Source: Pyrenula massariospora (taxonomy: Eukaryota; Ascomycota; Eurotiomycetes; Pyrenulales; Pyrenulaceae). From it: a stretch of DNA of 64,000 bases. A program made the position numbers and the translations under genes. This document shows, in pieces, positions 1 through 64,000 of this stretch. The notes under the pieces were generated by a model. The model was not told the origin of the DNA. It saw only the letters and a list, made by a program, of their open reading frames with translations, and did no database searches. Positions within the stretch are counted from its first letter, which is position 1; the number at the start of each line of letters is the position of its first letter. The stretch is taken from NCBI GenBank assembly GCA_021030905.1, contig JAGFMI010000007.1, positions 868,001 through 932,000 of the forward strand, in the 5' to 3' direction.

Positions 1-3000
1 GCAGTCCTTCCAGCTTGCTTCAATACCAAACTAAGAATGGAGCATCGAGAAGCCTATCAACATTTAGCACTCTGCTTGTGCGAGGAAGGAATAAACAGCC
101 TCAATGATGCATACATGTTTTACTCGGAAGCAGCGCAATCCTCAGATGCCGCAACCTTCCTCCTCAAAGCCCTCCGAGCTTCGAGGAACCCACCAAGCAT
201 TCACTTTGATCTTTCATTACATGGTTATTCCTGTGTCGAGCTTCCGTCACTTGGGAAGCCCTTCCCTCCAATCCATTCTGGAGGATATACCCTTGCAATC
301 TGGGCTCAATTCCAGGCCTTTGACCCTGATCTCCATACCACCTTGTTTGGTGCTTTTGATGTCAGTCAAACTTGTTTCATCCTTGCCTATCTGGAGAAGG
401 ACACAAAGAACTTTATTTTGCAGACCTCCATGCGTGGAAGTCGTCCGAGCGTTCGTTTTCGAACCACCGTCTTCGAACCAAACAAGTGGTATCACATCGT
501 GGTTGTCCAGAAAAGGCCCAAGAGCACCGCTCCTTACTCTCGTGCGTCTTTATTCGTCGACGGCGAGTTCTGCGAACAAGTAAAAGCCACTTATCCGGCC
601 GCTCCATCTTCCTCTCACAATTCGAACACTCAAGTTCAGGCCTTCTTTGGGACTCCTCAGAATCTGACAAGCCGACACGAGGCTTCTGCGCCCAGCTCTA
701 AATGGTCGCTTGCGTCATCTGTGCTGTTGAATGAAGCGCTGAGTGATGATCTCGTTGCTGTCCTGTTCTATCTCGGACCGCGGTATTTCGGTAACTTCCA
801 AGATTGCCTTGGTACCTTTCAGACTTACAAAGCGTCCGCCGCTCTTAATTTACGGAACGAGAATCTTCATTTGACCAAAGATGAGCACTCTGACATCATG
901 CTTGCTATAAGGAAAAGAGCAAGTCTTTTGATTCCCGAGACGTCCATACTCGTAAATATCTCCCCTGCTGCCGTTCTAGACAGCGATGATCGAAATAACA
1001 TTGACGAGTCTCAACTTATCAGATCCTTATCGAAACAGGCTGCTCGAAACATGGCTCAGCTTACCCGTTCTGGCGGCAACGCTGTTGCTATTAACGGCGC
1101 CGTTCCTGCTATCAATGAAGCTCTGACTCAACAGCACGGTGTTGCAGTCCTCGTTGGAGATCCCGTTGTTGCTGTTCCCCAATCACTTGACGACGCCAGC
1201 TGGAGGGTCGGTGGTTGCGCTCCTGTCGTTTTAAACCTAGTGGTGACGGCAGCTAATCCAAAAGACCTCGCAGTGGCTGTAGAAATTGTGTGTGAATGCA
1301 TACAAGGCAGTTGGAGGAATAGTGAAGCAATGGAGAGCCAAAGTGGTTATGCAATACTTGCCTCACTTCTACGCGACAAATTGCACTTCAATCAAAATTA
1401 CTCTGCCCCATCCACGTCAAGACTTGTTGAGCCTCTTTCGGTCAGCGCCGAACAGCGCGAAGAGCTCACCCATACTCTTCTCGGGATCATCTTAGGATTC
1501 CTTGGTTACGAAGAACACAACAAGCAACAATCTGTGCTCAACAATCCCTTGGCTTATAGAATTCTACTGATCGACTTGGACATTTGGCGAAATGCAGGTG
1601 TGATGGTTCAGAAGCTATATTACGAACAATTTGTCACCTTTGGCGTTGATTCTCACCATCATAGGTTCAATGCTAAGCGTCTTGCTCGAATGAGATTGCT
1701 AAGAAAGCTTTTGGACGGTGCACAGGCGAGCACTATGTCTCAAGAAGTCTTGCCAACGTTTCTGTCTAGCTTTCGATCACTGATGACCATGGGCATCTCT
1801 ACAGACATGTTGCGGCATTTAGCACTATTCATAACATATTCCCTGCACCAAGGGCCTACTGTGAATGGTCTACGACATAAGAAGAGCACGCGGGCTAGCA
1901 TGAAGCCGCGCCGCTCTAACGCGTCTCAAGAAAGACCCACAAGCAATTTTGTCTCTCGCGAAGGTCTTGGTCTTGAAGTATTGCGACTTTATTCAGAGGT
2001 TCTATGCTCAAAATCCGAAACGTCTACACTCAAAAAGTTTGCGAAGACAGTAACCAACAAATGGCTGCTGTATTTGATGTCTGGCAATGAACAAGAAGCG
2101 ATCCAATTAGCGACAAAGATATTGGCACGGCTGCTTGTAATACATGGCCGCACGTACATTTCTAAGTTTGCAGAGAAAAATGGAGGCTTCATCATTATGC
2201 GCTATCGTCTCAGGCGCTGGTGGCACCTTCCTGGTCTTTGGCCGTTGTGCTTTGCTATCTTTTTCAACTACGACATTGCAGAGATGGATTTAGACCGGCC
2301 ATTTGACCTCTTTAACTTTCTGGACCTGTTCAGCTCTCGATCTGAGACTAAGGTTGTCAATCCCGAGATCCTGCCCGTCCTCCTTGGAATGTTGGCCAGC
2401 GGCCTCAAAACAGTCGCCAGTCCAAAGAAAGCTACTGAACAAGAACATCGTGGGACTAGATCTGGCTCGCCAATACAGCAAACTCCATCTCGCCTCTCAA
2501 TGTCCTCGAAAGTTCCGCCAGCAGTAAGTCCTGAAGCCTCGTCAGAAACGTTGACCACAGTGACTCGTTTCTTGGCTGATCTTCATACACGTTCGCGCTC
2601 GTTCCGTGATTTCGCTTTGTCTTCTGAATATGTAGAAGGTCTTCTATCTTCTCTGTTCCCAGTTGCTGTCGGTTTTGATACTGTTAGCGCAGAAACCGAA
2701 CTGAACGCGCGAGATTCAAAGCTCACATTCGGTGCGAAAGAGGTGCTCATCCGCCCCTTAGCCGCTTCACCCCCGATCTTACGGACGACAACAGTGGATC
2801 CACCAAGATCACCGAAGAGAATGCAGAACCTTCGACGTGGTTCGTCCTTTGTGCTTGTCAGCTCGACAAGTAGTACAAGGCGCGTCTCATCAGGCGCAGA
2901 TAATCCGACCTCCCCGTTGTCACCTGTTTCGAAGCTACCTGACATGAATGATGGACATGTGATCGTTCAAACTGTTCTGGAGATGGTTGTCGCAGTCTTC

Positions 3001-6000
3001 GTCGACCAGATACTCACAAGGAAGGATTTCTCAGGTCTCGGCCTATTTCTAAAGTCTCCGCCCGCATTTCAGGAACATCAGAGCTATTTTGATTCTTGGA
3101 TTCTTCGCAACACCTTATCACAATTGAACAGTGCTATATTGGCAAATCAAAAATTGCTATGGGAGCCAAAGGTGCTTACCAACCTTTCTCGATTCTTCGC
3201 TCATATTGGGGAAGCTTTATACGAAGGGTGGTTTGTCGGAGGTGCTGATGCTGCTCTTGACTTTGCGGGCTCCATCCTCGAATATTTGCAAAGACCAGAT
3301 ATTTCCCAAATTAAGAGCGTCAGGCTGTGCAACCAAGCGGTTTCATCTATCCGAGCCACCGTCTTTCGCATGGTTCTACTTACGCTTTCTGCGGTCAATG
3401 AAGACGAGTCGCTCCCTTTTCTGGAAAAATTGACCTATTGGCAAGCCATACTATTGTCCACAGAGGAAAGCTTTTCAGAACATCTGCCCTTAGTCTGCTA
3501 TCTGCTGTATGGTAATCTGGTATCATCAGACGAGGATGTCAGAATGACCACCGCGAACTTGTGGCGAATCATCCTGGTGCAGAAGCCTGATGACGCATCA
3601 TCTATCTTACGACTAGCCATGACCCCGGAGCATCAAAGACTTGTATCAGGATTTGAGAAAATAGTCGAACTTGATAATGAGACTTTCCTCTTCTGGATTG
3701 ATGAACATCGAACTGAATTGGACTCGTTGTTCTATGGATCTTTGTCAAAGGGATGGGATGCATTTGTATCCGAGGAGAACGCTAAAAGTGAGACTGGAGC
3801 TAAAGCGAGGATTTCTAAAAGGAGAGATAGGCTTCTCAAGTGGCATAGGGATGATTTTGCTACGGAAGACATTATTCGACGCCATGAAATTACTTACGAC
3901 CATTGGACGTCAAATATTTTCGCCTCCGAGAACATGAAGCATCAGAGAAATCTTCAAGACCAACAGGACGACCTAGTCTATACTAGTACACTGTTCTCAC
4001 AAATGGAGCGAACGGCCCGATCCTCTATAGGATTTCTACCATCGAAACTAGACACAAAATGGCGATTAGACCAGACTGAGGGTCGAAACAGGATGCGCCT
4101 CCGTATTACTCCAGACGCAGAGGCCGAAGAAGAGACTTATCAACCGAAACGAAAAGCGTCAATTGCTGCAAAGCTGAGCCTTAATACAACAGTCCGCCCA
4201 ATCTCGAATAGCCAAGCTGTCGGCATAACCCCTGCAAACGCGAGCGCTGAACCGTTTCCTGACCTGGAGGATACAAATGGAAATAGTGCACACCCCGACG
4301 CTGACGATAGTTTCGAATTAATTGACGAGCCCAATGATGATCAGGGTGACTTTGAGGACAAGAATCGCAAAGTGATGCGCAGTCTCTCCAAAGGAGATCA
4401 AGTCCAGCATGTCGCTAATATCTCACGCATTGTGGGCTTAGAGGCGGTGGAAGGGCTCCTCATTCTTGGAAAGGACAAGCTCTACCTCCTTGACAACTTC
4501 TTCCAGCGAGCAGATGGCGAAATCGTCAATGTATGGCAAGCTCCTCCTGAGGAAAGGGATCCATACGTGCGAATGATCGCTGGTCGCGAACCCATAGATC
4601 GAAAGCCATCCCCTAGTAATACCGAGTTGACAGCCAGAAGCTGGAAGTGGGAGGACGTGATCAGCATCTCACGAAGACGCTTCTTGTTTCGAGACGTGGC
4701 TCTTGAATTGTTTTTCGCTGATGGTCGAAGTTACCTACTTACAATCATGTCTCCTTCAAGTCGAGATAATATCAACGGCCTAATCGTGGCCAAGGCTCCC
4801 CAGTCCAATGGTAGTGTGAGCGCTCTCCGAGCCGAGGATGTATGGAGATTCGAATCATTGCGAATTACCGACAACCAACCTCAAGGCATAGGATCGCGGT
4901 TCGCTAGCGTGTTCGGTCAAGGCATTGCAAGTCCAGCAACTCAAAAATGGATCAAAGGCGAGCTATCTAATTTCCACTATCTCATGCTGGTGAATACTAT
5001 GGCAGGTCGAACCTTCAATGATCTTACCCAGTACCCTGTATTTCCTTGGGTTCTTGCGGATTATACCAGTGAGGAACTAGATCTGACCAATCCGAAGACC
5101 TTCCGTGATTTGTCGAAGCCAATGGGTTGCCAGACAGCCGAAAGAGAGGCAGAGTACCGCGATCGATACCAGTCATTTGCCGAGATGGGAGACGGAAGTT
5201 CTCCACCGTTTCATTACGGGACGCATTATTCTTCAGCCATGATTGTGAGCTCCTATCTGATCCGACTGCAGCCCTTTGTGAAGTCGTACCTTTTATTACA
5301 AGGTGGCAATTTTGATCACGCCGATAGGATGTTCTACTCCATCAATATGGCCTGGAAGTCTGCCTCACGCATCAACATGACTGACGTGCGAGAACTCATT
5401 CCAGAATTCTACTATCTTCCTGAATTCTTGGTCAACTCTAACAAATACGAGTTCGGGACACTTCAGGGTTCCAATGCCCCCATTGACTCGGTGGATCTAC
5501 CTCCATGGGCGAAAGGAGATCCGAAGATCTTCATTGCTAAGCATCGTGAAGCATTGGAAAGCCCGTATATTAGTGAACATTTGCACAAATGGATTGATCT
5601 TGTGTTCGGATTTAAGCAGAAAGGGGAAGCGGCTTTCGAAGCTGTCAATATTTTCCATCATCTTTCGTATCAAGGCGGAAAAGATCTTGATAGCATAGCA
5701 GATCCTGTTGAAAGACTCGCTACTATCGGCATCATCCATAATTTCGGGCAAACACCATTCCAAGTATTTCAACGACCTCATCCACCACGAGAGGCAATTC
5801 GACACAAATACAAGCGCTTAGACACGGCTGCAGAATCACTGACAAGATTACCATTTGCGCTTCTAGAAGGTGGTGAGCGCGTCTCATCTCTGTCATTCTC
5901 GTGGAAGCAAGAGAAACTGCTTTGTTCCGCAGCCTTTCGACTTAACATCCCACCAAACTTCGACAAATATATGGAATGGGGCTTCATAGATGGCAGTGTC

Positions 6001-6796
6001 AGATTCTATGCCGCTGATAGTCGCAAGTTGCTGGGTCACTTGGAGCATCTACACATTGGACAACTCTCATGTGGCATCTTCGCAGACTCCAGTACATTGA
6101 TTACGTCGGGGACAGACTGCACCATCATTGTCTGGAACGTTGTGACAGGAGCCAAAGAAGTCGATATCACTCCCCGGCAATGGCTCCTCGGTCATCGTCA
6201 ACCCGTCACGAATCTTGCTGTCTCCCGATCTTTTAGTACCTTATTATCTGCCTCGATGGACGGAAAGGTTTTGCTGTGGGATCTGAATCGCCTCGAATTC
6301 ATACGCGAGCTTCCACAAGGACCCGCTGTGGAATGTGCACGGATCAATGACGTTACAGGCAACGTGCTCTTGTGTCGCGGGGCTCGGGTGTCCATGTACA
6401 CGCTCAACGGCGACCTCCTACTTGAGCAGAAATGCGGAGACCGTCCTGACGATACTGTCATCTCTTGCGCTTTTTACGAAGGGGCCGGAAACGAATGGCT
6501 GGAGCGGGATATCCTGTTCACAGGCCACAGGCGGGGTATCGTCCGTGTTTGGAGCAAGACGATCCAAGGAGGGCATTTCATGCTCGAGCTTATTCGGGAA
6601 TTGAACCATGTGGATTCGAGTCGGCAGGACGGTAGCAACATTGCTGCGGCGATAACGTGCATACTGCCGATGCCTCAGGTGGTGTATACGGGTGATGAGA
6701 ACGGTTCTGTGGTGAGTCATACTTCTTCCGATCTTCTTTGAGGCGATGTCTAACGTACCACGTTAGTATGAATGGGATTGCATACAGCGACATTAG
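1..6796 (+). CDS. BEACH-WD40 protein (Beige/LYST/Bph1 family), 5' end cut by window
   Basis: The frame is open from base 1, so the gene starts upstream and the Met at 37 is internal. Counting from that Met, a concanavalin A-like region lies near residues 55-260, long helical filler follows, a PH-BEACH region begins near 1454 (DQVQHVANISRIVGLE), the BEACH domain spans about 1634-1915 (WIKGELSNFHYLMLVN, FHYGTHYSS) and WD40 repeats fill about 1980 to the end. The long frame runs into a stop at 6739-6741, but a good intron (6712-6766, GTGAGT...CTAAC...TTAG) removes that stop and adds a last exon 6767-6796 encoding YEWDCIQRH, which completes the final WD blade. Family members act in vesicle fusion, autophagy and membrane traffic as large cytosolic scaffolds. 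Family assignment is firm; the exact orthologue is not. Confidence 0.93.
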
Positions 6797-7112
6797 GCAC
6801 AGATTTTTGGGGTTGGTCGTTTCAGATCCTAGAGCATGGAAGGTGTCACGGCGCAAGTAAAGTCGAATGTGATATGATCTACCATAGAACATGAATACAG
6901 GAGTCGGTGGAGGTCTTTGTCAGCGTTATTGAATGACTAAACAAGGGAGACAGGTGGAGCGGACAGGAAAAGTTGGGCGTGTCTACCTATAAAGCGGAGA
7001 ACTCGTGCGTTCTGAATTCAACTGAATAGACTTGAACGATAACAATCACTACCCCTTGACTTCCAATCTCCACATGCTCTGACCAATCCCCCGCCAACTC
7101 ATCGAAGAGCCC
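6797..7112. other. Convergent intergenic space
   Basis: This holds the 3' ends of the BEACH gene and the minus-strand hydrolase gene. I see no gene or clear repeat in it. Confidence 0.6.
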
Positions 7113-8003
7113 TCAGCGCCCCTTACAAACCTCCCCCAACCACTCCACCAGCTCCCCCGTAACCTCCTCCGGCTTATCCAACATGACCAAATGCCCCGCC
7201 CCCTCAACCACCTTCAACCTCCCCCCCACCGCCCTCTGCAGCGCATGCCCCCTCTCCACCGGCACCCACCGATCCTCCGCCCCCCACAGAATCAGCAGCG
7301 GCAGCCCGTCGTCGTCGTCGAGCTTTCGATAAGCTCGCCTGAGCTCCTCAACGTCCTCGTTGCGCTGCGCGCGGATCTGCGCGTAGAACGCGCGCTGGCC
7401 GTCGGGGGTGAGCCAGGGGGCGGTGAGCATGTCTTCCTGGTCGGGAAGGAGGCCGCGGTGGGAGGCGCCGCGGATGTATTCGCGGAGCAGGGCGGAGTGG
7501 AGGGTTGGCGGGAGGGCGGTGAAGACGGGGGTGTGGGCGCGGACGAGGGCGAAGAAGGGTTCGTCGACGGGGTGGGAGGCGCCGCAGTCGAGGAGGGCGA
7601 GGGAGGCGAAGGGGCGGGAGTGCAGGAGGGTGGTGCGGAGGGCGATGTGGCCGCCGATGTCGTGGGCGATGACGTGGGGGTGGAAGGGTTGGGCGTGGTG
7701 TTGGGGGGCGGCGGACCAGTGGTCGAGGAGGGCGCAGAAGGCGGCGGCTTGGGCGGGGTAGGTTGGGGTGAAGGTGGATTCTTGGGATTGGGGGATGAGG
7801 GACTGGCCGTAGCCGGGGAGGTCGTAGAGGTAGACGGTGAAGGTGCGCGCGAAGAGGCGGGCGATGGGGAGCCAGAGCTGGGAGGACCAGGGGGTGCCGT
7901 GGAGGAAGATCAGGGGTGGTCCGGAGCCGAAGGACGTCCATTTGATGGGGACGTCATTGTAAGAGAAGGTTTGGGTCAGATGTTTGGACTCTTGCTGGGC
8001 CAT
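7113..8003 (-). CDS. Alpha/beta hydrolase with Asp nucleophile (epoxide hydrolase / haloalkane dehalogenase-like)
   Basis: A single-exon 296-residue protein. The oxyanion-hole motif HGTPW is at residues 35-39. The nucleophile elbow AHDIGG puts Asp115 where esterases carry Ser, which is the pattern of epoxide hydrolases and haloalkane dehalogenases. The acid is likely Asp244 (WGAEDRWVP) and the base His271 (GAGHLVML), so the triad looks complete. No signal peptide is seen, so it is probably cytosolic. The substrate is unknown. The gene is very C-rich on its coding strand, unlike its neighbours, which leaves long stop-free frames on the other strand that I treat as artefacts. It converges with the BEACH gene. 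Confidence 0.88.
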   Translation of the reverse strand: MAQQESKHLTQTFSYNDVPIKWTSFGSGPPLIFLHGTPWSSQLWLPIARLFARTFTVYLYDLPGYGQSLIPQSQESTFTPTYPAQAAAFCALLDHWSAAPQHHAQPFHPHVIAHDIGGHIALRTTLLHSRPFASLALLDCGASHPVDEPFFALVRAHTPVFTALPPTLHSALLREYIRGASHRGLLPDQEDMLTAPWLTPDGQRAFYAQIRAQRNEDVEELRRAYRKLDDDDGLPLLILWGAEDRWVPVERGHALQRAVGGRLKVVEGAGHLVMLDKPEEVTGELVEWLGEVCKGR

Positions 8004-8470
8004 ACTGAAAGGCAGTCAAGGTGTTTTTTTTTGAAGTTCATGAAATGAAAGCCGGCAGGATTCGTGGGCAACCTCCACAACGAAAAGCGCCAGATACAAC
8101 GATTATGAAGAAGGAGACGGTAACCTCAATAACGAACTAGTCCGCCGAAGCTGTATTGAGCGTGCAGAGGTAGTGCTGTATGAGTTTGCAATTATGGCTT
8201 ATGAAGACCCAATGTTTTTGGCTTATCAAGCCAAAATGAGTGACAGCATATTTCGATCATTTAGATCTTGGCAACCAGCGTATACGATAGTAAAGTTTTT
8301 TGCGGAGCTTACTTTCGCTACTTTACAGTCTATAAAATAAAAATGGGTTTAAGATGCCTCTTACTCCGTAGTATTTTTCATTTATTTTTATTAGAAAAAT
8401 CTAAAATCTAGCTCCAGAAAAATAATCTTGATATACACAATTAGTCGCCAGAGATAGCCCAAAATTGTTT
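8004..8470. other. Intergenic, upstream of hydrolase, with AT-rich repeat copy
   Basis: No gene is seen. The hydrolase promoter lies at the left end, and an AT-rich copy of a direct repeat (8262-8423) lies just before the tRNA gene. Confidence 0.5.
8262..8423 (+). repeat. Direct repeat, AT-rich copy (partner at 10045-10216)
   Basis: About 160 bases align in direct orientation with 10045-10216. Shared words include ATCTTGGC, CGGAGCT, TCTAG-type stretches and a closing CCAG(G)AAAA. Many differences are C to T or G to A, leaving this copy the AT-rich one. That pattern is expected of RIP in ascomycetes. Its right end is about 50 bases before a tRNA gene. The element type is unknown. Confidence 0.6.
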
Positions 8471-8564
8471 GGAAATATGGCCGAGCGGTTAAGGCGCTGT
8501 GTTTAGGCTTTATAGCATATCCGCAGTGAGTTTACTCACGAGGGTTCGAATCCCTCTGTTTCCA
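8471..8564 (+). tRNA. tRNA-Leu(UAG) with 13-base intron
   Basis: The acceptor stem GGAAATA pairs with TGTTTCC (one G-T pair), the discriminator base is A, the D stem is GCC/GGC and the T arm is GAGGG-TTCGAAT-CCCTC. A long variable arm GTGAG-TTTA-CTCAC marks a class II tRNA. The anticodon stem CTGTG (8497-8501) pairs with CGCAG (8522-8526), giving loop TT-TAG-G and anticodon UAG, which reads CUA (Leu). The intron is 8508-8520, at the usual site one base after the anticodon. CCA is not encoded. The A and B boxes are internal, as expected for Pol III. Confidence 0.93.
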
Positions 8565-8636
8565 TATAACTTTTTGCTTCGTTGAATAGGGATTTTATCT
8601 CGAGCGAGTTCAGAATATTGCGATGTACCATTAAGC

Positions 8637-8700
8637 GCAAGAAGTTTTGATCAACTCCCGGTGCGGGGATGCCAAACCGACACTGATCAAAACTTCTTGC
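8637..8700. repeat. Perfect 17-bp inverted repeat with 30-base loop
   Basis: The arms 8637-8653 (GCAAGAAGTTTTGATCA) and 8684-8700 are exact reverse complements. The unit may be a tiny MITE or a stem-loop. It lies 72 bases after the tRNA gene. I see no clear target duplication. Confidence 0.75.
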
Positions 8701-8908
8701 CTAGTACGTAGCATAAGAATGCGGAATCGGAAAAGGAAGTTGGAGGCTGGTGGCGCGCATCAGTTTGCGGAGCTTGGTCAAATCACGCCCGCCCGAAATT
8801 AAATTCACGATGTAGAGAAGCTCGTTGAGATAAGATAGGCCAATTTTAGTTTAATGTCATTTCTGAATTGGTGCCGTCGAGACTTTATTTATCTTTAAGG
8901 AATCTGCA

Positions 8909-9121
8909 TATCCCTTCGAAGTCGGTAAATGGCTATTTATCCGCAGGGGCGAAAGTCTAGGCGTATGCGGAATATCTCTTAAAGATTTTAAATTTCTACA
9001 GGCCCCCAATGTCAGGACTGAAAGTTTATTATTTAGAGGCTGTTAGTCTGAGAGATACTCCGCATACATCTAAACTTTCGACCCTGCGGATAAGTGGCCA
9101 TTTACCGACTTCGAAGGGATA
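8909..9121. repeat. Inverted-repeat element with 71-bp arms
   Basis: Arm 8909-8979 and arm 9051-9121 are reverse complements with 7 mismatches in 71 positions, six of them transitions. The 71-base centre has no clear gene. It is a foldback or MITE-like unit; short open frames inside it are by-products of the palindrome. Confidence 0.8.
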
Positions 9122-9122
9122 C

Positions 9123-10812
9123 CAAAGAGCCTGCTCCTTCGCCGTTAAAGGACATACATTAGACTCCGGTGCTATTGAGGTCACATTACCCATGAGAGAA
9201 ACTCCAAAAAGGACGTCATCGAGCATTAATCAGAAGAGCCTTGATGCAGGAATTTACTAGTCTGCCGTTCGTACAAGCGAGGAAAGACAGTCATGCAGGC
9301 ACAGATATGGCTTGGGAGAGTCATCGACATCATCCCGGAGCCAACGGCAACATTGACATCATGGATCACGGTGAAGAGCATAGTACCATAGCCCCGTGAC
9401 GGCCTCGCCCCTATCCACTCTCTCTCACGTGAGCAATATTGGGCCAGACCAAGCTAATATTAGAGGTACATATTTCTCTCAGCTTCGCTCCGTCTACGTT
9501 ACGTACTTGTAGATCTATATATACGGGCCACATCCCTCAACTTAGAGCTCAGCTTTAAGTTCTTATACGACTTGGTCAGAGATCGCTGTTGAATAATGAC
9601 TCGCTCTCACCGCGCATACGTCTCCTATACGTTCTGCCTATCGTTGTCTTTCGGTGGTCTCATAATTTGCCGAATGAGCGGAGATCTAGCTCTGGAACAG
9701 TATGCACATGGGCTTCGAACAGCTTGATTTGATCGAAGGATGAGGCTGATAACATTTCTATCTCTATTGATTATCCGGCGTGCTTCGGACCTGCAATATT
9801 GTGTGATCTCCTAAAAGGCAGATAGAGAGAAGGTCGGGCTTTGATTCATGTGCCGTAGCGCCTTTCTATGCCTCCTCTCTTTAGGCACAGTTATAGACTA
9901 CAGAGGATTCAGAATAGGGAAGGCTAACAAGGGGCTGAGCTGGGGCCGAAAGGCTGAGCCGGGGGTGGCATTGGGGTGAGCATAGGTGAGTGTAGGGCGG
10001 CGATCACCTAGGCCTGCTGCAGGGTGAGCAAGCCGCGCGCAAGTAAAATCTTGGCGATCAGTACACACAATAGCAAAGTCTTTTACGGAGCTCATTTTCA
10101 TTGCTCTCCAGACCACAGAATAAAGGTTATTTCTAGGACGCCTCCCACCCTGTGGTATTTCTTGTTCGGGGATTTCCACTATTAGGAAGATAGGGTCTGG
10201 CATTCGTCCAGGAAAATCGGACGAAACCCTTAGCTTGGTTTGGCTTTAGTAGCATTGTCGCAGGAAGAAGGTGGGGGCATCCCTATTAGGACCTGCGGAG
10301 TCGTCTGAGGGACGAGAGAGCGTGCTATGTCCTGAGATTTAGAAGAGTGATCAAAAAGTTTTGTAAATTGTTCCGTGAGGGAACCCTGTGCACTGTAGGG
10401 ATAGCTAGATCGTCTCTTAGGGTGTGCTAGTTAGTATCTCCGGTAGGTAGATCTGGCTCTTCCGCGACTTTCTTTGACGCTCCAACAAGTATTTGTTGAG
10501 TTCTATCGTCTTGCACGGAGCTGTCGCTTCCTAACGAGCTCTAACTTTTCTTGCGATGCTAATACGCCGCAGCTCAGCTTGCTAAATTTTGGTCCTCTGA
10601 GAAACCTGAATAATCTTATGTTAAGCTTGAGTAATGAGTAAGCTCTCTTAAGCCTTGGCTATGTACATGGGATTTGGTAAGATTGCTGGTTGATTTAAGT
10701 CTCTTAAGGCAAAGGGACTTGGTGCTCGTTCATCAGTCTCTACATTGATTTCCAGCTCTTAGCAAGTATTCCACCGAGTCCAACGAAGCAGTCGACATAA
10801 CCAATGCATCAA
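9123..10812. other. Gene-poor stretch between foldback element and xylanase
   Basis: I find no convincing gene. The stretch holds the less mutated copy of the direct repeat (10045-10216). Other short frames show no motif or codon signal. The 3' flank of the xylanase gene is at the right end. Confidence 0.5.
10045..10216 (+). repeat. Direct repeat, GC-richer copy (partner at 8262-8423)
   Basis: This is the same element as 8262-8423 with fewer C-to-T/G-to-A type changes. Alignment begins at ATCTTGGCGATCAG and ends near CCAGGAAAA. It may be part of an old, larger transposon; no coding domain can be read. Confidence 0.6.
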
Positions 10813-11541
10813 TCAACCAGACACAGTGTATTTGCTAGATCCCGAAGCGCTACCCCAGCCCTCAGTCGCGACGGTCTGGTAGTTGAGCGAGCCCAAACTC
10901 ATGCCCAGCTTCGACCACTCCGCGACGTGGTTGGCAAAGGTGACCGTGCCACCGGAGCACCTCTGGTTCTGACGAACTGATATGTACTGGTTGAAGGTGG
11001 CGGTGCCCTGGATGGAGGGTTGGTTGACTTGCTGGTGCTCGTAGACGGTGTAGGACGAGCCGTCGCTCGTGAAGGTTCCTTTCACGGTGCCCTGGCCCGC
11101 GGAGCCGCCGCTCGAGCACTCCTGGACGTAGTACTCCACGAGCGGGCTCGTGCTCCACCCGTAGACGGACACGAGAGTGGTGCCGCTGCTGGCAGAGGTA
11201 GAGCCGGAGAAGGTGATGGCTCTACGCGGGCGGAGTTCGGGTCAGCTGAGCAAGCGGAAGGAATCAATTGGAGAACTCTACCTGCTGGCACTACCGCTGG
11301 ACCATCCCTTGCCTACAACGAAGTCCTGAGCACCGGAATATGTAACAGAATATCCGTTGCTCGAGGGGCTATATTGTACACTGCCGCTAGTCGTGTAGTC
11401 CTGGTTGTAGTCCTGACGGCGGGCCAGCTTAGTGCCGAGCTCAAAGTCGGGCTCGGTATTGCGCTCGATTGACTCAGTCGGGGCACCGAGACACGCAGCG
11501 GCGGTCCAAAAGACGACGGCGAGGTAGTTGAGAGCAATCAT
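10813..11541 (-). CDS. Secreted GH11 endo-1,4-beta-xylanase
   Basis: Two exons, 11541-11282 and 11221-10813. The 60-base intron (GTAGAG...CTGAC...GTAG) joins in frame as SASR-AITFSG, giving 222 residues. A signal peptide covers about residues 1-20, then a short propeptide ends at a Kex2-like site LARR (39-42) before [13 protein letters not shown]11 hallmarks follow: VGKGW, VYGWS, the nucleophile Glu116 in [21 protein letters not shown] and the acid/base Glu207 in VATEGW. It has no carbohydrate-binding module. It cleaves xylan outside the cell. The promoter has a TATA box 86 bp upstream of the ATG and GGCTAA words further up. Length and motifs are normal for the family. Confidence 0.95.
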
Positions 11542-12417
11542 GACGACGATGATACGTTTGACGTATGAGTAGCGATGAGCACGAAACGCGAAACTCGAAA
11601 CTTGAAACTGGAGCGTCTGTCAAGATCTTTATACCCCACAGTCACTGCCATCACGCCTGTTTCTGTAATTATCCGGACAAAAGAAATGGCGTTGGCAGGG
11701 TCACGTTGCTCTGGCTTGAATGATTTGACGGGGCCATAGTACAGTACAGGACTGGGGAGGAGACCCGGGATCCACCGTCCATGTCCCGCATAGATTAATA
11801 CTACATCCTCTTCTATCAAAACCTGATTGCCGACCCACGGTGTTTGAATTGAGTGATAATTGAGATCCTGCTTTTAGATGATTGAACTAGGAGAAAAGCT
11901 AGAAGTCAAATACATTAATAGTAAAAGGAGAGTCGAAAAATACTTATGAAGGCACGCGTTTCAAGCAACACACCAAGAGAAGCGTTGATGCGGAGGCTAA
12001 TTTTCGACACGAGGAGAAATCTCCCGGATTTTCGTACTAATCAATGCATGACAGAAGCCATTTAGCCGTAAATGGGTAACACAAACTCGCCTTTTTTATT
12101 TTCCACCACAGCACGACCAAATCCGAGCAACCTTTAACTTCCCTTTCTAGCTAGCTCCTTGCACCCAGTGCGAACCCCACATTCTACGTTGCCTAGAACC
12201 TCTACAGGATGCCGATGACTAGGCATTACACTATAAAAAGGTGTGAACACCAAGATTTCTCTACGTAGAGCCACATCGATGTCCCCAGCAATTTTGCAAG
12301 TGGCCCAAAATTTGGTGTGCGCAGACGCATCTGGCCCACAAACCCATCCTTTGGCAAGTCATTATTTCCTGAGATTGTTCCTGACTGGTCAAGTTCTACT
12401 CGTCCAATAGCTGCTGT
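11542..12417 (-). promoter_or_regulatory. Xylanase promoter region with TATA box and GGCTAA words
   Basis: Reading toward the xylanase ATG, TATAAAG is at 11633-11627. GGCTAA, the core bound by XlnR/Xyr1-type xylanase activators, occurs at 11995-12000 (plus strand) and at 12062-12067 (minus strand). Two more copies (12551-12556, 12575-12580) lie near the 3' end of the next gene, where relevance is doubtful. The left part is the xylanase promoter; the right end is the 3' flank of the membrane-protein gene. No gene is seen. Confidence 0.35.
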
Positions 12418-14933
12418 TCAACTCTCAGGCTTGTCACGCATATCTGACTCGGGTACCTTCTGATTTTCCGCATCGATAGTGGTGCTATCGGGCTTATAAA
12501 GCTGACTCATGGCCTTATCTTCATCGGCGACAATGGTTGTTGGGCTATCATTAGCCGAGGACGGCTACCAGTCATTAGCCATTGCCGCACAACTTCTGGC
12601 TTTACAGATGTTGACTTACTGACGACAGCTCTTTAGTATCTGTCGCTGCGACGTTGTCAGGCTTGCTCTGCTCGTGGCCATCTACACAAATTCTGGAAGA
12701 ATCATGGCTGCCTATCACATGGTTTTGGGGCTTGTTTTGAACTGAGCCTTTGAGCCGTGGGTGGGAGGGATTTCGAATATCCAGAAGGGCAAGTGTTTCA
12801 TCTTTCTCCGTCACAGGAACGGCGCGAACGCCCGTGCAGTCTACCCATATGCCAATTCCAAGCTCTTCGTGGGCTATGCGCTGTGTCTGTAGGATGTCGT
12901 TGGCAGACCATTCAAGACGAGAATATTTCGTCCTGCGGAGACGATGATCGACAAATTCTACGATGTACTCGAGTGTGTATCCCAAGACGATGATGAGACC
13001 ACCAATTATCAAAATAATGGCAAGTCCAAGCACAGAAAAATTTGAGTAGGCCGAGGATCGGATTTTCTGCCGATGTTTAGCCTAGGAAAAGGAGTCCGTA
13101 ACAGAATCATAGGTCCTAATCATTACACGATAGAACATGCATGAGATGAAATTTATGCATATGTTTGAAGCTGCACCCCGCTAGGCGCGAGGTAAAGGTA
13201 GGAGATCTCGCGATACTCACCTGAGCTTTGCAAAGATTTTGGCGCTGAAAGGAATTGGGCTTTCCCCAGAAGTATTTTGCGAAACTGGGGTCAGAAGGGC
13301 CCAAAGCAGAGTCCACGACGCTTTGCAAAGAAGCTAGACCAATGTTATGCCAATATTCGACCTCCTTCTGCCATTGATTGTCTAGAAGCGGACCTTGGAC
13401 CCCTCCATTGAGTGTAGATCTTGATAAAAGCGAGGATGTTGTTAGAGCGCTTATAACACCCCCAATGTTCAAAAAGCAATTTGAGATCCACGGCACAATG
13501 CTATAGGCTTTATCCTCTTCCGATATAGGAGGATACGTAAAGTCGCCTGTGCCACCGGAGACGGTACAGCCTTCGCCTCTCGGACCGCATGCTTGGTAAT
13601 GTGTCTTACACCCAAGCGGAGATGCCGGCTCATCTGCGAGGTACTGGTTACTGTTGCCAGTAGATGGGGAAGTACCGCCGTGATAACTTCGAATGAATTG
13701 ATGTGCAGCATACCAATCGTCATTGACCTCGCTGGTATACGCTATATTGTTTGCCGATAGGAAAACTAGATATAAATCGCTATCTTTGAGTGTTTGGGAG
13801 AGCTCTAGTTTCGGTAGAAAAGATGACTCGCTGGTATTGAAAGATCCATTATAGGTGAGGGCACTTGTATACCTTTAGAGAGTTAGTTCAAACATAAATT
13901 AGCACCGGGACTCGTTCGGATGCACTGACCCCAACGTATAGTCTGCCATTCCTGTGGAATAGCCTTGGCTGCCTTGCGACAGAATTTGGGGTATAGATGG
14001 TATTTCATGCTCATAAGTAAAATTGGAATTCAAGGTTCCAGGAGTACCGACGTAATCTCTACCGTAGAATAATCTCATGTAAGAGACATCGCTCGAGTAA
14101 TTGAAGATTTGTTTGTAGCCATCTATAGCCAACGGCGCACAGTGATTGATAACTCTCAAAGTATATCGGAGGTCTGATGGTACATTGAAGCCTAGGTCAG
14201 CGTCAATACGTATAGGGCCCGAGTCGAGCTTGATATTGCGATCTTGATGACGGCAGATACGTCCATCAAACGGGCAAGTGGCATTACGGTCAATGGTACT
14301 ATATAGCTGTCTCTTGATGAAAGAGCCGCAACCCGCTGCCTCAGAAACGTTCGTATAACATGTTTGAACATAATTGGCGTACGAATTCGATTTCTTGGAC
14401 ATGTACGGGTAAAAGACAGACTCGATAATATCGTTATTCACAACACTCGGGTCTCCTTGAGATACTTGACCGCAGAGAGCACCAGAGATAAGCACTTCAT
14501 CACTCATTCCAGAGCTGACCCTGGCCGTGAAAATACTTGCCACGGCGAAGGCTGCGGTGATAAGGGCTGTGGTGGCTATGATGAATCCCAATCGATACAG
14601 CGGCCGCTTTGCTCTGTGACGCCAAGCCCATAATACACGAAGAAGACGCGTCAAAGTTGTGACACCACTTCCCGAATTGCATAGAACAGCTTGGGTTTGA
14701 TGGTAGAGCCCGTCTTTTGGTGTTCCGGAAGAGATGAGTTGATGCAACGTGAAGCTTGTAATACGCCAAAAGCTTGTTCCAACAAATGAGACAAAAATTG
14801 CCAAAAAGGCGGTCAAAAGCGTCCCATTTCGATGACTCAGAGTTAGCGTTGCCCCTGAAATACGGCCCTTTGACCAGTTCATCCATGTACCGATATAGAC
14901 TGGAATATCTGTGCTCGAGCCAAGGTCAGCCAT
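12418..14933 (-). CDS. Orphan membrane glycoprotein, four exons, 754 residues
   Basis: Exons are 14933-13930, 13872-13221, 13081-12620 and 12564-12418. Introns are GTCAGT...CTAAC...AAG (57), GTGAGT...TAG (139) and GTAAGT...TAG (55), and all joins keep frame (2265 bases). The N-terminus carries two hydrophobic segments near residues 40-58 and 115-136. A large region with many N-x-S/T sites and scattered cysteines follows (about 140-565), then a strong transmembrane segment near 568-592 and a polar, probably cytosolic tail. The third intron is needed to recover about 48 tail residues (PSSANDSPTT...). I do not recognise the family. It resembles in layout, but not clearly in sequence, the DUF3176 protein nearby. 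It is probably a surface or endomembrane protein. Confidence 0.75.
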
Positions 14934-17900
14934 ACTCTCTTTTGTATAAGCTTTGTAGTGAGGGAAATAGAAATTGAAGACAACAGGGAAATCACGATGA
15001 GGAATACCTCGTTTTCAATATCATGCCATCCATCTATATAGTCCCAACTCTTAGGGCCCTGACTGAGATACGAGCCACCCTATCGGGGTACTGTGCTTGT
15101 GAAGCAGCTCTCTAGAAGTGATTGGAGGGAAAGTTGCTCAAATAATCAGCCACATTTGTCTAGCTAACAATTGAAGGCTAAGATATGCAAAACTTTCTAG
15201 CTTCAACGTTTCACAATCACATGAGTCAGCTGCATGATCCTATTAGCCGCCCGCCCGTCTACAAGGGGAAAGCTTGGAACACTTGCATCTGTGTATGCAT
15301 CTGGATACTATAGTCGCTTAGGTCTACGCACTGTTGTTCCTTTTTGCTTAATCGCACCCGGATCCCCTTGCATTGAGACTCGCACAAGGCTGCGACCAGT
15401 AATGCGAGACGTGATGTATGTAGGACGAAAATAGACGAGGGTTTTTCGGCAATTGTGTGCCCTCTTCACGAATATCACTTGCCGTGATCTAAAAGTCTAT
15501 CTGCAAGATGAGATAGTATCATCATGTGGTTTCGTTGGCGAGCTCTCTGGCGCAGTAAATGAGACATGATATTTTATTAGTCTTCTGTCAAGTAGTGGTG
15601 ATCTATTCATATTTGAGGGATTACGTAGACTTTTCTCAGTGGTGGTCTCAAGCATTTGAATGATATCGGACAAAATTTTGCTGCAGGTGGGGCTTTCCCA
15701 CGTTCTTGGATCAGCACGGGCGGAAAATTGCCGAGTTTTTGCCATTGGCCGAGTTCTCGCCATGACGATTCCAGGGTGCGGCATTTCCCTTCAATTCAAT
15801 CCATCAAGCATCTCTCCTGATCGTGCCCCGCGGCCCCATCCCTCTGCAGACCTAATAGGCACACTTTTCATGCGAGCAATCGCCACAAGAGGCTTCAGCA
15901 ACCCTAGCAAACTTTGGGGGCCAAAGAGGACGACTCCAATCAGCTTTCTGCGTCTCCAGCGAAGATTCAAGAAAACAGGCCAGCTTCAATATGCTCTGAT
16001 CTAGGCTTATTTGCCTACTGCATCGAGTTATTGTACGCCTATTAGAGAGGCTGTATCCTGGCCTGCCCAGGAGTTCTCCACCCTAGAGCGCGAAATGATT
16101 CGAAGCACTCTGTTCTCATATCCTTGAAAAAATTTCTTAGCTACAGCACATTTGTAATCGCCATCCTTTGCAATTTCTGCAGGACTAGGGGCTTTGATAT
16201 TAACGGATACAAAATATTCATCTTGGATCAAGACCGTTGAGCATTGTTAGCTCTGCGAAAAGGCATCGTTAGTCGCTGTCCAGAAATGTCACGAGCTACT
16301 TAAAGACAATTTGCTCCTACTACTAGCGGAAGTTGTGGAGAAACATTTCTGGATGCATGCTATTGAGTGTGTGCATTGTATGAATTGGCCGTCCGATGCT
16401 CAAAATTGCCTGGAACGGTAATTTGCCCGGGTAGCCTAGCTGATTGTCCTACTTGACCATTGAACAAGAATCGCGTTAAGATAGTGGATGTCTGAAACCA
16501 ATCATTTCTATCTTATGACATCCGACCAGCAGACAGGGATAGACTTCCGGTTCGCACTCCACAATGTCTAGGTCCTTCATCTCAGGCAGTCAGGCGGCCA
16601 GGCAATGACTAAGAAAATACTGCATCTGATATTTCAAAATCAACTGATATGATAGTGAATCATAGCATGACGTGATGGAAGGGTTAAGGAGCACAAATCC
16701 TTGTATCAGGACTTTTACATCCCTCGACTCAAATAGCCGCCTACAAGGATGACAAACGAAGTATTTCAAATCCTCCCACAGTCAACCCGGAGACTATGGG
16801 ATGAATATCCGCCCCCAACGAAGAACCTCATATCTACCACCAGGCAGGCAACGGCTTATCAACCAATCAAGTCCCCGTCTTAGCTTACCATGGGTGCGGA
16901 TCGACCGTTCTGAACGACCGCGGGCTCCACTTCCTTGCATGAACCTAACCGCCTCGGCCCACGGAGCCAAGACCGAAGGCGAGCGACCGCTATTGCATGC
17001 CCGGCGGCCCCTGCAAAGACGGTCTACGGTTTCCATCTTGGGCTCACTGGTCACCCATATTCCACTTCTGTCAGGACAAAAGTACGTTTGCCTGAAATGA
17101 GCCTTTCAACTGAAGTCCGGCAATTCAAGATGGATTTGAATCTAACAGCCTAAAATTGCACAGTATCCGCCATCTTTCCCACTCAAGGATGGCAGACACC
17201 ACGCTCACGGCCTTGGACAGTAGGCCATTAGAACCAGAAATGTTGCACCGGCAGATACCGAGACGCGTTCGTATTAGTAAGCGCAGTCTTAGGTTAAAAC
17301 TGTGATTTCCTTCCGGATTCAGCATAAATAGGTCGTTTAAAGTATGATTAAGCTATCGCTATCCCACAACAGCACTTGGATTGGGCCTGCCACACCGCCC
17401 GTCTCTCTCACCCAACCTCAAAACCCCACCGACAGCAGCAATTGTCCTTCCCTCGAACGTCCCTAGTGGAGCTCGCTTCCACAGCCTGACCCAACCTACG
17501 AAGTTTAACCCATCACGTCTTCGTTAATAAGGTTCGCGCGTCTTTGGCCCCCAAGAGTGCCTGCAGAAGCGAATTATTGCCGATAGGAGATTGATTGCTG
17601 AGGCTGTGTAACAAATATCGGCAGCCTTGCAGCAAGGAGGAAATGCGGGACTGGCGCGATTGGGGCATGCAGGGCATGAACTTTGTTTAAGCTAGTGTAG
17701 ATGCATCAGGATCCAAGTACATCTTCCTGTAATCATAGCATTCAGAAACGATCATCGCTCGCTTGCCTTTCAGCTCATGGTGGTTGTATCATTGAACGGT
17801 TGACACGACGCCTTCATCGCTTGGCCTGTGTTCCGTTTTCCTATCGTCATTAACTTCGTACTAAGTCCATGTATCTAAACTGTATTTCCAGCCCGCGCAG

Positions 17901-18722
17901 CTCCACTTCGGCAAATGGACTGAGTTGCCCTTAGTTTTCTTGGTAGTTTGACAAGTAGCACGACGTCGCGACAAGGGGAAATATTTTGTAAACATAAATC
18001 AGAGAGAGTTTTAAACCACATGACGCGGCACGTCTTGAACGTCCCCCGAGAAGAGGAGAAAATTCAAACCTATTATTCATCGAAGCCTGATGCAGGGCTT
18101 CAAATGGGCAAAAGGGGAGCAGGATTACGTTAACGAGCGCCAGCATGTCGAGTCGTGCATTGAAGAGAGAGCCCGGCAGAGTGAGGGAACAGGTGCATAG
18201 AAGTTACTCCAGGATTACTACCAGCCCATTCGGGCATCGAGATTCCGGCATATAAATTGGCTGCGTGTTCGAAATCGCGACCTTTACACAGAAAGTGGCT
18301 GCAGACTAGCTGACGAGGAGACGAGAAGGTCTCAGAATTGGGGTTGCGAGTGAAACTCAGAAGCTGGGATGAGCTTGAGCTGGAGCGGTGCAAGCATGAT
18401 TATAATTGAGTGAATGTCATGTCAGGGGTCTTCTGCTGACCCAATATGAGTGTACTCAGATGAACTAAGTTGAGACATGGTCGCGGTCATTTTGTCCCTG
18501 ATAATATCGTGTCGAAATATTACAATACTCCACTAATCATTGAACTTCCTACTTTTGGCTTAGTTGGATTCCAACGTATCGTGCAATTCGAATGCATCTC
18601 TTTGAGGTTAAAGATGCTTTTGATGTTTCATTCCTAACTAGCATACTATCTATTCTACAGGAAACCTTGTCTCGTAAACTCAAGTGGTGCTACCAGGCTT
18701 GATGTGGAAGCCAACTCCGGCG
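14934..18722. other. Long gene-poor stretch
   Basis: Nearly 3.8 kb with no gene I can support. The longest frames (for example 15660-16004 and 16801-17153) lack motifs and convincing splice partners. The promoter of the membrane protein is at the left end and the 3' flank of the DUF3176 gene at the right. No inverted repeat of note was seen. Confidence 0.45.
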
Positions 18723-20687
18723 TCACCTTCCAATGCTGAGTAAATGCCACCCTCGTTCGCTTGTCCAACCCGACCTGGCTCTCGTTGCCACCGCATGTTG
18801 TTCCATCCCACTAATACTTTCAGGCGCATCAACCGGTATCCGATCAAGTCCATGGTACAGCGATGCCAAGCTGGACGTCTTCCATAAAACGGCCTTTTGC
18901 TGTGTGCTTTCGAGAATCGTTAAGCAAAGAAAGCACGCGGAGAGGATGACCAGTCCAACGGGAAAGGTGAGCCACGCCCAGTGGACCTCAATGTGGGATT
19001 CGGCGACTCCCATCCTGCCCTAAAGTATGGGATCAGAGGTGGTTCGACGAATATAATCAGTCAGGACGCTAGCCACAGATTTAAAAATTCGAGGTCGATC
19101 CGCGGCATTGTACAGAAGCTGTGTGGTGTCCGAAGAGCTTGTTGTGGTATCGTAATCACTTGTTGTGGAATCGTAGATATTCTCAAGATACGTAATTTTT
19201 GTCACCAATCCAGTCAAAACCTCACCAATCATCGTCCCCATAATCATGGCCTCTCCGTCATTGACCTCAAAGTGTCGGAGATCACGGAAATTATTTGAAG
19301 AACTGTATTTTGTTCCATTTACGTCAAGATTCCCCAACCACCGCGATCCACATCCCATAGAAGTGTAATTTCGTGTCGCTGTTTTCATCGTTGACACAGT
19401 TGTTTCGTCGATCCCTTCAGAAATGCGTGCCCTATATCGTTTCAAACAAAAGTCGACAGAGCATTCAACCGCGCGGAAATCGGGAGATCTTGGCCGCATT
19501 CCATTATCTATCATACCCACTGCGATTAGAGGGTTAAGCATGCCGGCGAAGGTGCCGGAAAAATGAGCCCAGGGGTTTCCATCAGCCAAGTATTCAGCCA
19601 AGGATGGTGTTTGGAAAAAATCAGGGATGGCATTTAATAGTCCAGTATTCAAGGGACCGGACACGAAACCTGGCTCAGGTCCATCATCAAAATCTAACAT
19701 TGATCCGTTATTGAATGTAAACCTCGTCCCATTTCGCTGTAGATTGATGCCAACTCCAGAGGCTGCTGATGGAAAAGTGCCGTTGCACCATGTACGCAGC
19801 TGGGACTTAGTGAAATTATCACTACTGGGAAAGTATGGTTGCTGAGAGAGTGACACATTAAACGTTTGACAGATAGTATTGGCCCGAACAACATTCGTCA
19901 CATCCGCACACTGGCTGCATAGTCCAAGTGAAAAAAACGGGTCCCATATACAGTCACCTGTAGGACAAGGGGGTTTGTAAGGCGTCTCGTGACTCCATCC
20001 AAAAAGGCTACACATAAAAGTATTCCGAAGGGTAAGACTTGGCTCTTTACTGGTGGCATCTGGATCTTGAAATGTGTGAGGTATAGGTATTGCCGTACCT
20101 TGGGAATCCTGGTATCTAGAGCGTACCGGAAAGCTTACGAGCTGTTGAATAAAAGTGTCAAGAGCCAGAGACAATATGGTAATGATTGCTCCTAGTAGCA
20201 CAGAGTGCTGTACTCCGAGGTCATGTAGCAGCATCAAGCAGCCCCAAGGCCCCCGAGACGCCGAGTCAATCTTCTCAAAATGATAGAGGGGCTGCTTTTT
20301 ATGCTTCTTAAGCCATAGCCATCTGCTTTGTCCAATGGCAGTTGCGACAGTCATGAGCAGCGACGTTTTTGCGATTGTGGCAAGAGTCGAGATGCTCGAA
20401 TTCAGCTTCAAGCCGTGGGGAAAGGAAGGGGCAACAGTATTGTCATAGTGTAAAAGTATTGCGGCAAAGGCAATAAGACAGCTGATGCTCAATCCGAGAC
20501 CTAAGAACTCCCACACCCAAGTATCAAGGATGACTCTTTTGGTTCGAGAAAACAAAGCTGGAAATAGGGGACTTTTCGAGGTGGAATCTTGAATCTGTAT
20601 ATGGTCATTGCCTTTGGTAATGGCATGGACCATTACATCCAGCTTCTTTATACATAGATAGAATATCTTTAAGGGCCTTGGTATCAT
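18723..20687 (-). pseudogene. DUF3176 membrane protein broken by one in-frame TAG
   Basis: The open frame from ATG 20687 has the DUF3176 layout: N-terminal hydrophobic segments (WVWEFLGLGLSISCLIAFAA; TSLLMTVATAIGQSRW), the WLWLKKHKKQPLYHFEKID stretch and a long extracellular part. It stops at TAG (19022-19020). The same frame continues at once for 99 codons to a stop at 18723, through the expected C-terminal region (VHWAWLTFPVGLVIL, then WKTSSLASLYHGL). So a single stop separates two halves of one protein and removes the last transmembrane segment. The segment just before the stop (ASVLTDYIRRT) also looks like family sequence, so an intron hiding the stop is unlikely. CAG (Gln) to TAG is the simplest origin. 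The truncated product or rare readthrough could still be made. Confidence 0.8.
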
Positions 20688-22504
20688 GTCGTTGTAGCTT
20701 GATGTCTACTGGTTGTGTGATAGAGTAAGAAGAGCTCATATCGAGAACATGCAACGGCTCCAGTCGAAAATGAGGGCAGCAGATGCCCTTCGATCACAGA
20801 ATATTATAGAATTAGAAAACTAATACCTTTCGTGATACAGGATTTGTGGTTAGAGACATACCTTTATATGAAGCACAGAGGGCCTGCCTTCAAGTAATCT
20901 GTCTTCCTCTATAGCTTTTCAGCAGAGCCTCACAGTACAGCCTCTCCTTCTCAACAGGAAGCTTACGACTTGGGGATTTGAGCACGGGAGTAGCGTGATT
21001 CGTATATCTACTAGTTATGATGGTGTGGGCCCGCTTCTGATAGGCATACCCAGGTCAGTTACGGGCAAAGGCTCATCATCACTGACCTTTAAGGCAGTTC
21101 CTGCATGCATGGACATTGGAGTGCAGAGAAATCAGCCGTGTTCGCTTGCTCCAGGTGGCTGCTAAGACCTTACGTGTAGATAAGCCTAGCCTTAATTGTC
21201 TCAAAGGCACCCTTTTCAAGAGCGATTACATTCATGATTTTTCGAAGAAGGGTAATATGGACGGCTGGTTGGTTGAAGCCTTGCACCTTTCAAGAGGAGC
21301 CGGAATACCTACCAAACTATGAAAAGCACAACCTTTGACTCCCGAGTCAAAGTAGGACGAAGTTCATATCTATGCGACTTCTACAATGCTAGATTCGTTG
21401 ACATTGCCATTGCTTAATTAGTATCAGCAATAAGAGGTATCAGCAGCTCACAATTACCGCTAGCGAAAAGTCATCAGCAAAATGTATGCACGGCTGGCGA
21501 TGCTTGGCATTCTGTCCGTAGCTCCGCCGCTAATTATTGCTACATAGCCCCCGAGGGCAAACCGCCTCAAACGAGGCTGGGGAACAGAAGTCGTGGCACC
21601 CCTCTCGAGATCCTCACGTCGATCATTAGCCGGTATGGGATCGGCGGGGAGCAGGCGAGGTGCCACGACTTCTGTTCCCCAGCCTCGAAAGGAGGGCGAA
21701 GTCGATGCAGGCTTTTGGTATCTTGGCAGGCGCTTGTTTGCCCATGCTTCAACGATTTGGAATGTTTTTCTTATTTTTTACATATCATTGAATAAGCGAA
21801 CACGAACAACAGAGAAGCGGCGAAGGTATCGAGATGGAAAATCCTGCCGAAAACAGTGACAAACAAGAGCGACTTGTGATAGGAAGTCAGCCGCGTGTGA
21901 AGGGAAAAGGACGAATTTTTCGCGAATGTGAAGAGGCTTCTACGAAGATAATACATATGCCCATTGATATCCCGATCCGCGGTCGCCAGAAGATGAGGAG
22001 GATGTGTCAAAAGTCACTCAAGAGAATGTCTGTTGCAATATGAGACAACCGGTCGGTGGCGCCTCCCTCATCCATATCTGTATGTCAACGGTCATTGATC
22101 GGGTCATGTGGGTATCCTGGACCTTTCTTGTCATTTGATTTATCTTGGGCCTGGCTCTTTCTCCTCAATGCTTGAAAAGTATTGTCTTCATGCGTGGCAA
22201 GGGTGCGCATTTGAGGTTGGGAAAGGACATCCTGCATTGGGTGCTCTAAGAAAGTCAACTATTACAGAAGCAGCCAATGTGAAATACATGGGAGGAAGTC
22301 AAAATGGAGGCGTGATCAATTTGTTGAATCAGGCAGGAGCTTGCTGGTGCATCTCCCGACCATCGCTAGATCAATTCTCCTCAGCCCTTACTTCCTCATC
22401 CTCAATTATTAGCAAAGGAGGTCGGTATCTCTCTTCTACTTGCGAGCTTTTGGACATATCTGACACCCTGCGTCGTATCTGAAGGGCTTGTACATCCTTA
22501 CAAC
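20688..22504. other. Intergenic with one MITE copy
   Basis: No gene is seen apart from the inverted-repeat element at 21572-21687. The right end is the promoter of the SET-domain gene. Confidence 0.5.
21572..21687. mobile_element. MITE family copy A (116 bp)
   Basis: The terminal inverted repeats 21572-21600 and 21659-21687 match perfectly over 29 bp and start CGAGGC. The element is flanked by a direct AAA on both sides (21569-21571 and 21688-21690). It shares the TIR core ACAGAA-TCGTGGC with the copies at 29822 and 37107. It is non-autonomous and carries no coding sequence. Confidence 0.85.
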
Positions 22505-24802
22505 ATGCCCATCGACAAAAAGTCTCTCCAAAATGCTATTGATTTCGAACAGCGTCGAGCTCCTGTTGTCCGTGAGCGGATGTTGGCCGAATGTAACAAG
22601 AGTAAAGGCAAAATACGAACAAGCTATCCAACTGCAGACCGACTACTTTCTGACTTCTGCGATCGACAGTTCATTGACTGTCCCGTCCGATCAACATGGG
22701 TTTTCGAACGATATCCTCCCTCGTCAGCCCCTCTTAGCGACCTAGAGAAGATTTTTGTTGATGACCTGAGGCTTCAGACACGTCATGAAGGACGTGTACT
22801 CATCTTGAAGATTCTTGGTGATGCTCTTCGCAACGAGGCCATGAACAATGTTGTCCAGGATGAGCATGGAAATGCAGAACGCCTCCATGTCCACTTCCAA
22901 AGCAGCAAAGACGACAGCCAAAGCATACTCCCCAAGAATCGAACCCTGGCTATCAAGGAGCCGTATTATGCGCTACATACAGACAGTCGATATGCCATCC
23001 GAGTTGACCACCCTTCCGACATGTGCATGCTTCCAATTGGACACAAGCTCATCCCTAGAGCACTGCAAAACTCAGATGACATACGAACCCTGAACGCTGA
23101 CGCTTGGCGACGAGAAGGAAATATCGCTTTCCGAAGAGGGGATTATAGAAAAGCTGTGGATCTCTACACTAGAGGAATGCAGCCGGATATCAAGCTAACG
23201 CAAGAAGAAATGTGCATGTTAAAACTGGATCGATCCGTGGCATGCTTAAAACTTGGACAATTTGAAGTTGCCAAGGCTGATGCCGTCTCCGTGACAAACG
23301 CAGCCTCAACGGATACCTCGTTATCAAAGGGCTTTCATCGGGCAGCACAAGCTTGTTACGAACTCGGGGAATTTGAAGAAGCCCAAGAGTTTCTTCGAAA
23401 AGCTTCGGAGCATCCTTTAATGAAAAAACCTCTCCGCAAAGACTCTCTAGATCTTGTTGCTCGCATAACAGCTCGGATCTCGGAGCAAAAGACTGGCAGC
23501 TACAATTTCGCAGTAATGACACAATTCATGAACCACCAAGATCCATTCCTGGATTATGCATCCTTTACACGGCGCATAAGTGTTCAATATGCTGGTGCCC
23601 ATGGGCGTGGCTTGTTTGCTGCGGAAGCAGTGAACACTGGGGACCTCCTCCTCTGTGAAAAGGCATTTTGCACTGCATACATGGCACGAGCTGACTATGT
23701 AGCATTTATCCACAACCTAGCGGCAGACAATACGGTCGATACCTGTCAAGGGGCAAGTGCCTTGCTTCTCCCCGAAGTGGGACAACTTTCACTCCGAAAC
23801 CCTTCTCTTGGCAAGAAGTTATTCGAACTCTCTGCTGGTTCGTACTCTCGCACCGGATTGGAGGGTTCAGTGGTCGATGGACAACCTATAGTCGACATTT
23901 TCTTGCTTTACGAGGTTCTGATGAAGAATGCTTATGGATGCGGCGCCTGGAAAGATGATGACAAAATCAAAGATAACCTAAAGGGGTTAAGCGGTGTTTT
24001 TCTCGATACTAGTGTTGGAATGTTCATTCTAGCATCGTATGCTAATCACTCGTGCTATCCAAACGCCCAACGAGCCCATTTTGGTGATATCATGGTTATC
24101 CGTGCCACACGGCCGATTTTCAAGGGTGATGAAATCCTGTTGGACTATATCATGGACGATCTCCCGAGAAATGAGCGCACAGCCTCACTCGAACGGAATT
24201 GGGGGATTTGCTGTGACTGTCAACTGTGCGAAGTGGACAGGAAATCCTTACCTGCCTTTCGAGATGCACGTCAGAAATTGACAGAACAATTCTTATCAAT
24301 CACACAGACCCCTCACAATCCCACTCAAGCTGAGGCACAACATTTGGAACAGCTTTTGAAAAAGATCTCCAACCTTTATGACAAAGAGCTATACAAAGAT
24401 GGCGTGCCACGACCCCAACTTTCAGAGGCAATGAGTCAATTGAGCTCAGTGTACTCCTTCCTCGATGATATCGCAAAGACCGAAGAGTTCGTGATGAAGG
24501 CCTTCAAGAATCGCGGATACCATGTGGAAACCACTGATTCGCAGGTCATCTTCGGCTGGAGCACCGGTATCCCATCATACTCATGCGAAGTAAATTGCTA
24601 CATTATGGCCTCTATGACCGCTACGAAAGATGAAAATTACCTGCAGCCAGCCAGATCTAGCCTAGTCCGACAATGGCTGGGTCTGGAGAAAATGTTTTAC
24701 CGGATCTTGAATGGAGAGGACAACACATACGAAGAGGAACGCGTCAAAACCGTACCAATAGAGATACGTGAGCGTTTTGAAGCGTGCCTTGCGGCTGGCT
24801 GA
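22505..24802 (+). CDS. TPR-SET domain protein (SMYD-like lysine methyltransferase family)
   Basis: A single-exon 765-residue protein. TPR-like helices lie near 199-310 (NADAWRREGNIAFRRGDYRK, then KGFHRAAQACYELGEFEEA). The SET region begins near 355 (VQYAGAHGRGLFAAEAV) and contains the hallmark NHSCYPNA at 514-521 and GDEILLDYI, followed by a cysteine cluster WGICCDCQLC that fits the post-SET zinc site. Members of this fungal family are predicted protein lysine methyltransferases; targets are mostly unknown. The start Met is preceded by ACAAC and is the first in frame. No transmembrane segment or signal is seen. Confidence 0.9.
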   Translation: MPIDKKSLQNAIDFEQRRAPVVRERMLAECNKSKGKIRTSYPTADRLLSDFCDRQFIDCPVRSTWVFERYPPSSAPLSDLEKIFVDDLRLQTRHEGRVLILKILGDALRNEAMNNVVQDEHGNAERLHVHFQSSKDDSQSILPKNRTLAIKEPYYALHTDSRYAIRVDHPSDMCMLPIGHKLIPRALQNSDDIRTLNADAWRREGNIAFRRGDYRKAVDLYTRGMQPDIKLTQEEMCMLKLDRSVACLKLGQFEVAKADAVSVTNAASTDTSLSKGFHRAAQACYELGEFEEAQEFLRKASEHPLMKKPLRKDSLDLVARITARISEQKTGSYNFAVMTQFMNHQDPFLDYASFTRRISVQYAGAHGRGLFAAEAVNTGDLLLCEKAFCTAYMARADYVAFIHNLAADNTVDTCQGASALLLPEVGQLSLRNPSLGKKLFELSAGSYSRTGLEGSVVDGQPIVDIFLLYEVLMKNAYGCGAWKDDDKIKDNLKGLSGVFLDTSVGMFILASYANHSCYPNAQRAHFGDIMVIRATRPIFKGDEILLDYIMDDLPRNERTASLERNWGICCDCQLCEVDRKSLPAFRDARQKLTEQFLSITQTPHNPTQAEAQHLEQLLKKISNLYDKELYKDGVPRPQLSEAMSQLSSVYSFLDDIAKTEEFVMKAFKNRGYHVETTDSQVIFGWSTGIPSYSCEVNCYIMASMTATKDENYLQPARSSLVRQWLGLEKMFYRILNGEDNTYEEERVKTVPIEIRERFEACLAAG

Positions 24803-25906
24803 GGCCCAGACGAGGTTCATTATTGCTTAGCATTCGCAGCCACAACAGATGCAGCTTTCTTAAGAGGACTTTCTGGGTTGCAATTGCTTTCAAGGGGAGT
24901 TGGATGGTGGGGTGGAAGACCAAGCATTCTCAAACTTCCATTAGAGCGAATACTTAGGAAAAATTGATTGGCCGAACAACACCGGTGACCAGCGTCACAA
25001 TAGATCGTAGAAAACATGATCAATGCAAAATTTGAAATTTCGAATGTGAAGATGGTGGAAAGCGTAAATGTACCACAAGCACTCCGTAGAATCAATCCTA
25101 CTCCCCACCGCAGCACGCGTAATGTGTCTCGAGCGTGCATAAGACCCTGCATGCAAAGCCCGCCGCCACAAAGTCTTCTCACTGGAGACTTGAGAGTCCT
25201 ACCCACCCTCAACCCAATGCTGCCCAAACAAAAGGTGAGAAAATCGACGTGGCTCAAATAATGCCTCCGAGACTCTCGAATAAGCCAATCATGGCCAAAC
25301 ACGAAGGGCGTGGATAGGCTGGACCAGAGGAGGCTGGAGCAGGCATCTTCCTCGGCGATGCGGGCTCTGCAGGATGCGAACGGGATGAGCATGCCGACAC
25401 ACTGTGAGCCGTTTCTCAATGAGCATCTTTCAAGTCGACGGAACTATCGCCGTTCTGAGAGATATCTAGATTAAGCTTTCATCTTAGAGCGTTATCCATC
25501 GTCGAACGTTTTCGGTGTTCTTGGTGGGTGGTGGTGGTGGTGATCGCCGAGCCGTTGGTGTGGAGATCGCCAGCACCCTGGTTTGTTTACGCGCACAGGC
25601 CACCCTCCCCTGCCTCTTATTTCCAGCTGCCACAAGCTCCACCTTTTTTTTCTTCTCTCCTCTCCCCCTCACAACATTCCTCGCTCCTGCAAGCTCTTCT
25701 GGCACAGCTCAGACCCGCACAGAAAGTCTTTGTAAATTCCTCCATCTTCCTAAAGCCAACTGCGAAGTTGACAGACTTTCAATTGACTTCTAATCTCCTC
25801 AAGTTCTTCGGCGCTGAAAGACTCAAACCCGTAGTCTTGTCTCGTCCCCCTTTCGATTTGTTAGTCATAGCAATTCGAAAGGTGTTCGAGCTCAAGGCGC
25901 CTTTAG
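24803..25906. other. Intergenic and hex1 upstream region
   Basis: The left half is the 3' flank of the SET gene. The right half (about 25600-25900) is pyrimidine-rich and has no ATG, as expected of a promoter and long leader for hex1. A 190-codon minus-strand frame here has no motif and is not annotated. Confidence 0.45.
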
Positions 25907-26555
25907 AAATCCTCCACGCTGGATTTTGACGCCAGAGTCCCCATCCCGATCAGTGTCTTCCCGTCTACGTACCGGAGTGACGCTGCCAACAAAACTGATA
26001 CTGAAGAGGTCACCAAAGAAGAAGTCAAAGTAGGCTTTGGTCGATCTCGTCCTTCACGGGCCGGACGGGAAGATACTCGATACGAGAAAGAAGACATCGA
26101 CATCTACGAGTCCGACAACAGACGTCCTCGCCGCGACTATCGTGAGGAGGATACCCGTGTCTACGAGGAGAGGAAGTACTCTGACGAGAGAAAGTACCCC
26201 GAGGTTGAGCTGACTCGTGAGCGGTAAGTGACAACTCAAACAACACTAGCAACTAAACACCAATCTTTCCCACAATTCTCCTAACATTTACATTCTTATA
26301 TCTTGCTAATACCTCGTCAGGTACCGAGAGGCTCCTCGCTATAGAGACACAGAGGTTGACATCGAAGTCGACCGCCGCGAGACTCGAGACCGTACACACG
26401 ACCACGTGCACGACTCTCAAATCGACATCACCGAACGCGAGTACCGTCGCCGGACCGACCCGACCTACGAGGTCCAGTACGAACGCCGTGACACTCGTCC
26501 CGACGAAGAGGTCGTGATCAACAAAGAAGTCCACGAACAAACTCCACGAGACAGA
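25907..26555 (+). other. ATG-less in-frame 5' extension of hex1
   Basis: After a TAG at 25904-25906 the hex1 frame is open through 26223, across the intron 26224-26320, and on to the MGYY start: 184 codons without Met. The encoded text is protein-like, rich in Arg, Glu, Asp and Tyr (YEKEDIDIYESDNRR, IDITEREYRRRTDPTYEV). It may be the body of a longer Hex1 isoform whose start codon sits in an unseen upstream exon (CTTTAG just before 25907 could be an acceptor), or a non-AUG-initiated form. It may instead be a leader that happens to be open. Confidence 0.5.
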
Positions 26556-27227
26556 ATGGGCTACTACGACGACGAAGGCCACTACCACTCCTTCCGCCGT
26601 GGTGTTGAGCGTGCCGCCGACCGCCTTGCTCACCCTTTCGGAGGCGGCCACCACCGTCACCGTCACGAGGAGGTCGTCTACGAAGACGTCGAGGAGCGCC
26701 GCCCTGTCCGCGAAAATCGCTACGTCAGAGAGAACGTTCGCGAGAATGTCCGCTACGTCGAGCCACGAGGTGGTGTTCCTCCGGACACGATCACCATTCC
26801 TAGCCACTTCATCCGCATCGGCGACATTCTGATCCTTCAAGGACGGCCCTGCCAAGTCATTCGCATCACTACGTCCGTCCAGACCGGTCAGCACCGCTAC
26901 CTCGGCGTCGATCTCTTCACCCGTCAGCTTCACGAAGAGAGCTCGTTCGTTAGCAACCCAAGCAACAGTGTCATCGTGCAGACTATGCTTGGACCTGTGT
27001 ACAAGCAATACCGCGTACTTGACATGCGCGACGACGGCCAGATTGTCGCCATGACCGAGTCCGGGGATGTCAAACAGGGTCTTCCTGTCATCGATCAGGG
27101 TGGCCTCTACCAGAAACTTGACAGAGCATTTGCGGACGGTCGTGGCAGTGTCAGGGCTCTAGTCATCAATGACGGCGGGAGGGAATTGGTAGTCGACTAC
27201 AAGGTCATCCACGGCTCAAGGCTGTAG
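26556..27227 (+). CDS. hex1: Woronin body major protein Hex1
   Basis: From the first ATG of the locus the protein is 223 residues and starts MGYYDDEGHYHSFRRG, the classical Hex1 start. A His/Arg/Glu-rich linker is followed by the eIF5A-like core (DTITIPSHFIRIGDILILQG, then GQHRYLGVDLFTRQLHEESS and QTMLGPVYKQYRVLDM) and the C-terminal peroxisome signal SRL. Hex1 self-assembles into the crystalline core of Woronin bodies, which plug septal pores after wounding. The protein is intact. Upstream, an intron at 26224-26320 (GTAAGT...GTCAG) lies in the leader of this form. The same frame stays open upstream without any ATG, described as a separate entry. Confidence 0.96.
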   Translation: MGYYDDEGHYHSFRRGVERAADRLAHPFGGGHHRHRHEEVVYEDVEERRPVRENRYVRENVRENVRYVEPRGGVPPDTITIPSHFIRIGDILILQGRPCQVIRITTSVQTGQHRYLGVDLFTRQLHEESSFVSNPSNSVIVQTMLGPVYKQYRVLDMRDDGQIVAMTESGDVKQGLPVIDQGGLYQKLDRAFADGRGSVRALVINDGGRELVVDYKVIHGSRL

Positions 27228-27956
27228 GAGGTTAGAAAAACTACACCTAGCCATTAGCGATGCAAGATACTAATTCTTCCCAGGCTGCCCATGAAATGCA
27301 ACTCACGATCTAGCTACTTTTCTGCTCTAGACTCACGTTTTCGTTGTACAAAAATGGCGCATCTGGCATGACAGCAGCAGCTCAGCAATCTATATTTTGC
27401 CCATCAACCGGATATCCAAGCCAAGCTGGAACGCGTAAATGCATTACTGAACCATTCCTTGACTTTCGAAATGGGTGACAAGCTGGTTGGCGGATCATGT
27501 TTGTAGATGGCTGGGCTGTTCCTTGTCGCTTGCACATGGGTTTGAGCATTGGGTAGGGTAGGGGAAAATTGTGAGTAGAGATCAAGTAAGATAGGTAGTG
27601 AGTGGGTCTCTAATGACATGGTCCCTTTGCACATAACTTTGAACATTGGCCTGTGAAAGTGAATGTGACCGGCCATCAGCTGCCCTTGTGGAGATGTCTA
27701 CATACGTGACAAGCTGTCCGGTACCGACGCGTGTGTATACTGGGTACGTACCTAGGCAATCCTGAACTCGTGCCCCGTGACACGCAGACAAATCTCAGAG
27801 ACACGCCACGAGCACGACCACAATCACACCCACAACCCCAAAGAGCAAGCCCAAGGGTACTATCCAATCGAGCCTACAACGACAACTGAAACACCGCCCA
27901 AGCCTTCGCCTCGGAGCCACGGAACACCCTATACCCCTTCCCATTAGATAGATAGA
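27228..27956. other. Convergent intergenic space
   Basis: This holds the hex1 3' flank and the 3' flank of the chitin deacetylase gene. No gene is supported; short frames here have no motif. Confidence 0.5.
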
Positions 27957-29228
27957 TCAAACAGGAACCCTCCGATACCACCCCTCCGCCCCATCATCCC
28001 CCAAACACTCCCCCACCGTCACCCCCCGCAACCCTCTGGCTTTCGCCCACTCAATCACCACCGGCGTCACCATCCTCACGCTCTCCTCGATCGCGTCGTG
28101 CTGCAGTATGATACTCTTCCCCCCTCCTTCTCCCCCTTCCCCATCATCCTCCTCCTCATCATCATCATACAGCATGTGCCTAACCTCCTCAACCGCCACC
28201 CCCATATCCCCCCGATGCGCCCAATCCCTCGTATCAACATCCGCCTCGATCAGATGATACCCCAACGCCCCCACATCCTCCCTACACCCCACCCCACACT
28301 CAAAATACGGCGCCCGCATATACACCGGAAACAACCCGCCCGTCACCCGCGCCATCGCGCCCTCAAACCGGTACATCTCCTCCCTCCGCTCCCAACTGCT
28401 TAGACTATCCATGTGCGGGTGCGAGTACGTGTGCGCGCCGACCTGGTGGCCGGCCGCGAGCATACTGAGAATCAGGGCGCGGGCGGAAGGGAGCCGGTCG
28501 ATGGGCAGAGGGGTGAGGTTGTGGGCGTTGAGGAAGAAGGTGGCGGTGAAGTTGGAGGCGGAGAGGAGGGAGAGGAGGAGGGTGGTGGTCGGGGGGGTGA
28601 GGGAGGGGCCGTCGTCGAAGGTTAGGGCGATTGTGCGGGGGTTGGTGCAGGTTGTGAGGACGTGGGGGGCGTAGGGGACGGGGCCTGGTTAGGGTGGCGG
28701 TGGGGTGTTAGTGGTTTGGGGTGGTGGAGGGGGGGAAGGGGGAGGGAGGGACTTACCGAGGCGTGGGCGGGGGACGTTGCGGGTGTTGATCTCGATGGGT
28801 GGGCTTTGGGCTTCGGGGGTTCCGGGCTGGGGGAGTCCTGCCTAAGGATATTCGGGGGGTGGGTTGTGTGTTTCGGGGTCGTCGCTGGTTGATGGACGTG
28901 GTGACTGGGTTTGTGGTGGTGGATTAGTTTCTTCGGCCGGATTCTGCATCGATGCTTCTGGGACAGTGTCGCAGCGCCCAAATTCGGGTTGGCATCCTTC
29001 GCTGCAATGGAGGGGACTCGTGCCGCAGAAACCGAGCCGCGAACAACAGAGCGCTCCTGATGGGTGGTTGGAGGAACAGCTTAAGCCCTGATTGTTTCCT
29101 ACCCCATTGTTGCCGCAACTGATGTTATCGGCAAAGTCTCTGAGCGTGAGGTTCGAGGATGTTAGAGGTGATGCTAGGAATGACGATAGAAATAGAAAGA
29201 TGGATGAGCTGATTTTGAGATGCATCAT
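27957..29228 (-). CDS. Secreted CBM18-chitin deacetylase (CE4) with an in-frame TAG between domains
   Basis: The start MMHLKISSSIFLFLSSFL gives a good signal peptide (an upstream in-frame ATG at 29261 is less likely). A hevein-type chitin-binding domain follows (CGNNGVGNNQGLSCSS, then ALCCSRLGFCG), then a Pro/Thr linker. TAG occurs at 28844-28842, and the same frame continues to 28757. Intron 28756-28685 (GTAAGT...CTAAC...CAG) joins into the NodB domain. All five catalytic motifs are present: TFDDGP, HTYSHPHM, RAPYF, DVDTRDW and ILQHD. The enzyme would remove acetyl groups from chitin in the wall. Either the stop is a real break (CAG to TAG), or an unusual 123-base intron (GTCCCA...CTTAG, in phase) removes it with the linker. 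If the stop holds, only a short secreted chitin-binding protein is made. Confidence 0.75.
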
Positions 29229-29261
29229 AGCCGGCCCTTTCCCTTTGCGGCGAAGTCGCAT

Positions 29262-30004
29262 CTAGAAGCAAGAGTCCTGCGCTAAGAGTGGATGAGAAAG
29301 CAAGGTGAGGGTTGCTTTTGGCGGTCTTTCCAGAGGACAAACGGGTCGGAGCAATAGACGAGATGGAGAATGCTGGAACGAGCGGATATCATAATGCCCA
29401 TCTCTGAGTTTTCAACAATATCTGGCATTGGCAACATTTTTATGATTTAAGTCTGCATCAATTGGTGGGAAGATTTTCATTTTAGGAAGGAGGGATGAGG
29501 CTTTAAAGAAGCAGAGGAAAGCGTAAGACCAAGGGAAAAGACCTAGTGCATTTTGACCACGACTTTGGTGATAAAATAGAGAAAGAGCTACCGAGAAGTT
29601 TTGTGAAGCCAGTCACCAAAAGTGACCATGCAAAGAATTAGAAAATGCCTTAAAGATGATGCTGATGGCACTGAGATTGGAATTTAAAACAATTTGAACG
29701 GACGTCGAGAGTGCGCTCGCCAACCTGCTTTCGAGAGTGCCATCCAGCTGCAATTACCGAGAGACTCTCCGATACAGTTGCATAGAGCAAGGCTATGAGG
29801 CGGTGCGGTATTTATTTAAGTCGAGGCAGGGTGATAGAAATCGTGGCCGATTCTTTTGGTATGGTGTAAAACGATTGGCCACGACTTCTGTCATGCTGCC
29901 TCGAGTGGCAATCCAATGTGAACGCGCTGTGAGCTTCTTGGCCTCTGCTTGTCAAATGCTCCTATGTGAGGATATACGAAAGTTATGCTTGAGCTGTTGT
30001 AGAT
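29262..30004. other. Intergenic with one MITE copy
   Basis: This is the promoter of the chitin deacetylase gene at the left and the 3' flank of the ankyrin gene at the right. Only the element at 29822-29903 is recognisable. Confidence 0.5.
29822..29903. mobile_element. MITE family copy B (82 bp)
   Basis: The TIRs start CGAGGCAG and share AGAA-TCGTGGCC. The arms pair over about 35 bp with a few mismatches, mostly transitions. Direct AGT flanks both ends (29819-29821 and 29904-29906), a 3-bp target duplication. It is the shortest of the three copies. Confidence 0.85.
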
Positions 30005-33000
30005 CTAGGACCATTTAGATAAAGGAATTTTCCAATAGCGATTGTTGATGTAGTCTTCCTTACCAGACCGGCGAGTTGTGAACGCGTTCGACCAATCTGA
30101 GCCCCACCACGACTCTTCACTAGAATCAGAGCTGTCATCGGACCAATCATCCACATAGCCCTCCTGACCCATCGACATATGAGCTGCGTCAGGCACCGCG
30201 GTTACGTTGGTTGCGTAACGCCGTAGCAAGTCTGCCACCACAAAATGCCTATTTCTTTCGGCAATCTGGATCGCTCCTGCGTATCCGGTTGGTCCCCGGT
30301 GGTGGCTCAATGCTCCAGCATTCAGGAGAAGCTGTACCATATCGAGGCGGCCCATGTCTGCCGCTGCATCTAGTGCGACATGTCTGTAGTCTTTTGAACG
30401 AGGCGCATTAGGATCCGCTCCGTTTTCAAGGAGCAAAAGAGCAAGCTCCATATCCCCTTGCCATGCAGCAATTTGTAGCGCCGTGCTTCCTATTTCATAA
30501 GAAGCAGGTGCATTTACATCTGCTCCTAGCCCAATAAGGTCTCTTATAAGTTTCATTCGGCGAGTTTCTTCTTCGGAAGTCAGAGCATTCCGCTCACAAG
30601 CAGCCTGAAGTGCCGTTCTCCCCCTAGTAGGAGCGGCTGGTTGGTTGACGTCAGCCCCTTTTTGTATTATCTTAGACACTAGCTTCTGATCGCCTCGCCT
30701 AGCTGCAGCTTGGAGAGGCGTAAAGCCAGGTATAGACCGGTGTTGAGACCCAGAATATGAGTGTATGTCAGCCCCTGCTTCGAGGACCTCCTCGATCAAT
30801 TCATGTCGGCCTCCATAAAGTATCAGAAGAGCTAAAGCACCGCCAGGTCTGACAGGAGCACCTCGCCGGAAGAGTAATTCGAAAACAGCCAGCGATCCTT
30901 GCTGAGTTTCTTGACGATCCAAGTGACACTCTGTGAAACACGTCTCTAACAAAAATGCATGAGAACCTAATGGATCGCGGAGATCGATACCAGAATCCAA
31001 ATACAGTCGAGTTTTATCAAGTAGCAGGCTGTCCCAAGGACTAGCACAAATATTCTTTCTTAAGAACCAAAAGGGATCTGTTTCGTCAGGATGGCTCCTC
31101 AGCTTTGCTCCGCAGCGCATCAAATATTGAAGCGTTGCAACGCTAGCCGAGCCATAAGTTCGCGATTCTCTAAGCGTGCCCCGAAATCTGTTAAGACCGG
31201 TATGATCAGTAGCAATGGCGATCACGGTTGATCTTTTTCCGCCAACACCGACGCCTGCATTGACGTCCACCCCAACTTCTAGCAGCCAAGATACCGCTCT
31301 CCAGTTATTAAAGCGAGCTGCCGTTGCTAATGCTCGACTACCTTGGCTCTTGATCTCAGCTTTAAACTGGGAGAGCACGAGTAGTATCCCAATCCCTTCC
31401 TCAGCAACAGCTGCCTCTACCACGTAATCGTCAAGGACAGCCCCTTTCTCCAAGAAGAAAGTCAAGATCGCTGCAATGTTTTGATCATAACCATGCAACC
31501 TAGCTCCTACTACTAACCGGTACGTAAGGAGCGAGACACCGATGTTCAATGAGGGAAGTCGGATATCAACTCCAGAAGCAATAAGGCCGAGAACGACTTG
31601 AGTATCGATGTGAAAGTTTTTCATGAGGAATTGTTCGGCAAGAATCAACTCTAAGAATTTTCGTCTCGGCGGGATATTCTGTCTCGAATCTAGGTACCGA
31701 CTGAGCTCTGCTTTCCCTTCCTTCGCCGCCAGACAAACACCAGCTCTTGTGACCTCGGTGGAAGCTCGACGGCTATAGCACACTAACTTTTTGAAAAGTT
31801 GTGGCTGCTTATATAGGCATCGATCTAAGGTTGTACGACGCCACGTCATAGGAATATGATTTTCATCATAAAGCTGGGAGAATCTTCTGAAATATTTTCC
31901 TTCCCAGATCGAGTCCACATCTGCCCCAGATGCTAGGAACATTTTCAGTACTTTATCGTGCAGCTCATTTCCATCCACTATGTGAGAAAGGAAAAAAGTA
32001 AAGTTTGATGACCTTTTAGAACTGAAAGACTGTCTGCAAATAATACGATTGACGTCGCATTTTTCCATCAGCATTTCGGCACAGATCAAGTTACCAGCGG
32101 CGACTGCCTCGATAATAGCAGGCTTAAAAGAATCCATCTGAGTCGTAAGTCCATAATAGTAGTCATCAGGTCGAATGCCGATGCCCAGAAGATTCTGGAT
32201 AACTTCGAGAAGGTCAAAAGAAGCCGCAAAGGAAAGGAACATGTGACCATTAGATATGACCCAATCCTTGTGTTTTAGACCAAGGTCCATGAGAAGCGAA
32301 AAGGCATCCTTCCGGTTGCTTTTCTTCGAAATACATACTAAAGCCTCCCATGCTGCTCTAATTGATGGAAGATCATCGTCAAGGAGAGCAACGAGAGTTC
32401 CTCTTGTTATGCGCGAGAAAAGTATATCAAGGAGCTCCTCGCGTTGTATATATGACTCTACGTAGTAAAGCTGATTCGATAACAGATACACGGCCCTAGC
32501 TAGAAAATGGTACGTGTCAAAGTAAGGAGCAGGTACCTTCAAGAAAGGTCTTCGATCAATCTGGGCTCCGAGAAAATTCCAAGAGGATGTGCTGGACCAT
32601 GCATTAGGAAGATCCGGATGAGAGGTATATTCAACAAGGTTGTTTCTGTTATTGGACAGGACTTCATTCTCAGTGCCTTTCATTTGTCCACTCTTATTGC
32701 CTTCATTAGCACCAATGATAACTGGTATTTATGTGAGTCTTTTGCATCACTTGCGCTAGAAGATTCCGAATGCGTACGGTCTATCTTGGATTTCCAGATA
32801 TTAAATGGAATACTCTCAAGACAAGATTTAACCCAACCTGAAGAAGGGTTGAAGAGAGAATTATCCACGGGGGTAAAATCTCCGCTTCTATTTGGTATGT
32901 CTATATAGGTCGTCGGGTTTGATGAGCCAGGGACTGTCTCGAGGGGAAATATACACCCATCTGCCGAGATATAAGACAAGAACTTCCTTGAAAGTATGAA

Positions 33001-33726
33001 GGAGACCTACCGAGTGAGGAGAGCGTACATTCTCTGTTAAATCCTGTTTCGATCACGATGGGTGGTAGGATTGGCGTTGTAGGGTTGGAAAGTCTTGGTG
33101 TTAGAGAAAGTGGTAGCGGGGCCCTTTCAGGAGTCATTCGCCTAAGAGAAATAAAAGATGCTTCTGGAGAAGGTGTTCGTAGTATTATCCCAGGAGGGAG
33201 CTTGCTGTCGTGGCCTGATATGGAGTTTTAGCAAGGATAGTCACTAACAACATTATTCATGAGATAGCCACGATCAACGTCGATTTGACTAAGTTTCGAT
33301 ACTTACTTTCATTGGATGAGTGAGCACCTGACCTTCTGATTTCCTTCCAAGCTTTCTTCCAGGGAATTCTAGAGCCGTTGAGGTAGACTCCGGTCTCCTT
33401 GCCATCTCGCTTTCGCCAATGGTCATACACGATTGGCCAGTCAGTCCTTTTCAGCTTCTTTCGCATCTGAAGTTCGTCCCTCAGCTTTGACTCGTAGGTT
33501 GATAGACTGCGTCCACCATTAGCCAAGATTTGCCGCAACAAATCTTGGAAGACAAAAATGCTTGCAATTCTTACGGTGTAATTGGGAAGCCGTGTTCTGT
33601 CTCCATACAATGCTTCACCTGCTTCAACGTTTTCCGCTCCTTCTCGTATAGGTGCCGGATCACACGTTCGTGTTCTCGCCATGTGTCGTCAATTTCATCA
33701 GACCTCGGGCGTTTTGTGGACGACAT
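30005..33726 (-). CDS. Clr5-domain ankyrin repeat protein, five exons, about 1153 residues
   Basis: Exons are 33726-33575, 33506-33307, 33214-33011, 32960-32751 and 32700-30005. Introns are GTAAGA...GCAG, GTAAGT...TCAG, GTAGGT...GCAG and GTGATG...AAG; all joins keep frame. The last acceptor could be 24 bases further on (intron 32750-32677), also in frame. The N-terminus is a Clr5 domain (DDTWREHERVIRHLYEKE), followed by the usual partner segment (RTDWPIVYDHW, VYLNGSRIPWKKAWKEI). The large last exon is helical and ends in ankyrin repeats (GFTPLQAAARRGDQKLVSKI, STALQIAAWQGDMELALLLL). The C-terminal tail is acidic and Ser-rich. Such proteins are common in fungi; their role is not established. 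Without the 5' exons the gene would be miscalled as two or three pieces. Confidence 0.8.
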
Positions 33727-34917
33727 GATAGCTTTAAAGGGCTTGTCCGGAACTACTCGGCCCGGAGAGCACGCAGAGTTGAGATGTAACTAGGACAAAA
33801 AGAGAACGGTTGAATCCACAGAAATGTAGACGGAGACTATTCAGTCGTTGTGCTCGAATAGGTCGCTTTTTCCCTATCTAGAGATCAGGCTTTAGCTAAC
33901 ACGCCTAGTCCTAGTTCTCGAACAAGTCAAGTTAAAGACCGATTTTCATAGTCAAAAGAAACAGTCCTTCTGGGGATCGAGTTTGGAGATGAAAGTTCGC
34001 AAATTCCGAGCATTTATGATCTTGTTAAAAAAGAGAGAGCAGGATGAGATATTGGAACAAGGCAAGGCGAAATGCCATTGACGTCGATGGGTGCCAAGCC
34101 TCCATGGCTGATGACATTTTGCTTGACTGGACAGATGGTGACCGCGATCGCGAAAATTTGGCTGAATGATGGCCAATCTTTCGTATGAACGAAGCGGCTG
34201 ACTGTCCAAAATCTGGTCGAGTGCACGTCCAAAAGCATCGCGCTCCCCTGTAAGATCGCCGTGATCCACGCTAATGCAAGCCCGGCGACGGAACAAGACA
34301 GGCGGGCGGAGACGGAAGACGATTCTGCCTTGCCGCCTCGTCGGAATGCCTGCTGTCCAATTTCTGGTGGGTCCAAGAAGCATTGTGATTTGTGGTAGTA
34401 TCCTGTCGACGACTTCAAGCCTATTTATCTTTACTACTGATTACGCCGAGCCTTTACGGTCTCTCACGCCAGGGCCTTACCAAATTCAACTACCAAAATT
34501 TTGTCCAAAATCTGGTAACACGAGGGAGCTCTGCCACATCAGGCTATCCTAAAGCATGTTCGTCACCCAAGAGAATTGCCCTATGAAGGATTTTGTCCAA
34601 AATCTGGTGTTTAAAATGTTCTGTCCAAAATCTGGTGTCTAGAGGTCAATCAGGCTATTGACAGGCATTGTCGCGGCCGAGATACTTAACCTTGCCCGCC
34701 GTCTATGACGATTTTGGTGTCTTTACAATCTCGATAACTTTGAATCTGTAGTGGACTCAACCCTCTGCGCAATTATGTTCAAGAGCTTTTATCCAGGCGC
34801 GCCATCTCGAGCTTTCTGAGTACTCCAAATCACCGCTCCAATCGATCAGGCAATTAATACCATCATTCGGCACACTCATCTTGTCCAGTCTATCTGCTCC
34901 CGAACCCCATTGAAGAA
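33727..34917. other. Intergenic with repeated 15-mer
   Basis: The promoter of the ankyrin gene is at the left. No gene is supported. TGTCCAAAATCTGGT occurs four times and a variant once between 34203 and 34636. Confidence 0.5.
34203..34636 (+). repeat. Dispersed 15-mer TGTCCAAAATCTGGT, four exact copies
   Basis: Exact copies are at 34203-34217, 34502-34516, 34594-34608 and 34622-34636. A variant TGTCCAATTTCTGGT is at 34354-34368. All are in the same direction, with uneven spacing and unrelated flanks. The role is unknown: a protein-binding word or a remnant of a degraded tandem repeat are possible. Confidence 0.7.
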
Positions 34918-35279
34918 ATGAGCTTGACAGATGAAACCATTGTGGGCATAGTGGCTCTGCTCATCATGTGTTCCCCCGGCCTATGTTTTCTCTTGCGCTT
35001 GATCAGTCGCCGAGGGCTCATACGCATCCACAGACCTCTGAGGGACAATACCATGCTTCCGACGACCAGCCCAAGACCGATGTTTCCACTTCTCTCTCAG
35101 GTGAACAACTCACCGAGAGCATATTACTCAAGGTCACACGTTGGTTCAATCTGCGCGTTGACGGAACCTCCCGTGCTGGACAAGGGGACGATCTATATCA
35201 CTGTGAGTGTGCCTAAGTCCTACATGAGATGGAATCAAGACTGACCTAAGCCGCGTGGGTAGAGGACCGCGACAAGTGA
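34918..35279 (+). CDS. Possible small membrane protein gene, model uncertain
   Basis: An ATG after a pyrimidine-rich leader opens MSLTDETIVGIVALLIM, a short hydrophobic segment. A second frame from about 34971 reads like protein (SEGQYHASDDQPKTD, then LLKVTRWFNLRVDG), and an intron 35203-35250 (GTGAGT...CTGAC...TAAG) joins DDLYH to SAWVEDRDK before TGA at 35277. I could not find a clean intron linking the first frame to the second. The first frame alone gives 108 residues ending at 35244. I do not recognise a family; it may be noise. Confidence 0.3.
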
Positions 35280-35720
35280 GACAATCAAGATACACCAAGA
35301 GACTGCGTCACTGTCATAAGAAGCTTTTGATACAATCCCTAAACCAAATTATCACCGAAGTTGTCACTGCTACCTTCTGGCTGCGACCTAATCTTACCTT
35401 CTTTGGTAGTTCTTGGGGTGAAGAGAGGGCGAATATTGTAGACGGCAAACCAAATGCAAGAAATTTTGACCCGACTAAGTTCTGAACGCCATTTCCTGTC
35501 TTCTTTCGCTGCAACCATACGATCTTACCCTTAGTCTTATTTCGATTGTATACATAGTGAAGAAACTGTCATTGGCCTAGTTGAAAAACAGCATCTCCAG
35601 AAAAAGCCACCCCTCTGCTAATCACCAACCACTGTGCTTCAAGAAACTAATCTGAACACCCTCTCAAAGTTCTTCGCTACACACAACCACTCTTTCCCTA
35701 CTCTTTCCCTCCATTCTGTC
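35280..35720. other. Intergenic
   Basis: No gene is supported. This is the 3' flank of the minus-strand dehydrogenase gene. Confidence 0.45.
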
Positions 35721-36701
35721 TCAATCTCCTTCATCTCCCCCAACCACCCCCCAACCCTCCCTCCCTAACTCCTTCCAAATATCCTCCTCCAACTTCCCCA
35801 TCCCCCTCGCCGTACTCCCCTCCACGCCCCCCGACCCCGGATCATTCAACTCCCTCACCTCCCTCACCCTCCCCCTCGTAACCTCCAACACCAACCCCCC
35901 CTTCACCTCAACCTCCTTCCCCTCCCCATCCACCACCCCCTCCCCAACCGTCACCTCCCACATCCTCCCCGCCACCTCCTCAGCACTAACCCACACATCC
36001 CCACCCCCCTCATCAACCGCCTTCCCCTTCCCCTCATCCTCCGTCCACAGCGGCGTCTTCACCACCCCCGGCGCCACCGCCACCACCCTCACCCCCACCC
36101 TCCCGTCCAACTGCGCCAGACTCCTCACAAACCCATTCACCCCATGCTTGCACGCATTGTACACTGGCGCGGCCAGGTTCGCCCTTTGCCCGGCCACGCT
36201 CGACACGCACAGCACCCTCCCCCCCCGTATCTTCTCGGCCATAAAGTACGACACCGCGAGCTGCGTCAGCCGGATCGGGTGCGTGAGGTTGATATCGATG
36301 CTAGCATAGCGGTCCCCATCCACGGCGTCTGCCGACGGCGCGGCGCCGGGCGGGTGCCAGAAGGAGGACCAGGGGGGCTCGTAGACGCCGGCGCCGGGGA
36401 CGACGAGGTCGAGGGGGCCGAGGGTGGTGTGCGCGGTGCGCAGGGCGGTGGCGAGGGAGGGCCAGGAGCGGACGTCGGTTGGGTGGAAGATGCAGGATGG
36501 AGCTGGGGATGAAGAGGGGGGAGGGGGGTGGGGGTAGGTGGTGAGGAGGGCGCGGGCTTCTGGGCGGAGGGTTAGGTCGGCGATGAGGACGGAGGTGCCC
36601 TTGGAGAGGAGGAGGGTGGCGAAGGAGAGGTTGATGCCGGAGCCGGCGCCGGTTATGAGGGCGGCGCGGGGCGGTTTGGGGGAGGGGGTGGGAGGAGGCA
36701 T
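35721..36701 (-). CDS. Short-chain dehydrogenase/reductase
   Basis: A 326-residue SDR from the ATG at 36701 (MPPPTPSPKPPRAAL); an upstream in-frame extension to 36848 is unlikely because it precedes the Rossmann fold without motif. The cofactor motif reads TGAGSGIN, with Asn where the third Gly is usual. The NNAG equivalent is VPGAG, the catalytic Ser is in CVSSVAG and the Tyr/Lys pair is YNACK. The layout resembles 15-hydroxyprostaglandin dehydrogenase-like SDRs. The coding strand is extremely C-rich. It lies outside the metabolite cluster, left of the MITE at 37107, and the substrate is unknown. Confidence 0.83.
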   Translation of the reverse strand: MPPPTPSPKPPRAALITGAGSGINLSFATLLLSKGTSVLIADLTLRPEARALLTTYPHPPPPSSSPAPSCIFHPTDVRSWPSLATALRTAHTTLGPLDLVVPGAGVYEPPWSSFWHPPGAAPSADAVDGDRYASIDINLTHPIRLTQLAVSYFMAEKIRGGRVLCVSSVAGQRANLAAPVYNACKHGVNGFVRSLAQLDGRVGVRVVAVAPGVVKTPLWTEDEGKGKAVDEGGGDVWVSAEEVAGRMWEVTVGEGVVDGEGKEVEVKGGLVLEVTRGRVREVRELNDPGSGGVEGSTARGMGKLEEDIWKELGREGWGVVGGDEGD

Positions 36702-37499
36702 TCTTGGGGAAGAGGATTGGGGTGATGATAAAGGGAGCGTTGAATTTTTTGGAAAGAACGATGTCTCGTAAAGAAGATATGCAACTGAAATGAGAGGTGG
36801 CAGCTTTGTCTTGCGAAGTTGCACAATACACTGGGTCAAGGCAGTCAAGTTCTTGATATCGGCAAATCCCGCAAGTTGAGATTCAAATCTTCAATGCGCA
36901 CTTGACGGGATCAAGCAGGTTTAAATATTTGAACGGTTCACTAATCTTGAGGCTGAACGACATGAAGATCTACCAACCCCTAAGCTAATTGAGAAATGCC
37001 TACCGTAAAGGGTCTTTGAGACGGGCCATGTAGTGCCGGGCGGGCATCTCGCTACATCGCATCCCGAGCGGGCCAAGTCAAGAACGACCTCATGTACTGT
37101 TGTAATCGAGGCTCAGTGACAGAAATCGTGACCGATTGTTTTGCCACTTGCCCCGCACCACACCAAAACGATCGGCCACGATTTCTGTCACTGAGCCTCG
37201 AATGGGGTGGAAACGGGAGCTATTCTAATCAGGTTTAGCCAAGTCTTGACAGACTTGGCAGGCGCACAACTCTAGGCGGGGGTCATTTTGCTATTACTCT
37301 TTCATAAAATTTAGAGCTACAACTTGAATACTATTGGCACCTATTCTATACGATCCTAGCCAGTCCATTACATAAATATATACAATATATTGCTCCCAGA
37401 AGATTTTTTATTGATATTCACTTGGCCGTATATTGCCCATTTGATTCCGAGCCCTTTTAACATGTAATTGCCAACATGCAATTTATAAGTAACAAGAAT
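36702..37499. other. Boundary of the metabolite cluster, with MITE copy C
   Basis: The SDR promoter lies at the left and the P450 3' flank at the right. No gene is seen besides the element at 37107-37200. Confidence 0.5.
37107..37200. mobile_element. MITE family copy C (94 bp)
   Basis: The terminal arms pair over 37 bp with two transition mismatches and start CGAGGCTCAGTGACAGAA. Direct AAT flanks both ends (37104-37106 and 37201-37203). It is 300 bases beyond the 3' end of the first cluster P450. Confidence 0.87.
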
Positions 37500-39341
37500 C
37501 TACCTAAAGATAGCCTCTAGGTGCTTGTCTCCTCCCCGGATCGATGGTACAAACATATCCCCAGCGATCTCCACGTCTTCAATGCACGCATTTGATACTA
37601 CTAAGCGAGACTGTCCATCTTCACCACCGCCGCCAAAACGCCCGACTACGGCGCCAAGAGCCATGTACAGCTCTGCCCACGCGAGATTGATCCCCAGGCA
37701 CTGGCGCGCGCCCTTCGAGAACGAGACCAGGTAGCGCTCCAGCCCTGGATCCCTCACCCAACGTTCCGGGTCAAACTCGTCGGGCCGCGGAAACAGGACG
37801 GGGTCGCGATGGATGAGCACCGTGTTCATCGAGACCACCGTGCCCGGCGGGATGTCCAGGTCGGTGCCCGGCACGCGGAGCGTCTGGTCCGGGGCGACTC
37901 GCGGCAGCCGGGAGGTGACGCCGTACGAAAGTCGGAGCGCTTCTTTGATGCATGCCGTCAGATACGGCAGTTGCTCGAATTCGCTGAGCCGTGGTTGGCG
38001 GCCCGTTTCGGTCACTAAAGCTTGCAATTCTCCTTTCAAGCGCTGCTGAATGCTCGCGTGGGAGAGGATGTGAACCAGTGCAACGATAAGCGTCCAGGTC
38101 GTCGTCTCCGTACCGGCTCCGACCACTACCTGCCCTTCTTGCCATAGTCGTTCAAGCTTCTTCTCAGAATCGGGTATGTCCGAATCGAGAACGTCATGAA
38201 AGATGGTGCGGTTAGATCCCTTTTCTTGCGACTTGTTTGTCCCGTCTTGGATTTCTTTGATCTGAAGTTTCATCCTCTGCAGCCCTGGTTAGTGTATGTG
38301 GAAGAAAGGTTGCACGACAAGACATTAGGGTATCCTACTCGTTGAAAATGCACCAGTTTACTAAGGCTAAAAGGAATGGTCTTAGTGTAGTGCGCTCAAT
38401 GTTCGAGGAACGACCTCACCCTGGATTGAAGAATTTCCCGATCCACAACGGCAGCGATTGTAGCACTTTGAGAATCCAATTCATGTGTAGGACCCAGTGA
38501 CTCATGTTACTGGAGGATTCAAATGCCTCGCAGAAGACTGGGTCAAAATCCGGTTGTAGTAGAAGGTGGTCACACCGTGCAAATGCATACTCCATGACAA
38601 CATCTGTGGTGTCAATCTGTTAGCGACTTCTGCTTCCACCGCTCCATACTCTCATTATCATCTCACGCACTTACCATTAGTGAAAGCAGTGAACATTGGG
38701 AGTAGCGGAATGGGCTGCCTTGAAAACTTGAATTCTTCTATCCGTTCCATCATCTGGTCGACCTTGTCCTGAATCACTGGCTCCAGCCTGTAGACACTCG
38801 CCTTGGAAAAAAAGGGGCTCAGAACTGCCCTTCGCATTCGGTGAAGATCGTGAGGCACCGCACCGAGGACCGTATCAGGGGCACCAAACTGCCTTGTGTA
38901 CTTCAATATCTTGTCACGACGCTCCTTGCCACTAGCATATAGAGTCGTGTAGTAGTCTGGATCTGCGATGTGAATTTCGTTTGGGTTTATGCGAACAACG
39001 GGACCCTGGAATCTGTTATCAATATTGCTTTTCAGTGCGTGACGAGGCTGCTGAAGGCTCGGAACTAACATAGAGACGGTGCATTTGCTCAATTTTCCAA
39101 ACATACTTTCCGCCACGAATCGCGTCATGGTAGAACTCATACCTAAAAACTATGTCAAGGTGTTTGCCAATAGTAGTAGACAGACAGCTTACCAAGACGT
39201 AACAGCAGCGACCTTGGGGCCAGGAAAACGCGCGATAGGGCTAAGATATAGTCGATAGACGACTCCTACGACAGCATATGCTACAAAGGCAATCAAAGTA
39301 AGTAGGACAGTGTAGCTCCCAAGAAAAGGTTGCAAGGCCAT
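37500..39341 (-). CDS. Cytochrome P450 monooxygenase (cluster), six exons, 513 residues
   Basis: Exons are 39341-39193, 39142-39070, 39005-38675, 38603-38420, 38366-38339 and 38276-37500. The fifth is a 28-base mini-exon (LSKLVHFQR) set between CTTTTAG and GTAGGA. All joins keep frame (1542 bases). An N-terminal anchor (SYTVLLTLIAFVAYAVVGVV) is followed by the Pro-rich turn FPGPK, NDVVMEY, the I-helix AGTETTTW, the K-helix EALR and the heme loop FSKGARQCLG with Cys448. It therefore looks active and endoplasmic-reticulum bound. It is the leftmost cluster gene. In related PKS-NRPS clusters a P450 does ring expansion or hydroxylation; which applies here cannot be read from sequence. Confidence 0.93.
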
Positions 39342-40177
39342 GGCGTCGAAGTTGGCTTTTCCTGTCGCTTGTGGCGTCCCAGCCCAGGCATGAAGGGAAG
39401 AGTCTTCCTTATCATTACTCTTTACCATGAAATTCCCGCGATGACTTATTAACTCCGCTGACACGAAGGCTGCCGTGTCTCAGATAGGCGGCTGAGCCGC
39501 CGTTAGCGCGGGTCCTGAAGGCTGACGCCAGCCATTTAACGTTGGAGGTCGAGCTTGTAGGATGGTGTGGCGTATCATTGCCGTTGATCAGAATGAGTAC
39601 GAGCCGAAGGCCATCAGCCGAGATTATTTGGTCCATCAAATCATCTGGGAAGAGTTCGAATCCATCGACTGGTTTACTTTCCAAGCTAGGAAGCTCGGAT
39701 CGGAAGTAGATTTGCCAAGACCTGAAGTAGTTATGCCAAGCAAAATCATAGTAATTGGATGGGATGATTGATACGAAAACTATGAGAGGCAACGCTTCTA
39801 CTTGAAATGTCTGGTGATTCTATTCAATGACCATCTTGAGCCACTAGATCTAGAACTGCGTTCAATGCCTGCTTAAAGAGCGCGCCTTAAAAGTCATACT
39901 TAGAGATATATATGTAGAACAATAGAGCCAGAATTGACGTGATGGAAGAGACAGGCAGGGACTTTGCAATTAATCTAAAGTCGAAAAAGCAAACTGAGAC
40001 TCCTACACATAATCGGGAACCAATTTCGAAAATATAAGAACTACAGCCTTATTAGTTCGGATAGAATTGGATACAATGACTAGACCAGAGGAGATGGACA
40101 AAAAAATGGCATCACTGACCAATTATTCTTCATCCTGAGCACTGAAAGCAGCCTGGTTAGTACTCAACAGACACTGC
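39342..40177 (-). other. P450 promoter region
   Basis: This is the space between the P450 start and the 3' end of the transporter gene. Open frames here (for example 39415-39792 on the minus strand) have no motif. No further gene is seen. Confidence 0.45.
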
Positions 40178-41890
40178 TTAGATCTTTACGCGGAATAGCT
40201 TGCTTTCCCTGATTCTTTCACCGTATATGTAGAAAACAAATGGTAAAGGGATGAAAGCGACAGAGATGAAGCCGAGAACTGAGGTTCCCCAACCAATTCC
40301 AAGTTTATTGTACATGCTGTTGCCTGCTAGCGGCAGTAAAGCGCCAACGAGAGAACGAAGAACGGTGCTGGCAGCAATCACAGACGCGGAATAAGTGGTG
40401 TAAGCGTCAACAAAGTAGGTCGAGGTAGCCATCTACCGGACCCAGTGAGTGAGATGATTGAAGGCTTTGGGTTCCCTAGATTACGTACGTATGTGATGAC
40501 CAGGCCCGCACCTAGGAATGCTGTGCCGATGATGGGGAGAATCCAATGGTCTTTGTGCTCTGCTGTCCAACCGTACAAGAACAGCCCGATAGGCACGATA
40601 AAAGCGCCGATGATGAGAGTCGGAAGGCGATATTCGGGCTTTGGACCTCCACCATGTCGAGTCGTTAGGCTGCGGACTAATCTGTCTGACATAGCGGCAC
40701 AAAGAAAAAGTCCTAGTATAGAGCCAATACCAATCCCCAAGTAGGCTAGTCCGGCAGACCCAAGTGAGAAACCATATTGTCCCTGGAAAACTCGTGGAAA
40801 CGTCGTGAAGCAGAGGTATAAGTAGCCATATATTACCGCTGTATAAAGTGAAAACAGAAAGACGATTGGCATCAGTAAAAGCATCTTGAGTGGTCGGACA
40901 ATTGAAAAAGCAAAAAGTTCTTTTGCTGTTTTGCCTGTGTCTAATGCCGATCGAAGATTCGGATTTCCTGTTTCTTTTCGTAAACGTATAGTTTTACGTT
41001 TGAGAATCTCGTAGGGATATGATTCTGACATGAGGATAAATGTAAAGATACCAGTAACCCCAACCTATACCCCGAGTCAGGAAGCTCACAACATTATAGT
41101 CTTGTGTACTTTGACCTCACCGCAATGGAAAGAACCCAGAAATTCCAGCGCCAGCCAATCGCTGGTGTAATGTACCCGCCGGCTATCCAACTTGTTATCG
41201 TGTTGCCTTTCTTACAGGATTTTTCATTGATCAGACTCACCGATGGGCCCAACACTCGGTCCAAACAGCGGACCCAAAACCCATGCCGACATTGCAAGCC
41301 CACGTCTCTCGTGGGGTATCATGTCTGCAATCGAGCCAGCTCCTATGGTGACTGGGCAAGAGCCAGCGGCTCCAGCAAGAAATCGGAAGACAATGAGTGC
41401 ACCAAGATTGTTGGCCACTGCACAGGCAATGTTGAAGATCAAGAAGAGCACGATGCACACTCTGTAGAGTAAGACACGGCCATAAAGCTCTGACAAGGGG
41501 GCAATGATAAGCGGGCCAAAGACATAACCTAGAAGATAGACGGAGGTTACAAAAGCCGCCAGGACGTCGTTTGTGGAGTTGAATCGTTTCATGACGGCTT
41601 CGGTGCCAGGTGCAATAATGGTAGATCCAAGTGGACTGCGTAGAATGTCAGCCCTGCCAGAGGCAAATTGATTTTACCCACGAAAGGAAGGTCATGAATG
41701 AGACAATGGTCAGAGCAGCAAGCTTCTTCGTTCGCGGCCAGTTTAAGGGGTTTTCTGGATCATCTGGACCATCAAAGTCTACCACGCTGGGATCTTTGAC
41801 TGTGTCAGATGAACCCTTTTCATTAGATGCCGGTGTGCTTTCGACTGAAGACAGATCTCGGTCACCACCGTGTCGATCCTCGGCAGCCAT
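40178..41890 (-). CDS. MFS transporter, DHA1 drug:H+ antiporter type (cluster)
   Basis: Exons are 41890-41682, 41635-41241, 41182-41121, 41064-40489 and 40432-40178, with introns of 46, 58, 56, 56 bases and all joins in frame (498 residues). A polar N-terminus with DDPENPLNWP, the signature of fungal DHA1 carriers, is followed by about 12 hydrophobic segments, including the motif A region SELYGRVLLYRVC, a motif C-like GPLFGPSVGPI and AGGYITPAIGWRWNFW. The central loop is about 60 residues and basic. It is probably the plasma-membrane exporter of the cluster product or a self-protection pump. Confidence 0.93.
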
Positions 41891-42405
41891 TGGACTGAGT
41901 GTGATGTCTTACTTGATTATGTCGATGAGAAATAAGGAAAATGAAGCTGTTAGATAGATTGCACGAAGATAGGTATCAAGAAATGAGGAGATGCAGGAGA
42001 TGAAACTTGATTTCAGCCAGCTTGAAAAGGGAGAATTTGCAGATTTGGTCACACGTCCAGATACATTAAGCCGGCTAGCGGAGTATTGACGGGATTTTCA
42101 GCCCCTGAGGCACGTGCTGTGCTGCCGAAGTTTCACGACCCAAGTAGTATACTACCCTCGTCTGAATAATGGGGGGTTTGATATCTTGTTTTCTTATGAT
42201 AGGATAGAGACCGCTTCCCTGCCCTTCTACATTTAAATACCCAATGCTTTGAATACTACCTGGTCCAATTTTATCTTGAGCTGAAACTAGATCAAGGGTT
42301 GGATACCCAGACAATCCAATTGATGCGCCATCCTGATATTTGCGCTTTAATGCCATAATGCCCTGTTTCTTCCATAATATTTTGACGATGCAAACCGCAG
42401 GAACC
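41891..42405 (-). other. MFS promoter and OMT 3' flank
   Basis: No gene is supported. A 93-codon minus-strand frame (42075-42356) has no motif. Confidence 0.45.
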
Positions 42406-43890
42406 TTACTCTAACACCCATTCCATCATAGAAGCGCAATTGCCCACTGGTTGTTTACAAGCCCTCAGTGCGAACCGTGGGTCGGCGGCCTTGAATAGAT
42501 GAATCCACTCCGCCCTCGTTCTCTCCCTCGCATTCAGTACAGCCATCATTTGCATATCTACTCCAACATTTAACCTAGTAATTGCACCAGTGGGACCGAG
42601 CCCTGCTTCAAACTGTCGTTTCTTACTGTCCCCATTGACAGTGGCCTCAACTATCGGATCTCCGCCATCAAGTACCAAATCCATGGTAACGATTCGGCTC
42701 TTTGCAGGGTCCATAGCCTCAACAATTCGGCGGATGATAGCAACGGCCTGTGCATCAGGCCATTTGTGGAGTGTCGTCCGCATGAAATAAACTTCGGCAT
42801 TCTTGACTGGCTGCTCGTCGAGAATGTTGTGAGGCTGGAAGACAATACGGTCCTTCAACTCGTTGGGGATATTATTGTGGAATTGTTTTTCTAGATACGG
42901 CTGGTTCTTATCCTGGACGATGAAGGCAAGCTGCGGGTTTTTAGTGGCTATCTCGATGGACAGGTGGCCTGCTATGCCGCAAATCTTGAATGATTTACTG
43001 TTAGCTTGCAGGACCAACAAAGGCGACCAGTACAAAGTAACTTACATCAACGACTGTAGCCTTGCCAAGCTTTGTCCAGTCGAAAGCTCGGTGCATGTCA
43101 GCTCCTTTGATGGCGCCACCGGTAGAAAAGAACTTGTCCGTATCTTGTAGCCTCCATAGCCGATATCCTTTGCCCTTGACACCGTTCCATTCTCCATTTT
43201 CATCCTCTTCCATAAGATTAAAAAAAGTCTTTTCCTCCCCAGGCTTCGCGTTGAGGTTTGGCCCTGTATACTTGGGATCTGTAGGGTCTCCCCACTTCAA
43301 AGTGGTCTCGACGCAATTATTTGCGTACCAGGGTGCCACCTCTTCAAAGTTGTGTATGATCCAGGCCCGGGCGAGCGGATTACCGATGGCGATGGCTGAG
43401 TTGCTGGTATGTGCGACGAAGCCTGGCTCTGGGGAGTAAAAGTAGTGTCGGGTAAAAGCTTGATTGAGAATGCGGCGAAGACGCGGTTCTACAAGGCCTG
43501 TCTTTTCGGACAGATCCGAGTAGGATATTGATCCCTTTGCTGGTACAGCATCGAAGACATTGAATCGGGCGAGGAAATGCAGAGCCATATCATCGTACTT
43601 GTTCTATGCCACCAGATTAACCTTGAAAGAGGAGATATAAATGTACTGGACACCCCTACATTCATGCAGTGCCATCTCAAATGGTCGGCAGCACCTATGG
43701 CCAGGTCTGCAAGGGCGGATGCAGCCTCAATAAGGTCAAGTCGAGCTTGCTGCACACGAGCATCTTCGGGAAGTTCCTTCGGACTATCTACGTCGAATGA
43801 TGGCTGGGGAAAATTGTGATTTTCGAGAAAAGAATCAATGGTGTTTACATTCTCGGAGATAGAGATAGCCAACTCCTTAAATGATGTCAT
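42406..43890 (-). CDS. O-methyltransferase-like protein (possible SAM-dependent pericyclase), cluster
   Basis: Exons are 43890-43660, 43603-43046 and 42984-42406, with introns of 56 and 61 bases; the protein has 455 residues. The N-terminal winged-helix part (YDDMALHFLARFNVFDAV, LRRIL) and C-terminal SAM-binding fold match fungal class I O-methyltransferases. SAM motif I reads VVDICGIAGHLS (residues 261-272) where the family normally has VDVGGGxG, so two glycines are replaced. The usual catalytic His region is FMRTTLHKWPD. In leporin-type 2-pyridone clusters an OMT-like protein with this fold catalyses dehydration and pericyclic steps instead of methylation. The neighbours (PKS-NRPS, trans-ER, SDR, P450) fit that setting. 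Methyltransferase activity on the product remains the plain alternative. Confidence 0.88.
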
Positions 43891-44326
43891 TTTGTTGGGA
43901 TCAAGTCTTTTGGAGCGTAGGTAGGATAGAATGGTGAGTGACAGAGTTTTAAAGCAGCTTTGGCGGCAGTATGGTTCGACAGAGAGACCAACAATGAGAC
44001 GACAGGGTATTTGAATCACGCTGGGAAGGTACAGTAGCGAGTATATGTATCCAAATGATGACCAAGAGCCCTGATTTTAGTGACGGAGATTTTTCAATAG
44101 CTCATATTCCGATCAATTTTGCCTAAGGTTTGTAATGCCCGTACCTATCTCCGTAGAACTCCTAGGATCGATACATCTATAGCGTAGTCGGGGAAAACAG
44201 CAAAAGTCTTAGTAGATTTCTCTGCTTTTTGCTCTCGCCCCGCCAATGGGACGGTCTGTCCAAAGAATCTGTTGAAAGATACAAACTTCATGGCACACTG
44301 TCTCCTAGATAGCTCTAGGAAGCTGT
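43891..44326 (-). other. OMT promoter and SDR 3' flank
   Basis: No gene is seen in this short space. Confidence 0.45.
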
Positions 44327-45192
44327 TTACCAAGGAATCGGAGTCCCGTCGTAGTTGACAAAGGTTCCAGAAACTGTAGCACGACTAGCGCTATCGAGCT
44401 AACATCAAGTAAGTGAGCGAGTATCGTTTATCTGAGGTTACAGAGCGTACCAACGAAGTTAGATTGCCGACACACTCTTGCACCGAGATGCCTTCAATAG
44501 GCACACCAAGCTTTACAGCGGCATCGGTGCGATTCTCAGTAGCCACGGATCCTGGATGGACGGCAAAAGCGATTAGATCTTGGTGCTCGAAATGCAGCCT
44601 TCGTATGAAGAAATTGGCGAGTGTTTTAGAAGCAGCGTAAGACCTAAGCGGAAAATGTGGATATCTTTCCATACCGTTGATTGTCGCCGCCTCCGCGGAA
44701 TTGAGGAGGAATATAGGCTTTGGTGACTTCTCGAGCAGAGGCCAGGTAGCCTGGAAGAGCCGCAGGACGCTAAAGGCGTTAATGTCTATGTGTTCCTGCA
44801 AATCGTTCAATTTCATGTGTAAGGTCGTCTGATGTGCCTGTGGATCGAAAATCCCCGCATTCGCGATGACCACATCAAGCTTCTTGACATCGTGTTTGGT
44901 AGTCAAGGCTTGAACGGCATCAAATGCATCCGTCTCTGAGTGCCCGTCTATTTTGACGAGAATGAGGTTGCTGCCGGAGCCTCGAGGGAGCGTGAACAGG
45001 CTCGTTGCCTTGGCCGAATGCGGGGCTCGCACTGATGCAATGACAGTGGTCTGGGACCGCTCGAGGTACTGCTGCACTAGGCCCCTTCCGATGCCTTGTC
45101 CATGACGATCAGCTCTATCATCCACGACGGAATAGGTAGTCGGTGGGTGGCGAACCTTTGTTGGCACCCGTAACGAGTACTGTCGTCGCCAT
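44327..45192 (-). CDS. Short-chain dehydrogenase (cluster ketoreductase)
   Basis: Exons are 45192-45156, 45094-44451 and 44398-44327, with introns of 61 and 52 bases and all joins in frame (250 residues). The first exon supplies the start of the NADPH motif: MATTVLVTGANK joins GIGRGL. NAG is at 91-93 in VIANAGIF, Ser145 in LLNSAEA, and Tyr165/Lys169 in SYAASK. The last exon gives the usual ending SGTFVNYDGTPIPW. In 2-pyridone clusters an SDR of this type reduces a ketone of the ring-expanded intermediate before pericyclic chemistry; that role is an inference from the neighbours. It shares an upstream region with the plus-strand flavoprotein gene. Confidence 0.92.
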
Positions 45193-45820
45193 ATGCGTTG
45201 ATGATTTGGCTATGCCCTATCGTGTCAAGGAATACGTCACGCACTGGGATGGCCTGTGGGAAATGAACATGTTGGGCGACTAGCTCTGGGTCTGTCAGTT
45301 AAGGTGCAGCCGTTGGGCTCAAAATTCCCGTCGACCACAAATCCTGAGGCAGAGCCTCTGACCGGTGGCAGCTCGCAAGGTTTCTGTGCCTCCCGCGCGA
45401 GTCTCCGCCAATTTCCCGCCGAATCTCCGCCGTAACTCCCCGCCCTATCTCCCCGCCTGCTCCCCACTCCCCACTCCTGCTGATTTTCGCAGAGCTGTCT
45501 GCTAGACTGTATGGTCGGACGGAGCTAAGGCGGCCTGTCGCCACCAGCATTATTGTCAAGCGTCAAGGATCTTTTAGTCAACTATGTTACGAAGTTGGTA
45601 AGCTGTCCTCACGAGCTTGGCATCGGCCTTTCCACCGACAAGAAGACCGAACACAAGGGCTACCCTCGGTCTCGGCCCTTACTGATGGCGAGCGACTCGA
45701 GTGTTGGCTTCTGTTGACCATCTTCCGGACGCTCGAGTGCTCTGTAGTGGGATACGTTCATTCTGCTATTCTGCTCGAGGGATAGGATCAGATTAGATTG
45801 ATAAGATTAGATAACAAGCC
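45193..45820. promoter_or_regulatory. Divergent promoter between SDR and flavoprotein genes
   Basis: About 630 bases separate two oppositely directed starts, so control is likely shared. Frames on the minus strand here (45237-45559) show no motif. No binding site is certain. Confidence 0.5.
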
Positions 45821-47170
45821 ATGCCGTCGGACCAACTAAGGCTGATTGGCAAAGCCTTTGCCTTCATCATACCATATGCCGGCAGACTTCTCCTTCAACG
45901 AGTACAGGCCCTTTATCATCATTGGACTTACAAAGCTACGCCTACGCCCCAGAATGTTGTCGTTCTCGGTGGCTCTTTTGGCGGCATTGAGCTAGCAAAG
46001 CGCCTAGTCGAGACTCTGCCTACTGGCTTTCGGGTTGTGCTTGTGGAGAAGAATTCGCACTTTAACTATAGCTTCAACTTTCCGCGTTTCTCTGTGATTG
46101 AGGGCTACGAGCATACCGCATTTATTCCTTACGATGGTCTCGCTAGGGGGGCTCCATCAGGTATCTTTACTCACCTGCAGGACACTGTAGTCAACCTCAC
46201 CGATACTCATGTACTATTTGCCTCTGGCTCTAAGGTCGAGTATCGCTATCTCGCCATCGCGGCTGGCTCTTCCCAGCCGCTACCCGCCCAAGTCACCGCC
46301 ACCGAGCGTGATGAGGCGTGCTTGGAGTTGTGCTCGGTGCAACAAAGCATCAAGGACTCGCAGACTATCGCGATTGTCGGGGGTGGTGCAGTTGGTATAG
46401 AGCTAGCCACAGACATCAAAGAGTTCCATCCAACAAAAGATGTTACACTGGTTCATTCGCGCGGACAGCTTCTGAACCAATTCGGCCGACGTCTCCAAGA
46501 TTATGTCTTGACAGTGCTTCAGGAACTCAAGGTCCGTGTGTTGCTCAACGAACGGCCACAGCTGCCAGCGGGAGAAGCGCTGCATAGGGAAAAGACGGTG
46601 ACTTTTTCCAACGGCCGTACAGAGTCATTCGATCTTCTTGTGAGTTTCCAATCGCCCAACCAGTTAAATTGTGGCTAAAGTGGCCTACCTTAGATTGCTT
46701 GCACCGGCCAACGGCCCAATTCCTCCATTCTGGCCTCCTTTCTACCCAGCGCGATTTCCGAGAAAACATCGCGTATCCTTGTGAAGCCAACCCTCCAGAT
46801 TTCCGATACAGACAACTCTCGAATATTTGCCTTTGGTGACGTGGCCGAGCATGGCGGACCCAGGATGGCACGCGCCGTCTTCTTCCAAGCCCAAGTCGTG
46901 GCCGACAATATCCTTGCCATGGTTCGCAACCGCGTCCCTTCTAAAGTCTACTTGCCGAAACTGGACTTTGAAGGCGCCATCAAACTCTCGTTGGGCAAGA
47001 CGAACCACGTTACTTATTGCATGGATAACCAGGGGTCCGATCTCATGGTCGTTGGACACAACGGGAAGATTGACCTCGACATTGCTAGAGCATGGAGGCG
47101 GTATGGCGCCGATTTCAAAGCCACGCGCACCTCCGCTGACTCTGGGGACGTGCCTCTTCGCAAGAAATGA
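45821..47170 (+). CDS. AIF/NDH-2-like FAD-dependent oxidoreductase (cluster)
   Basis: Exons are 45821-46639 and 46694-47170; the intron GTGAGT...CTTAG joins ESFDLL to IACTGQRPN, giving 431 residues. The N-terminus has a hydrophobic stretch (FAFIIPYAGRLLL). The FAD-binding Rossmann motif is VVLGGSFGGIELA, the NAD(P)H motif is VGGGAVGIELA, and the second FAD contact is FAFGDVAEHGG. The layout matches fungal AMID/FSP1-like pyridine-nucleotide disulfide oxidoreductases without the redox-active CxxC. It would oxidise NAD(P)H with a quinone or a cluster intermediate as acceptor. Its place between the SDR and the synthase suggests a pathway role. It converges with the PKS-NRPS gene. Confidence 0.9.
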
Positions 47171-47850
47171 TTGTTAGTGTCCATGGCTATGTCCAAATTA
47201 GATGGATGCTCTTGCAGTCCATCAGGCACGCCATCATGAAAATATGCGAACACGATTTGGTTTAGAATAAAATTCAGACCATATGTGTTAGGCAGGCACA
47301 TACCTGTATCAGGCAGGCACGGTGGATACACCTACAACTACTACACTTCTTCTTTGACTCTAGATAGCTTAACAATCAATCAATCATCTAATAATCATTA
47401 TAGAATCAATGATAATATAGCAATTGCTGCTCTAATAGCCCCACCGCCCATACAGCATCGTCTGTGACCCTAATAATATGGCAGCCGAGGGAGCGCTTGT
47501 CTAAAGGAATCATGTAGCTAGCTATACTCTATATTTAGACACGCCTAATTTGAAGCGAGTCAACATTGCCTTAAAGTAGTATTGTGCATGGTAGATGTCT
47601 CCGACTGTTAAATTTATTTTCTGACGCATTTTGGAGTATTTACGTTGAGTTGCGACCTGTAGTTAGAGATGCGCTTCCGAAGAAATCGCAAATTATTCCC
47701 TAGAAATATTCTTCATCGAATAAGCGTCATTCTTTGGAACCGAATAGATTATTCTCGTTTAACACCGCCAGGTTCCTCTGCAAATGAGTGAGCTGATATA
47801 AGGAGAGTCCATGTGCAATGAAATTCAGTTTAACGTAGTAGCAAAGGAAA
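47171..47850. terminator. Convergent 3' region of flavoprotein and PKS-NRPS genes
   Basis: An AT-rich space (for example 47360-47430) where both transcripts should end. No gene is seen and no precise poly(A) site can be fixed. Confidence 0.4.
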
Positions 47851-50800
47851 TTATGCCTCGAGCCTCTCCCCTATGTACGGGAAAGAAATGACCTCATCTC
47901 TCTGTATCAACGCCTCCAAATACGTACTGATGAGCGGGTCCAGACCTTTCTTCTTCGCGCCCGCGATCCACTCCGCAATCTCCACCTCCTGGAATTCCTC
48001 ACCATGTATCTCCTCCATCCGTTGCGCAAACCGACCGACCGGAATCTTGACCCCGCTCGAATGATGGACCACCGTCATCGACTTCACGGAAGGACAAACC
48101 TCTGCGATCCACGCCGCCGCGTCGTCCCTCTTCACCGCCCCCCCAGACCCGTGCAGAGCCTGTCCCACAATCTGGCGCGCCACCTCGCCCACATCGCGGA
48201 AGTCGAAGTATCCGGCAAAGTTCTGGAAGCGCGGCGCCGCACGCTGGAGCAGGGTGAACCGGAGCAACGAGTTCAGAGCGTCTTCACGCGGCGCGCTTTC
48301 CCCGGTGACGGCGCAATGTCGGCGTATGCACACCTCCAGTCCCGTTTCGCGCGCCACGTTCTCGAGGAACCGTTCGCCCGCCCACTTCGATGCCGTGTAT
48401 CCTTCAGACCCGTCGAGGGGCGGAAAATGCTGGCTGACGGGTATTGGGGGGAGAGACTGTTGCCCGGAAAGGAGCACGACTCGATTGGAGGAGCGGAAAT
48501 GGATCGGCACGCGCCGTGGAAGAGCCAGGTCAGTTAAGAATCGTAGAGACTGTAGATTCGGCGTGCGAAGAGAAGAGTAGTTGTTGAGGCAGTGCCCAAC
48601 ACTGCCAGCGTGAATAATCAGGTCTACTTGTGCCTGGAGCGTTGCGATATCTTCACGAGATAGTCCTAACGTGGAGGCGTGGAGCGTGCCAGGATAGCGC
48701 ACGATTTTGTTCGATCTGGGAACTTTTTTGGTAGCGTTGACCGGAAAGGCAACACAGTGGATCTTCCTGACGCTGCTATCATCAATGAGCGTCTGCAGAA
48801 GCTCCGCGCCGAGGAAGGTATCGGACCCGGTCAGTAAAATCTCCCGTCTAGAATTCTTGATTGGAGAGTCTTCGGTCGTGGGAAAGGACGAGGGGGATCC
48901 AGAATAATGCGTCTCCTTAACCCAGTCAATGCTCTCCATTGGGTCCTGTTGTTCTTTTCTCCCGCTAAGTAAAGCAGCCATTCGGCCTAGAGTGCTAGCT
49001 TTGTATAGATCGTTTATGGGTACTTGAACGCCTAGCGTCTCTTTGATCGCGCCCTGCAGCTGCATTAAGAGAAGAGAACTCCCACCAAGCAGAAAAAAAT
49101 CGGAATCGCGTTTGATAGCGACTTTTGATGTCGTAGCCTGGGAAAGTACTTCCTCCCAGATGAGAAAGAGCTCCCCTTCCTCGATTGACAGCATCTCCCC
49201 GCTTCCATCGTCCTCGTACGGCAAGGTCGGCAAAGCTATGCTGCCAAGGGCTCCTCGATCCACCTTTCCATTAGGCGTAAGTGGAAGGCGATCGAGGGGA
49301 GCTATAACTGCAGGGCGCATGTAAGCAGGGAGAGGTAGACTTTGAGACAAGCTCCATAGCGCTGCGCGATTTATGGACTCCTCTTTCCCTGTGTGAGGTA
49401 CGACGTGAGCTATTAGAGCCTGCGGCTCTCCGCGGACGATAACGGCGGCCTCCGCTATGAGTTCTGGAGCTGCTTGCTTGATGGTGCTTGCAATATCCTC
49501 TAGGTCAATCCTCAGTCCACGGAGCTTGATCATTGTGTCACCCTCTTGGCGGCCTATAAACACGAGAGAGCCGTCAGCGCACAAGTATCCTCTATCTCCA
49601 GTCTTAAACATCTTCGTCCACCCCCTAACAACATCTTCCTTTGACGCAAACGGGTTGTGCACGAACTTAGACTTGGTTAGCTGGGGAAGGTTCAGATAGC
49701 CGAGTCCAACACCGGCTCCTCCGATACAGATTTCCCCTGGGTAGCCCACGGGAAGGGGTTGACAAGCTTCGTCGACAATGTAAATAGAGTAGTTAGGGAG
49801 CACCTTGCCCACCGAGGCAAGATCAGGCATATTAATGAGCTGGGACGAGTTGATCGGAAGCCGCTCGAATGAGGCGGCTAGCGAGGTTTCGGTGGGACCG
49901 TAGCAGTTCGTCAAGTTCAAATGCCGGTTGTTCAGGGCTGAAAAGCTTTGGACCAGCTGTTGGGTTATTACCTCGCCACCCATGCAAGCGTGTTTCCAGC
50001 TCGAACACCGTCTCAATGATTCCTCTCCATATCTTAACAGCATGGAGTACTCCGAAGGGGTCGCTATCATGAAGGTGACTTTATGCTCCATCATGAGCCT
50101 GGAGAGCTCAACTGGGTCTCCTCTTGATCTTTGCGGAACAATCACTAATGTACCCCCGTTTGCGAGTGCGCAAAATATCTGTGTTAGAGACATGTCGAAT
50201 CCAAAGGAGCTCTGTTGTAAGACCATCTCTTGTCCAAGTGACAACTTCTCAGTCTTCAGAGCCAAATGATTCACGAAACCGAATTGACTGAGCAATATTC
50301 CTTTGGGAGTACCAGTTGACCCGCTAGTGTAGAAGAGGAAAGCTGGTTCCTTTGACCGTGCTATACGAGGAGACAAAGTTCGGACTGTAGCGGTGGTCGA
50401 GAGATCAGACACATTGACTACCGAAGTACTAGAATCTAATAAATGGCACGCATCTTCTTGGGTATCTTGGTGACACAGCAGCAACGCAGGCTTGCAATCA
50501 GCCAGAATTGCAGCCTGTCGGGACCTGGGGACATTGACGTCAAGCGGTACATAGATGTGACCTTGTCGTAGAATTGCTAACATCGACACTACAAGATCTG
50601 TAGAGGGTTGGCATAGGGTAGCCACCGGCGATCCGGGAGGACATTTCTTCTCTTGAATAGCTGCAACCACCTTTTCAATCTTATTACTTAGCTGAGCATA
50701 CGTCAGCTCGCCGTTTTCATCAATTATGGCGTTGCTGTTTTCGTGATAAGCTATCATAGCATCCACTCTCTCTGACAATGAGTCCGGCCAATCCCATGTC

Positions 50801-53800
50801 TTTCTGCGCCCAGTGCCTAGCAAGAGTCCTTCTTGTGCTTTAGCCTTGTCGAATAGCGCATATTCGGATACCTTTAATGAAAAGTTTGACGACAAACCTT
50901 CAAGAAGGTTGACGTAAGCGTCCATTAGCAAATTTCCCGCATCCCGACTATAGATATAGCTTTGGCACGTGATCTGAAGGGAACAGGACCCGGCTGGTGT
51001 TTCGAATATTCCGAACCCTATTTCGTAAGAATTTTCGGCATCCTTAAGTGACTCTAGGTGCATCTGGCATTCTCCAAATGACAATTCTGCCATTGCTCCG
51101 ACGCGATAGTTGAACGCAATCTGGAAGAGTGGACTGTACGAAGCATCACGAGGAACTCTGAGATTCTCTAGGATGACATCAAACGGAACCTTTGAATTCT
51201 TCAGACCGTCAAGGACTTCCTTTGAAGTACGCTGGACGAGGTCAGAAAACTTTTCATTCTGCTTAAATTTGAACCGCAGTGGTAGCAGATTCAGGAAGAA
51301 GCCCATGGTATTTGCTAAACTTTCGTCGGAACGGTTGGCATCGGTGACACCGATGCAGATGTCTTCCATCTTGAGGAGCTTAGAAAGCAGGACTTGGATG
51401 GTGGCGAGATGGAAGTGGGATGGCGTTACTCGAAGCGCTCTACTGGCGTTCTTGATTTCTGCCACTAATTTAGCACCTGCTTCCCTGTTGACAGTGTGGC
51501 TGTTGTATCGCCTTAATTGCCTTCGACTCGTGGCAGACGCAATAGGGAGAAACGGAATCACTTCGGGTAGCTGAGCATATTTACTCTTCCAAAATCCTAT
51601 CTGATCATCAAATTCCCCTCGTTCAACGGCTCGCCTTTCCTCGACCGAGGCGTCGATATACTGCTTTCTAGCTGGGCTCAAAGGTTTCATCTCATAGGCT
51701 CGCTTCAAGTCTTGGAGAAAAATGTACCAACCGACGCCATCCATAATAATATGGTGGTATCCAAAGATAATGGTGTGGAATTCCTCTCCCCTCGATATCA
51801 GCGTAGCAGAGAATGTATCGCCGTAGTCCAAATCCCACTCGCGATTCTGCAGAGAGGAGAATTCTTGATCAACGTCTTTCTGTTCAGAAGTTTCGATGTA
51901 CTTGAGGGAAGACGGCGCTGACCATAAGATCCCTTGGCTCGGCTTGCCACTATCTGGGTCTGAATAGTAGCACGTTCGCAGGGTCATATGATGAGACATG
52001 ATCTTGGCAAGAGCACTCTGGAATCGTGGCTTATCTAGTCTTCCATTGATCGAATAAGAGATAGCTATATTGAACGCCTTTGGGTCGTCGAGATACTGGG
52101 CCAGGAACCAAAGTCTCGACTGGGCATAGGACATTTCTTCGACCTTAATGATGTCTCTTACACGTGGTGATGCGAACAGCCCTGAGCCTGCATCGTTCAT
52201 AGACGCTGGTGTTAAGGGAGAGACGGACGTGCTGGTAGTACGAGCGTCATCCGAGTGCGTGCTGAAGGGCGTACCGCTGCCAGTAAGCTGAGACATGCTC
52301 GAGGTATATTTGGCGATGTCGGACTCTGAATGTGAATCATTTCCTGGCGAACTGGAATTTCCTTCCCCTTCCCTGGATACTGCAGAAGATTCGGAGTCGT
52401 CTTGGGCTGTTTCTCTGATCGCCTCGAGGGCAGTGGTTGTTGCTTCTTTCTGTATCCCATCAGCTCTCATGGAAAGATACTGAGAGGCAGCATCTAGGCA
52501 GATCTCGTGGACAGTATCTCCACTTAAGAACCTAAGAATCGGGATGTCGACGTCCATTTCTTTCAAGAACCAGGCGCGAACCTCGACCGCAAGAAGCGAG
52601 TCAAAGCCGAGGTCAAGGAGTGGGACATTCAGGTTCACGCTTCCGGGGTCCAGTTGCATCATCGATTCAAGTTTCGACGAAAAAGATTTTTGAAGTATAA
52701 AATGCGCCACCTCGGGGGATTCAGCTTCCTCGAGATTTCTTTTTATGCTCACGACAGTGCCTGACTTCTGTCTTTGGTCTTCCAAATCCCCCTCTGATTT
52801 GACTATCAAGTGAGCGAGCCGAGGATTAGTGTACCAAGGCGGTCTAGACTGTGCATCTGGATGGTCCTTGAAGGGTTCAAGACCCATGCAGATGTCCGCA
52901 TTAACTTGCGACTCTGCAGGACTAGCAAAGATCGCCTCTGCAAACAGGTGGTGGACGTCAGATTCCGAGAGCGGCATGAAGAATAGTTTCCGGAGGTAGT
53001 CTTCAAACTTGCGGCCAGCTCTAACTACATATCCCGCATCCACAACCATACCAATGTGAATGACCGAAGCAGCAAGACCTCTTGCTCGGCGGTTTGCTGT
53101 CAAACTCTCCATGAACAAGTTTGCTGCGTGATAGTTGGCTTGGCCACCATTACCAGAGACTGCAACCACAGACGAAAAGAAAACGAAGAAGTCCAGCGTC
53201 GCTTTGGAGAACAACTCGTCGAGGTACTTGGACCCGTTAACTTTTGGTTTTAGAGTATTATTTAGCATGTCGGCATCCATGTCTAGGAATAATTTGTCTT
53301 GTAAAACCATCGCCGCATTGCAGACTCCTGCAATTGGGGGCATGCTTCTCTTGATCTCGTCGTATGTCAGCATAATTGAATCTCTACTGGTCACATCCAT
53401 CTTGTACACCCTTATAAAGGCACCTTTACGTTCCATCGATTCCAACCAGGTTGGATCGACCTGTCCACGACGACTAGTTATGACGATGTGACGGGCACCA
53501 TTGTTGATCATGAAGCCACAAATGGACTGGCCCAGGTCCCCGGTCATACCAACCATAAAATAGGTTTTGGATGGTGAGAACATGCCATCTGTGGCTAATG
53601 GTTTAACAGCAACTTTGACTGGGGAATGCTGGCGCCAGTCAACCACGGTCGGATATGCGACGGTAGACAAAGAGCTTCCGAAAATGTTCTGTACCGGCAC
53701 AAGCGCCGGTTCGTCCTCAGAAATAGATGCGGCGAGAACATCTGCGTAAGCATGGGCTAATACCTCGCTGAAAGCACAAGCCTGATTTTCCGGCTCAACA

Positions 53801-56800
53801 TACTCGGGCTCGAATCTTCGAAAGACATGGTTGTTGGGCAAGCAAGGGCGGATGTTACGGGACTCGGAGGACGAAAAGTCAATGACGACTTTTATATTGG
53901 CCGGGCAGTCTTGCTTGATGGAATTTTCTAGTGCGTAGGGGTGCACAGCTATCCAGCCCTTGGGCGTTGATGAGGCCACCTTCGACGTCGCAAAATATAC
54001 TTCTCGATCCTTCCAAGGGCTGCACCTCAAGATAGCCTCGGCTAGAGCCTCATGGGGCTCATACACGAGGATCGCACCGCTTCGGGGTATGTTGGAGAGA
54101 AGTCCACGTGCCGTTATTTGACCAGCCAGAGCCTTTAAGGTCGATGCTTCCTTGTCCGATGGTAGATCTACGAGGAGGATATTGCTAGACTTACAAGTGA
54201 TGGAGGACCTGTTTATTTTAGACAGCGCAACAGCCTTGTAAGATGTTTGCGCAACAAATCCGTAACAGATGAAGTACTCCTGATCTTCAAGTGGAAGCGA
54301 CACTGACAGTTGAACATCGAGTAGACTATACTCTGGTTTGATCTGGTTCTGGGAAATTTGGTCAGTTGCTTGTAGCGAGACAACACCTTCGGACGCCATG
54401 AGCTCGACAATGGAGTTTTGCAGGGACGTCTCCTTCAAGACAGCGCGACGCCCAGCATTGTATCGTTCATTGCGGCTTGCGTCTGGTACGACGCGAGGAA
54501 TGAGAAGCCTTCGACCGTCCCAAGCAAGCTCGGGTTCTGTTGTCCACAAGATGTCATTCCCAACATAGTCTGGCAACTTGCTTAATGTCAATCGAAGGAA
54601 AGATTCCACTATAATCGTTGGCAGGGGCTGTGAAGGTTTTCGAATGTCCAAGAACTGTAGATTAATGTCCTTGTTTTCTGTCCACAGCGCGCGTCCAATA
54701 CCCACAAACATGTTGGACTCTGGGTTATCGGAGCTGCACCCTGTTGTGACCCAAAGGATACTGTCAGATGCTGCCAGCAGCAGCTGGATCTTTTCAAGTC
54801 TTTCCGCTGTAACTTGATTTGCAAAAAATGGCTGGTCTAACTCAGTCAGACTAATCACTGACACACGTTCTCCCTTCAAGTCCTCGCTGTTCAGGTGATT
54901 AATGTCAGAGACGGCACTGATCGCCGCCTTCCAAGGAGCAAGCATATTCTTCAGATCTCGTATCACCTTAGCGACGGGCAAAGTTTCTCCACCTATGATC
55001 AATAGTTTTTGCGGGGATGAAATGTGGCTTAAATATAATAAAGGATTTCGTAGAACGTTTGCTTTTTCGTTTACAGCCTGGCTGACGATCGTGCAAAAGG
55101 AACGCTTGGTAGGGTTCGGCATGTCGAAATCGATAGAATCTACGCCAGAAAATCCGTTTGCTTGGAGGATCTCGTCCCACTGTGGAGGCGAAATACCAGG
55201 GCTCCATCGCCGACCCTCATCGCTGACTTGAGGTCCAAACCACCACCCTGTTAAAGTACCCATGATGAAGCCGAGCCTTAGAAGATCCCCTGTGAGCTCC
55301 ATCAATACCAGATAACCACCCGGTTTCAATAGACGTCGAACATGCCGCATGGTCTGCCCCAAGTAGCGTGTGGCATGTAGAACGTTAGCAGCGACAATAA
55401 CATCGTAGGAACCCTCAGCGAATCCTTGTTCGACAACATCCTTTTCAACATCGAGGGTTTTGAAGACCATTTTATGCCGCTTCTCTTCAAATTTCTTGGC
55501 GGCCTTTTCAAAGAAGCCTGAAGAAATGTCAGTGTATGTATAAGAAGAGAACGAGTCTCCGATTGCGTCAAATAGTTTTTTGGTGGTGCCGCCGGTCCCA
55601 GCACCGATCTCGAGAATATTCGCCTGCGGATATCTGTGAGTAATCTGGCGCAAATATCGTGCAATGTACTGATTCAATAGTACAAATCCACTGCCTTCCT
55701 CGTAGAATCGGTTAAGCATGCCATTTTCCATCATAAGTTCCAAGACTTGCTTTTCGCCTCGCACAATCGAGCTTAGGTTTTCACCTAGTGCCTGCATTAG
55801 AACAAGATCTACACTGTCCTTGTGCTTGTCGGAAAGTTTGAAGACGGTCTCTCTCGAATCCCGCATCCATTCAGGTTTTACCGTATGGTGCCGTCCAGCG
55901 CGGATGAGGTCGAGTTGGTGCCGTGCAGCTCGGACGAACAATTGATGGTGCCATTGGAAGTTTTGGACTTCGCGGTTCGATATTTCATCGAATAAAGCTC
56001 GATAGTAGTAGAGCGCGGTCCTTTCCGCGGCGTCGACCATGTCCTCATCCTCAACACCAAGTTGGGGCTCCTCGTTGTCTGTGTTGGTAGAGATGTCGAA
56101 GTCCCATAAGGTTTTGGAAAACCATAGGCGATCGGTGCTGGCTTTGGCTTCGGAGGCTGCAAGAAGCTGTAAACCTTCCACCTGTACACCAACACGTGAT
56201 CCAAATGAAATCTGGAGATCTCCTTCAAGTGATCTCGCCGACGAAGTCGTAACAATAGCATTAATCTGGGCCGAGATTCCTTCCTCAACGGCTTTAGGGC
56301 AATTTCCTAGATCTATGGTTGCTCTTCGAATGCCAACAGGCAGATAAGGCGCCCACATTTGGCCGCTTGATGGAGACGCAAACGCTGCGAAAATGGCATG
56401 GAACCCTACATCTAAGATAGAAGGATGTAGCGAGTAGGAATCTCCAAGCTCCGCTGCTTCCCAGGATGCTGCTGCTGATGCGTATGCTAAAGTACGGTGT
56501 GCAGACTTCATGCCCAGGAAAGGGCCTTGGTAATCGAGGCCAAGCTCCCTGAGTGAGGCGTAGAACCTTTCGATATCTACGGGCTTTAGGGTCGGCGGAA
56601 CTTTAAGTTGCGACAGGGGCTCGTCGCAGGAGCTGCCACCCAAGTGGATGTGGACACGGCCACTGCAAGTTCTTTCCAGCGTCTCGCTCGCATCATCAGA
56701 GACGATATAGCAGACAAACTCGGCGGACACAAAGAGGCCATCTTGAGGCAATGCTGATTCATGAACGCGTCGAAGAGTAGTGATGAGTTCCGAAGAACGA

Positions 56801-59800
56801 CTCTCCTGCAGGATAACGGCCCTCGGCACCTTCATGTCGAATAGCTCAACTAGCCTCAATGGCTGGCCGTTGGCCAAAACCTTCAAAGCCTCTATAATGG
56901 CTGATACGTAAGCGGCTCCCGGCAGGATGATCTGGCCTTGAAAGACATGGCACTTGACCCAGGGAAATTCATTAGGGCGGAGTATATTGCGCCATCGCAT
57001 TTGGTCATGACTGTCGTCCGAAACCCTTCGACCGAGGAGCTCGTGGCTGTTATGATCGCGAAGACGTAAGTTGCGCGAGAGGCGAGATTCCTTCCAATGG
57101 ACCCTGCTATGATCCCAGCAGTAGGTTGGGAGCCCTTTGACCAAGCGCGGTGGCTGGGAATCACTAGTGGCAAAGGCACGCCGGTAGCCCTCAAAATCAA
57201 CGGACGATCTGGATCCAAAATGCTCCCAAAGGTATCCAATACCCCCGGAAAACGCTTCGATTTCATCATCATTACGTCTCATTGTACCGAAGTATGGTAA
57301 AGATGATCCCAGAGACGACTTGAATATCTGAGTAGCTGGACCCTTGAGCGCTGGATGCGGCCCGACCTCTATTACGATATCGAAAGGACCGGCAGTCCAT
57401 AAAGCACATTCAATGGCGGGAGCAAAAAGTACCGGTGATAACAGATTATCTACCCAGTACTGATCCTTGAGAGTTTCCAAGTCGTTGACCAGTAGCTCCG
57501 AATCTCCGCGAACACTCGATATCCACGTGCATTTCTCAGAGGGAGGAACAACCTCGATCTTGCACGCTTTCAGGGATTGGAGATAGGCAGCGGCGCTCGG
57601 CTTCATATGATGAGAGTGATACGCAGTATCGACGGCGAGCTTCCTTGCAAACGTCTTCTCCTCGTCAAAGTATGCTTTAGCTTCATCGATGGCGTCCAAG
57701 TTTCCAGATAAAGTGACGCTAGATGGAGCGTTTGCGGCGGCGACACTGATCCGTCCAGCATACTCAGGACGTGCACAGAACTGTGAGGCATTTTCAAGCG
57801 AGATCCCGACCGCTAGCATCCCTCCGCTCTGGCCAATAGGTCCCTTTGCAAGATTGGCATGAAATCCTCGGTAGTAGGCAATTCGAATAGCGTCCCAAGC
57901 GGAGATGATCCCCGCTGCATACACTGCGGCAATCTCGCCAGACGAATGACCAACAACAGCTTGGAAATTGACGCCGCATGCCTTTAAGAGATCGACAGTA
58001 GCGATCTGTATTGCCGAACATAGAGGCTGCGAGACTGTTGCGTCTTCCACACGCGAGGTGTCCTTTCCAGCCATGAGCTCTTGCTTGAGCGACCACTGAG
58101 GCGCATCAGTTTCGAGTGCTGCCAGCGATGCTTCACAATGCTCAATAGATTCCCGAAAAAGGGGACAGTGGGCGACAATGTTGCGGCCCATGGAGACCCA
58201 CTGGGCGCCTTGTCCGGTGAAGATGCCAAGTATGGCGAGCGGGCCGCGGGTAGTGTTTTGAAGTGGATGCGTGGCGCTAGTGCTTCCAGTGGGAGTGGTA
58301 GCGGCGTCTTGAGCGTAGGAGTCCATATAGGAGAGTAGCTTCTCACGCGTAGCACCTGAGAAGAAAGTGCGAAAGCCGAAGTCAGAGCGCCGACTCTGTA
58401 ATGTCCATGTTAAGTCTGCGAGGTCGAGGTATTTGTCTTCTCGGATGTACTTGGCGTAGGCTTTAACTGAAGATACCAAAGACACCTTGCTGTTGGCTGC
58501 AAATGTAAGTGGGCCCACGAAGCGCTCATCCTGGAGAAACTCCAGTGACTGCTCCTTGCGATTATATTGTGCAGCATCGAAGCTCTCAAGGATAACATGG
58601 GCGTTGGTTCCACCGAATCCAAAGCTATTTACACTAGCCCGCAAAGGTGTGCCGGCAATCTCGGGCCACGGCTGAGGCTCAGTAGGGACTTCAAGACGGT
58701 CGTAGAAAGGAGCAATATCGGGATTTAGTTCGGTGAAGAGCATGTTGGGTGGGACGATTCGATTTTGTATAGCAAGCGATGCCTTGAGTACTCCCGCTAG
58801 ACCAGCGCAACCCTCAAGGTGTCCGATGAGGGTCTTGATTGAACCTACTAATAGCTTTCCCGGCGCCGATTGGTTGGGCGGTTGTTGAGCATCCTCCTCA
58901 GGAAAGAACGCGTCCCTTATTGCTCGGGCTTCTACAGGGTCTCCGGCTCGTGTTCCCGTTCCATGGACCTCGAAGAACTGGCAGCGGTCAACCAAGGGAT
59001 CCAAAGCAGCGTCTCGGTACGCCTGCTTGATCAGAGCTGTTTGAGCCAAAGCGCTTGGAACAGTTATGCCTTTAGTACGTCCGTCAGAGTTGACTGCCGT
59101 GCCTCTAATTACAGACTCGATGTGATCTCCATCACAAATTGCCTGGTTTAGGGGCTTCAGGACAACTGCCGCAAAACCCTCACCTCGAGCATATCCATTG
59201 GCCGAACTATCCCACATCCGGGAGCGAGAATCCGGCGAGAGCATATGGAGGTTCGACTCGGCAATAAACATCGTTGGATCTACGATGAGGTTGGCGCCTC
59301 CGACTATGGCCAGTTTGGACTCGCCATTTCTTAGACTTTGGACGGCTTGGTGTAGTGCGACCAAGGAGCTGGAGCATGCCGTATCTATAGTCATAGAAGG
59401 TCCCTTGAGGTCAAAAAAATACGAAACTCGATTAGACAGAATGCTTCGCGCTGTTCCGGTTGCGAAATATGTTGGGATCGTCTCGATATCGCGCTCTTGA
59501 ATATTTTCAAAATCCCCATTCATAAGCCCGGCATACACTGAGGTGAGCGAACCTTGGACTTGGTCCAGAGGGCAGCCAGCTGATTCCAGTGCTTCATAAA
59601 CCGTTTCTAGAAGTATACGTTGCTGAGGATCCATCTCATCAGCTTCGAGCGGGCTGATATTGAAGAACGACGCGTCGAAAAGACGCGTATCTTCGGATAG
59701 CAAATAGCCCTTGGCCTGGACGTCGGTGCTGCCATGGTGTTCGCCATTTTCATGGTAAAACTTGGAAAGATTCAATCTCTCCGAGGAGAAAGAGCTCAAG

Positions 59801-59901
59801 ACGTCCTTAGGGTCTCTGAGGAGCCCCCACAGCTTGGATGGGGAGTTTGCATTGCCGGGAAAGCGACATGATGAGCCGATGATGGCGATTGGTTCGGACA
59901 T
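47851..59901 (-). CDS. Hybrid PKS-NRPS megasynthase, intronless, 4016 residues
   Basis: Domains in order: KS (about 1-430; Cys176 in DTACSSS, His in EVHGTGT), AT (Ser653 in GHSSGE), DH (His985 in CHVFQGQIILPG), C-methyltransferase (LEIGAGTGGTT near 1430), a degenerate ER stretch without an NADPH motif (about 1800-2100), KR (GMTGDLGQS at 2118, Tyr2257 in GQANYHAAN), ACP (Ser2435 in GFDSLL), C (HHIIMDG near 2716), A (YTSGSTGTPKG at 3191, NCYGPTETS, NGKVDR), T (Ser3609 in LGGSSLL) and a terminal R/Dieckmann-type domain (LTGSDTFLG near 3690; Tyr3835 and Lys3839 in GYTASK). All carrier and catalytic residues checked are present. It should build a methylated, partly reduced polyketide, join one amino acid and release a tetramic acid or aldehyde. 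The dead ER is served in trans by the neighbour at 60538. Confidence 0.98.
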   Translation of the reverse strand: MSEPIAIIGSSCRFPGNANSPSKLWGLLRDPKDVLSSFSSERLNLSKFYHENGEHHGSTDVQAKGYLLSEDTRLFDASFFNISPLEADEMDPQQRILLETVYEALESAGCPLDQVQGSLTSVYAGLMNGDFENIQERDIETIPTYFATGTARSILSNRVSYFFDLKGPSMTIDTACSSSLVALHQAVQSLRNGESKLAIVGGANLIVDPTMFIAESNLHMLSPDSRSRMWDSSANGYARGEGFAAVVLKPLNQAICDGDHIESVIRGTAVNSDGRTKGITVPSALAQTALIKQAYRDAALDPLVDRCQFFEVHGTGTRAGDPVEARAIRDAFFPEEDAQQPPNQSAPGKLLVGSIKTLIGHLEGCAGLAGVLKASLAIQNRIVPPNMLFTELNPDIAPFYDRLEVPTEPQPWPEIAGTPLRASVNSFGFGGTNAHVILESFDAAQYNRKEQSLEFLQDERFVGPLTFAANSKVSLVSSVKAYAKYIREDKYLDLADLTWTLQSRRSDFGFRTFFSGATREKLLSYMDSYAQDAATTPTGSTSATHPLQNTTRGPLAILGIFTGQGAQWVSMGRNIVAHCPLFRESIEHCEASLAALETDAPQWSLKQELMAGKDTSRVEDATVSQPLCSAIQIATVDLLKACGVNFQAVVGHSSGEIAAVYAAGIISAWDAIRIAYYRGFHANLAKGPIGQSGGMLAVGISLENASQFCARPEYAGRISVAAANAPSSVTLSGNLDAIDEAKAYFDEEKTFARKLAVDTAYHSHHMKPSAAAYLQSLKACKIEVVPPSEKCTWISSVRGDSELLVNDLETLKDQYWVDNLLSPVLFAPAIECALWTAGPFDIVIEVGPHPALKGPATQIFKSSLGSSLPYFGTMRRNDDEIEAFSGGIGYLWEHFGSRSSVDFEGYRRAFATSDSQPPRLVKGLPTYCWDHSRVHWKESRLSRNLRLRDHNSHELLGRRVSDDSHDQMRWRNILRPNEFPWVKCHVFQGQIILPGAAYVSAIIEALKVLANGQPLRLVELFDMKVPRAVILQESRSSELITTLRRVHESALPQDGLFVSAEFVCYIVSDDASETLERTCSGRVHIHLGGSSCDEPLSQLKVPPTLKPVDIERFYASLRELGLDYQGPFLGMKSAHRTLAYASAAASWEAAELGDSYSLHPSILDVGFHAIFAAFASPSSGQMWAPYLPVGIRRATIDLGNCPKAVEEGISAQINAIVTTSSARSLEGDLQISFGSRVGVQVEGLQLLAASEAKASTDRLWFSKTLWDFDISTNTDNEEPQLGVEDEDMVDAAERTALYYYRALFDEISNREVQNFQWHHQLFVRAARHQLDLIRAGRHHTVKPEWMRDSRETVFKLSDKHKDSVDLVLMQALGENLSSIVRGEKQVLELMMENGMLNRFYEEGSGFVLLNQYIARYLRQITHRYPQANILEIGAGTGGTTKKLFDAIGDSFSSYTYTDISSGFFEKAAKKFEEKRHKMVFKTLDVEKDVVEQGFAEGSYDVIVAANVLHATRYLGQTMRHVRRLLKPGGYLVLMELTGDLLRLGFIMGTLTGWWFGPQVSDEGRRWSPGISPPQWDEILQANGFSGVDSIDFDMPNPTKRSFCTIVSQAVNEKANVLRNPLLYLSHISSPQKLLIIGGETLPVAKVIRDLKNMLAPWKAAISAVSDINHLNSEDLKGERVSVISLTELDQPFFANQVTAERLEKIQLLLAASDSILWVTTGCSSDNPESNMFVGIGRALWTENKDINLQFLDIRKPSQPLPTIIVESFLRLTLSKLPDYVGNDILWTTEPELAWDGRRLLIPRVVPDASRNERYNAGRRAVLKETSLQNSIVELMASEGVVSLQATDQISQNQIKPEYSLLDVQLSVSLPLEDQEYFICYGFVAQTSYKAVALSKINRSSITCKSSNILLVDLPSDKEASTLKALAGQITARGLLSNIPRSGAILVYEPHEALAEAILRCSPWKDREVYFATSKVASSTPKGWIAVHPYALENSIKQDCPANIKVVIDFSSSESRNIRPCLPNNHVFRRFEPEYVEPENQACAFSEVLAHAYADVLAASISEDEPALVPVQNIFGSSLSTVAYPTVVDWRQHSPVKVAVKPLATDGMFSPSKTYFMVGMTGDLGQSICGFMINNGARHIVITSRRGQVDPTWLESMERKGAFIRVYKMDVTSRDSIMLTYDEIKRSMPPIAGVCNAAMVLQDKLFLDMDADMLNNTLKPKVNGSKYLDELFSKATLDFFVFFSSVVAVSGNGGQANYHAANLFMESLTANRRARGLAASVIHIGMVVDAGYVVRAGRKFEDYLRKLFFMPLSESDVHHLFAEAIFASPAESQVNADICMGLEPFKDHPDAQSRPPWYTNPRLAHLIVKSEGDLEDQRQKSGTVVSIKRNLEEAESPEVAHFILQKSFSSKLESMMQLDPGSVNLNVPLLDLGFDSLLAVEVRAWFLKEMDVDIPILRFLSGDTVHEICLDAASQYLSMRADGIQKEATTTALEAIRETAQDDSESSAVSREGEGNSSSPGNDSHSESDIAKYTSSMSQLTGSGTPFSTHSDDARTTSTSVSPLTPASMNDAGSGLFASPRVRDIIKVEEMSYAQSRLWFLAQYLDDPKAFNIAISYSINGRLDKPRFQSALAKIMSHHMTLRTCYYSDPDSGKPSQGILWSAPSSLKYIETSEQKDVDQEFSSLQNREWDLDYGDTFSATLISRGEEFHTIIFGYHHIIMDGVGWYIFLQDLKRAYEMKPLSPARKQYIDASVEERRAVERGEFDDQIGFWKSKYAQLPEVIPFLPIASATSRRQLRRYNSHTVNREAGAKLVAEIKNASRALRVTPSHFHLATIQVLLSKLLKMEDICIGVTDANRSDESLANTMGFFLNLLPLRFKFKQNEKFSDLVQRTSKEVLDGLKNSKVPFDVILENLRVPRDASYSPLFQIAFNYRVGAMAELSFGECQMHLESLKDAENSYEIGFGIFETPAGSCSLQITCQSYIYSRDAGNLLMDAYVNLLEGLSSNFSLKVSEYALFDKAKAQEGLLLGTGRRKTWDWPDSLSERVDAMIAYHENSNAIIDENGELTYAQLSNKIEKVVAAIQEKKCPPGSPVATLCQPSTDLVVSMLAILRQGHIYVPLDVNVPRSRQAAILADCKPALLLCHQDTQEDACHLLDSSTSVVNVSDLSTTATVRTLSPRIARSKEPAFLFYTSGSTGTPKGILLSQFGFVNHLALKTEKLSLGQEMVLQQSSFGFDMSLTQIFCALANGGTLVIVPQRSRGDPVELSRLMMEHKVTFMIATPSEYSMLLRYGEESLRRCSSWKHACMGGEVITQQLVQSFSALNNRHLNLTNCYGPTETSLAASFERLPINSSQLINMPDLASVGKVLPNYSIYIVDEACQPLPVGYPGEICIGGAGVGLGYLNLPQLTKSKFVHNPFASKEDVVRGWTKMFKTGDRGYLCADGSLVFIGRQEGDTMIKLRGLRIDLEDIASTIKQAAPELIAEAAVIVRGEPQALIAHVVPHTGKEESINRAALWSLSQSLPLPAYMRPAVIAPLDRLPLTPNGKVDRGALGSIALPTLPYEDDGSGEMLSIEEGELFLIWEEVLSQATTSKVAIKRDSDFFLLGGSSLLLMQLQGAIKETLGVQVPINDLYKASTLGRMAALLSGRKEQQDPMESIDWVKETHYSGSPSSFPTTEDSPIKNSRREILLTGSDTFLGAELLQTLIDDSSVRKIHCVAFPVNATKKVPRSNKIVRYPGTLHASTLGLSREDIATLQAQVDLIIHAGSVGHCLNNYSSLRTPNLQSLRFLTDLALPRRVPIHFRSSNRVVLLSGQQSLPPIPVSQHFPPLDGSEGYTASKWAGERFLENVARETGLEVCIRRHCAVTGESAPREDALNSLLRFTLLQRAAPRFQNFAGYFDFRDVGEVARQIVGQALHGSGGAVKRDDAAAWIAEVCPSVKSMTVVHHSSGVKIPVGRFAQRMEEIHGEEFQEVEIAEWIAGAKKKGLDPLISTYLEALIQRDEVISFPYIGERLEA

Positions 59902-60537
59902 GCTGGCGGAAGAGGCGGAAGAATTGTCACGTGATTAGAGCCAAGACTGCGGATTTAACTTTTATGATTGATCGCACTGCGGCAACTAGATATATACAAT
60001 GGGCACCCAGTGCCATGAATGCAGCTTCAAAAATATGGCTGCAATCTTGAATTTCGGCGGTGTACTGGCCTGTGTAGAAGGCGTGGACATGTAAGTTAAC
60101 TGCCTGAGTGCCACCTAGTGACGCGTTTTACTCAAGTAAGGCGGTGAATCGTGCTCACCATTTCTGGAATGCCGACAACACGGGAAAATTGGCTGTCCGC
60201 CGCAGAAGATTCAATGTAGAGGCTCATGTGCACACTGCAATATTCCGAGAGGCTGACGGGAATTTGTTAAATAACTTGACTCAATCTTTACTAACTCCGG
60301 CGTGCCGTCGGCGTGTATTCGCTCGTTGCTCATAACGCAATTCGTTTGGTAAGACAGAGCCGAGCTCATTCGACAAGTGTGAGCTCCTTTGCCATCACAT
60401 TGAGATCTCCACATATTGATTCGAATGTAAATAGATCCGCCAAGACTGAAGAAGGGGGGAAGAGAACTGAGAACGAGAACAACAATAGCAGAATTAAACC
60501 GAAGATTCTCTAGCCACACGGACCTTCTTCCGAACAA
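59902..60537. promoter_or_regulatory. Divergent promoter of PKS-NRPS and trans-enoyl reductase
   Basis: 636 bases separate the two starts, which fits co-regulation of partner enzymes. An inverted CGG triplet CGG-N4-CCG lies at 60298-60307, the type of site bound by Zn2Cys6 factors. No gene is seen, and no cluster regulator is encoded in the window. Confidence 0.5.
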
Positions 60538-61656
60538 ATGGAATCCCTCCCTTTAGTTCAACAAGCTCTCAAGGTCTATGGACCAAGGCACGTCAGGCTG
60601 ACTGAGGGGTGCGAGCTTCCACAACCTGAGCATGATGAGGTCCTTGTACGAGTGAAGTGCGTGGCGCTCAACCCGGTTGATGCAAAGGCGCTCGACATGT
60701 CTCCTATGGTAGGAGCGACGCTTGGATGCGACTTCGCCGGCGACCTGACCTTCATCGGTCCGTCAGTCACGAACCACCAACTAAAGATAGGAGACCGGGT
60801 CTGCGGGTGCGTCTACGGCAATCACCCTGATCGGCGAGATAATGGTGCTTTTGCTCAGTATGTTGCGGTTCCTGGCGACCTGATCTATCGACTGCCGCCT
60901 GACATGTCGTACCAGAAGGCGGCAAGTCTCGGAGTAGGGATGTCGACAGTAGGAATGGCATTGTACCATGCATGGAAACTACCTTTACCGTATGGGACGG
61001 TCGAAGCATCAATGTCAAGCAGAATGGAGATGAGCCCTTCTATAGCGTCCAACCACCAGTCATCTTTCGCACTCGTCTATGGGGGAAATACGGCGACAGG
61101 GGCTTTGGCGCTGCAGATGCTGCGGAAATCCGGTCTTGTTCCAGTTTCTACATGCTCCTCCCGAGCTTTTGATAGAGTGAAGGCGCTAGGTGCGGCAGAA
61201 GTCTTCGACTATCAGTCCCCAACCTGCGGCGACGAAATCAGACGCTACACTGGTGACAGACTCTCGTACGCCCTTGACTGCATTACAAATATAGCCTCGA
61301 TGAGGATTTGCTATGCGGCCATAGGCAGCGGGGGTGGCAAGTACATGGGTCTGGATCCGTTCCCCATCCGAGCTCATACGCGTCGCGACGTCAAGCCAGA
61401 CTGGATCTTGACCTTCACCATGTTCAACAAGGCCCTAGACCTACCGCGCCCATTCGGAAGACCTGCGAGACCGAAGGACAGGGCATTCGCCGAGAGCTGG
61501 TTTCGGGGCACGCAGATAATGTTGGACACCCCTGGCCAGATCGAAACGCACGCCATTGAGGAGGGTGGAGTCGGATTAGCTGCCGTGGTAAAGGGACTCG
61601 ATAGGATGCGTAAGGGCGATGTGAAAGGAGTCAAGGTGGTATACAGGCTTTCATAG
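60538..61656 (+). CDS. Trans-acting enoyl reductase for the PKS-NRPS
   Basis: A single-exon, 372-residue MDR/zinc-free alcohol-dehydrogenase-fold protein of the LovC/ApdC/TenC type. Motifs include DEVLVRVKCVALNPVDAK, GCDFAG, DRVCG, GAFAQYV, the NADPH loop VYGGNTATGALALQ and a substrate-side segment PFPIRAHTRRDV. No zinc-ligand cysteines or histidines are seen in the usual places. It supplies the enoyl reduction that the degenerate ER region of the synthase cannot do, acting on selected chain lengths. The divergent arrangement with the synthase is typical of such pairs. Confidence 0.94.
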   Translation: MESLPLVQQALKVYGPRHVRLTEGCELPQPEHDEVLVRVKCVALNPVDAKALDMSPMVGATLGCDFAGDLTFIGPSVTNHQLKIGDRVCGCVYGNHPDRRDNGAFAQYVAVPGDLIYRLPPDMSYQKAASLGVGMSTVGMALYHAWKLPLPYGTVEASMSSRMEMSPSIASNHQSSFALVYGGNTATGALALQMLRKSGLVPVSTCSSRAFDRVKALGAAEVFDYQSPTCGDEIRRYTGDRLSYALDCITNIASMRICYAAIGSGGGKYMGLDPFPIRAHTRRDVKPDWILTFTMFNKALDLPRPFGRPARPKDRAFAESWFRGTQIMLDTPGQIETHAIEEGGVGLAAVVKGLDRMRKGDVKGVKVVYRLS

Positions 61657-62763
61657 CGCTTAGTTGGCTCCATCTCATCATTACCTACGCTTGGGCATCG
61701 GCGCTCGTTCTGCATGATTCATAGTAGCTTTCGGTAGATGAAGCATTCTTCGGAAAGCTCGATGATTTAAAAATATTCGTTTGATCGTGACCTTGTCGCT
61801 TGCGACTCATTAGCACAACCTTACTAGATGGGATAGTCGAATATGCGACTTTTAGCAGAATACTTGATCTATATTATATTTCCAGTCCATTAATCGAAGT
61901 GAGAGACATCAGATGACTCTTACACCATTCCGAAATGCTTGAAACCGTACTATTGCTCGGACCCCTATCGTTTCCAACACTAAATAGATTTCTTGTTGCA
62001 ATAATACGACAAGCCACCATCAATTCCTTATCCCGCACCACGGTGATCAGGCATAGACTAAGGTATCCTGCCGCGTCTCACCTCGTGACAAACGATGGCT
62101 GATCGCTCTGATATGCATTGGTACGTAGCAATTGGTAAATAGGTTTTCTTGTACTCCACGCTATCTTTTCTCCCTGAGTATCTTACAGGGCCGTTGGAGA
62201 GTTTGCAACGAGTATTCAAGGATGTTTTGTGATGTCTCGGGCTCCCTAAGCCGGAAAACACCCGGATTCTCTGGATATTACTAGCTTTTCGCAAGATGTT
62301 CATTCCTTACATCGTCCCTCAAGGCAAAGATGACGCTATAGACTCTTCTATAGAGATTTTAATTTTCGGGTGCGGATTGATCTGACTTGACCTCTGTGGC
62401 ATTTGAAAGATTCGCTCATCGGTGTACTGCCCAGTATAGCGAGAGATATGCCTTGAGTGATGATATGTATCTGCATAGTTTTAGAGCAAGACACCCACGT
62501 ACTCGTCATGTTTCTAATCTAACTTCGTAGGTAGAGTTCATCATTTGGGTAACAGCCCTCAATTCCACTGAATTTGAGTGACTTTCTGTCTATTATGAAG
62601 AGAATTTAATTTCCAAAGGACCTAAAAGACCATTGGAAAAGGCTAAGTGGTCTTATGCAAGCCAAATACCTTCACACATTCTGCTGTGAACATGTCTAAT
62701 TTTTCGCGGCCATGGCCGATGATTTTGTAGCATCTTCCAGGCAATCCACGGCACCCCGAATTA
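61657..62763. other. Convergent intergenic space
   Basis: The 3' flanks of the enoyl reductase and cytochrome b5 genes. About 1.1 kb, AT-rich, no gene or repeat recognised. Confidence 0.5.
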
Positions 62764-63307
62764 TCATAAAACAATGACACTGGAACTTCGCGTGTAGCGA
62801 TATATCGCCATAGCCAGTGCGCTACATAAAAACATGACAAGGTATAATCCGACACTCGACTGCGATTGCCCTGATTTGGCTGCCATTTTCGATCCGGCTT
62901 CGACCCTAACTGGCTCAGGCTGGCCTGACTAAAGAACAAGATAACGTTAAGCAGCCGAACCAAAAGATTTCGAAAGCATCTCATAAACTCACCGCTCCCT
63001 CGACGACACCGACCTGGAGGGTCGCAAGGACCTCTCGTGCCTCGTCGCTGTGACCCACGTCCTCGAAGTCCCCGCTGGCGTCCTGTCCCGCTTGGTCAAG
63101 CAAAACATCCTCACCACCCCTGTATATAGAGTCTCAGCAAAAAGAAAAAGAAAAAGAAGCTCCTTTTCTAGCTAGGTGTCGGGAACATACTTACGGATGC
63201 TCATCGATGAACCGCGTCACATCGTACACTCTGTTGTGGATGACGAGGTAGAGGTCGCTCTTCGTTCTATGTTCGAACGCTTCCGTCCGTGTGAATTGCT
63301 TAGGCAT
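62764..63307 (-). CDS. Tail-anchored cytochrome b5 (cluster), three exons, 134 residues
   Basis: Exons are 63307-63195, 63119-62993 and 62928-62764; introns 75 bases (GTAAGT...ACAG) and 64 bases (GTGAGT...TTTAG) join in frame. The start [18 protein letters not shown] leads to [19 protein letters not shown], giving the first heme-ligand His in HPGG, and [10 protein letters not shown] gives the second. A short polar linker is followed by the hydrophobic anchor [17 protein letters not shown] and a tail YTRSSS. It would be an endoplasmic-reticulum electron donor to P450s or other oxidases. No exon is long enough to stand out as an open frame. Position beside a P450 suggests a dedicated redox partner. 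Confidence 0.9.
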
Positions 63308-63773
63308 CGCAGCGAAGGGAACAATGAGGGAGCATGAGCGCCGCCCCCTACTCAAAGATGACAGCCATATCGAGAATGGATGTCTGGCGGGGGTTGCGGT
63401 AACTCCACAACTTTTTGGAGCGGGACGTTGTGTTGCACGACATGCCGTACCGGCAGCGTCCGAGACATCACGGTTTCCGTGGACCGGGGAATGGGTAGGA
63501 ACATAGGTATTGTGGTCTCGGAGATAAGAAGCTTAGAATCCTTTCTTGCAGTGTTACTAAGCTAACAGCAGTACACTTGCCAGTAATGGTAAGAGGCTCA
63601 GCTCTTGGTAATATCTTATATTCTATGACAGATCGGAGATAACTGCATCTCTAAGGACGCTGGAAAAGGACTGGTGCACTTTGCTTTTATTGTCTTTACG
63701 CAAACGAGTGATATCAGAATCAACTCTGCGGTCTATTTAAGGTAATTCCGTGGAGGGTGTTGAATGACTGCTC
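63308..63773 (-). other. Cytochrome b5 promoter region and P450 3' flank
   Basis: The space between two minus-strand genes. No gene is supported. Confidence 0.45.
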
Positions 63774-64000
63774 TCAGGCTGGCATGACGGCAATTTTGAC
63801 CCCGTTTGTGTTCACGGGTCCAACCCGCATAACGGGAATATAGCCTTTGGAATCCCGATTTTCGATGGTTTTGAAAAGGCGAGCAAACCTCGCAACCATG
63901 TAGCTCGCTTCAGTGGTGACCAAGAGTTGGGCGGGACAGCGTCTCGGTCCTCCTCCAAAGGGCACAAAATTCCAATAAGGACGTAGATTATTCCATCGCT
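63774..64000 (-). CDS. Cytochrome P450, CYP52-like, C-terminal end only (cut by window)
   Basis: The frame enters from the right edge and ends at TGA 63776-63774. Visible sequence runs RWNNLRPYWNFVPFGGGPRR, then CPAQLLVTTEASYMVARFAR, with the heme-ligand Cys in FGGGPRRCPAQ. The CPAQ form with the following TEASY helix is typical of CYP52-type fatty-acid or alkane omega-hydroxylases and relatives found in metabolite clusters. About 75 codons are seen, roughly one seventh of a P450. It is the second P450 of the cluster and lies next to the cytochrome b5 gene. Confidence 0.9.
   Translation of the reverse strand, partial: RWNNLRPYWNFVPFGGGPRRCPAQLLVTTEASYMVARFARLFKTIENRDSKGYIPVMRVGPVNTNGVKIAVMPA

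Follow-up and report, generated by a model that had tools for sequence, protein, structure and literature searches.

A PKS-NRPS gene cluster of Pyrenula massariospora with a PdxI/HpiI-type pericyclase and an FSP1-like flavoprotein, probably for a pyridoxatin/fusaricide-type 2-pyridone

A hybrid PKS-NRPS gene cluster in Pyrenula massariospora, found in a 64-kb stretch of DNA (the window) and the sequence adjoining it, probably makes a pyridoxatin/fusaricide-type 4-hydroxy-2-pyridone alkaloid by the steps proposed below. The cluster is intact and consists of about 11 genes over 33 kb, extending past the window edge (Table 1). All the genes named in a first-pass annotation of this DNA (PKS-NRPS, trans-ER, SDR, OMT-like protein, MFS transporter, AIF-like flavoprotein and cytochrome b5) were found again, with complete reading frames once spliced. 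That annotation had counted two P450s; both are present, one of them running out of the window, but a third lies just outside it, followed by a Zn2Cys6 regulator. Bax-inhibitor, EMC1 and sodium-symporter genes are located beyond the regulator.

Table 1. Genes of the cluster (window positions; those above 64000 are counted on past the window end)
Gene	Position	Strand	Features
Cytochrome P450 a	37500..39341	-	513 aa, 6 exons including one 28-nt mini-exon; PF00067 E 1.3e-57 (Pfam scan on an earlier 503-aa model); heme motif FSKGARQCL; I-helix AGTETT
MFS transporter	40178..41890	-	498 aa, 5 exons; PF07690 E 1.6e-45
OMT-fold pericyclase, PdxI/HpiI family	42406..43890	-	455 aa, 3 exons; H161, K337, M409 (PdxI V413 position)
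Short-chain dehydrogenase (SDR)	44391..45192	-	246 aa; PF00106 E 2.4e-21; weak intron model, donor GTTCGC
AIF-like, FSP1-like flavoprotein	45821..47170	+	431 aa, 2 exons
PKS-NRPS hybrid synthase	47851..59901	-	4016 aa, one exon; KS-AT-DH-MT-(ER0)-KR-ACP-C-A-T-R*
Trans-acting enoyl reductase (trans-ER)	60538..61656	+	372 aa; LovC match E 1.7e-73
Cytochrome b5	62764..63307	-	131 aa, 3 exons; hydrophobic C-terminal tail; PF00173 E 1.3e-23
Cytochrome P450 b	63774..65461 (window holds 3' part to 64000)	-	528 aa, 3 exons; PF00067 E 1.3e-47; heme motif FGGGPRRCP
Third P450 (P450c)	66180-68190	+	
Zn2Cys6 regulator	68361-70689	-	Single intron, weakly predicted

The open frame of the synthase and the full-length family matches at the E-values found are not due to chance. 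Splice sites are predicted throughout, without transcript backing, and are weak for the SDR and for the intron of the regulator, while several acceptor sites are equally good for the second intron of cytochrome b5. An earlier model of P450a, with a 145-nt intron, was superseded by the one with the mini-exon.

The OMT-like protein shares 66% identity along its entire length with both HpiI and a PdxI-like protein of Aspergillus bertholletiae, and it matches PdxI/HpiI entries with E-values of 1.5e-210 and 1e-206 across residues 2-455; the next PDB match is partial (E 9.1e-26). In a phylogenetic tree, of the kind that the first-pass annotation had proposed for this protein, it falls within an 11-row family clade (support 100/100) apart from three outgroup O-methyltransferases, and within that family it branches outside a nine-row clade (100/99) holding the PdxI-like protein P0001 and HpiI; the tree program flagged the outgroup branches as long, and EpiI was left out. 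Lys337 is conserved in 11/11 family rows and replaced by Asp in all three outgroup methyltransferases, while His161, a catalytic residue of the PdxI/HpiI family, occurs in 10 of the 11 family rows and in none of the outgroup. The protein is thus classified by its sequence as a PdxI/HpiI-type pericyclase, not a LepI-like one, and as an early-branching relative of PdxI and HpiI. Lys337 is described as an active-site residue of the family in the available part of PMC8159843, where EpiI is given as 66% identical to PdxI. Our protein keeps Arg332, and at 24 positions it departs from a residue shared by seven core relatives; because of these differences and its place outside the P0001/HpiI clade, its selectivity could differ from theirs. 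An AlphaFold model of HpiI, with a mean pLDDT of 70.6 and low confidence around residues 165-245, was set aside.

The outcome of ring closure can be predicted from a single position. Met409 of the Pyrenula enzyme occupies the position of PdxI V413, and the Val of the Alder-ene subtype (PdxI, AdxI, ModxI) is absent. According to section 7 of PMC8159843, as far as it was available, this position holds Val in Alder-ene enzymes and Met in hetero-Diels-Alder (HDA) enzymes. With Met at the switch and the family lysine kept, HDA (fusaricide-type) ring closure is predicted. It is quite unlikely that the enzyme acts like PdxI despite Met409 and yields an Alder-ene (pyridoxatin-type) product: it belongs to the same family and retains K337, and the V413M change in PdxI is reported in the same section to have cost more than half of the Alder-ene product, a loss not stated there as total, yet the division of Val and Met between the two kinds of enzymes argues against it. 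The branching of the Pyrenula enzyme outside the P0001/HpiI clade, read with the outgroups, suggests for this small sample that Met is the older state and that the Val of Alder-ene enzymes is derived.

The other enzymes are consistent with such a pathway. No enoyl-reductase family occurs among the 25 of 26 matching Pfam families listed for the synthase, and the stretch at the ER position aligns with LovB and PsoA, the aligned part of LovB being an inactive ER; the domain had been called dead from the start, and this is supported. LovC is the closest match of the trans-ER. The PKS-NRPS and trans-ER would together produce an acyl tetramic acid, which one P450 would convert into a 2-pyridone by ring expansion. 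P450c is the candidate for this step; it alone was searched against the PDB, with matches uninformative for assigning a role. The SDR, a candidate ketoreductase in the PdxG/TopH role, would reduce the side-chain ketone, after which the OMT-fold pericyclase would form a quinone methide by dehydrating the alcohol and then carry out the HDA ring closure. Further oxidations may be carried out by the two other P450s, perhaps aided by the cytochrome b5 of the cluster, with the MFS protein presumably serving export and the Zn2Cys6 protein regulation.

The cluster kind is already known, and this cluster is a further member. The pdx/epi/hpi-type clusters of pyridoxatin and fusaricide (with PdxI, EpiI and HpiI) likewise carry a PKS-NRPS, a trans-ER, an SDR and P450s alongside a pericyclase of this type. 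The pyridoxatin-type top cluster of Tolypocladium ophioglossoides shares the PKS-NRPS, OMT-like protein, SDR, three P450s, trans-ER and C6 regulator, as described in the available part of PMC10609478, and these gene kinds support the original reading of the cluster as one for a 2-pyridone. Its OMT reportedly shows 99.6% similarity with the Alder-ene enzyme AdxI, and the MFS transporter, flavoprotein and b5, all present in Pyrenula, are not among the eight genes reported in that part of the paper. No near-identical cluster was found, with the best OMT match at 66% and the best full-length flavoprotein match at 65-66% identity.

The cluster had at first been likened to leporin-type pathways, which was right as to the kinds of enzymes but imprecise as to the pericyclase. 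LepI is also an OMT-fold pericyclase performing an HDA reaction (PMC8159843, in its available part), the reaction that Met at the switch position predicts here. It is nevertheless only distantly related to our enzyme: its match is partial (E 1.5e-12), best over residues 256-365 and weaker over 392-448, against full-length PdxI/HpiI matches at 1e-206 or better. A LepI-type identity is rejected on this comparison, and a leporin-type cluster with a leporin-like product is very unlikely. A trans-ER, a SAM-fold pericyclase and a reductase all lie beside the hybrid synthase, the combination that marks the pyridone clade Ia-D clusters of PMC7421883; the type I-alpha enzyme of that paper is LepI, not PdxI.

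The flavoprotein had been taken as a pointer to a new product, since it was not part of the basic enzyme set. This interpretation is not supported, given its frequency beside PdxI-type enzymes: contig data were at hand for 11 other proteins of the PdxI type, and at least six of them have the flavoprotein on the same contig (same organism, equally long contig), with consecutive locus tags in two cases. In one more predicted protein, P0113, it is joined to a related PKS-NRPS piece. Distances among the flavoproteins correlate with those among the pericyclases (r 0.94; 6 of 5040 permutations reached this value). Members of the flavoprotein clade are also present in fungi for which no PdxI-type row was listed (Fusarium solani group, Mycena, Pseudogymnoascus), the listing of PdxI-type relatives being incomplete, as UpiI and EpiI are also missing from it. 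The flavoprotein thus appears to belong regularly to many PdxI-type clusters, and no paper naming it was found in a literature search.

Its closest solved proteins are the FSP1/AIFM2 NAD(P)H:quinone oxidoreductases, which resemble it over the whole body and share a Glu/His pair with an 18-residue spacing, equivalent to FSP1 E156 and H174; no CxxC or CxxxxC pair is found in its FAD/NAD(P)H two-domain body. It is most likely an NAD(P)H-dependent quinone-type reductase acting either in the pathway or in protection of the producer. FSP1 is anchored by myristoylation of its N-terminal glycine. The Pyrenula protein, encoded in a biosynthetic cluster, begins with MPSD; lacking glycine as its second residue, it has no anchor of this sort, and we use "FSP1-like" as a label only, not as membership of FSP1/AIFM2. 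A self-protective role, in which the enzyme lessens the redox or respiratory damage caused by the pyridone, is possible, with somewhat less than even chances; the FSP1 kinship and the Glu/His pair without cysteine pairs favor it, while the missing myristoyl anchor does not. The co-regulated set of eight genes in T. ophioglossoides, as given in the available part of PMC10609478, does not name the flavoprotein, and other genes tested there were not induced; this absence speaks against an essential catalytic role and would fit a non-catalytic one.

The cytochrome b5, in contrast, was rightly placed outside the basic set. Its heme domain and C-terminal membrane tail (the tail judged by eye) represent the microsomal b5 architecture, and the nearest paralogue in the same genome, on C29, is 54-59% identical by exon; the gene looks like a local copy of microsomal b5. 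Among the 120 of 1885 b5 matches listed, mostly ordinary b5 proteins and read by eye, none comes from a contig matching any of the 11 pericyclase contigs in length, which is weak evidence of absence and led us to set aside b5 as a conserved cluster gene. That b5 and the flavoprotein introduce additional oxidations and point to a new product is unlikely: b5 has no counterpart on the contigs of other clusters among these matches, and three P450s leave room for extra oxidation, but the flavoprotein is too frequent beside PdxI-type enzymes to mark a new product alone, and cytochrome b5 carries electrons rather than acting as an oxidase.

More broadly, we tentatively propose that PdxI-type clusters regularly carry an FSP1-like NAD(P)H:quinone oxidoreductase without an assigned role, acting in a redox step on quinone-methide/hydroxamate chemistry or in producer protection, and that the HDA state (Met) is ancestral, with Alder-ene activity arising by one Met-to-Val change; the two parts together are possible rather than probable. 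In distantly related fungi the flavoprotein accompanies PdxI-type enzymes, but the top gene set of T. ophioglossoides, as given in the available part of PMC10609478, does not include it, which makes it a testable gap in a well-studied pathway type. Few enzymes choose between Alder-ene and hetero-Diels-Alder reactions, and an early-branching natural member such as the Pyrenula pericyclase helps to polarise this switch.

The assembly that holds this cluster is fungal and comprises 37.8 Mb in 33 contigs. Gene models were derived from six-frame translation and splice signals, and a Pfam scan covered ten cluster proteins and the synthase. The gene list of the first-pass annotation was borne out, as P450a, the MFS, OMT-like, SDR, AIF-like, PKS-NRPS, trans-ER and b5 genes and P450b were all found with complete frames, and it was also extended. 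P450b runs beyond the window edge and is followed there by a further P450 gene, P450c, and a Zn2Cys6/Fungal_trans regulator, both recognized from gene models and Pfam; Bax-inhibitor, EMC1 and symporter genes beyond the regulator mark the right border. On the left, an ankyrin gene and an SDR gene precede P450a. These borders give a cluster of about 33 kb with 11 genes. The left-flank SDR gene is GC-rich and adjoins the cluster, and may be its left-most gene or a mere neighbour. The inverted repeat next to P450a is one copy of a dispersed MITE-like family with 59 genome matches from 40 scored candidate places, a count in which one place is often matched on both strands.

Features of the cluster and its flanks, with positions in the window
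Feature	Position	Strand	Description
Repeated motif	34202-34636		16-nt CTGTCCAAAATCTGGT, five copies, 88-100% alike, irregular spacing
Left-flank SDR	35724-36890		
Inverted repeat	37106-37201		38-nt arms, 95% complementary, 20-nt gap
P450a	37500-39341	-	normal I-helix motif
Pericyclase (OMT-like)	42406-43890	-	455 aa
Flavoprotein (AIF-like)	45821-47170	+	431 aa
PKS-NRPS synthase	47851-59901	-	one exon, 4016 aa
P450b	63774-65461	-	continues past the window edge
P450c	66180-68190	+	nine exons, outside the window

The synthase carries KS, AT, DH, MT, KR, ACP, C, A and T families and a reductase-like end, with no enoyl-reductase family among the 25 of 26 Pfam families shown. Its MT-to-KR stretch aligns with PsoA and LovB, its C-terminal domain most resembles the one in PsoA, and the closest match of the free-standing ER is LovC. 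Criteria for the pyridone clade were taken from PMC7421883. KS loci are numerous in the same genome (115 exon-level matches); one of them (contig C28, 1924046-1924801) lies within a 4131-aa open frame, whose length would fit a second PKS-NRPS hybrid.

The I-helix pattern was searched for in P450b and P450c and found in neither. P450c is our favoured candidate for the ring-expanding enzyme on the grounds that, of the P450s, it has the most unusual-looking oxygen-activation region. In the b5 protein a heme domain is followed by a hydrophobic tail, and the best of its listed database matches, at about 50%, are to ordinary b5 proteins of fungi. The closest paralogue in the same genome, on contig C29, is 54-59% identical by exon and split near the same residue, which suggests that the cluster b5 is a local duplicate of the microsomal one. 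A loose precedent is provided by the apicidin F cluster, one gene of which is named "cytochrome b5-like" or "b5-like reductase" (PMC4109984).

The best PDB matches of the OMT-like protein, spanning residues 2-455, were 7bqj, 7bqk and 7bql, which we take to be PdxI, and HpiI (7bqo and 7bqp); LepI gave a partial, weak match. The PdxI assignment is supported by Val413 and Lys337 in these structures, which follow the numbering of PMC8159843. A search of 5.8 billion proteins, in which the 7998 best candidates were scored, returned 16 rows; the best is 66% identical, and the window's own protein is not among them. The gene is single in its genome, other long matches reaching at most 31-32%.

The flavoprotein is likewise single (next match 31%). 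Its nearest solved relatives are FSP1/AIFM2 (residues 45-411), and it has a Glu and, 18 residues away, a His that align with the FSP1 pair at the spacing of E156 and H174 (PMC10516921). A scan for a CxxC or CxxxxC pair found none; Cys167 and Cys171 form CxxxC. Pairing by contig considered 11 of the 16 pericyclase rows, HpiI (without a contig) and the four distant rows P0013-P0016 being set aside. Six of the 11 have a flavoprotein row from the same organism with an equally long longest contig: P0001 with P0022, P0003 with P0023, P0004 with P0020, P0006 with P0031, P0007 with P0057 and P0008 with P0037. For the P0004/P0020 pair this is a Logan contig of only 3073 bases, and the locus tags of the pairs from the two Monosporascus strains follow each other directly (DL766_004430/004431 and DL769_002070/002069). 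P0005, P0009, P0010, P0011 and P0012 have no partner among the 120 of 520 flavoprotein rows listed, which is not evidence of absence. In the Logan row P0113, the flavoprotein is joined to a segment that has 51% identity with the T-R region of the synthase in the window, a fusion that may be a gene-prediction artefact. The 2-pyridone class proposed in the first-pass annotation stands, its subtype was imprecise, and the idea that the flavoprotein is foreign to such clusters is not supported.

A. bombycis, T. ophioglossoides and U. reesii, the last being the source of UpiI, have flavoprotein rows as well. PdxI-type pathways have been linked to the first two species (PMC10609478). The eight co-induced genes of the top cluster reported in that study do not include a flavoprotein, other genes there not being induced, which counts against an essential pathway role. 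Among the papers listed by the literature searches, none mentions an AIF/AMID-like gene; gene tables in supplements may still name it.

Pairwise distances of the two proteins, over seven pairs including the window's, correlate at r 0.94 (matched by 6 of 5040 permutations), and at r 0.90 without one Monosporascus (4 of 720); shared species history alone could produce this. In a quick-method tree of 37 rows and the window's flavoprotein, from 40 fetched of 120 listed, the six partners fall within one 18-row group (SH-aLRT 89), mixed with rows for which no PdxI-type partner is known, among them the Fusarium solani group, A. alliaceus and Pseudogymnoascus. The window's protein lies outside this group without firm placement. 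Basidiomycete rows P0033 (Exidia), P0030 (Mycena) and P0053 (Favolaschia) sit among ascomycete ones, which hints at horizontal transfer.

The active sites of PdxI and HpiI differ by one residue near Lys337, the Alder-ene enzymes having Val413 there and the hetero-Diels-Alder enzymes Met (PMC8159843). In an alignment of 11 family rows, including the window's pericyclase, and three outgroup methyltransferases (fragments P0011, P0012 and P0016 excluded), Lys337 is present in 11/11 and 0/3, respectively, and His161 in 10/11 and 0/3, the exception being P0010, a 393-aa gene model. Met occupies the switch position in the window's protein, HpiI, P0006, P0007 and P0009, and Val in P0001, P0003, P0004, P0005, P0008 and P0010; Met is also found in the two outgroups that have a residue at this position. 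Arg332, common to the three outgroups, is kept by the window's protein and P0009 and is Ser or Ala in the other nine rows.

In the tree, the window's pericyclase branches outside a nine-row clade (100/99) that contains the PdxI-like P0001 and HpiI, and only P0009, from a Logan contig, is deeper (94/98). EpiI, UpiI, AdxI and ModxI are absent from it; EpiI is 66% identical to PdxI (PMC8159843), equal to the distance between the window's protein and P0001, and could therefore form an equally deep branch. In the matches of a literature search on the ancestry of the switch, the term "ancestral sequence" was not found. The switch residue needs two changes on this tree, for which polarity is limited by a small sample, two forks drawn open and a program warning on the long branches joining the outgroups. 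Taken together with the outgroups, the tree reads as Met being ancestral in this family, with Val gained once in a seven-row clade (98/93) and P0006 having returned to Met.
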